Part shown: in pieces, positions 1-64,000 of the stretch | Position numbering within the stretch: the first letter of the stretch is position 1 | Layout: each line of letters opens with the position of its first letter | DNA from: Hirudinaria manillensis | Taxonomy: Eukaryota > Annelida > Clitellata > Hirudinida > Hirudinidae | DNA length: 64,000 nucleotides | NCBI GenBank assembly: GCA_034509925.1 | Contig: CM067526.1 | Location: 10,645,629 to 10,709,628, forward strand | Direction: 5' to 3' | Made by a program: the position numbers and the translations under genes | The notes under the pieces: generated by a model | Seen by the model: the letters and a program-made list of their open reading frames with translations, nothing else | Told to the model about the DNA's origin: nothing | Databases searched by the model: none

Positions 1-1567
1 GTTTTTATGATGAATTTTAATAATTTGTATCATCACGTTGTGATTTATATAATAATTATTTTTAATGTCGTTGGAAACATTCCTCGTCAATCATTATTCC
101 ACTTCGTGATTTACGTTATCGTCGCTTCCATTACTGCAACCATCAGTCGTCGTCGTCGTCGTCGTCATAATCATCATCAAATGTCTCTATTAAGGTGGAA
201 CGTATGGGGGGATTGGCAATGCAGTCAATATACATTTCTACAAGACTTCCTTTCCATCAATCTTGTCACGTGATCAAGTGGAAATCGGGGTTTCTTGTAG
301 GTGAAAGGAATTAATTGGTGAATTAATTTTAGAAATAAAATGACCAAATATTCAGTAGCGGATTAAGTGTTGGGTTTTAGTATTTTGCTGTTTACTTTGA
401 GCCTTTTTCTCGATAATGTGCCAAGCGATCAATAATTTCATTTAGAAACATTTATGTCTTCTTTGATCTGATTTAATAAATTATTAAACTATAAACTTAA
501 TTTCTGAATACTTTCAAGGAATATTATCTTTAGAAAGATAGATAACTGAGTGATAATATCCATTAACAAATATCTTCTCATCCATCATCCTCATCATTAT
601 CTTCATCAAAACACGAGGATATTAAATGGACCAAAAAATTCTAAACTTGCCATTTTTTGATATCGCGAAATTGGCTCCATTGTTTGGTATAAATTTGAAT
701 TCTTATAGTCCCCGTGAGGTAGTTCACTACAAAAGAATGAAAAATAAACATATTAGAGTTTCGAATTTGCAATTTTTACCAGGCCACAACCTGTTATATT
801 AAACAAAATTTTGTGACAATTTATAAATAAATTATGGGACAATCCACGAATAATAACTTTTCAAAGTTCAATTTATTCGGTGAACAGAATTTTGTCCAAA
901 TTTTGTTCGTTGTTTACGACGTCCATGAGAATAAGAAGAAAGACAATTTTCCTTGATTTTCTCGTGAAGTTTTTCTCATTCGGACTGACGTGTATTTCCT
1001 TTGAAACGTCGGATATTCGCCCGAATACATACCAAGTTTTGAGCCTCCGCCAAGCAATCGATCCAACCGTTAGGACCTTCTCTAAATTTAAAACCAAAGT
1101 TTGGAATTATATTTTTATGCTAAGCATAGATTTAACCAGAAAAAAAGTAAAAATTAAATATTTTATCCAAGCTAATTAATAAAAAAAATTAATTAAAGGA
1201 AACGTTAAAATCTAGAAAACCTAGTAACTGAATTATTCTGTCATTTAATAAGCCTGCAGCAGTAATTCCAGAAATTTGATGACAAATGCCAAAAACCTGG
1301 GGTCTGACGGACCGCACCTGTTAATGAAATTGTATCGTGATTAATAACCTGTTGGCGAGAGTTATTTTATCTCACTTTTATCGTCATTTATCACGAATTA
1401 CTCGCTTAATTAAAGTTAATCAAATAAATCAAAGGCAGATAATAATTCAACGCCGATCGGACTTATTTAATTCAGTAATTAGTCTAATAAAATAATTATA
1501 TCTTAATGTAATTATTTATCGGGTATCGTTTTATTGTTGATTATTTTATTTTTAAATTTCATTTCAG
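1..1567. other. 5' flank / upstream intron of the HCN gene, no gene resolved
   Basis: AT-rich sequence. The first recognisable channel exon begins at 1568 and starts mid-codon (phase 1), so at least one earlier exon must exist here or outside the window. I could not pick it out. The only long open frames are low-complexity (one is an arginine/histidine run from a CGT/CAT microsatellite at about 145-180). The pyrimidine-rich stretch ending ATTTCAG at 1561-1567 is a good splice acceptor. An in-frame ATG at 1534 could in principle start translation if this intron were retained, but a spliced acceptor is more likely. Confidence 0.5.
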
Positions 1568-16129
<14,562 letters not shown>

Positions 16130-17545
16130 AGAAATGTCATTTCAGTTGTCCAATTTGTTTGTTGCTGAAAGAGATCAACTCGACAAACGATTGCATGATT
16201 ATTTTAAATATTATAAATATTTAAAACTATAAACTGTAAAGAAAAGCAAAAATGAAAGTAATCGATATTCCTTTCAGTCACAACCTTCTTAAATTCGAAT
16301 TATTCTTTAGCCACTGAGTAAAAACCCACGTCAACAATTAATGGTGCGCTTGTAAGTAATTAAGTCAATAATCACTTTAAATCATAAGTTAAAGATGAGA
16401 CAAGGTTTAGAAGCTTTTAAAGCTAGTTGCTATGACTACCAGGAATATAAACATTGCATGGCCGACAGAATATTAGCTTGCTTCCTTCTGTAAATCTCTA
16501 GAAGTTCACAGATAGCTTGCATGTTCGTTAGACATGGATATTTCTCATCACATTCTCCAATGAACCAATAGCGTCACATTCGTTGTTGTCACACATATAT
16601 GATTATCACCACATTCGTCATCGTCGTCGTCGTCGTCATCGTGATATCATTCGACATGTAAAGCTGATGATGATGATGATGATGATGATGATTTATATGA
16701 ATTCTTTCGCAGTTTTTCCTAAGTTTGTCTTCAACAACCGGTGTTTTTATTTGATAGAAAGTTTCTTTCTTAGAATTTCTGCGATTCCTCTATTTACATA
16801 AGTAATGCTTCGTTATTTTGAATTTATTTCGAATAATTTCAAAAATAAGTAAAATAATATGATCCACTTCAAGCTTCAGTTAATAATAAACAATAATAAA
16901 CGCTTCTCGCCTGTATCGGTTTGTGCACTTCTGTTCATTTTTTTTTATAACATTTGTTTGTAGTTTGTCGTTGTTGACTGAAAGTCTGCCAAGTTGTTGT
17001 AAGTTGTTCATAATCATCTTCTTCATCGTCGTCAACACCATTCGCTTGTGAAATGTACATTTATATACAGCACATTCGGTAGCAATGTTTTAAGTGCTTT
17101 CATTTTTGTTTGTTTAGAGGTGAATTAAAACAAATTGAAATTTTGTATCGCTTTTCATAATGTAAAAACAGTCGGTTCTTAACCGATGGATAATATTAGC
17201 CATAATACCCACAAGCATATTTTGGAATAGAAACATTCGGTCTTCAGGAATTTTGCGTGAATTTACAAAGAATGACGCAGAACAATAAAATCGTAAGAAT
17301 TTGGAAGATTTTCCGCTTCAGTCGCTGATATTGTCGATTCGGATTTAATATTCATTACTTCACATCAGCGCGTAGCCAGGATTTCATCTGTTGATATGTA
17401 GAGAGTGCAAATTTAAGAAAGTATCTCTTTTCACACAAAAGATCAGCCACTTAAGGTGTATATGTTGCCATTGCCTCTCCGCTCCGTAGATTTGTTCATT
17501 CTCCAATTGACGAAGGCAAACTTCTGATCAAATTTTCAAAGTTCT
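16130..17545. other. 3' flank of the HCN gene
   Basis: Probable 3' UTR followed by AT-rich intergenic DNA, with CGT and GAT/ATG microsatellites at about 16617-16692. No further coding exon is recognised. Confidence 0.5.
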
Positions 17546-17917
17546 AATAATAATAATAATAATAATAATATTAAACGATTTGCAGAGGCTTGTCTTTCTC
17601 TGCCTCAGATATGGATTTCCTTTCACGTGGCGCTTGAAGAGCGCAAGGGAAAGTTGGGACCACAGATGAGAACAGCTCGTCCCAGACGGCAATGGAGGCA
17701 CATGAGAAGCCACTGTTGACAACAGACGACCGGTGGACCGATTGATGGAGGTGGATGAGAGGAGGTTGACGAATTTATGGCGGCGATGTATGAGGCGAAG
17801 GAGTGATGGCAGCTGGATGCCGAAAGCGTGCAATAAGTGATGATCACTATTTTGAATGTGATTCTGGGGGGTGGGATTGGTATTATCTATTGGTATTAAC
17901 CCTTTGCTGGGTTTCAT
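17546..17917 (-). mobile_element. 3' remnant of a non-LTR retrotransposon with (AAT)n tail
   Basis: Read on the minus strand, this GC-richer island ends in an open frame with LALFKRHVKGNPYLR, the kind of C-terminal FKR..L..L segment that closes CR1/L2-type polymerases. It is followed on that strand by a simple (ATT)n tract (17546-17571), a typical 3' tail. Only the last 350 bp or so remain and the frame is degraded. The family is not determined. Confidence 0.45.
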
Positions 17918-18375
17918 ATTTGCTGTTTTCTCAATTGGCCAATTTGTTCTGAATGCGTTGGATGGATTGGATCAGAGGAAAAGATGGTCCATGTCGAAGA
18001 GAATAGATGTAATAATAATGATAGTAACAATATTGTTAGTTTAATATTTAACAATATAAAAATGGGAGATTACATCTTCCAAATGATAACCTTTGATGAA
18101 AATATCTCACAAGAAAATTAGTTGGTCGGTTGAAAATCCAAAAAAAAAATGATTATTTCATAAATAATTTTAATTCTATTCATAGATAACAAGGTTCTAC
18201 TTTATATTTGAAGGATTTTTTAATATTTGCCTACCTATGAGAATATTTTAGCCATTAAACATTTTCAAGGATCTTTCAAAGACGAAAAGTTCACAAAGTT
18301 TTTTTTATTTGATCCGAATTATTAACAATTTATTCATTAAATTAGGTCTCAAAACGTAATTGAAATGCGACTCTC

Positions 18376-19528
18376 TTATTCATAATCATCGCTGCAAAAG
18401 TAGTTGGGTTCCGTGCCGGGGCTTGTGAGGGATCCGAAACATTTGTCAACTTCACATCCCAGCTGAATAACAAAGTGATCCGTGGCGTTATATTAACGGT
18501 TGGACTTTTATTCTTATAATAAAAGCATACAGCATACTTAATACGATGAAACTTTAAACTAATGGTAAGGATTCAAAGAATTACCTCCTTGCACGGATCA
18601 TTGCAAAGACATGTCTTACATCCGTTGGCATCGACAAGGAATCCACTCTCTGGACAATTATTGCGACATTTCAATGGACGGCATCGCTTAACTGTAATCA
18701 ACAAGCGCTTAATAGTGACTGACAAAGTTATTAATTGCGATCGATAAAAATAGGAGAAACTATTAATATAAATTAAACATTTAAAATAGTTACAAGGTTT
18801 GCAAACAGCTGTTTGTCCAAGTGTGGAGTTGCCGTAGAATACGTCTTCCAAAGTACAGACTGTACCTTTGGGGCAAACTGATTCCTAGAAATAATTGCCT
18901 ATTTATTTAAAAGGCGAATACATGCAAAGCGATACAACAATTACAACTTCAATTGCAATTTAAAATCTTATCAATCGTAAATATTATCTCGTTATATTTC
19001 AAACCCTGGCATAGCATCTTGTCAAACACGTGGAGCAGGTACAAGGCTTATCAACGACCACCATAATATGACATTCGATGTAATTCTGAGGGCAGGTAGG
19101 ACAAACTGGACACGACGGACATTCCTCTTCATAATTCGGGTTTGCCGTTGCTGCAATACATTATGTAAATTAATTAATAATAGATTTTGCGGGTTTATTT
19201 TGTGGACTTGTCTTCGTTATCCTAAAAGAATGATTCCATTGAAATCTAGCTATTTTCATACTCATTTCATACACATTTCTTAGATTAAAGATTTTATTGC
19301 TATTATTACTCATCATTATTATTATTTTTCAAAACAGAATTTAATTTCAGTTAATTCTCTTATGGCTGCAATAAGCAATTTTTTTCGGACGAAACAAATT
19401 ATTGACGAACTTTTCACATTAGAAAACAATTTCTCCAAGTCCACTTCATTCGACGGAGGAACGGTCGATCTTCCTTCTGCCACTGAGACGATCAGGAAGG
19501 ACAGTACAATGACACTCAAGCTCGACAT
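18376..19528 (-). CDS. Secreted cysteine-rich protein with antistasin-like domain (gene A)
   Basis: Exons in transcript order: 19528-19411, 19150-19005, 18884-18794, 18691-18585, 18462-18376 (TAA); phases 1,0,1,0; 182 residues. Residues 1-18 (MSSLSVIVLSFLIVSVAEG) form a signal peptide, so the product is secreted. Exon 2 is rich in Cys (CPSCPVCPTCP). Exon 4 carries the antistasin-type knot CRNNC..SGFLVDANGC..CLC, matching C-x3-C-x3-4-G-F-x2-D-x2-G-C-x2-C-x-C. Antistasin-type domains inhibit serine proteases through a loop between the first two of these cysteines; here the first loop residue is Arg, compatible with trypsin-like targets. The exon 2 donor (GTTTGA) is weak. An upstream Met at 19564 would add 12 residues and mask the signal peptide. 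The assignment as inhibitor is inferred from the domain. Confidence 0.82.
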
Positions 19529-21617
19529 CTCAACAAGATGTTTCTGTACAATAGTATATATCATATTAAGAGTTTAAAATTAGATTAAACTGTAAATTAC
19601 CACTAGAATTAAAAAAATATAGAATATTTTCAACATTGAAATGCTAAGTACCAAATGCCAGGATCGGTTGTATCAGGTATCTCCACCCTCCTTTAAACGC
19701 TTCACGTTGAATAAAAATCACAATTATGAAGGAAAGCCATTGGGTCATTGTTGGACGTTTATCGATCGTTATTGAACGCAACTGTCGCGTATCACATGTT
19801 GATTTTAAAGTCTCATCGATTATTCGTCTCTTTTTCCCATCAGTGACGTTTAAATAAGTTTTCTTCCCCTCAATTATGATCTTTAAAAGTTAAAAAAAAA
19901 AGTTAAACGTTTTCGCCCAAAAAAAGTTTTGACTTTTTGAGTAATTTCGAGAGAAACTAAGTCACTTTAAGCAATATTTAAGTTACTCATAACCACGCTT
20001 TATTTAACTTGACACCTGATGCTGTTCAAGTCTTGAGTCAACGACTGAATCTTTCTCGCTCTCTTAAATCAATGAATAAAGGTATCTTTGTCTCCTTTGC
20101 ACCGGCTGGTTGAGTAAAACTCATGTTTTATTTGCTTATAGAAATCTTGAAACTAAACAGTGTTTGCCACGTGTCAAGTTCCCTGCAGGAGGCCTTGCTT
20201 ATGCTCTGATTTATCAGCTCTCCAATGTTTCAAAAGTTACGAAACAAAATAACTAATATATTCTTTAAATGGCTTTTATTGGATAATATATCTTGTATAA
20301 TAAGTAATTTCATAAATGACGAAACTTTAGCAAATTATATTTTCCTCTAATTTATTAAACCCTATTAATTTATTAAACAAATAAATAGATTGCTGCGGGC
20401 ATTTTAAACGCAATCCCAATTTATTCAATTTATTGCCTTAAGCTTATTAAGAAGCCTCGTCCGGATACTTCACGAAGTAAGGACTTTGCTTCGATCTTTT
20501 GCTTTTTGTAAATGCCACGACTCCCATGTGAATGAGAATTTTGTGATTATTATTAAACTGGAATAATAATAATATTAATAAATAATAACATTAATAAACA
20601 GCAACAAAAAGCTCTTATAAATCGACCTCAATGAAGCCGTCATTTATGGGCTCAATAAACACGGGCTATAAACGATAACAGATAGATATTTAATTAAAAT
20701 TAATTCATTTGACGCAAAGTTTGGTGCTGTTTCGATATATTTATCTAAACTTAAAAGGCCTTGTTATTTTGGCCAATTTCTCTTTTTATGTCCTGATAAA
20801 TTAGTTCAGTATGTTTTATAAACTTTCGCTAAAAAGCCACGATTAATCAGTTATTTTTTTCATTTTCATCTTAAGAAACAGGCAAATAGTTGCAAATTTT
20901 TAGTTTAAATATTATTGATAATGATGCGATAGGAGAATTTAATCATCAAGGCTTCTGTGTAGTCAAGTGTTGCTGTCACTGGACAATAAATCTTCAAATC
21001 ATAAACATTTCAAGAAATTGTGTTTAAAACATTCATGTCCATTGATCCAACTTAATTCCCCGTACAAATGGAGTTTTGGCGCCCTTAAAATAGATTTTAT
21101 TGCAATTATGGATGAATAATTATTTTATTCATTGGTTACATTTAATTACGACTTAGTTTTTAATTTATTATAAATGGTAGGCTTTGAAAATCACGATTCA
21201 ATTAGCAATTGTTGAAAGATAATAATAAGATTGAAACATTAATTATTTCATTCATAAATTTATTATTGACAAAAATGCATTTTTCAATGTTTTTGCACAT
21301 TTTAATTGTTAATGTTGAAAGCCACTAAATATTTTAAAAAATGCCAATTGAGACTCACACAAACATCTGCCGTCTGCAAGAAAACAAGTTGATTAATTAT
21401 GAAAACAGATAATTTGTATATAAATTTCTGGTCATAATTGCTATTCGGAGCTTGTGATCGCTAAAGGCGGGTTTAAAATAATTTCTCATTAATTTTCAAA
21501 TATTTTAACAGATTGTTATTAAACGTCGTCTGCCTCAATTCGTGTTAATTCACATTTCAAGGCCTTGTTTTGGTTTTTTTTTAAAATTCTTTTTAATTTC
21601 TTCGATTAGTTTTTAGA
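19529..21617. other. Divergent intergenic region between antistasin-like genes A and B
   Basis: Genes A (minus) and B (plus) start head to head about 2.1 kb apart. The interval is AT-rich, with a short AAT/ATT-rich stretch near 20570-20600, and no coding exon is visible. It must hold both promoters. I could not assign specific elements. Confidence 0.6.
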
Positions 21618-23282
21618 ATGAGGGCAATCTTGATTCTTGTTCTTGTGATGGGCATATGTTTTGTTCAGGGCCGCTTACCAAGTAATGTTTAATTTAATTA
21701 ACATCACACTTCATTCTATGAAAATCGCTTTTTAATGTTCAGACATATTTAAGCTACCTCTCCTAATACTAGCAGAAATTTTCATCACGTCTCGGATGAT
21801 ATTGCTCGCTATTGCCAAGATAATTGATGGGAATTAAATTCATGGTTAGCCTCAATCCTGAACTTCAATTTGTCAGAGTGCACGGAGTGTGCAGGAAGTA
21901 CAAGTCCCTGTGATCAGGTGATCAATTTGATAAAGGACAATTGCACGTGTTCCAACTGCATCACCAGATGCAGCGTTCGCGTAAGTTGTTCAACTGAAAT
22001 CATTTCATAGTCAAACAATTGGTTACCAAACCATTTATTATTTAATGCGATAAATTATTAATTCGAATCATTTATTAATTATAACAATAGCCGGGTATAT
22101 TTCACACACAATTCCAATTTGTATTTCAACAATTCCCGTTTGTTGCCTATAAATTCCTTATTAATAAAAGTTACTTTCCGTTAGTATTCTTTAAGATTAA
22201 CTTATTGGAAGCATTTCATGGCAAACAGTTTGGAATTGCGAAACATAATTTTGGTTCAGTTTTTCAATCCCTTTACCAAAGCCAGACAAATAATGTTCAC
22301 ATTTTAAATATCATCATCTAAGTTCGCTGGAAATAAACTCTCAAATTTTAAATCGCTCCAAAGGTATCAAAGTCAAGATATGAAGCAATGACCAAAATGC
22401 CTTTTTCAAAAATCCATGCTATACTTCGTATAGACAAAAAATTATGTTTACTTTTCATTTCCTGCACTCGTTTATTTCGTCTGTAAATTCATCTGAAAAT
22501 TGATTTGCAGTACGACAGGTGTACCGTTGGAGAGCAGTGTATTGAAGTACCCTCTAATTTCAGCGAGAAGGTTCTTGTGGCAAAATGCGTGCCGTGTGAG
22601 TTTAATTGGAGTTGCAGATTAAAACATTTCATAATTTAATAATTATTAAATTATTTAATAATTATTTACTCGCAGAGTTTGAATTTCAAAAATGAATTGT
22701 TAAAGCATAAAAAAAAACTGGACATATTTTAATTTTTATTTGCATTTTTTATAAGTATTTTTTGAGGTCCGAAAGAAAGACTATTATAAAATATTATGAA
22801 GAATTATTTTAAAAATATTAATAATAATAATAATATGATGATGATGATGATTTTAGTTACTGCCTGTCCTGAGTTATCTTGCTCTCTTGAATGCCCTGTT
22901 TCTGGCTTCTTCATTGACAACAATGATTGCAAAACGTGTCTTTGCAATGATCCTTGCGCAGAGGTTCTTCGAGTTCTTAGATAAAATTCAATTAGATAAA
23001 TCTGTTTCTTAATCAGAAATTAAATTTAACGCAACTTAGAACAAAGAAAAGCAGTTGCAAAATCAAAGTGAACGACATTGAACTGACGTTCCAAATATAT
23101 CAACTTAAACATCTCTTGTAAAATGAGTTTAAACACATGAATATATTTTGATAAAATTTTAATATATTTTATATACAAATTCTAAAACTTACTACTTTCA
23201 GCTCCAGTGTCAAAATGAATGCATCATGTCGAGCTCATCAAGTTTCTTGGAACCAAACGTAGAGTGTGATAAGGCGAATTGA
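21618..23282 (+). CDS. Secreted cysteine-rich protein with antistasin-like domain (gene B)
   Basis: Exons: 21618-21681, 21877-21980, 22511-22595, 22857-22963, 23202-23282 (TGA); phases 1,0,1,0; 146 residues. Exon 1 is a signal peptide (MRAILILVLVMGICFVQG). Exon 2 has the conserved CTCSNCITRCSVR end, shared with gene C and, in looser form, gene A. Exon 4 has the antistasin-type knot CSLEC..SGFFIDNNDC..CLC. The first residue in the presumed reactive loop is Ser, unlike Arg in gene A, so a different protease target or no inhibition is expected. The exon 4 donor is GTTCTT, which is weak. Exon lengths 104/85/107 are identical to gene C. Function is inferred from the domain only. Confidence 0.85.
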
Positions 23283-24787
23283 ATAATCAATAATTACCAA
23301 TAATAGCTAAAGCCACTATCATTATCATCGAGGTCTTAAAGAAAGTTATTTTTGGACAATATATCAGTTAGTTCAACCTAATCCTGATTAAATCGTTGAC
23401 TTCAATGAAGTGCACTTTTGTGATTCAGTTGTTTCCATAAGAAAATGTTTCGGCTTTCATTTTTTGGCCAATCTTTTGGGTGGCATAAAATGAATGGTGA
23501 TAACCTGATATGGTGAATGCACTACTCCTCTCGTTTATATGGTGCCTACACCAGAGGGCGTTCCATGGCGCAGGCTGGATTGTGTACACAACACATTATG
23601 ACTGTTGTTGTTCATTAAGTCACACTCATTTAGTCGTGTTTTTTTTTTATTAATGTTTATTATTAAACCTTTGGAAAATTGAAGATAAAGTCAAGAATAC
23701 ATGAGGAATGTACGATGCTAAAAATAACCATAATAAAGCTACATCATATCGGCTTTTCTTTAACAAAGGCTGAATTGTTCGGTTGCATTGTCTGCATCAC
23801 TGAATCCATGTGGGGCCTGCCAATGTGCGGCAGATTTATCTCCATCGTCGTTATTTTTATTTCACGCAAAAGTTATCTTGTGTCATGACCGGCTTTTCAA
23901 TTAAATATTAATTCTGTTTTCAGAAATGCAGCTAAAAATTAATTTCGAAAATTTAATTATCACAAATAGTTCTTATCGAAATAAAAATAATTAAAAATTA
24001 TCTTCGAACCTGCATTTTAAAGCATTCAGTTGATTTAGAAACATGAACCAATATGAACCTATATTTTCCAAGTCAGTTAGGAGTCCGAGTTATTTCAAGT
24101 ACCAATAATACAATTGTTCATTCTCCCAATGGGTTTAAACTTTGAAATTATTCTGTAAAGACGTAAAATAGATTTTTATGGACGATATCCATCGGAAACT
24201 TTAATATTATTATTAATTAATATTATAATTATTAAAAAAGATATCGATGTATTTATTAAATCGTTAAAATCAATGTTAATATATGCATGGACATTTAAAA
24301 ATGGTGATTTTAATTAGTTTAATTACACATATTTATTTTAATAAATGTGAAAATATTCTTAATAAGATTATTTAACAAAGTCATCAAATTATTCAATAAT
24401 TTAATTTCAATCATATTGTTAATATTTTTGCCATTAATTTATAATTACAAAAATACGAAAAAAAAGCCATACGTTCGTTGGGTTTTTAAGGACAAAATAA
24501 ACTTTAAAGCCATTGTATTAAGCTACACTTCTAAAACACATGTTGCACTCAGTCGAAATAATGTTACCTTATATATCCGATTCAACGCTTATTTTTTCCA
24601 GGATCCCTTTCTATCGGGCAGAGGCGAGCTGAGAAGATATTTTCTTGATATATAATTAATGATATATCATCATTTAATTCGAACTAAGACAATAAAAATA
24701 ACATATTAGGAGTTGAAATTAGTATTTGTTTTTTACTTATGTAGTTTCGAGAATACTGATTTCAAACTTTGAAAACAAGAAACTCTG
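23283..24787. other. Intergenic, nothing recognised
   Basis: AT-rich spacer between genes B and C. Open frames at 23679-23888 and 24347-24655 have AT-driven composition and no domain I know, so I do not call them. Confidence 0.55.
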
Positions 24788-26490
24788 ATGAAAATGAAAG
24801 CTATTATCCTCATTGTTCTATTGTTGGTTCATTCAGAGCAAGCTCCACGTGCACAAGGTAATGTTGTAAAAGATAACTAAGAGATGTTCATAGGTTAGTT
24901 CCAGTGCTTGTTCTCTCGATATGCGACGGCACTGCTCTGGACATCCTTTTAACCCTATTTTCTTTCCAATTAATTCCAATTTCCAAGTTCAAACGAATTG
25001 AAAATTGAAGATAATGACAGCCGTAATAAAGTTAAGACTTAGGATTTCGATGTCTTTTCCATGGCTTCTGGTTTCTATTTATCTTGTGCACTCAGTTCAA
25101 AGCAGTTTTAATAGTATTTAAATATTTAATCACGTTTCTTAATAATCTTTAATAGTGTAAAGTCATGCGAAGTTTGTGTTTGCATGGATAAATGTAAGAA
25201 AACTTAAAGATGGCTTCCTTTTCTTCTAGAAAGGAAGCGATGATTGCCGGTAATAAGTTAATTGCAAATTAATAAAATTTAATCAAATAGTCATCAAAGA
25301 CGGTTCACTACTGTTAATTGTGCCATTGACTTTAAAAACGTGGACATTTTCAGTTTGTAAAGAATGTCCTGCAGATACTAGCCCTTGCAGTGCGAAGGTG
25401 AATTACAGGAAGAGTAACTGCACGTGTTCCTTCTGCATCACGAGATGCAGTGTTCGCGTGAGTGATTCCAAAATTCCGTTAGCAGAAAATATTGTTTAAT
25501 ATAGCTTTCAATAATCGGGCGATTGTTATTATTCATTGATAAGCACAAAAAAAAACTTTACGGTACAACTGATTTCTCTTTGCTCTGAGTCACGCAGTAT
25601 TTCATAAAAGTGAAAGTTAAGTTTTTAAAAAGTAAAAATCGTTTTTATATAACATAAAACATGACAACATTGCACGTAATGTTTTGTATACGGCAGTTCA
25701 ACCATTGCCCTACGGGATCGATTTGTGTTGAGAAAACATCCGATTTCAGCTCTTTTATCGAAGTTGCCACATGTACCCCGTGTGAGTGAAAATATTTTTA
25801 AGGCTCAAATACATTGTCGACGGAATAATTAAGTTTTACCACGACCAAATTTGGTATTTCGTGCATATCGGAAGAATATAAAACGGATCGTTTTCCTACT
25901 GGAGACCGTGAAATATATTTAAATGAACGAATACATACATATTGGCATGAATTTTGTTTAATAAACTGCTTATTAATAATTACTGTCGTTTTAAATTTTG
26001 TAAAAAGTATTATTTGCAAATGTTATTTTAAGAGTAACTTGTGATTTGCTTTTTCAGTTTTAAGTTGTCCTGAAGAAACATGCACTAACGATTGTCCAGT
26101 TTCTGGCTTCTTGTTCGATAATAACAATTGCAATACCTGTCTCTGCAACAATCCGTGTGCTGAAGTAATGATCGGGCCATTTTATTTGTTATGCTTAGTA
26201 ATTAACAATGTCGAACGCTTACTAATTTTAAAGCGTATTTCAGAGATGTAGTTGATTTAACAAATAGACTGACCAGTCAGTCTGCATTAAGACCGTTTTA
26301 TATCGCAAATATTTAAATATTTTTTGTTTTAAACAACCGACTTTAACAGTTTAATTTTAGCTGTGTTACATATCAGTGTATTTGCATATATTGTTGTAAT
26401 TTTCAGCTTCAATGCCCTAACGGATGTGCCATGTGGACTGCATCGTCCTTCGAAGAACCAAACTATGAATGCAAAAAAGATGAAAACTAA
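24788..26490 (+). CDS. Secreted cysteine-rich protein with antistasin-like domain (gene C)
   Basis: Exons: 24788-24857, 25354-25457, 25697-25781, 26058-26164, 26407-26490 (TAA); phases 1,0,1,0; 149 residues. The signal peptide starts MKMKAIILIVLLLVHS. Exon 2 ends CTCSFCITRCSVR. Exon 4 carries the knot CTNDC..SGFLFDNNNC..CLC. The presumed first reactive-loop residue is Thr. From about 25785 onward this gene lies inside the 8-kb tandem array: exons 4 and 5 and their introns recur at 38.4, 46.2 and 54.4 kb, whereas exons 1-3 are unique here. This is therefore the only intact member within the array and probably the source of the fragments. The inhibitor role is inferred. Confidence 0.85.
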
Positions 26491-26538
26491 AGCATTCATA
26501 ATATTTTGAAATATTTTCACGAATTACGAATAACATAT

Positions 26539-26835
26539 TGTTGGATCCCTAGATCCAATAAATTGAATAATAATTAAAATTATATTGCCGATTAATTAAT
26601 TTAAATAATTAATTAAATTTAGTGGCAATATAATTTGAGAATTAAATTGGTGCTATTCAGACTCTTTGGTTATGTACCTTGACAAATGGATTTACCTCGG
26701 AAAGTAGAGCGAGAATTAGAGAACAGCAGATTTCAAGACTTAGACATTTGAAGCATCGTGCATCTTCCAAGCCATCTGACAACTTTCAATAAACCTGACC
26801 TTCTATAATTAGTTTGAGGACCCCGGGTTATTACA
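26539..26835 (+). repeat. 5' LTR of the SAP-ORF element
   Basis: 297 bp, TG..CA ends. It contains a palindromic AT-rich segment (AATATAAT/ATTATATT arms around 26577-26634) that could form a hairpin. Confidence 0.93.
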
Positions 26836-26836
26836 T

Positions 26837-26855
26837 TGGTGTCAGGAGTGGGATT
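26837..26855 (+). promoter_or_regulatory. Primer binding site, tRNA-Leu type
   Basis: TGGTGTCAGGAGTGGGATT starts one base after the 5' LTR and is complementary to the 3' end (CCA included) of a eukaryotic tRNA-Leu. It would prime minus-strand synthesis. Confidence 0.8.
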
Positions 26856-26916
26856 TAGAGTTAAAGGGTATCCAAAAGTAACTAAAGTAGAAGCTTGTTT
26901 AGTTGAAAAGTGAACG

Positions 26917-28008
26917 ATGCCGAAGTACTTGGATGAATTGTACGTGCCCCGATTGAGACAAGAATTGAGAGAGCGTGGCCTGGATTGGAAAGGCACGAAA
27001 GCTGAGATACGAGAGCGACTTGGGACATGGCTGACAGAGAATGGCCATGACCCAGAGGAATACGAATTCGAGAATCCATCCCATAAAAAGATGGATGAAT
27101 TTCTTGATTTTATGAAAAAGTCCGTAGAAAAGTTAGAGGAGTGTAGGAGGATTATTAGGGGCGATTTGGAAAACACAGCGGTTCCATGCCAGGATGTCTC
27201 GTTGGCTTCGGGTGAAGACTCTGCCGAGAAGAGTCCTATTGGTTCTTTTGAGGAGAGCAAAGTGGTGCTTCCATCTTGCGAAGAACAAGGAGAGGAACTC
27301 TGCAAAAAGGTTACCAACGAAGAACAAATCATGTCCGTTGTTCTAGGTACCGTTTCTGGCAGCATTGGGATGGAGTCATTAGAAGGCACATCCAACCACA
27401 ATGCGTGCGTGTCTCCAGAAACTCTGTGCGTGATGGCAGACTTAGAGAACTCGACGTTGGAGCCCATAGAGTTACCAGATCAGGTCGAGTCGTCAGCAGG
27501 GCCCAAAGAGCTCACGGAGGTTTTAGTGGAGCAAGTGGAACTTTCGGAGGAGTCTGTGGGATTGCCGGTGGAGCGCACGGATTTGATGGTGGAACAAGTA
27601 GAGTCTACAGAACAGCCCATGAATTTACCAGCTGATGTTTCGGCTCCATTGGAAATAACAGAAGGGAGTGCTCGGAATTTCGGGAGAGTGCCTAGCAAGG
27701 AAAATGGAGCAGGTGATCCTGTAGAGAGTCTGAGATCTGGCGACATGGTGGAGCAGGAGGTTGAGCATAGAAATGGCGATGTTCCGCGACTGAAACTTGT
27801 GGGACGCAGAAGTAAAAGGGGGGAAACAGAAATCCCAGAAGATGGCAAAGCAAATGGATCTGGGATTTGCAGCCATGAGATTGTTGGAAGATCGGATCCT
27901 ATTCCTAGAGTAAAAATGAAAATGGGAATAGATGTCTGTTCGGGACGAACAGATTTAAGGAGGGGGCAGTGTTGGATCCCTAGATCCGATAAATTGAATA
28001 ATAATTAA
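26917..28008 (+). CDS. SAP-domain-like ORF of the non-autonomous LTR element
   Basis: 363 codons. Residues about 5-41 (LYVPRLRQELRERGLDW, then KAEIRERLGTWL) fit the SAP motif, a two-helix DNA/chromatin-binding fold. Residues 42-90 are charged, and the remainder is a low-complexity acidic stretch with repeated VE(Q/L)-type segments (VEQVE, VESTEQP, VELSEE). There is no zinc knuckle, protease or RT. The last 13 codons run into the 3' LTR, and the segment just before it matches the DNA upstream of the PPT of the full gypsy element. It may be a Gag remnant with an unusual N-terminus or an acquired host domain. The antisense 244-codon frame is a shadow. Confidence 0.7.
   Translation: MPKYLDELYVPRLRQELRERGLDWKGTKAEIRERLGTWLTENGHDPEEYEFENPSHKKMDEFLDFMKKSVEKLEECRRIIRGDLENTAVPCQDVSLASGEDSAEKSPIGSFEESKVVLPSCEEQGEELCKKVTNEEQIMSVVLGTVSGSIGMESLEGTSNHNACVSPETLCVMADLENSTLEPIELPDQVESSAGPKELTEVLVEQVELSEESVGLPVERTDLMVEQVESTEQPMNLPADVSAPLEITEGSARNFGRVPSKENGAGDPVESLRSGDMVEQEVEHRNGDVPRLKLVGRRSKRGETEIPEDGKANGSGICSHEIVGRSDPIPRVKMKMGIDVCSGRTDLRRGQCWIPRSDKLNNN
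27956..27969 (+). promoter_or_regulatory. Polypurine tract of the SAP-ORF element
   Basis: AAGGAGGGGGCAG immediately precedes the 3' LTR and would serve as the plus-strand primer. The preceding 20-odd bases are nearly the same as those before the LTR of the gypsy at 59.8 kb. Confidence 0.85.
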
Positions 28009-28266
28009 AATTATATTGCCGATTAATTAATTTAAATAATTAATTAAATTTAGTGGCAATATAATTTGAGAATTAAATTGGTGCTATTCAGACTCTTTGG
28101 TTATGTACCTTGACAAATGGATTTACCTCGGAAAGTAGAGCGAGAATTAGAGAACAGCAGATTTCAAGACTTAGACATTTGAAGCATCGTGCATCTTCCA
28201 AGCCATCTGACAACTTTCAATAAACCTAACCTTCTATAATTAGTTTGAGGACCCCGGGTTATTACA
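27970..28266 (+). repeat. 3' LTR of the SAP-ORF element
   Basis: 297 bp, differing from the 5' LTR at about two positions (for example CCGATAAA versus CCAATAAA). Confidence 0.93.
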
Positions 28267-29124
28267 ATATTAAATATAATTGCCTGATTATTACATTAAT
28301 AAAAGTTTAATTAAATTCTGGCAATGCCTGCTCAGGTTAACATTTTCGTAACAAATGATGATAAATTCAACGGAATTTAAACCGCAATTATTTAAGATAT
28401 ATAAAATCTTAAATAAAAATATCTTCAAATCTCAGAGTGCAGCCATCTTTGTACCGAATAAAACATATGGCAAAAAATCGATTAATGTTCATTTAAACTC
28501 GAAAAAATATTGTAATTGTGCTTATGTGTCATACTTATTACATAAAGGGCTGGCAAACATTTTTTCAATTAAACCTTTTCAGCTCCTTTCAACATCAGGC
28601 TGGGATGGAACATTAGAATTTACAATGATTTAATCGCAATTTATTTCAGCGCTTATGTGCATATTTCATGACAATCCATACAGCCCTCTAAAGCTTCTGG
28701 AATTTTCCTGGCTAATTCAATATTTAATTCGAGCTAGTATTATAAAAAGCCTTTAAGGATTGCCCACTAAATAAGCTTCCTATTTCGGGTAGAGATTTTG
28801 TGGTCACATAAATGGATTCTCGAATAGTAAAAAAATAAATAAACTTTAATAGGAAACAACAAATCTCAAGATTGAAAATATTGTATCGTGCCATCGGAGG
28901 ATAACTAATCGAGAACTACGGTTTCGGTAATTTTATTAGCTTATCCCAAGATCAGAAAATGAGCGTGATGGATGGATGGTTGTGTGGTTGTTTCCCAATG
29001 CAAGGAATTGAAAATCAGAAACAAAGGATTGCAAATGTAAAAACGAAACTCGAGCAACAGTCCCTGACGAATAATTTAATATAATAATAGCAATAATAAT
29101 AATAGTAACAATAATAAAAAAAAA

Positions 29125-31165
29125 GTGCAAAAAGTTTAGAATCAAAATGACACCAGAGCTTCATGAATTAATAACGAGGAAACACTATTGCTGGAGACAG
29201 ATCTTCAGGTATGGTGACACGAATAGAATCAACGAATTCAAAGACCTTAGAAAAAGAGTAAAAAAATTGTCTGTGAAGCTAAATATAGAAAGCCAGAATC
29301 TATTAGCAATCAAATTCAAATCAAATCCAAAATTATTCTGGAATCATGTACAAAAGAAAACAAGAAGTAAAGATGCAATCAGTACAATCTCAGTGGACGG
29401 TACTGATTTGATTGGAGGCAGGAAGAAGGCACAGGCTTTTGCGGACTTTTTTGCATCAGTGTATATTACGGATTCAGGTTCTGAAGTGACACCTGTTTTC
29501 AATCCCACAGTTCCGGGAGTCGAGATGGAGGAGGTTCGGATCGACATAAATGTACTGTGTAGGATGTTGAAAGATCTAAACAGCAGTAAATCAGCGGGAC
29601 CAGATGGAATTCATCCAAGAATTTTAAAAGAGACACGGGAATCGATAAAGTGTTACTTGAAACACATCTTCGATTGTTCCATTCAGTCAGGGGTGGTGGT
29701 GGAAGACTGGAGATCTAGCTATGTGGTTCCTCTGTTCAAAAAAGGAATAAAAAGTGTAGTTTCAAACTATAGACCTGTGTCGTTGACATCGGTTTGTAGC
29801 AAAATATTAGAATCAATCATTAAAGACCATCTGATAGCTCACTTTTCAAGAAACGATCTTTTCGCTCAAAATCAGTTTGGATTTTTACCTTCTCGTTCTA
29901 CGACTCTCCAAATGCTCAGATTTATGGATACACTTACCAGTGCGGTGGAGGACGTAGATGAAGTTGATGTAATTTACACGGACTTGGAAAAAGCCTTCGA
30001 TAAGATCTCGCATGAAAAGCTACTCTTCAAGCTAGAGAGATATGGGGTGCACCACATGGTTGTTGTGTGGATTGGTAGCTATTTGTCTGGCCGGAGTTTC
30101 CAGGTGAGGGTCGGTGGGGAGCTGTCAGACTCGTTGCCTGTGACTAGCGGAGTCCCTCAAGGCAGCGTACTTGGTCCATTGCTGTTTCTCATATATATTA
30201 ACGACATCTACACTGTTTGTGAAAACTTATTCTTGTTTGCGGACGACACAAAAATATATAGAGTTATAAGCGAAGAGGAGGACTGCAGCAAGTTACAGGT
30301 GGACGTGGATAACGTAATTGATTGGTTCAACAGATGGCAAATGAAAGTTAATATGAACAAATGTTGTGCACTGCATGTAGGGGGGAGACACCACTTGAGT
30401 AGCTACCAGCTAACAGACTCAGATGGAACAAAATATGAAATTCCAGTTTACAACTCGTTCACGGACCTTGGAATTATTGTAGACTCAGATTTAAAATTCA
30501 AGGAACACATTCTCTCAAGGGTTAAGAAAGCAAATATGATGTTGGGCATCATAGCAAGAAATTTTAGATATCTGTCGGATTTTGCTTTCGTGAGTTTGTA
30601 TAAGTCTTTGGTGAGGTCTCAGTTGGAGTATGGAGTACAGGTGTGGAGCCCTTATAGACAGGGAATGATTGATGCGATTGAAGGAGTACAAAGAAGAGCT
30701 ACAAGATTAAGACAATCCTGTAGGGACCTTCCTTACCAATCGAGACTAGAGAAAGTGAAATTGCCAAGTTTGTGTTATAGAAGAAAAAGAGCTGATTTGA
30801 TTTTGTTGTTTAAGTTGTTGACAAGTGGAATGAAAGATTTAGTTTGTCCTTCCCTTTCTGTATGCACATATTCCAAGACCAGAGGACATGAAAGAAAACT
30901 GATGACAAGACTGGCCCACAAAGATTGCAGAAAGTTTTATTTTTGCAACAGAGTGGTCCAGGAATGGAATAGTTTGCCACAGGAGGTTGTGATGTCAAGG
31001 GATGTGGAGGAATTTAAGAGAAACTTGGACGGTTTTTTTGTTAATAGAATTTACAATTTAGATTGAGGGGTTGGTGCACTGGTTTTTGTTTTTGATTTCG
31101 GTTTCGGCGAGGGGCCGTTGGCCCGTGCTGATTTTTTTTCAAATAAATTCAAATAAAATAATAAT
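29125..31165 (+). mobile_element. CR1/Jockey-like non-LTR retrotransposon (LINE), 5' truncated
   Basis: It sits inside the 3' LTR of the decayed gypsy of unit 0 and is absent from the other units, so it is younger than the array. It holds an intact RT ORF, a short 3' UTR with a GC-rich stretch near 31105-31125, and ends in an A/T-rich tail (AAATAAAATAATAATAATAAC). No apurinic endonuclease domain precedes the RT, as expected of a 5'-truncated copy. The adjoining 28971-29124 and 31166-31295 stretches are also missing from other units and may belong to the same event. Confidence 0.85.
29147..31066 (+). CDS. LINE reverse transcriptase ORF (RT plus C-terminal region, no endonuclease)
   Basis: 639 codons without interruption. 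RT motifs in order: SAGPDGIHP (149-157), LFKKG..SNYRPVSL (196-213), QFGFLPSRST (243-252), YTDLEKAFD (277-285, first catalytic Asp), SGVPQGSVLGPLLF (334-347), FADD (364-367, catalytic pair), then thumb and a C-terminal region ending VVQEWNSLPQEVV..FKRNLD, typical of CR1-type LINEs. The reading frame is open upstream of the ATG (KFRIK), so this Met is internal to the original polyprotein. Such enzymes copy LINE RNA at nicked target DNA. Lacking the endonuclease, this copy is unlikely to be autonomous. Confidence 0.93.
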   Translation: MTPELHELITRKHYCWRQIFRYGDTNRINEFKDLRKRVKKLSVKLNIESQNLLAIKFKSNPKLFWNHVQKKTRSKDAISTISVDGTDLIGGRKKAQAFADFFASVYITDSGSEVTPVFNPTVPGVEMEEVRIDINVLCRMLKDLNSSKSAGPDGIHPRILKETRESIKCYLKHIFDCSIQSGVVVEDWRSSYVVPLFKKGIKSVVSNYRPVSLTSVCSKILESIIKDHLIAHFSRNDLFAQNQFGFLPSRSTTLQMLRFMDTLTSAVEDVDEVDVIYTDLEKAFDKISHEKLLFKLERYGVHHMVVVWIGSYLSGRSFQVRVGGELSDSLPVTSGVPQGSVLGPLLFLIYINDIYTVCENLFLFADDTKIYRVISEEEDCSKLQVDVDNVIDWFNRWQMKVNMNKCCALHVGGRHHLSSYQLTDSDGTKYEIPVYNSFTDLGIIVDSDLKFKEHILSRVKKANMMLGIIARNFRYLSDFAFVSLYKSLVRSQLEYGVQVWSPYRQGMIDAIEGVQRRATRLRQSCRDLPYQSRLEKVKLPSLCYRRKRADLILLFKLLTSGMKDLVCPSLSVCTYSKTRGHERKLMTRLAHKDCRKFYFCNRVVQEWNSLPQEVVMSRDVEEFKRNLDGFFVNRIYNLD

Positions 31166-34100
31166 AATAACTTAACTAATAACTTGATATCATTAAGATT
31201 ACGTTATGCAATTTAATTAATTTGAAAGTGAGTAGTTAGAAAAGCTTTCTTGTATCATCAGTTCCTTCACATCTTCACAGCGATAAAATCCTCCCGGAAT
31301 AGCCACAAGGCTATTAATAGCAGCCTGATACAATAGAATGCCGCGCTCCACTCCTATTGGTGCTTCATTACAACACCTCCCCCTTATCAAAGCTGGTACT
31401 TCTTCCTTCGAGGGTCCAGCTCTAATCTTCTGGGTGGTTGGCATTTTCTCAATTGTCGGCCAATCCAGTTCTATGCAGTTGTTTTCTGACCATGTGAAGA
31501 TAAACATGTTGTTGATCTGTAAGCCCACTTCTGGATCACATCTTGTGTGGCTCCCTCCCTTCTCGACTTCTGAAAAGTCCTCTTGGAGGTGTTCACGAAG
31601 CGTTATGCCTAGCCATTATTTTGCGGATGGTAAGGTGACGAACGGATGTGTTTGATACCATGTTGCTCACAGAACCGCTGGAACTCTTGAGGTGCGAACT
31701 GCGTCCCATTGTCTGCGTTGTTCTAGGGAATCCATGATGTGCGAATATCCTAATTAATTCTCTAATTGTACCAGTGGCTGTTGTCGATTACATCTGAACA
31801 ACCTCAGGTCACTTGGAGAAGGCATCCACTACGATGAGGAACATCATTCCTTCCAGGGGTCCGGCAAAATCTACGTGGATCCTTTCCCATTCACAGTTTG
31901 GTGTTGGGCATGGTAACGGTTCATTTCTTACAGGCATTTTTTCAGCATCCTGACAAGCGCTGCATCTCTTCACCTGTTCTTCGATATCCCTGTCCATGCC
32001 CTGCCAATATATAAGCTTCATCCGTGTTCATCATGGATGATCTCCGTGAAGTATTTTTAGAATACGCTATCGGAGTGCTGATGGAACAACAGCTCCCATT
32101 CCAAGAAAAATTACTCCTTCATGCACAGAAAGGTCTCTAGCACGACTGTTGAAGGCATGCATCAGTGATCCAGTTCGAAAGTCTGGCCATCTCCCTGAAT
32201 TCACATTGTATTTCAGGTACAGGCAACTTCGAAGCAATGACTCGGGATAATGCATCGGCTTGTCCAAAGCGACTCGCCTTTCTATACTCAATTTTGAAAT
32301 CGTAACTAAGTAGGGTTAGCTCTCATCTTTGCAACCGATTCGCTGAATGAGCGAAAACTGCTGTCTTCGATCCAACGATTTAAAGCAGGGGTTTGTGTTT
32401 CGTCAATGGTAAGAAGCGTCGTTCATATACATGTAGGTATCAATGGAATTCCTAACACCGAAAACCAATGCGAGAGCTTCTTTTTCAATCTACCCGTAGT
32501 TTTGTTCTGTTGTTGTCATGCTTCTTCCAGCATGTGCTATGGTCTTTTCCGTGCCGTTCGGAAATTGGTGCGAGATCACAGCACCTAATCCATACTCACG
32601 TACATCAGCAGTAACCACGACGTCGATTTCAGGTCTGAAATGCGTAACGAGCAGATCTGACTGTAGCAGGTTGTCGAACTGGATTGAGTTCCACTTGACA
32701 ACAGATGGCAATGAAGGCTTCTGCAAATGATGGTCACTGAACCAGCCACTCGATGCCTAAAAGTTGATCACCCTCCTTGGTCACGAAGCAGCTACCATGG
32801 CCGAAGTATCTTTGGTACCGAAATTGCACGTCGAAACAATCAAGAATTTCAATTCTGATGCCGTTTGCAGCTGACAAATTCACTAAAAATTTGATCATTT
32901 CTAGAGCTCCAATCTTCTCCAAAGCATCGAAATTGATGATGGCGACATCAGATCCTGAATCCAATTGCATTTCAAACTTGGTGCCACCAACATTGATTTC
33001 GCCAAATTTCCTCTTCCCTTTCCTCCGGTTGTTTTTAATCTTCTTCACTCATACCTTCTCTGTACAACACTCCGCAAGATGAGTCGTCTCGTCACAGATG
33101 AAACATTTCCGTACAGTTGAAGGTCGGACAGGTTCTTTGCTAGGGAATGCTGGTCGAGGCTTCTTTTTTCTGCTGTTTCTCTGGACTGCTTGAACGACGC
33201 TCGGAACCTCTTCGATGATGTTCGAATCGTTCTTAAACGACATCAAGTGTTCACTCTGGTGTGAAATCTGGTTGCGTCTCCAAATTTTGCAGCAACCGTG
33301 TCCAAAACTCTGCGTACGTCTTCCGTCCCGCAACGAAAAGTAGGCACTTGAACTGATTTGCCGTCAGCGTGTTCGACTGTGCTAATTACGCTACCAAATT
33401 CACATTCGCAGAGTAGCTTTTGAAGTTGAAATCATGAAATCTCCACTCCAATTCAATTGCAACGCCGTCGGAAGAGACTAACCTTCTCTCCAAACAATGA
33501 CTCTAGGATCTCCCTGAAATAAACTTTAATAAGACACAACGAATCTCAATATTAAAAATCGTTTCTGCCGTAAATACAATACCATCCACCAGCCATACTG
33601 ATTGGCATGTAATACTTTGAACAGAATACCATCAAGTATTTCGCCTGAAACCAGCTCTCCACTCCTAATAAAGTTCTCGCAAGCAATTCCCACTTCTAAG
33701 CATAATAAAACTATTATAAAAAAATCAATCTGCTAGAAAAATCGAAGAAAAACCAGAATCAATCAGTATCGAACAGGTAATGTTTGTAAATTGCATGATT
33801 GACGGCATTCTCAACAAACCCACATTGCGCTGCGATGTCTGAAAATTTACGACTCCACCGTGATATTATGAATGCAGAAAAAACTTCTGATGTTTTAACG
33901 AACTAGATTAAACTATCAAAAGAAATAACAACTCCAATGAACGTTTTCACCGAGAAATTCGTAAATCAAACTATTTATGAAACAAAATTTTTTGAGAAAT
34001 ACAACTGACATGATATAGAATGTAAAGTCATAGCAAAAGGTAACAGAACATGTAAACGGTCTTAAATTGGTTATATAAAACAAGGCGTTTTCACATATTC

Positions 34101-34716
34101 AGCTTAAACTCACCGAACACCATTTCGACATTTACTTAACATATGCCTAGTCTCGTCGCCAAATATATTGTATCTTGCAATTGGAGGATAATTAGTCTAG
34201 AACTATGATTTCGGTAACTTTATTAGCTAATTGCCAGATCACGAAAAGAGCACGAGCGGAATAGCCACAATGCCATTTATAGCGGTCTTACATAATAGAA
34301 TGCCGCGCTCCATTCCAATTGGTGCTCCACCACAACAGAAAATCGTTTCTGCTGTAAACAAAATACCATCTAACAGCCATTCGTTTGCTGATTGCGCATC
34401 TAATACTTTCAGCAGAATACCATAAAGTATTTCATCTGAAATCAGCTCTCCATTCCTAATAAAGTTTTCACAAACAATTCCTACTTCTAAGCATAATAAA
34501 ACTATTTATTAAACAAAATTTTTTGAGAAATACAACTGACATGATATAGAATGTAAAGTCAAAGCAAAAGGTAACAGAACACGTAAACGGTCTTGTATTG
34601 GTTATGTAAAACGCCTTTATTCAGCTTAAACTCACCGAACGCCATTCCGACATTTACTTAACATATGCCTAGTCAAGTGGAAGTATTTCAAAATGATTAT
34701 CGGTGGATTTAATCGG

Positions 34717-37547
34717 CTATGAATACTTGCTGGCAATATGTTTCAATAGCTTCCTCATCCCAATTAAGTCATCTTCATTTATCACTCCAAGTTTAATTTT
34801 TTCATCGCTTATCTATTTAATTCAAGAAAATTAATTAATGTAGACAAATTAAAATCAATGTATTATTTTAAAAAATCCACTTACTTCCTCTATACCACAT
34901 TCATTCATTTCACGTTTTAGAGGTTTTTTCGAATATATGAGAAGACTGGTTAGTATTTTTCTGCTTAAGCTTTCGTTTAAATTGTTTTTGATGAAATCCC
35001 ACAAAATACGTGCCACACGTGGTCGTAAGATCTAAAAATTTATCGATAATTATTAAGTGTTTCTTAAAGTTCATACCAGTTTTAAAACTTTTATGGGAAA
35101 GACATCTAACGATGAGATGAAGAGGAAAGTCACAGGTGCACTCTGACTGAAAATACGTTGTAATTCATCAGAACAACATTCAGATGAAAATTATTAAATT
35201 ATTAAATTCTTACACAATCCAAATCTTCGGAACCGTACTCGCTGAAGCCGATACTTAATAACTTCCTGGTACAGATGTTTAATGTTATCATTAGAATTTT
35301 TTAAACTAACAATACTTATATATTTTTAATCTTTAAACTATTTAAATTAAAATTTAAATTAATCGATATAAACCTATCTTTTTAACTTACTTAACAAAAT
35401 CTTTTGTACAATGATCACAATCTAGATATCCCAAAATCATGCTGTCAATGTGTAATATTGTATTATAACACAATTGCTTTATTAATTATTCGCTGAAAAT
35501 AATCCATAATTGACATACTAATATTGAAATCTGTGACGTGATGAAGATTCCAACAAGCACTGGAAATATTTTAAATCATATTATTATTGCTCTCTAATTA
35601 AAAGTCGTCAATGCATAATTAAATTATTTATAGGTAATGTTCATAATTTAGCCTAGATCCAACATCTTACTGTTTATTTTTTTATAATTAGATGAGATAT
35701 ATAAAATATTATGTTGTCTCATCCGTTCCAATTGATTATCTTACATTTTCAAGCCTCGGCATTTGTTGAGCGGGTAATAGATTCAAGAGATTGTAAGCGT
35801 CTAAGATAAAACCTATTTCCGTTACTACGTTGCGAACATAAGACTCAAACGTTGGCAGCCACGAATCTCCATTACTGGAATAAATCTATAAAAAAATAAA
35901 ACAATTAACATTGAATATGATACTTCATAGTATCATAAAAATTTGTTTGCAATCGTGGCACCTTGAAAAATGGATGCCCGCGAGCCCACGATATAATGAA
36001 TATGTTTTCTAACCTCACCAATAGACGATTTCACTTCGTTCAATTCGTTCCGAGTTGGCCAAAACAATGGCACACCATAATCCCAAAAAATTGCCCCGAA
36101 TCTTTTCCACTTTCTGCACTTCATAATTTTGTTTCTGCATTCATTCCTTCATTTAATAAAAAAAAAAAAAAAAACAAAAATTGAAAGAAACGTAGTAAAT
36201 CAATAAAATGATGAATATGTTTACGTCATTAATCGCTGGAATGATATGTCACAGTTGTCTAATTTGGACATCTTGGAGAGCACAGTTGGCAAATTGAGTT
36301 GTAAATCTTCGCTTATGGTCCCATCGTTTGGCATCAAATCGGATATGTCTAACGTTCTAAAAACACGACCACATGGTAATTAATTAAGTCAGTTTAAATT
36401 TATAATTAATCAATTATGTTTTACTTCAATTGATTCATGGAACTCAAAATGTCAAGGAATAACTCGTTGTAATTTGCCGTTACACAATAGAGTGACAAAA
36501 CTCTAAGTTTTCTGAGACTAGTTAAAGACTTAAGTGTAGAATCGGTGATGGAGTCATTTTCTATCTTGACCTCTTCCAAGGTGTTAGAAAATATAGAAAA
36601 ATCTATGTTTAATAGAATTGTTTCCTGGCGAGGAATGTCATAATCAGATCCAAGTCTTCTTAAAAATAATTTCTTGAGTCTCGGGAATGGAGCGTTTAAA
36701 ACGCTTTCAAAATTTCTAAAATTCCAATATTAAAGGATATCAAAAACGTGATATGAAAAATTTAATTTAAACAGATATATAATATTTATTATTACTACAC
36801 TATTGTTTTTACACCAAATGAACAAACTGTATAAATCGAACCTGCTATTGTAACATATTTCTAAAATTTCAATTGTGGACGCCATTTCATAAAGATACGG
36901 GTTGCACTCTGATAGATAATCTATTCTAACGGAAAGAGATTTAAGGGGGTATGTTGTTTGGTTCAAGTCGTAAAAGACAAAATGTGGAAATACATCATCC
37001 CTCCTTAAAAGGTGAAGGTTAATATTTTGCCAGCCGAGAACATCTCGGTAAGGCAGCACCTCTAGCAAATACCAGCGTTTAATGTACCATCTTATTTCTT
37101 TACTCTTGTAAATGATTCTCTCAAATAAAGAAGTGGGGAGTAACTGTTTTCTGGGACTACGAAAATCTGCAAAAAAAGCAGAAATTAGTCGATGCATACG
37201 TAAACTAGGACATTCTCAAAGTTTAGTTGTTCCATATAAAACTGGAAGGTGAAGATGCGTGCGTGTACTGTTGCTGATTTAAAACGTTTGGCGGGAGGCC
37301 AAAAACTTGAATGAAGCAGTGTCATATATTCATTCATTTATTGACGTGATAAAAAATGCAATAATAATCATAAATGTCGCAAATAATTATTATACGAAAG
37401 CTTCTATCTGCATCGAATTAAATTCTAATCCCCAATCTACTTATTACAAAACAAACCTTTTAATCTGTCACAAAAGATTTCCTTAAAGTTGATGACAATG
37501 TGTTCTAACAAGCAATTTTGCATAGTTTTAACTTTGCTCACGTCCAT
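34717..37547 (-). CDS. Leucine-rich-repeat, ZYG-11/ZER-1-like CUL2 substrate receptor, copy 0
   Basis: Twelve exons (transcript order): 37547-37457, 37166-36842, 36715-36425, 36356-36225, 36134-36014, 35885-35745, 35559-35519, 35441-35391, 35305-35216, 35146-35077, 35031-34885, 34812-34717 (TAG). They join in frame to 531 residues. Residues 1-50 (NCLLEHIVINF, then LLPTSLFERII) resemble the elongin BC/CUL2 box of ZYG-11-type receptors, although the BC-box consensus is imperfect. LRR-like segments follow (YPLKSLSV, FPRLKKLFLRR, LRKLRVLSLY, QLKTLDISD). A linker FWPTRNELNEVKSSIG precedes a helical, armadillo-like part (VARILWDFIKNN, SRKILTSLLIY). ZYG-11/ZER-1 proteins present substrates to CUL2 ubiquitin ligases. 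At 531 residues it is shorter than the roughly 700-780 of typical members. Exon 9 needs the donor GATT/GTGTAAG to keep frame. The Met at 37197 is intronic. Family assignment is tentative; the exon model is stronger. Confidence 0.68.
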
Positions 37548-38375
37548 TATCTTTTATTTTCCTCAAAATTTTCTAAAATTCAAAGTCTGGTTTCTATTAG
37601 TGCATTATTTTCAACAACTTTAAATCGATGTTATTTAAAATTTTACGAATAATAAATTTTCAAATATTTACATTACTGTTATTGTTCAATGGTTCTTACT
37701 CCGATATTGATTTAATTTAATTTCTATTTAATTAAACCTTGATTCCTTAAATCTGTTTGTTTTAGGAAGATTAAATAAGCTTAGTTATGAATGACCTTCT
37801 AGGATGATGTCGAATGACATTCAGAAGTATCGCCCTGGTCAGGCGGAAAATTCGCAGGGAATCGTTCTTAATGTTGTGGATCTCCGCAGTAATCGATGAA
37901 TCGCTCTAGGAAGAATCTTTGACGAATCTCTCACCGACAAGAGGGTGAAGGGCGCCATATTTCAACAAACCATCAAGTGACAGCAAGCGATCGAGGCGGC
38001 ACTACTGCTTAGGAGGTTCAAGGTGTGGTTACACCAGTTCGTGCTATGATTGATTCCAATTTACAAAACTTCAGCAAACTTATATGTCATTGCCATGGCT
38101 TCTGGTTTCTATTTTATCAGATTTTATATAGAAGTTGCTATAGAAGTGAGTGTTAGGGTGAAAATATTTTTAAGGCTCGAATACATTGTCGCGGAATAAT
38201 TAAGTTTTACCACGAACCAATTTGGTATTTCGTGCATATCGGAAGAATATATATACATATTTGCATGAATTTGGTTTAATAAACTGCTTATTAATAATTT
38301 CTGTCGTTTTAAATTTTGTAAAAAGTATTATTTGCAAATGTTATTTTAAGAGTAACTTGCGATTTGCTTTTTCAG
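37548..38375. other. Inter-unit spacer between ZYG-11-like copy 0 and the next antistasin fragment
   Basis: Holds the promoter side of the minus-strand gene and a GC-richer block at about 37825-38045 (also at about 45540-45770 and 53800-54020) of unknown origin. Then come a stretch like intron 1 of gene C (CCATGGCTTCTGGTTTCTAT near 38093) and one like its intron 3 (from about 38158). Exons 2 and 3 of gene C are missing between these. Confidence 0.55.
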
Positions 38376-38808
38376 TTTTAAATTGTCCTGAAGAAACATG
38401 CACTAACGATTGTTCAGTTTCTGGCTTCTTGTTCGATAATAACAATTGCAATACCTGTCTCTGCAACAATCCGTGTGCTGAAGTAACGATCGGGCCATTT
38501 TATTTGTTATGGTTAGTAATTAACAATGTCGAACGCTTACTAATTTTAAAGCGTATTTCAGAGATGTAGTTGATTTAACAAATAGACTGACCAGTCAGTC
38601 TGCATTAAGACCGTTTTATATCGCAACTATTTAAATATTTTTTGTTTTAAACAACCGACTTTAATAGTTTAATTTTAGCTGTGTTACATATCAGTGTATT
38701 TGCATATATTGTTGTAATTTTCAGCTTCAATGCCCTAACGGATGCGCCATGTGGACTGCCTCGTCCTTCGAAGAACCAAACTATGAATGCAAAAAAGATG
38801 AAAACTAA
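38376..38808 (+). pseudogene. Antistasin-like exons 4-5 only, unit 1
   Basis: Exon 4 38376-38482 and exon 5 38725-38808 have the same lengths and splice sites as gene C and an intact frame (CTNDCSVSGFLFDNNNC). No signal-peptide exon, exon 2 or exon 3 is present upstream; the preceding DNA joins gene C intron 1-like to intron 3-like sequence. An alternative upstream ORF with a good donor (GAA/GTGAGT near 38148) does not match the phase of exon 4. It is most likely a 5'-truncated duplicate. Confidence 0.8.
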
Positions 38809-39465
38809 AGCATTCATAATATTTTGAAATATTTTCACGAATTACGAATAACATATTAAATATAATTGCCTGATTATTACATTAATAAAAGTTTAATTAA
38901 GTTCTGGCAATGCCTGCTCAGGTTAACATTTTCGTAACAAATGATGATAAATTCAACGGAATTTAAACCGCAATTATTTAAGATATATAAAAAATTAAAT
39001 AAAAATAACTTCAAATCTCAGAGTGCAGCCATCTTTGTACCGAATAAAACATATGGCAAAAAATCGATTAATGTTCATTTAAACTCGAAAAAATATTGTA
39101 ATTGTGCTTATGTGTCATACTTATTACATAAAGGGCTGGCAAACATTTTTTCAATTAAACCTTTTCAGCTCCTTTCAACATTAGGCTGGGATGGAACGTT
39201 AGAATTTACAATGATTTAATCGCAATTTATTTCAGCGCTTATGTGCAGATTTCATGACAATCCATACAGCCCTCTAAAGCTTCTGAAATTTTCCTGGCTA
39301 ATTCAGGATATGATTCGAGCTGCTATATTATAAAAAGTCTTTAAGGATTGCCCACTCAATATGCCTCCTATTTCGGGTAGAAATTTTTTGATCACAGAAA
39401 TGGATTGTTGGTTAGTAAAAAAGTAAATAAACTTTAATAGGATCAACAAATCTCAAGATTGAAAA

Positions 39466-42055
39466 TATTGTATCGTGCCATCGGAGGATAACTAGTCGAG
39501 AACTACGGTTTCGGTAATCTTATCAGCTTATCACAAGATCAGGAAATGAGCTTCATCCGTGTTCATCATGGATGATCTTCGAGAAGTATTTTTAGAATAC
39601 GCTATCGGAGTGCTGATGGAACAACAGCTCCCATTCCAAGAAAAATTACTCCTTCATGCACAGAAAGGTCTCTAGCACGACTGTTGAAGGCATGCATCAG
39701 TGATCCAGTTCGAAAGTCTGGCCATCTCCCTGAATTCACATTGTATTTCAGGTACAGGCAACTTCGAAGCAATAACTCTGGATAATGCATCGGCTTGTCC
39801 AAAGCGGCTCGCCTTTCTATACTCAATTTTGAAGTCGTAACTAAGTAGGGTAAGCTCTCATCTTTGCAACCGATTCGCTGAATGAGCGCAAACGGCTGTC
39901 TTCGATCCAGCGATTTAAAGCAGGGGTTTGCGTTTCGTCAACGGTAAGAGGCGTCGTTCATATACATGTAGGTATCAATGGAATTTCCTAACACCGAAAA
40001 CCAATGCGAGAGCTTCTCTTTCAATCTGCCCGTAGTTTTGTTCTGCTGTTGTCAGGCTTCTTCCAGCATGTGCTATGGCCTTTTCCGTGTCGTTCGGAAA
40101 TTGGTGCGAGATCACAGCACCTAATCCATACTTACGTACATCAGCAGTAACCACGACGTCGATTTCAGGTCTGAAATGCGTGACGATCAGATCTGTCTGT
40201 AGCAGTTTGTTGAAAACCACCTGATGCTCATCAGTCCACAAAAATTTTTCTTTCTTCTCCGGGTCATCCAGAAGTCCTCTCATGGATCGCATCTCTGGAA
40301 CAAAAGAAGAGTAAATATTAATCATGCCCAAGAAGTATTTTAATTGCTTCTTGTCCTTGGGCGACGGCATTTTGGCAGTCGCATGTATTTTCTCTGGATC
40401 TGGTCGACGTCCATCCTTGCAAATCATATTTCCCAGGAGTTTGATCTCTTTCTTCTCCAACGAACACTTCTCCATTCGAACGCGGAATCCACATTCTGCG
40501 ATCCTCTTCAAAAAAGCATGGATTGTGCTCCTCCAGTGATGTAGCAGTTACGATGATGTCATCCAGGTAAGCTGCACAATTTCATTTTCATTTCATTTAT
40601 TCGAGACGAACGAAGGGACTAGGCCTCTGACACGTTCCGAAAAACAAAAAAACGAGCAAATAAAACATAAACAATCTTTCAATCCTGGGAGCATGCAGTC
40701 CATAGCCTCTTGAAAAATGCCGGGTGCGCACTTGACTCCTGTCAGGGTAGTGTCTGGTACTGGAATAGTCCCCTGTGTGTGTTGACAGTTACTAATTCTT
40801 TGAATCTTTATTGACTTCCATCTGCAGATACGCACCTACCAATTCAATTTGAGTGAACTATGCGCCCTGGTTCAGGTGAGAGAAGATTTCTTCAGGGATC
40901 GGCAGTGGATGTCTGTGTGTCTCAAATGAATCATTCAGGCCTGTCTTTATGTCGGCGCAGTTCCATTCTTCTTGTGCATTATAACTATAAAATATTATGT
41001 GCAGCCTAATAACTGTAACCTACTTTCTTCAAGAATCCTGCGTGCACGAGACGATCCAGTTCATCATCCACGGCTTTCTCCATAACGAAGGGAATCTTCC
41101 TTGGCCTGCAGAAGATTGGGCAGCTTCCTTCCTTCACCTTGAGCTCTGCCTTCTTTTTGGTGCATCAGCCCAATGAAGACGTCCTCCTTGAAGACGTCAG
41201 GATATTCATCCAACAATTGCTTTGCCAGATCCCTTACCTCAACTAGTTTGCGTTCCACTTGACAGATAGCATTGAAGGCTTTTGGAAATGGTGGTCACTA
41301 ATCGCACGACGCTCGGAACCTCTTCGATGATTTCGCTAGCATGTTCACATTCTCAGAGTAGTTTATGAAGTCGAAATCTTAAATTCTACACTTGAATTGC
41401 ATTGCAACGCCGTCGGAAGAGACTAACCTACTCTCCAAACAGTGACTCTAGGATCTCCCTGATTTTATTGTACTTCAGCTCTTTTGTTGTCTGCGGTCGG
41501 ATCTAGTCCCTGAGGAGATTGTACATCGCCGTGGCGAGTTTCGTGACGAAAATTCTAGCTCTGTCTTCATCGGACAGTCGTGATCCGTGAGGAGTCACTG
41601 CGTTTTCAAATCGTTCTATCCAAGATGTGAATGTGCCACCACATTCGGCGTCAAACTTGAACATTTGGGTCTTGCTGATCAATTCCGTGATCAGTTCTTC
41701 CCCCTGGCGATTTGTGGAGTTAGATACATTTACCTTCTCCAACAGTTGCACCGACACGTCATATCTCCTCCTAGACTCCTCATCTCGAAGACGATTTTCT
41801 TCATCGCGGCAGCGATTTTCTTACAGAAACATCATCATCAACGAAATGAGTTTATCCTCTGATCCCATTCTCGTCGCCAAATATATTGTATCTTGCAATC
41901 GGAGGATAATTAGTCTAGAAATATGATTTCGGTAACTTTATTAGCTAATTGCCAGATCACGAAAAGAGCACGAGCGGAATAGCCACAATGCCATTTATAG
42001 CGGTCTTACATAATAGAATGCCGCGCTCCATTCCAATTGGTGCTCCACCACAACA
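39466..42055 (-). mobile_element. Decayed Ty3/gypsy element, unit 1
   Basis: 5' LTR 41884-42055; the 3' LTR is truncated (39466-39551), because a deletion joins it to the integrase linker region and removes integrase and the PPT. Pieces, reading leftward: gag 41757-41503, pre-RT 41258-41064, RT start 40835-about 40673 (GVKCAPGIFQEAMDCMLPGL), a YLDD catalytic box around 40555-40566, and RT end plus RNase H 40511-39975 (TADVRKYGLGAVISHQ). About 95 bp (40578-40672) inserted in the RT splits the domain. The protease region present in unit 0 is deleted here. GAAAA target duplications remain. Confidence 0.85.
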
Positions 42056-42434
42056 GAAAATCGTTTCTGCTGTAAACAAAATACCATCCAACAGCCACTC
42101 GTCTACTGATTGCGAATCTAATACTTTCAGCAGAATACCATAAAGTATTTCATCTGAAATCAGCTCTCCATTCCTAATAAAGTTTTCACAAACAATTCCT
42201 ACTTCTAAGCATAATAAAACTATTTATTAAACAAAATTTTTTGAGAAATACAACTGACATGATATAGAATGTAAAGTCAAAGCAAAAGGTAACAGAACAC
42301 GTAAACGGTCTTGTATTGGTTATGTAAAACGCCTTTATTCAGCTTAAACTCACCGAACGCCATTCCGACATTTACTTAACATATGCCTAGTCAAGTGGAA
42401 GTATTTCAAAATGATTATCGGTGGATTTAATCGG

Positions 42435-45247
42435 CTATGAATACTTGCTGGCAATATGTTTCAATAGCTTCCTCATCCCAATTAAGTCATCTTCATTTAT
42501 CACTCCAAGTTTAATTTTTTCATCGCTTATCTATTTAATTCAAGAAAATTAATTAATGTAGACAAATTAAAATGAATGTATTATTTTAAAAAAATCCACT
42601 TACTTCCTCTATACCACATTCATTCATTTCACGTTTTAGAGGTTTTTTCGAATATATGAGAAGACTGGTTAGTATTTTTCTGCTTAAGCTTTCGTTTAAA
42701 TTGTTTTTGATGAAATCCCACAAAATACGTGCCACACGTGGTCGTAAGATCTAAAAATTTATCGATAATTACTAAGTGTTTCTTAAAGTTCATACCAGTT
42801 TTAAAACTTTTATGGGAAAGACATCTAACGATGAGATGAAGAGGAAAGTCACAGGTGCACTCTGACTGAAAATAAGTTGTAATTCATCAGAACAACATTC
42901 AGGCGAAAATTATTAAATTATTAAATTCTTACACAATCCAAATCTTCGGAACCGTACTCGCTGAAGCCGATACTTAATAACTTCCTGGTACAGATGTTTA
43001 ATGTTATCATTAGAATTTTTTAAACTAACAATACTTAGATATTTTTAATCTTTAAACTATTTAAATTAAAATTTAAATTAATCGATATAAACCTATCTTT
43101 TTAACTTACTTAACAAAATCTTTTGTACAATGATCACAATCTAGATATCCCAAAATCATGCTGTCAATGTGTAATATTGTATTATAACACAATTGCTTTA
43201 TTAATTATTCGCTGAAAATAATCCATAATTGACATACTTATATTGAAATCTGTGACGTGATGAAGATTCCAACAAGCACTGGAAATATTTTAAATCATAT
43301 TATTATTGCTCTCTAATTAAAAGTCGTCAATGCATAATTAAATTATTTATAGGTAATGTTCATAATTTAGCCTAGATCCAACATCTTACTGTTTATTTTT
43401 TTATAATTAGATGAGATATATAAAATATTATGTTGTCTCATCCGTTCCAATTGATTATCTTACATTTTCAAGCCTCGGCATTTGTTGAGCGGGTAATAGA
43501 TTCGAGAGATTGCAAGCGTCTAAGATAAAACCTATTTCCGTTACTACGTTGCGAACATAAGACTCAAACGTTGGCAGCCACGAATCTCCATTACTGGAAT
43601 AAATCTATAAAAAAATAAAACAATTAACATTGAATATGATACTTCATAGTATCATAAAAATTTGTTTGCAATCGTGGCACCTTGAAAAATGGATGCCCGC
43701 GAGCCCACGATATAATGAATATGTTTTCTAACCTCACCAATAGACGATTTCACTTCGTTCAATTCGTTCCGAGTTGGCCAAAACAATGGCACACCATAAT
43801 CCCAAAAAATTGCCCCGAATCTTTTCCACTTTCTGCACTTCATAATTTTGTTTCTGCATTCATTCCTTCATTTAATAAAAAAAAAAACAAAAACAAAAAT
43901 TGAAAGAAACGTAGTAAATCAATAAAATGATGAATATGTTTACGTCATTAATCGCTGGAATGATATGTCACAGTTGTCTAATTTGGACATCTTGGAGAGC
44001 ACAGTTGGCAAATTGAGTTGTAAATCTTCGCTTATGGTCCCATCGTTTGGCATCAAATCGGATATGTCTAACGTTCTAAAAACACGACCACATGGTAATT
44101 AATTAAGTCAGTTTAAATTTATAATTAATCAATTATGTTTTACTTCAATTGATTCATGGAACTCAAAATGTCAAGGAATAACTCGTTGTAATTTGCCGTT
44201 ACACAATAGAGTGACAAAACTCTAAGTTTTGTGAGACTAGTTAAAGACTTAAGTGTAGAATCAGTGATGGAGTCATTTTCTATCTTGACCTCTTCCAAGG
44301 TGTTAGAAAATATAGAAAAATCTACGTTTAATGGAAATCTTGCCGGGCCATCAGATCTAAGTCTTCTTAAAAATAATTTCTTGAGTCTCGGGAATGGAGC
44401 GTTTAAAACGCTTTCAAAATTTCTAAAATTCCAATATTAAAGGATATCAAAAACGTGATATGAAAAATTTAATTTAAACAGATATATAATATTTATTATT
44501 ACTACACTATTTTTGACACCAAATGAACAAACTGTATAAATCGAACCTGCTATTGTAACATATTTCTAAAATTTCAATTGTGGACGCCATTTCATAAAGA
44601 TACGGGTTGCACTCTGATAGATAATCTATTCTAACGGAAAGAGATTTAAGGGGGTATGTTGTTTGGTTCAAGTCGTAAAAGACGAAATGTGGAAATACAT
44701 CATCCCTCCTTAAAAGGTGAAGGTTAATATTTTGCCAGCCGAGAACATCTCGGTAAGGCAGCACCTCTAGCAAATACCAGCGTTTAATGTACCATCTTAT
44801 TTCTTTACTCTTGTAAATGATTCTCTCAAATAAAGAAGTGGGGAGTAACTGTTTTCTGGGACTACGAAAATCTGCAAAAAAAGCAGAAATTAGTCGATGC
44901 ATACGTAAACTAGGACACTCTCAAAGTTTAGTTGTGCCATATAAAACTTGGAGGTGAAGATGCGTGCGTGTACTGTTGCTGATTTAAAACGTTTGGCGGG
45001 AGGCCAAAAACTTGAAGGAATGAAGCAGTGTCAAATATTCATTCATTTATTGACGTTATAAAAAATGCAATAATAATCATAAATAATTGTTATACGAAAG
45101 CTTCTATCTGCATCGAATTAAATTCTAATCCCCAATCTACTTATTACAAAACAAACCTTTTAATCTGTCACAAAAGATTTCCTTAAAGTTGATGACAATG
45201 TGTTCTAACAAGCAATTTTGCATAGTTTTAACTTTGCTCACGTCCAT
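42435..45247 (-). CDS. ZYG-11/ZER-1-like LRR protein, copy 1
   Basis: Exons (transcript order): 45247-45157, 44871-44547, 44422-44144, 44075-43944, 43853-43733, 43604-43464, 43278-43238, 43160-43110, 43024-42935, 42865-42796, 42750-42604, 42530-42435 (TAG). All splice sites of copy 0 are preserved. Over 34.2-36.5 kb versus 41.9-44.3 kb the two copies are collinear with a single-base shift, so they are very recent duplicates. The main change is in exon 3, where a loop between LRR segments is replaced and 12 bp shorter, in frame. About 527 residues. Same tentative family assignment and the same non-standard exon 9 donor as copy 0. Confidence 0.66.
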
Positions 45248-46153
45248 TATCTTTTATTTTCCTCTAAATTTACTAAAATTCAAAGTCTGGTTTCTATTAG
45301 TGCATTATTTTCAACAACTTTAAATCGATGTTATTTAAAATTTTACGAATAATAAATTTTCAAATATTTACATTACTGTTATTGTTCAATGGTTCTTACT
45401 CCGATATTGATTTAATTTAATTTCTATTTAATTAAACCTTGATTCCTTAAATCTGTTTGTTTTAGGAAGATTAAATATGCTTAGTTATGAATGACCTTCT
45501 AGGATGATGTCGAATGTTTTTTAAACCTGCGAAATCCAGAAGTATCGCCCTGGTCAGGCGGAAAATTCTCAGGGAAGCGTTCTTAATGTGGTGGATCTCC
45601 GCAGTAATCGAAGAATCGCTCTAGGAAGAATCTTTGACGAATCTCTCACCGACAAGAGGGTGAAGGGCGCCATATTTCAACAAACCATCAAGTGACAGCA
45701 AGCGATCGAGGCGGCACTACTGTTTATGAGGTTCAATGTGTGGTTGCTCCAATTCGTGCTAAGATTGATTCCAATTTACAAAACTTCAGGAAACTTATAT
45801 GATTTATATATCTTTTCCATGGCTTCTGGTTTCTATTTTATAAGCTTTTTTATAGAAGTTGCTATAGAATTGAGGGTTAGGGTGAAAATATTTTTAAGGC
45901 TCAAATACATTGTCGACGGAATAATTAAGTTTTACCACGACCTAATTTGGTATTTCGTGCATATCGGAAGAATATAAAACGGATCGTTTTCCTACTGGAG
46001 ACCGTGAAATATATTGAAATGAACGAATACATACATATTGGCATGAATTTGGTTTAATAAACTGCTTATTAATAATTACTGTCGTTTTAAATATTGTAAA
46101 AAGTATTATTTACAAATGTTATTTTAAGAGTAATTTGCGTTTTGCTTTTTCAG

Positions 46154-46586
46154 TTTTAAATTGTCCTGAAGAAACATGCACTAACGATTGTTCAGTTTCT
46201 GGCTTCTTGTTCGATAATAACAATTGCAATACCTGTCTCTGCAACAATCCGTGTGCTGAAGTAATGATCGGGCCATTTTATTTGTTATGCTTAGTAATTA
46301 ACAATGTCGAACGCTTACTAATTTTAAAGCGTATTTCAGAGATGTAGTTGATTTAACAAATAGACTGACCAGTCAGTCTGCATTAAGACCGTTTTATATC
46401 GCAAATATTTAAATATTTTTTGTTTTAAACAACCGACTTTAACAGTTTAATTTTAGCTGTGTTACATATCAGTGTATTTGCATATATTGTTGTAATTTTC
46501 AGCTTCAATGCCCTAACGGATGCGCCATGTGGACTGCATCGTCCTTCGAAGAACCAAACTATGAATGCAAAAAAGATGAAAACTAA
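46154..46586 (+). pseudogene. Antistasin-like exons 4-5 only, unit 2
   Basis: Exon 4 46154-46260, exon 5 46503-46586, frames intact, same splice borders as gene C. Exons 1-3 are absent. Upstream sequence differs from units 1 and 3 (the stretch near 45510-45540 is replaced), which marks a different duplication history. Confidence 0.8.
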
Positions 46587-47242
46587 AGCATTCATAATAT
46601 TTTGAAATATTTTCACGAATTACGAATAACATATTAAATATAATTGCCTGATTATTACATTAATAAAAGTTTAATTAAATCCTGGCAATATCTGCTCAGG
46701 TTAACATTTTCGTAACAAATGATGATAAATTCAACGGAATTTAAACCGCAATTATTTAAGATATATAAAATCTTAAATAAAAATATCTTCAAATCTCAGA
46801 GTGCAGCCATCTTTGTACCGAATAAAACATATGGCAAAAAATCGATTAATGTTCATTTAAACTCAAAAAAATATTGTAATTGTAAATATGTGTCATACTT
46901 ATTACATAAAGGGCTGGCAAACATTTTTTCAATTAAACCTTTTCAGCTCCTTTCAACATTAGGCTGGGATGGAACATTAGAATTTACAATGATTTAATCG
47001 CAATTTATTTCAGCGCTTATGTGCAGATTTCATGACAATCCATACAGCCCTCTAAAGCTTCTGGAATTTTCCTGGCTAATTCAATATTTAATTCGAGCTG
47101 ATGTATTATAAAAAGTCTTTAAGGATTGCCCACTCAATATGCCTCCTATTTCGGGTAGAAATTTTTTGATCACATAAATGGATTGTTGGTTAGTAAAAAG
47201 TAAATAAACTTTAATAGGATCAACAAATCTCAAGATTGAAAA

Positions 47243-50200
47243 TATTGTATCATGCCATCGGAGGATAACTAGTCGAGAACTACGGTTTCGGTAATCTTAT
47301 TAGCTTATCACAAGATCAGGAAATGAGCGTGAGCGGAATAGCCACAAGGCTATTAATAGCGGCCTAACACAATAGAATGCCGCGTTCCACTCCTATTGGT
47401 GCTTCATTACAACACCTCCCCCCTATCAAAGCTGGTACTTCTTCCTTCGAGGGTCCAGCTCTAATCTTCTGGGTGGTTGGCATTTTCTCAATTGTCGGCC
47501 AATCCAGTTCTATGCAGTTGTTTTCTGACCATGTGAAGATAAACATGTTGTTGTTCTGTAAGCCCATAGGAACTTCTGGATCACATCTTGTATGGCTCCC
47601 TCCCTTCTCGACTTCTGGAAAGTGCTCTTGGAGGTGTTCACAAAGCGTTATGCCTGGCCATTATTTTGCGGATGGTATGGTGGCGAACGGATGTGTTTGA
47701 TACCATGTTGCTCACAAAACCGCTGGAACTCTTGAGGTGCGAACTGCGTCCCATTGTCTGCGTTGTTCTAGGGAATCCATGATGTGCGAATATCCTAATT
47801 AATTCTCTAATTGTACCAGTGGCTGTTGTCGATTACATCTGAACAACCCCAGGCCACTTGGAGAAGGCATCCACGACGATGAGGAACATCATTCCTTCCA
47901 GGGGTCAGGCAAAATCTACGTCGATCCTTTCCCATTCACAGTTTGGTGTTGGGCATGGTAACGGTTCATTTCTTACAGGCATTTTTTCAGCATCCTGACA
48001 AGCGCTGCATCTCTTCACCTGTTCTTCGATATCCCTGTCCATGCCCTGCCAATATATAAGCTTCATCCGTGTTCATCATGGATGATCTTCGTGAAGTATT
48101 TTTAGAATACGCTATCGGAGTGCTGATGGAACAACAGCTCCCATTCCAAGAAAAATTACTCCTTCATGCACAGAAAGGTCTCTAGCACGACTGTTGAAGG
48201 CATGCATCAGTGATCCAGTTCGAAAGTCTGGCCATCTCCCTGAATTCACATTGTATTTCAGGTACAGGCAACTTCGAAGCAATGACTCGGGATAATGCAT
48301 CGGCTTGTTCAAAGCGGCTCGCCTTTCTATACTCAATTTTGAAGTCGTAACTAAGTAGGGTAAGCTCTCATCTTTGCAACCGATTCGCTGAATGAGCGAA
48401 AACTCCTGTCTTCGATCCAGGGATTTAAAGCAGGGGTTTGTGTTTCGTCAACGGTAAGAGGCGTCGTTCATATACATGTAGGTATCAATGGAATTCCTAA
48501 CACCGAAAACCAATGCGAGAGCTTCTTTTTCAATCTGCCCGTAGTTTTGTTCTGTTGTTGTCATGCTTCTTCCAGCATGTGCTATGGTCTTTTCCGTGCC
48601 GTTCGGAAATTGGTGCGAGATCACAGCACCTAATCCATACTCACGTACATCAGCGGTAACCACGACGTCGATTTCAGGTCTGAAATGCGTAACGATCAGA
48701 TCTGACTGTAGCAGTTTGTTGAAAACCACCTGATGCTCATCTGTCCACAAAAATTTTTCTTTCTTCTCCGGGTCATCCAGAAGTCCTCTCATGGATCGCA
48801 TCTCTGGAACAAAAGAAGAGTAAATATTAATCATGCCCAAGAAGTATTTTAATTGCTTCTTGTCCTTGGGCGACGGCATTTTGGCAGTCGCATGTATTTT
48901 CTCTGGATCTGGTCGACGAAGGGACTAGGCCTCTGACACGTTCCGAAAAACAAAAAAAAAGAGCAAATAAAACATAAACAATCTTTCAATCCTGGGAGCA
49001 TGCAGTCCATAGCCTCTTGAAAAATGCCGGGTGCGCACTTGACTCCAGTCAGGGTAGTGTCTGGTACTGGAATAGTCCCCTGTGTGTGTTGACAGTTACT
49101 AATTCTTTGAATCTTTATTGACTTCCATCTGCAGATACGCACCTACCAATTCAATTTGAGTGAACTATGCGCCCTGGTTCAGGTGAGAGAAGATTTCTTC
49201 AGGGATCGGCAGTGGATGTCTGTGTGTCTCAAGTGAATCATTCAGGCCTGTCTTTATGTCGGCGCAGTTCCATTATTCTTATGCATTATAACTATAAAAT
49301 ATTATGTGCAGCCTAATAACTGTAACCTACTTTCTTCAAGAATCCTGCGTGCACGAGACGATCCAGTTCATCCTTGGCCTGCAGAAGATTGGGCAGCTTC
49401 CTTCCTTCACATTGAGCTCTGCCTTCTTTTTGGTGCATCAGCCCAATGAAGACGTCCTCCTTGAAGACGTCAGGATATTCATCCAACAATTGCTTTGCCA
49501 GATCCCTTACCTCAACTAGTTTGCGTTCCACTTGACAGATAGCATTGAAGGCTTTTGGAAATGGTGGTCACTAATCGCACGACGCTCGGAACCTCTTCGA
49601 TGATTTCGCTAGCATGTTCACATTCTCAGAGTAGTTTATGAAGTCGAAATCTAAAAATCTACACTTGAATTGCATTGCAACGCCGTCGGAAGAGACTAAC
49701 CTACTCTCCAAACAGTGACTCTAGGATCTCCCTGATTTTATCGTACTTCAGCTCTTTTGTTGTCTGCGGTCGGATCTAGTCCCTGAGGAGATTGTACATC
49801 GCCGTGTCGAGTTTCGTGACGAAAATTCTAGCTCTGTCTTCATCGGACAGTAGTGATCCGTGAGGAGTCACTGCGTCTTCAAATCGTTCTATCCAAGATG
49901 TGAATGTGCCACCACATTCGGCGTCAAACTTGAACATTTGGGTCTTGCTGATCAATTCCGTGATCAGTTCTTCCCCCTGGCTATTTGTGGAGTTAGATAC
50001 ATTTACCTTCTCCAACAGTTGTACCGACACGTCATATCTCCTCCAAGACTCCTCATCTCAAAGACGATTTTCTTCATCGCGGCAGCGATTTTCTTCCAGA
50101 AACATCGTCATCAACGAAATGAGTTTATCCTCTGATCCCATTCTCGTCGCCAAATATATTGTATCTTGCAATCGGAGGATAATTAGTCTAGAACTATGAT

Positions 50201-50328
50201 TTCGGTAACTTTATTAGCTAATTGCCAGATCACGAAAAGAGCACGAGCGGAATAGCCACAATGCCATTTATAGCGGTCTTACATAATAGAATGCCGCGCT
50301 CCATTCCAATTGGTGCTCCACCACAACA
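47243..50328 (-). mobile_element. Decayed Ty3/gypsy element, unit 2 (both LTRs present)
   Basis: 3' LTR 47243-47414 and 5' LTR 50157-50328, both 172 bp, with GAAAA duplications outside. The polypurine tract (GGGGGGAGG on the minus strand) abuts the 3' LTR at about 47415-47423. Pieces, reading leftward: gag 50030-49776, pre-RT 49531-49313, RT start 49142-about 48985, RT end and RNase H 48879-48448, integrase linker 48336-48112, degraded integrase about 48060-47800. A deletion near 48918-48924 removes the YLDD box. It is the most complete end-to-end copy of this old element but cannot encode a functional polyprotein. Confidence 0.87.
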
Positions 50329-50707
50329 GAAAATCGTTTCTGCTGTAAACAAAATACCATCCAACAGCCACTCGTCTACTGATTGCGCATCTAATACTTT
50401 CAGCAGAATACCATAAAGTATTTCATCTGAAATCAGCTCTCCATTCCTAATAAAGTTTTCACAAACAATTCCTACTTCTAAGCATAATAAAACTATTTAT
50501 TAAACAAAATTTTTTGAGAAATACAACTGACACGATATAGAATGTAAAGTCAAAGCAAAAGGTAACAGAACACGTAAACGGTCTTGTATTGGTTATATGA
50601 AACGCCTTTATTCAGCTTAAACTCACCGAACGCCATTCCGACATTTACTTAACATATGTCTAGTCAAGTGGAAGTATTTCAACTTATTTAATGGCGGATT
50701 TAATCGG

Positions 50708-53521
50708 CTACGAATAGTTGCTGGCAATGTGTTCCAATAGTTTCTTCATAGCAATTAAGGCATCTTCATCTATCACGCCATTTTTCCTTTTTTCATAGCA
50801 GATCTATTTAATTCAAGAAAATTAATTAATGTAGACAAATTAAAATGAATGTATTATTTTTAAAATTCCACTTACTTCCTCTATACCACATTCATTCATT
50901 TCACGATTTAGAAGTTTTTGCGAATATATGAAAAGACTGCTTAGTATTTTTCGGCTTAAGCTTTCGTTTAAATTGTTTTGGATGAAATCCCATAAAATAC
51001 GTGCCACACGTGGTTGTAAGATCTAAAAATTTATCGATAATTATTAAGTGTTTCTTAAAGTTCATACCAGTTTTAAAACTTTTATGGGAAAGACATCTAA
51101 CGATGTGATGAAGAGGAATGCGACCGGGGCTCACTGACTGAAAATACATTGTAAATCATCAGAACAACATTCAGGCGAAAATTATTAAATTATTAAATTC
51201 CTACTGAATTCAAATCTTCGGAACCGTACTTGCTGAAGCCGATACTTAATAACTTCCTGGTACAGATGTTTAATGTTATCATTAGAATTTTTTAAACTAA
51301 TAATATTTAGATATTTTTAATCTTTAAACTATATAAATTAAAATTTAAATTAATCGATATAAACCTATCTTTTTAACTTACATGATAAAATCCCTTGTAC
51401 AATGACCATAATCTAGATATGCCAAAATCATGCTGTCAATGTGTAATATTGTATTATAATACAATTGCTTTATTAATTAATCGTTGTAAATAATCCCTAA
51501 TTGACATACTCATATCTGAAACTGTAACGTGAAAATGATTCCAACAAGCACTGGAAATATTTTAAATCATGTTAATATTGATCTCTAATTAAATGTCGTC
51601 AATGCATTTAAATTATTTTAGGTCATATTCATCGTACTGCTTATTTTTTAATAATTAGATGAGATATATAAAACATTATGTTATCTCATCCGTTCCAATT
51701 TATTATCTTACATTTTCAAGCCTCGGCATTTGTTGAGCGGGTAATAGAAACGAGAGTTTGCGAGCGTCTATTAGAAAACCTATTTCCCGTATTATGTTGC
51801 GAACATAAGACTCAAAAGTTGGCAGCCACGAATCTCCAATCCTACAATAAATCTATAAAAAAAATAAAACAATTAACATTGAATATGATACTTCATAGTA
51901 TCACAAAAATTTGTTTGCAGTCGTGATACCTTGAAAAAAGGATGCCCACGAGCCCACGATACAATGAATATGTTTTCTAACCTCACCAATAGATGATTTC
52001 ACTTCTTTCAATTCGTTCTGAGTTGGCCAAAACAATGGCCCATCATAACGACCATCATACCCAAAAATTGCCCCGAATCTTTTCCACTTTTTGCACTTCA
52101 TAATTTTGTTTCTGCATTCATTCCTTCATTTAATAAAAAAAAAACAAAAATTGAAAGAAACGTAGTAAATCAATAAAATGATGAATATGTTTACGTCATT
52201 AATCGCTGGAATGATATGTCACAGTTGTCTAATTTGGACATCTTGGAGAGCACAGTTGGCAAATTGAGTTGTAATTCTTCGCTTATGGTTCCATCGTTTG
52301 GCAGCAAATCGGATATGTCTAACGTTCTAAAAACACGACCACATGGTAATTAATTAAGTCAGTTTAAATTTATAATTAAGCAATTATGTTTTACTTCAAT
52401 TGATTCATGGAACTCAAAATGTCAAGGAATAACTCGTTGTAATTTGCCGTTACACAATAGAGTGACAAAACTCTAAGTTTTCTGAGACTAGTTAAAGACT
52501 TAAGTGTAAAATCGGCGATGGAGTCATTTTCTATCTTGACCTCTTCCAATGTGTAAGAAAATCTAGAAAAATTTATGTTTAATTGACCATTGAACAGGCG
52601 AGTATATTCTTCATAATATGGAGTTCTTCTTAAAAACAATTTCTTGAGTCTCGGGAATCGAGCGTTTAAAAAGCTTTCAATATTTCTAAAATTCCAATAT
52701 TAAAGGATATCAAAAACGTGATATGAAAAATTTAATTTAAACAGATATATAATATTTATTATTACTACACTATTGTTTTTACACCAAATGAACAAACTGT
52801 ATAAATCGAACCTGCTATTGTAACTTATTTCTAATATTTCAATTGTGGACGCCATTTCATAAAGATACGGCATGCAATCTGATAATTGATGTATTACAAC
52901 GGAAAGAGATTTAAGGGGGTATGTTATTTGGTTCAAGTTGTAAAAGATACAATATGGAAATACATCATCCCTCCTTAAAAGGTGAAGGTTAATATTTTGC
53001 CAGCCGAGAACATCTCGGTAAGGCAGCATTGGTATCAAATACCGCTTTTTAATGTACCATCTTATTTCTTTACTCTTGTAAATGATTCTCTCAAATAAAG
53101 AAGTGGGGAGTAACTGTTTTCTGGGACTACGAAAATCTGCAAAAAAAGCAGAAATTAGTCGATGCATACGTAAACTAGGACACTCTCAAAGTTTAGTTGT
53201 GCCATATAAAACTTGGAGGTGAAGATGCGTGCGTGTACTGTTGCTGATTTAAAACGTTTGGCGGGAGGCCAAAAACTTGAAGGAATGAAGCAGTGTCAAA
53301 TATTCATTCATTTATTGACGTGATAGAAAATGCAATAATAATCATAAATATCGCAAATAATTATTATACAAAAGCTTCTATCTGCATCGAATTAAATTCT
53401 AATCCCCAATCTACTTATTACAAAACAAACCTTTTAATCTGTCACAAAAGATTTCCTTAAAGTTGATGACAATGTGTTCTAACAAGCAATTTTGCATAGT
53501 TTTAACTTTGCTCACGTCCAT
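50708..53521 (-). CDS. ZYG-11/ZER-1-like LRR protein, copy 2 (diverged)
   Basis: Exons (transcript order): 53521-53431, 53136-52812, 52685-52395, 52326-52195, 52111-51982, 51852-51712, 51550-51510, 51432-51382, 51296-51205, 51129-51068, 51022-50876, 50803-50708 (TAG). The frame is open throughout, about 532 residues. It differs from copies 0 and 1 by many replacements in exons 2, 3, 5-10 and 12: for example PMLPYRDVLG, a different exon 3 loop, and three extra codons in exon 5 (FGYDGRYDGPLFWP). Exons 9 and 10 use another donor/acceptor pair (A/GTAGGA and GTGAG/CCCCG), again in frame. Preservation of frame despite divergence argues for a functional gene. Confidence 0.66.
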
Positions 53522-54349
53522 TATCTTTTATTTTCCTCAAAATTTTCTAAAATTCAAAGTCTGGTTTCTATTAGTGCATTATTTTCAACAACTTTAAATC
53601 GATGTTATTTAAAATTTTACGAATAATAAATTTTCAAATATTTACATTACTGTTATTGTTCAATGGTTCTTACTCCGATATTGATTTAATTTAATTTCTA
53701 TTTAATTAAACCTTGATTCCTTAAATCTGTTTGTTTTAGGAAGATTAAATAAGCTTAGTTATGAATGACCTTCTAGGATGATGTCGAATGACATTCAGAA
53801 GTATCGCCCTGGTCAGGCGGAAAATTCGCAGGGAATCGTTCTTAATGTTGTGGATCTCCGCAGTAATCGATGAATCGCTCTAGGAAGAATCTTTGACGAA
53901 TCTCTCACCGACAAGAGGGTGAAGGGCGCCATATTTCAACAAACCATCAAGTGACAGCAAGCGATCGAGGCGGCACTACTGCTTAGGAGGTTCAAGGTGT
54001 GGTTACACCAGTTCGTGCTATGATTGATTCCAATTTACAAAACTTCAGCAAACTTATATGTCATTGCCATGGCTTCTGGTTTCTATTTTATCAGATTTTA
54101 TATAGAAGTTGCTATAGAAGTGAGTGTTAGGGTGAAAATATTTTTAAGGCTCGAATACATTGTCGCGGAATAATTAAGTTTTACCACGAACCAATTTGGT
54201 ATTTCGTGCATATCGGAAGAATATATATACATATTTGCATGAATTTGGTTTAATAAACTGCTTATTAATAATTACTGTCGTTTTAAATTTTGTAAAAAGT
54301 ATTATTTGCAAATGTTATTTTAAGAGTAACTTGTGATTTGCTTTTTCAG

Positions 54350-54782
54350 TTTTAAATTGTCCTGAAGAAATATGCACTAACGATTGTTCAGTTTCTGGCT
54401 TCTTGTTCGATAATAACAATTGCAATACCTGTCTCTGCAACAATCCGTGTGCTGAAGTAATGATCGGGCCATTTTATTTGTTATGGTTAGTAATTAACAA
54501 TGTCGAACGCTTACTAATTTTAAAGCGTATTTCAGAGATGTAGTTGATTTAACAAATAGACTGACCAGTCAGTCTGCATTAAGACCGTTTTATATCGCAA
54601 CTATTTAAATATTTTTTGTTTTAAACAACCGACTTTAATAGTTTAATTTTAGCTGTGTTACATATCAGTGTATTTGCATATATTGTTGTAATTTTCAGCT
54701 TCAATGCCCTAACGGATGCGCCATGTGGACTGCATCGTCCTTCGAAGAACCAAACTATGAATGCAAAAAAGATGAAAACTAA
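54350..54782 (+). pseudogene. Antistasin-like exons 4-5 only, unit 3
   Basis: Exon 4 54350-54456 and exon 5 54699-54782, frames intact, one replacement next to a knot cysteine (EICTND for ETCTND). Exons 1-3 are missing. The fragment and its flanks are exactly 15974 bp from unit 1, with no indel between. Confidence 0.8.
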
Positions 54783-55439
54783 AGCATTCATAATATTTTG
54801 AAATATTTTTACGAATTACGAATAACATATTAAATATAATTGCCTGATTATTATATTAATAAAAGTTTAATTAAATTCTGGCAATACCTGCTCAGGTTAA
54901 CATTTTCGTAACAAATGATGATAAATTCAACGGAATTTAAACCGCATTTATTTAAGATATATAAAATCTTAAATAAAAATATCTTCAAATCTCAGAGTGC
55001 AGCCATCTTTGTACCGAATAAAACATATGGCAAAAAATTGATTAATGTTCATTTAAACTCGAAAAAATATTGTAATTGTGAATATGTGTCATACTTATTA
55101 CATAAAGGGCTGGCAAACATTTTTTCAATTAAACCTTTTCAGCTCCTTTCAACATTAGGCTGGGATGGAACGTTAGAATTTACAATGATTTAATCGCAAT
55201 TTATTTCAGCGCTTATGTGCAGATTTCATGGCAATCCATACAGCCCTCTAAAGCTTCTTGAATTTTCCTGGCTAATTCAGGATATGATTCGAGCTGTTAT
55301 ATTATAAAAAGTCTTTAAGGATTGCCCACTCAATATGCCTCCTATTTCGGGTAGAAATTTTTTGATCACATAAATGGATTGTTGGTTAGTAAAAAAATAA
55401 ATAAACTTTAATAGGATCAACAAATCTCAAGATTGAAAA

Positions 55440-58028
55440 TATTGTATCGTGCCATCGGAGGATAACTAGTCGAGAACTACGGTTTCGGTAATCTTATCAG
55501 CTTATCACAAGATCAGGAAATGAGCTTCATCCGTGTTCATCATGGATGATCTTCGAGAAGTATTTTTAGAATACGCTATCGGAGTGCTGATGGAACAACA
55601 GCTCCCATTCCAAGAAAAATTACTCCTTCATGCACAGAAAGGTCTCTAGCACGACTGTTGAAGGCATGCATCAGTGATCCAGTTCGAAAGTCTGGCCATC
55701 TCCCTGAATTCACATTGTATTTCAGGTACAGGCAACTTCGAAGCAATAACTCTGGATAATGCATCGGCTTGTCCAAAGCGGCTCGCCTTTCTATACTCAA
55801 TTTTGAAGTCGTAACTAAGTAGGGTAAGCTCTCATCTTTGCAACCGATTCGCTGAATGAGCGAAAACGGCTGTCTTCGATCCAGCGATTTAAAGCAGGGG
55901 TTTGCGTTTCGTCAACGGTAAGAGGCGTCGTTCATATACATGTAGGTATCAATGGAATTTCCTAACACCGAAAACCAATGCGAGAGCTTCTCTTTCAATC
56001 TGCCCGTAGTTTTGTTCTGCTGTTGTCAGGCTTCTTCCAGCATGTGCTATGGCCTTTTCCGTGTCGTTCGGAAATTGGTGCGAGATCACAGCACCTAATC
56101 CATACTTACGTACATCAGCAGTAACCACGACGTCGATTTCAGGTCTGAAATGCGTGACGATCAGATCTGTCTGTAGCAGTTTGTTGAAAACCACCTGATG
56201 CTCATCAGTCCACAAAAATTTTTCTTTCTTCTCCGGGTCATCCAGAAGTCCTCTCATGGATCGCATCTCTGGAACAAAAGAAGAGTAAATATTAATCATG
56301 CCCAAGAAGTATTTTAATTGCTTCTTGTCCTTGGGCGACGGCATTTTGGCAGTCGCATGTATTTTCTCTGGATCTGGTCGACGTCCATCCTTGCAAATCA
56401 TATTTCCCAGGAGTTTGATCTCTTTCTTCTCCAACGAACACTTCTCCATTCGAACGCGGAATCCACATTCTGCGATCCTCTTCAAAAAAGCATGGATTGT
56501 GCTCCTCCAGTGATGTAGCAGTTACGATGATGTCATCCAGGTAAGCTGCACAATTTCATTTTCATTTCATTTATTCGAGACGAACGAAGGGACTAGGCCT
56601 CTGACACGTTCCGAAAAACAAAAAAAGAGCAAATAAAACATAAACAATCTTTCAATCCTGGGAGCATGCAGTCCATAGCCTCTTGAAAAATGCCGGGTGC
56701 GCACTTGACTCCTGTCAGGGTAGTGTCTGGTACTGGAATAGTCCCCTGTGTGTGTTGACAGTTACTAATTCTTTGAATCTTTATTGACTTCCATCTGCAG
56801 ATACGCACCTACCAATTCAATTTGAGTGAACTATGCGCCCTGGTTCAGGTGAGAGAAGATTTCTTCAGGGATCGGCAGTGGATGTCTGTGTGTCTCAAAT
56901 GAATCATTCAGGCCTGTCTTTATGTCGGCGCAGTTCCATTCTTCTTGTGCATTATAACTATAAAATATTATGTGCAGCCTAATAACTGTAACCTACTTTC
57001 TTCAAGAATCCTGCGTGCACGAGACGATCCAGTTCATCATCCACGGCTTTCTCCATAACGAAGGGAATCTTCCTTGGCCTGCAGAAGATTGGGCAGCTTC
57101 CTTCCTTCACCTTGAGCTCTGCCTTCTTTTTGGTGCATCAGCCCAATGAAGACGTCCTCCTTGAAGACGTCAGGATATTCATCCAACAATTGCTTTGCCA
57201 GATCCCATACCTCAACTAGTTTGCGTTCCACTTGACAGATAGCATTGAAGGCTTTTGGAAATGGTGGTCACTAATCGCACGACGCTCGGAACCTCTTCGA
57301 TGATTTCGCTAGCATGTTCACATTCTCAGAGTAGCTTATGAAGTCGAAATCTTAAATTCTACACTTGAATTGCATTGCAACGCCGTCGGAAGAGACTAAC
57401 CTACTCTCCAAACAGTGACTCTAGGATCTCCCTGATTTTATCGTACTTCAGCTCTTTTGTTGTCTGCGGTCGGATCTAGTCCCTGAGGAGATTGTACATC
57501 GCCGTGGCGAGTTTCGTGACGAAAATTCTAGCTCTGTCTTCATCGGACAGTCGTGATCCGTGAGGAGTCACTGCGTTTTCAAATCGTTCTATCCAAGATG
57601 TGAATGTGCCACAACATTCGGCGTCAAACTTGAACATTTGGGTCTTGCTGATCAATTCCGTGATTAGTTCTTCCCCCTGGCGATTTGTGGAGTTAGATAC
57701 ATTTACCTTCTCCAACAGTTGCACCGACACGTCATATCTCCTCCTAGACTCCTCATCTCGAAGACGATTTTCTTCATCGCGGCAGCGATTTTCTTACAGA
57801 AACATCGTCATCAACGAAATGAGTTTATCCTCTGATCCCATTCTCGTCGCCAAATATATTGTATCTTGCAATCGGAGGATAATTAGTCTAGAAATATGAT
57901 TTCGGTAACTTTATTAGCTAATTGCCAGATCACGAAAAGAGCACGAGCGGAATAGCCGCAATGCCATTTATAGCGGTCTTACATAATAGAATGCCGCGCT
58001 CCATTCCAATTGGTGCTCCACCACAACA
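55440..58028 (-). mobile_element. Decayed Ty3/gypsy element, unit 3
   Basis: 5' LTR 57857-58028 and a truncated 3' LTR (from 55440), with the same deletion joint as unit 1. RT end/RNase H piece 56485-55949, RT start 56808-about 56640, gag 57730-57476. It carries the same 95-bp-class insertion in the RT as unit 1 and no protease or integrase. Nearly identical to unit 1. Confidence 0.85.
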
Positions 58029-58359
58029 GAAAATCGTTTCTGCTGCAAAAAAAATTCCATCCAACAGCCACTCGTCTACTGATTGCGAATCTAATACTTT
58101 CAGCAGAATACCATAAAGTATTTCATCTGAAATCAGCTCTCCATTCCTAATAAAGTTTTCACAAACAATTCCTACTTCTAAGCATAATAAAACTATTTAT
58201 TAAACAAAATTTTTTGAGAAATACAACTGACATGATATAGAATGTAAAGTCAAAGCAAAAGGTAACAGAACACGTAAACGGTCTTGTATTGGTTATATGA
58301 AACGCCTTTATTCAGCTTAAACTCACTGAACGCCATTCCGACATTTACTTAACATATGC

Positions 58360-59543
58360 CTAGTCAAGTGAAAGTATTTCAAAATGATTATCGGTGGATT
58401 TAATCGGCTTGCTGGCAATATGTTTCAATAGCTTCCTCATCCCAATTAAGTCATCTTCATTTATCACTCCAAGTTTAATTTTTTCATCGCTTATCTATTT
58501 AATTCAAGAAAATTAATTAATGTAGACAAATTAAAATGAATGTATTATTTTAAAAAAATCCACTTACTTCCTCTATACCACATTCATTCATTTCACGTTT
58601 TAGAAGTGTTTGCGAATATATGAAAAGACTGCTTAGTATTTTTCGGCTTAAGCTTTCGTTTAAATTGTTTTTGATGAAATCCCACAAAATACGTGCCACA
58701 CGTGGTCGTAAGATCTAAAAATTTATCGATAATTACTAAGTGTTTCTTAAAGTTCATACCAGTTTTAAAACTTTTATGGGAAAGACATCTAACGATGCGA
58801 TGAAGAGGAAAGCGACCGGGGCTCACTGACTGAAAATACATTGTAAATCATCAGAACAACATTCAGATGAAAATTATTAAATTATTCAATTCTTACACAA
58901 TACAAATCTTCGGAACCGTACTTGCTGAAGCCGATACTTAATAACTTCCTGGTACAGATGTTTAATGTTATCATTAGAATTTTTAAACTGACAATACTTA
59001 TATATTTTTAATCTTTAAACTATTTAAATTAAAATTTAAATTAATCGCTATAAACCTATCTTTTTAACTTACATAACAAAATCCTTTGTACAATGATCAC
59101 AATCTAGATATGGCAAAATCGAGCTGTCAATGTGTAATATTGTATTATAACACAATTGCTTTATTAATTATTCGCTGAAAATAATCCATAATTGACATAC
59201 TTATGTTGAAATCTGTAACGTGATAAAGATTCCAACAAGCACTGGAAATATTTTAAATCATATTAATATTGCTCTCTAATTAATTAATTAGGTAATGTTC
59301 ATCCGTAAGCCGTGATCCAACATCTTACTGTTTATTTTTTAATAATTAGATGAGATATATAAAATATTATGTTGTCTCATCCGTTCCAATTGATTATCTT
59401 ACATTTTCAAGCGTCGGCATTTGTTGAGCGGGTAATAGATACGAGAGTTTGTAAGCGTCTGCTAGAAAACCTATATCCGATACTACGTTGCTAACATAAG
59501 ACTCAAAAGTTGGCAGCCACGAATCTCCATTCCTGCAATAAAT
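58360..59543 (-). pseudogene. ZYG-11/ZER-1-like copy 3, frameshifted and interrupted by a gypsy element
   Basis: Only exons 6-12 are visible: 59543-59403, 59241-59201, 59123-59073, 58988-58897, 58821-58760, 58714-58568, 58494-58360. Exon 9 has lost one base in its T run (five T instead of six near 58979-58984 on the + strand), shifting the frame. In exon 12 a small deletion removes the usual stop, so translation would continue to a TAG at 58360, adding about 16 residues. Upstream, intron 5 is broken by the LTR at 59616. Exons 1-5 may lie beyond the element outside the window. Confidence 0.7.
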
Positions 59544-59615
59544 CTATAAAAGAAAAAATAATAAAACGATTAACATTGAATATGATACTTCATAGTATCA
59601 TCAAAATTATAGTAT

Positions 59616-59836
59616 TGTTGTAACCCGGGGTCTGATGAATTAATTAACGTAAGGATATCTTTATTGGTTTTAACTAATGGCAAATACGGCTGGACGATTT
59701 GGTCGATTGCTTGTCCCGACGGAACTGCCTAATGACTCGAATCGCTAGATACGACTTCGAAATAAAAGATTCTGAATATTAACTAAACTTAATTAATTAA
59801 TTATTTAATTAATTAATTAATGTCAGGGATCCAACA
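59616..59836 (-). repeat. 3' LTR of the gypsy element, 221 bp
   Basis: On the minus strand it starts TGTTGGATCCCT and ends CCCCGGGTTACAACA. The first 12 bases and the GACCCCGGGTTA block near the end are shared with the LTRs of the SAP-ORF element at 26.5-28.3 kb. The interior is AATT-rich. Confidence 0.88.
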
Positions 59837-59849
59837 TTACCCCCTCTTT
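59837..59849 (-). promoter_or_regulatory. Polypurine tract of the gypsy element
   Basis: AAAGAGGGGGTAA on the minus strand directly before the LTR. It overlaps the last bases of the pol stop codon. Confidence 0.85.
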
Positions 59850-62800
59850 AAATCTGTTCGTCCCGAACAGGCTGTTCTGTTTCTCCGTGATATTTTGCTA
59901 ATCGATTGCTGTGGACCACTTTCATTCTAGTCCTTGCTGATTTCTGTATGCGGTATACCACGTCGTTTATTTTCTTTATGATTCGGTATGGTCCTTCCCA
60001 ATCTTTTTGTAACTTTGGCGACTTCCCTTTTCTTCGTTGGGGGTTGTATAGCCAGACTAGTTCATCTTCTTTAAAACTTACATCATTGGCTTGCCTATCG
60101 TATCTCGCTTTGGCTTGATCGCTATTAACACTTATATTTTTCCGGGCAACCTGATGTGTGTCGGCAAGTGTATTTCTTAGGCTTGAAACGTAGTCACATG
60201 CCGACTTAGGTTCTTCTGCTCTTCCGAACATCATATCGGCAGGAAGACGAATCTCCCTCCCGAATGTCATTTTCGACGGACTGATTCCTGTCGTTTTATG
60301 CACGGCTGTCCGGTAGGCCATAAGGAAAAGTGGTAGGTATCTGTCCCAGTCATCTTGCTGTTCACTTACCATTTTTGACAAATACTGTTCCATGGTCCTA
60401 TTAAATCTCTCGACCATACCGTCCGATTGCGGATGTAATGCAGTGGTTCTTGTCTTATGGATTCCAAGGTTTTCGCATAGCTCTTGAAATATTTTCGACT
60501 CGAAATTCCTTCCTTGGTCCGAATGTAACTCTAATGGCACCCCGAATCGACTAATCCAATTATTTACGAGAGCATCAGCTACATTTTCCGCCTCCTGATT
60601 TGGCAGTGCAAACGCTTCAGTCCATTTGGTGAAGTAATCGCTGATCACTAAAATGTACCGATTTCCCTTCTTTGATGCAGGGAATGGTCCGGCAATATCC
60701 AAAGCTATTCTTTCAAAAGGTACTCCCACATTATAAGGTTGCATTAGACCTTTAGTCTTCTTTTGAGGTCCTTTACTGGTTGCGCAATTATTGCAATTCC
60801 TACACCACTCCTCAACGTCTTGTTTATAGTGCAACCAGTAAAACCTCTCCCTCACCTTCCTGATGGTTTTATTCACTCCCAGGTGTCCACCTGAGGTTCC
60901 GTTATGGAATTCTTGCAACACCTCAGAGACGCAAGATCTCGGAAGTACTATTTGAAGGTGATAGTCGGTGCCATCCTCTGTTTCCCACTTCCTATGTAGG
61001 AGTCCATTACTAATTCTCAAGGAATCCCACTGTGCCCAATAGGACTTAGTAACTTCTCCGTGCTCCGCTATCTGTTGCCAATCTGGTTTCACCCCAGCCT
61101 CCATCCACTGTAGTATGGGTGCAAGTGCTTCGTCTCTTAATTGTAGATCTCGTAACCCGCTTTCCGTCCAGGGTTCGGGAGCCGTGATACGAATTTGTCG
61201 ACATTCTTCGGTTTCCTGTTTTTTCTCTGCGTTGTTGCAGTGTCTGCAGTTAAGTGGACAAGGACGTCGTGATAGCGCATCAGCGTTGTTGTGTATTTGA
61301 CCTCTCCTGTGTTCAATATTGAACTGAAAACCCTGTAGTTTTTCAATCCACCTCGCCATCTGACCTTCTGGGTTTTTAAAGTTTAGCAGCCACCTCAGGG
61401 AGGCGTGATCCGTTCTTAGCAAAAACGGCTGGCCCAAAAGATATTTCTGGAAATGTTTCATGGATTCTACTGCTGCTAATAATTCTCTCCGGGTCACGCA
61501 ATAGTTCCTTTCCGCTTTAGACAGTGAGCGGCTATAAAATGCTAGAACTTTTTCTTCATTTTCAACTTGCTGGGAAAGAACTGCTCCGATTCCACAGTTA
61601 CTGGCATCTGTATCGAGGATAAAAGGTAATCCGGGAATAGGATATGCCAGGATCGGTGCCGTTGTCATAGCTTCTTTCAGATTATCAAATGCTTTTTCAC
61701 AGCTGTCGTTCCAGATAAATGGTTTGCCTTTTACAGTAAGCTCATGAAGGCTTTTTGCGATGTTTGAAAAGTTGGCAATAAATCGTCTGTAATAGGTACA
61801 AAGTCCTAAGAAGCTTTGAAGTTCCTGGATATTTTTGGGTACAGGCCAATTTTTTACTACCTCGACTTTATCTGGATCTGTACTAACACCTTCAGAAGAC
61901 ACGATATGGCCAAGGTATTTGACTTCTTTTTTAAAGAGTGAGCATTTCTTTGGACTCAGTTTCATGCCTGCCTCTCTAATCCTACTAAATACTTCTCGGA
62001 GGTTGTCTAAATGTTCTCCAAATGTTTTTCCGACAACAATTATGTCATCCAAATATACTAGGCATACTTTCCAATTGAGTCCCCTTAGTATATGTTCCAT
62101 TAATCTTTCAAACGTCGCTGGGGCATTGCATAGCCCGAACGGCATGACAGTGAATTGCCATAGTCCTTCACCTGTCGAGAAAGCCGTTTTTTCTTTATCG
62201 TCAGGATGTAACTCCACTTGCCAGTAACCACTTTTGAGATCTAATGTGGAAAAAATTTTTGATCCCGAGAGAGTGTCTAAAGTGTCATCGATTCTAGGTA
62301 AGGGGTAGCTGTCCTTAAGTGTCATTTCGTTCAGCTTTCTATAGTCGACACAAAAACGAAGTGATCCGTCTTTCTTCTTAACGAGTACCACCGGTGAGCT
62401 CCAGGGGCTATTTGACGGTTCAATAACCCCTTGGTCTTGCATTTCTTTTATCATTTCCTTGGCGTTTGCTCTTGTAGCTAAAGGAAGTGGACGGGGGTTT
62501 TGTCGAATGGGTTTAGCACCGGCCGTATTTATTTGATGTTGCACGAGGTTAGTCCTACCCAAAGGGCTGTCTTGTTCAGCCATTATATCCTGAAATTCGC
62601 TAAGCAGATTTTTCGCTTGTTGATAATCTTCTTTTTGTAGAGTTTTGTCTAAATCTTTCAGGAGATTGTCCATTAATGGTTTAGACATAGTATCCCTTTT
62701 GATATGCTTATTTCCACTTCCATCTAATGTTAATATGCGTTCCACGTTCCTGCAAAGTGCGATAGGTGTTCCTGCTTTGATCTGTTGTTCCTGGTCAGAT

Positions 62801-64000
62801 AGATTCATTACCCTCAGTGGAACTCTGCCGGTGTTCAGCTTGACTAGTGCTCGTCCTATTAGTAGTCCTTGGCCAATGCCCGATTGATCTTCGACTGCTC
62901 CTATACCAAATTTTGTATAGTCGCCTTCTAGCCCGCCCCAAATTAAGCTTTCCGACTGTGCCGGGATGGTCTCGTTTTGTAATACTTTTACAAACGTGTC
63001 TTTGACTTCTGTACCTCCGTAGTGTAGAGGAATCTCCATTGCTCCTTGTTGAAGGGTGCCGCCCTTCATGTCAATGGAAATTCCATAGCGTCGCATGAAA
63101 TCCAATCCCAGTATACATTCGTCTGTTATATTGGCTATCATAAATTCCTGTTCGAATGACTTGCCTCCTAAATCCACTGTAATAGTTGTGGTTCCTTGAA
63201 CTGGCACTAATTCTCCGGTGGCTGTTTTTAGCTTGTAGTTGTTGGTCGTTACTTTACTGTTTCTTGCCAACTTTGGTTGGACAATAGAAGTAGATGCCCC
63301 TGTGTCTATTACAAGATTATATTCTTTCCCTCCAATTTTCCCTTTAACCTCTAGTGATGATCCTTTTCCTAATGCTGTAACGTGAAAGACGAGTGGGGCA
63401 TTTCGAGTTTGCTGAAACGATCTTTGCCCCTTAAAATTAGTAGCTTCAGGTTTTTCTGATTTATAGGGCTCTCTCCAGTACTGCCGATTTTTGGAGATGG
63501 TCGTTCTACATTCTCGGGCTAAATGGCCAGGCTTGTTGCACCTGAAGCACCTTGGTCTTCTATCTACTACCTGGAATCTTAAGTTTCTTTGGGGCTTGCT
63601 GAGGTCATTGATTTGTCGAGCTATTTTTGTAATCATCTCTCTGTCTTTGTCATTATCTTTATCTTTCTCCTTGCCTCTGTCTTCCTGAGCTTCAATTTTC
63701 TTTACATTCAAGCTTTTTTGGATTGAGGCTCTTGCCGCTTCCATGGAGATTGCAAACGCCAATGCTTCATGGCTGGCCTTTATTCCATGAATTTTTAGTG
63801 CCATTTTGGTTTCCGCATCCCTTATCCCATCAACGAAGGCGTCAGTTATAATGTTTTCAATGAAATCCGTTGACTGTCCTGGATGGGCTAAGTATGCGAG
63901 CCTTCTGACGTCAGCTTCTAATTCTTGGAGTGATTCGCCCTGTTTTTGCGTACGGTTTTTTAATTCGTTTTTATGTACTTCCAGCATGTGGCCATTCCCA
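59848..64000 (-). CDS. Gypsy Gag-Pol polyprotein, N-terminus outside the window
   Basis: 1379 codons from an internal Met at 63987, and open further upstream. Order (numbered from that Met): end of Gag capsid region 1-130, zinc knuckle C-x2-C-x4-H-x4-C 147-160, retroviral-type protease DTGAS 228-232 with ILGLDF 292-297, RT about 495-690 with YLDD 645-648, RNase H with DTDAS 792-796, E835, D860 and D903, integrase zinc finger H1028/H1035/C1065/C1068, integrase core D1097, D1157, E1193 (DD35E), and a C-terminal WEGPY box 1330-1334. All catalytic residues are present and there is no stop or frameshift, so this copy could be active. The pol order (PR-RT-RH-IN) and single Gag-Pol frame are typical of Ty3/gypsy. 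Confidence 0.95.
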   Translation of the reverse strand, partial: GNGHMLEVHKNELKNRTQKQGESLQELEADVRRLAYLAHPGQSTDFIENIITDAFVDGIRDAETKMALKIHGIKASHEALAFAISMEAARASIQKSLNVKKIEAQEDRGKEKDKDNDKDREMITKIARQINDLSKPQRNLRFQVVDRRPRCFRCNKPGHLARECRTTISKNRQYWREPYKSEKPEATNFKGQRSFQQTRNAPLVFHVTALGKGSSLEVKGKIGGKEYNLVIDTGASTSIVQPKLARNSKVTTNNYKLKTATGELVPVQGTTTITVDLGGKSFEQEFMIANITDECILGLDFMRRYGISIDMKGGTLQQGAMEIPLHYGGTEVKDTFVKVLQNETIPAQSESLIWGGLEGDYTKFGIGAVEDQSGIGQGLLIGRALVKLNTGRVPLRVMNLSDQEQQIKAGTPIALCRNVERILTLDGSGNKHIKRDTMSKPLMDNLLKDLDKTLQKEDYQQAKNLLSEFQDIMAEQDSPLGRTNLVQHQINTAGAKPIRQNPRPLPLATRANAKEMIKEMQDQGVIEPSNSPWSSPVVLVKKKDGSLRFCVDYRKLNEMTLKDSYPLPRIDDTLDTLSGSKIFSTLDLKSGYWQVELHPDDKEKTAFSTGEGLWQFTVMPFGLCNAPATFERLMEHILRGLNWKVCLVYLDDIIVVGKTFGEHLDNLREVFSRIREAGMKLSPKKCSLFKKEVKYLGHIVSSEGVSTDPDKVEVVKNWPVPKNIQELQSFLGLCTYYRRFIANFSNIAKSLHELTVKGKPFIWNDSCEKAFDNLKEAMTTAPILAYPIPGLPFILDTDASNCGIGAVLSQQVENEEKVLAFYSRSLSKAERNYCVTRRELLAAVESMKHFQKYLLGQPFLLRTDHASLRWLLNFKNPEGQMARWIEKLQGFQFNIEHRRGQIHNNADALSRRPCPLNCRHCNNAEKKQETEECRQIRITAPEPWTESGLRDLQLRDEALAPILQWMEAGVKPDWQQIAEHGEVTKSYWAQWDSLRISNGLLHRKWETEDGTDYHLQIVLPRSCVSEVLQEFHNGTSGGHLGVNKTIRKVRERFYWLHYKQDVEEWCRNCNNCATSKGPQKKTKGLMQPYNVGVPFERIALDIAGPFPASKKGNRYILVISDYFTKWTEAFALPNQEAENVADALVNNWISRFGVPLELHSDQGRNFESKIFQELCENLGIHKTRTTALHPQSDGMVERFNRTMEQYLSKMVSEQQDDWDRYLPLFLMAYRTAVHKTTGISPSKMTFGREIRLPADMMFGRAEEPKSACDYVSSLRNTLADTHQVARKNISVNSDQAKARYDRQANDVSFKEDELVWLYNPQRRKGKSPKLQKDWEGPYRIIKKINDVVYRIQKSARTRMKVVHSNRLAKYHGETEQPVRDEQI

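Follow-up and report, generated by a model that had tools for sequence, protein, structure and literature searches.

The leech Hirudinaria manillensis carries a gene family that, judged by sequence and gene structure, descends from a single ZER1 gene that lost all sequence beyond the beginning of exon 12. The VHL-box region, the LRRs, and the position of ARM subdomain 1 appear to be retained, and the degron-binding subdomain is gone. Its tandemly duplicated and dispersed members are probably CRL2 substrate receptors, and their targets may themselves change fast. Several copies lie in the window, the 64,000-nucleotide stretch of contig CM067526.1 analysed here.

Gene copies in the window and across the genome

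Copy c0 occupies 34717..37547 on the minus strand, and its spliced model encodes 507 residues without an internal stop. Its 12 exons, in gene order 5' to 3', are 37457-37547, 36842-37166, 36425-36715, 36225-36356, 36014-36134, 35745-35885, 35519-35559, 35391-35441, 35214-35265, 35111-35146, 34885-35031, and 34717-34812. All 11 introns are GT-AG, with phases 1,2,2,2,0,0,2,2,0,0,0. The c0 model was transferred to two further minus-strand copies of 12 exons. Copy c1 (42435..45247; 503 residues) has exons 45157-45247, 44547-44871, 44144-44422, 43944-44075, 43733-43853, 43464-43604, 43238-43278, 43110-43160, 42933-42984, 42830-42865, 42604-42750, and 42435-42530, and is 98% identical to c0. Copy c2 (50708..53521; 510 residues) has exons 53431-53521, 52812-53136, 52395-52685, 52195-52326, 51982-52111, 51712-51852, 51510-51550, 51382-51432, 51205-51256, 51102-51137, 50876-51022, and 50708-50803. 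It is 81% identical to c0 and, by per-exon divergence, a mosaic in which exons 4-7 are near copy d0. In c0, c1, and c2, all splice sites are GT-AG, the phases agree, and internal stops are absent.

Copy c3 crosses the window edge, with all 12 exons in order. Its 3' part (58408..59543, minus strand) comprises exons 6-12 (59403-59543, 59201-59241, 59073-59123, 58897-58948, 58794-58829, 58568-58714, and 58408-58494), and exons 1-5 lie at 65095-66617. Both parts are stop-free, and c3 is not a fragment. Because the usual stop is missing, its frame extends about 15 residues beyond 58408. A fifth copy, c4, lies about 8.3 kb beyond c3, and two further copies, d0 and d1, are on the plus strand about 0.13 Mb left of c0. 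The original prediction, that short exons conceal ZYG-11/ZER-1-like genes with three open copies and a tandem expansion accompanied by divergence, was borne out. Its outer borders are also real, 34717 being the end of the c0 stop codon and 59543 the 5' edge of c3 exon 6. The predicted length of about 530 residues was some 20 too long, as the proteins found have 503-510.

Two alternatives to the c0 model were discarded. One placed an extra exon in the exon 1-exon 2 interval, at 37.2 kb; loci L009 and L011 have stops at this place, and in L039 exons 1 and 2 are continuous. A later exon 2 donor (TTTG|GT) creates a stop with exon 3, and paralogue donors lie further upstream.

The window also holds retroelement sequence. 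A Ty3/gypsy LTR element on the minus strand fills 59616..64000 in intron 5 of c3 and continues to 65074 outside the window. Its LTRs (59616-59839 and 64851-65074) are 99.6% identical over 224 bp, the domains of its long ORF (59848-63987) were identified, and the insertion is young. Broken gag/RT/RNase H fragments at 39546..41820 (minus strand; Pfam RT_RNaseH_2 and DUF7083; repeat families D3, D7, D10, and D12) are part of a repeated unit of about 8 kb that was copied along with the gene.

Across the genome, which has TTAGGG telomeres and 63 antistasin-domain matches that spoke against an initial assignment to nematodes, the family numbers at least 93 loci (137 and 94 exon matches, merged), 67 of which have a neighbour no more than 30 kb away. 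L037 (38% identical to c0) and the second gene of L040 (30%), both modelled by a spliced aligner without forced phases, likewise have 12 exons and agree with c0 in phase at all 11 introns. For this species, transcriptomes covering stages, tissues, and a bloodsucking series from three leeches have been described (PMC10087013). This agreement of the two paralogues, shared by the start of ZER1, makes the c0 structure more than chance. Other members have departed from this plan: in the C4 group (L039, L041, L055, and L056) exons 1-2 are fused and phases further downstream differ from ZER1, and both L038 genes depart from ZER1 phases at one or more introns.

Descent from ZER1 and loss of the degron pocket

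One full-length ZER1 gene was found in the genome, at locus L050. Its first 764 residues match Pfam ZER1-like_2nd (E 3e-120), and the top PDB match is human ZER1 (E 2.5e-62). The c0 model was built prior to any look at this gene, and its intron phases equal those of the first 11 ZER1 introns in 11 of 11 cases. Most intron positions are common as well. In a global profile alignment blind to introns, 10 of the 11 family introns could be mapped, with 6 exactly on a ZER1 intron and 8 within 3 residues of one. Intron positions thus narrow the source of the ZYG-11/ZER-1-like family to ZER1. Additionally, hhalign of 13 family members against ZER1 residues 26-620 scored 91.5 (E 1.9e-11; all 20 shuffles at or below 20.1), in an alignment that starts at the N-terminal non-LRR helices.

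In the PDB, the family profile reached ZYG11B at only E 0.61; the best matches were generic LRR proteins (E 1e-4). The predicted LRRs are present. Pfam LRR_Zer-1 scores 23.5 bits on c0, under the curated cut-off of 27, and matches 6 of 10 members at E <= 0.05. A genome exon search with this profile matched a single exon, from a family member (E 0.007), and left ZER1 itself unmatched. A search of c0 against a protein database gave no match at E <= 0.01 among 7165 candidates, and a 244-residue piece matched nothing in the PDB at E <= 1. The single c0 match in the PDB (E 0.34) was judged to be chance.

The predicted armadillo-like tail would correspond in place to the first ARM subdomain, AD1, only. 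Exons 6-11 of c0 agree with ZER1 in number and phase; the C-terminal part alone scores 13.8 against ZER1, within its 20 shuffles (8.6-18.4). The second subdomain, AD2, is absent. In ZER1 terms, the family proteins stop within exon 12, immediately ahead of the WNATDES motif; the alignment stops at WNATDESAP, and an exon-by-exon genome search with PF22964 gave 5 matches, all at the ZER1 locus. The copies thus lack AD2 and its Gly/N-degron pocket, which in ZYG11B is formed by W522, D526, N567, and E570.

The VHL-box region of c0 (37107..37547, minus strand, with intron 1 inside) aligns with ZER1 of the same genome. Only 7 residues precede its BC-box-like segment, TMQNCLLEHI in exon 1, which corresponds to TLTNSCLSFI in ZER1. 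The CUL2-box-like LLPTSLFERII at the start of exon 2 corresponds to FLPPFLFEEL. The BC box consensus is [T/S/P]LxxxCxxxPhi, and ZER1 of this genome fits it by eye. Among 23 aligned family members, also compared by eye, position 1 is Leu in 5 and Met in 18. None of them has the consensus Cys, which is replaced by Leu in 21 members and by Val in 2, so they do not satisfy the strict consensus. All 23 retain the Leu-Pro of the CUL2 box. The N-terminal segment is thus BC/CUL2-box-like as predicted, with a BC box that is degenerate at the Cys position.

Divergence among copies

Of 15 copy pairs, 14 have a higher K in exons than in introns, and whole-gene dN/dS is 0.72-1.52 in 13 of the 15. For c0-c4, dN/dS reaches 3.6 (64.3 against 4.7 changes, p 0.005). 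For c0-c2, dN (0.103) exceeds intron K (0.036; p 5.6e-10), but dS (0.091) does so too, which points to exon-tract gene conversion as well as selection.

Variation is unevenly spread. Among the seven local copies, the variable share is 22% at residues 1-60, 53% at 61-180, 19% at 181-290, 49% at 291-440, and 31% at 441-507. In the first 60 codons, c0 shows no amino-acid change from c1 or c2 and one from c4. Nonsynonymous changes in the same codons amount to 6.5 for c0-d0, 7 for d0-d1, and 13.5 for c0-d1, where dN (0.097) is near intron K (0.113). The quiet state of the docking segment is therefore confined to comparisons within the c copies and does not extend to those with d copies.

Proposed function and relation to known families

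Sequence and gene structure show that a ZER1 gene lost its sequence past the beginning of exon 12, including the ARM subdomain for Gly/N-degrons, and was then tandemly duplicated and dispersed. We infer that the resulting proteins most likely act as ubiquitin-ligase receptors. The N-terminal helices would bind elongin C and CUL2. In ZYG11B, the VHL box contacts elongin C and CUL2, and LRR4-5 contact CUL2 (PMC13379236, available excerpt); by analogy, the quiet middle LRRs may help seat the leech protein on CUL2. The variable first LRRs and the first-ARM region would bind a target that is then ubiquitinated. As the docking part is kept while both presumed target-binding faces evolve fast, the targets are probably fast-changing themselves, and could perhaps be parasite, virus, or selfish-element proteins. 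A more specific, tentative proposal is an intracellular recognition repertoire of dozens of pocket-less CUL2 receptors marking such proteins. Hypervariable LRR/ARM-like faces would here replace the general Gly/N-degron pocket, with diversity maintained through duplication, selection, and exon-tract conversion.

The loss of the BC-box Cys in all 23 members could instead mean that these are real, translated ZER1 derivatives that are no longer ligase subunits and function as LRR binders on their own or as decoys; ZEEL-1 offers a loose parallel. In that protein, rescue was full or partial with the transmembrane part and absent when only the ZYG-11-like part was present (PMC3144186). We regard this reading as rather unlikely: across 11 distant paralogues no other part is as well conserved as the docking segment (major-residue share 0.62 on average, versus 0.36-0.54 elsewhere), c copies hardly differ from one another in it, though c and d copies do, and the CUL2-box Leu-Pro is intact in all 23 aligned members. 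Considerably less probable is that the copies are mostly pseudogenes from unequal exchange whose frames are open through youth. The dN/dS values near one, the retroelement pieces inside repeated units, and the C5 array, with a period of about 8.15 kb and nearly equal matches, would fit this. When neutral evolution of the c0 frame was simulated with substitutions alone, in 2000 runs at each rate, 5.7% of runs stayed stop-free at K = 0.036, the c0-c2 intron rate, but only 0.05% did at K = 0.10. Moreover, the seven local copies are open across 12 exons with splice sites kept, 84 of 94 exon matches in one genome search lack a stop, and six paralogues 30-38% identical to c0 (L035, L036, L037, the second genes of L038 and L040, and L043) give stop-free products reaching query residue 500-505 of 507.

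Convergence of an unrelated LRR-adaptor family, for instance an F-box-like one, on a ZER1-like form is scarcely credible. LRRs are promiscuous, and TIR1 (E 0.018) and COI1 (E 0.025), both F-box proteins, are among the generic PDB matches; yet intron phases and positions are common to the family and ZER1, whose N-terminal helices outside the LRRs can also be aligned. Gene structure disfavours convergence, given that the L050 ZER1 model is correct.

The family resembles ZER1/ZYG11B, the CRL2 receptors of the Gly/N-degron pathway, in VHL-box region, LRR domain, and domain order. It differs in lacking AD2 and in forming more than 90 fast-diverging loci, whereas ZER1 is one locus. If the leech proteins are ligase receptors, nematode F-box and MATH-BTB expansions are comparable: there, too, receptors have multiplied that combine conserved docking with variable target binding, but they use another adaptor and cullin and an unrelated docking fold. 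A further parallel is the Caenorhabditis zyg-11 family, an expansion of ZYG11/ZER1 that also includes a tandem array; three species have 19-37 genes each, against at least 93 loci in the leech (PMC3144186). The ZYG-11-like part of ZEEL-1 spans about 700 residues; the whole leech protein has about 505. ZEEL-1-type antidotes have a six-pass transmembrane N-terminus, which c0 lacks. The Caenorhabditis families belong to a different phylum, and the leech family derives from ZER1. Since such an expansion was already known, calling the leech genes an undescribed system was too strong as to kind; they are an independent, larger, truncated variant.

Gene families with short, AT-rich exons are easy to miss. 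Should the copies prove to bind elongin-CUL2, then an annelid, separately from Caenorhabditis, has made a housekeeping N-degron receptor into a large, diversified set. This natural truncation would split docking from degron reading in ZER1, it would allow the LRR/AD1 faces to be tested as substrate sites, and it would hint at a conflict in leeches that is so far unknown.

Gene copies of the repeated unit

The analyzed genome comprises 148.4 Mb in 23 contigs with TTAGGG telomeres, and the window corresponds to C1:10645629-10709628. Beyond about 34 kb, the rest of the window consists of a repeat unit 7.7-8.3 kb long, and relics of this unit occur at 25.7-29.0 and 31.3-32.7 kb. The unit is present four times, each time with one 12-exon gene on the minus strand. 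The model of copy c0 was derived from comparison with other copies and paralogues and transferred to the remaining copies by alignment. In these models, the frame is open and every intron is bounded by GT-AG in c0, c1, and c2 within the window and in the local copies c4, d0, and d1 outside it. The original prediction of spliced minus-strand genes with three open copies is confirmed, although the proteins span 503-510 residues in c0-c2 instead of about 530, and the window holds one further copy, c3. An interpretation of c3 as truncated, based on an apparent end at 59.5 kb, was rejected because exons 1-5 were found past the window, at 65095-66617, making it a full gene. Its intron 5 contains an inserted Ty3/gypsy element (LTRs of 224 bp, 99.6% identical). 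The usual stop codon is missing in c3, c4, and d1, whose frames extend about 15 residues further. As predicted genes, the family is real and its frames are intact.

Several other features accompany these genes. Opposite the ZER1-like gene, the repeat unit contains a Cys-rich exon recalling antistasin at 38384-38464 (+), scoring 17.4 bits against a Pfam cut-off of 21.2. This stretch, which the Pfam scan covered, has counterparts in the two following units, near 46.2 and 54.4 kb (repeat family D14). An antistasin domain above the cut-off (32.3 bits) lies at 18603-18683 (-; C1:10664231-10664311), and the genome yields 63 antistasin-domain matches at E <= 0.001. A small LTR element at 26539-28266 (+), with 297-bp LTRs that are 99.3% identical, sits inside a repeat-unit relic; its ORF (26917-28008) encodes a SAP domain and gave no reverse-transcriptase match. 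A 639-aa ORF with the reverse transcriptase domain RVT_1 is found at 29147-31066 (+). Exons at 1534-16129 (+) resemble a cyclic-nucleotide/HCN-type channel gene, with Ion_trans_N above its cut-off (59.6 bits) and Ion_trans (23.6, cut-off 25) and cNMP_binding (16.8, cut-off 27.5) below. At 4644-5120, a 119-bp unit is repeated four times head-to-tail with 100% matches and a CAT/CAC run at the end.

Descent from ZER1 and loss of AD2

PF22964, the ZER1 C-terminal family, is found at one locus in the genome (C5:11.75 Mb, five exon matches). Hand splicing of this locus gave 861 aa in 17 exons, and the first 764 residues match PF22964 (E 3e-120) and, in the PDB, human ZER1 best (E 2.5e-62), followed by ZYG11B (E 2.1e-45). 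From its predicted product, the locus is a complete ZER1. The nearest Pfam family of c0 is LRR_Zer-1, under the cut-off of 27 (23.5 bits, E 6.7e-5). A genome search with LRR_Zer-1 matched one exon, of a family member (E 0.007), and missed the ZER1 locus itself; thus, exon-wise searches overlook things.

The introns of c0 and the first 11 introns of ZER1 have the phases 1,2,2,2,0,0,2,2,0,0,0 in common, and the c0 model was fixed before the ZER1 gene was seen. A profile of 13 family members was also aligned globally with ZER1 by a procedure blind to introns; in the result, ten of the eleven c0 introns map to ZER1 with offsets of -3, 0, 0, 0, 0, 5, 0, 7, 1, and 0 residues from the ZER1 introns, and one lands in a gap. 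Local alignment of the family with ZER1 scores 91.5 (E 1.9e-11), whereas 20 ZER1 shuffles reach at most 20.1. The C-terminal part alone scores 13.8 against ZER1, which is not significant (20 shuffles, 8.6-18.4), and homology there thus rests on gene structure. In a PDB search with the family profile, the top matches are generic LRR proteins (E 1e-4), and ZYG11B does not appear until E 0.61. The proposed ZYG11B/ZER1 relationship is therefore borne out by the ZER1 alignment but not by the PDB ranking. Alignment and gene structure together demonstrate that the predicted family descends from ZER1.

The last family exon is equivalent to the initial portion of ZER1 exon 12 and ends level with MWNATDESAPNC of ZER1. 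W522 and D526 of ZYG11B, in the Gly/N-degron pocket, are described as sitting in the second ARM subdomain, AD2 (PMC13379236). We read ZER1 WNATD as the W522/D526 spot from residue spacing and alignment with human ZER1 (WNITDE), the two numberings not being aligned. Given where the family ends, the predicted proteins lack AD2 and keep the VHL-box region, the LRRs, and the position of the first ARM subdomain, AD1. The anticipated armadillo-like tail thus corresponds, by gene structure, to the place of AD1 only, and the C-terminal sequence alone stays within shuffles. In the BC-box-like segment (TMQNCLLEHI in c0, TLTNSCLSFI in ZER1), inspection of the alignment by eye shows the outer hydrophobic positions mostly retained and the Cys replaced by Leu (21/23) or Val (2/23); the CUL2-box Leu-Pro is present in 23/23 aligned members. 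The expected BC/CUL2-box-like N-terminus is accordingly present, but without the BC-box Cys.

Family distribution and divergence of local copies

A 244-residue query (exons 2-3 plus some intron frame) matched 137 places, and a second query, a fused exon 1-2 from a distant family member, hit 94. Merged within 1.5 kb, both sets give at least 93 family loci on 11 contigs, and 67 of the 93 have a neighbor within 30 kb. Four of the 93 lie on contig C16 and may represent C1 loci a second time. Ten of the 94 fused-exon matches contain a stop codon, several straddling the exon 1/2 border, where the intron would be read through. A purpose-written spliced protein-to-DNA aligner was run 26 times on 20 stretches, one being ZER1 itself. 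One product, from locus L039, contains a stop; others end early, at the limit of the locus or of the similarity. Both L037 (38% identity to c0) and L040's second gene (30%) reproduce the 12 exons and all 11 phases of c0. Ten introns (L015, L043, L052, the first gene of L040, and L036) or nine (L035, L051) follow the c0 order with one or two missing. Deviating phases occur in the L038 genes (1,2,2,2,0,0,2,0,2 and 1,2,2,0,0,0,2,2,0,0), in L042 (at low score), and downstream of fused exons 1-2 in the C4 group (L039, L041, L055, L056). A second family array (G000:C5:2990000-3035500) alternates two match kinds with a period of ~8.15 kb and nearly equal scores between units.

Six local copies gave 15 non-independent pairs, compared by many Fisher tests with uncorrected p values. 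dN/dS is 0.72-1.52 in 13 pairs, 3.3 in c1-c4, and 3.6 in c0-c4, and exon divergence (K) exceeds intron K in 14/15. In c0-c4, 64.3 nonsynonymous changes stand against 4.7 synonymous (p 0.005; dN versus intron K, p 0.08). The c0-c2 pair has an exon K of 0.099 and an intron K of 0.036, with dN above intron K (p 5.6e-10). However, its dS (0.091) is likewise raised, and exons 4-7 and introns 4-5 of c2 differ from their d0 counterparts by only 1.7-3.5%, whereas exon 1 is that of c0; thus, the exon excess was probably imported in part. Whole-gene excess is not significant in d0-d1 (p 0.065) or c2-d0 (p 0.17), and c0-c1 (p 0.85) is too young to tell. The first 60 codons carry no nonsynonymous changes in c0-c1 and c0-c2, 1 in c0-c4 and c2-c4, 6.5 in c0-d0 and c2-d0, 7 in d0-d1, and 13.5 in c0-d1.

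Over seven local copies, 193/507 positions vary, concentrated in blocks 61-180 (53%) and 291-440 (49%); positions 1-60 (22%), 181-290 (19%), and 441-507 (31%) are quieter. Exon 10 (c0: 35111-35146), with 12 codons, is the most variable (10/12 positions), and the adjoining intron 10 differs by only 0-5% in the six pairs listed.

Proposed working and relation to known expansions

Alongside the demonstrated gene structure, ZER1 descent, AD2 loss, and pattern of change, a working can be proposed. The N-terminal helices would dock on elongin C and CUL2. The LRR4-5 surface of ZYG11B is described as touching CUL2 (PMC13379236), and the quiet middle LRRs may, by analogy, correspond to it. The two variable blocks would bind targets, which would then be ubiquitinated.

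Searches of open-access articles yielded no paper on zyg-11 in leeches, on ZER1 in annelids, or on lineage-specific ZER1 expansion in invertebrates. Titles and abstract openings among the matches listed (the best 25 of 12,973, 20 of 51, 15 of 36, 1 of 1, and 12 of 46) revealed no such family outside nematodes. "Ubiquitin" is absent from the main text of the leech genome papers PMC10087013 and PMC10671345, and "zyg" from that of PMC10087013. Most animals are described as having one or two zyg-11 orthologues, in contrast to three Caenorhabditis species, C. elegans and C. briggsae among them, with 19-37 genes each (PMC3144186). One of these genes encodes ZEEL-1, which acts as antidote in a toxin-antidote pair and is described as a homologue of ZYG11B (PMC12680543). 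Contrary to the first suggestion, the system is thus not undescribed in kind, since zyg-11 family expansion, including a tandem array, is already reported in Caenorhabditis (PMC3144186). Unlike that expansion, the leech set is ZER1-derived and shortened, and it constitutes a second, larger case.
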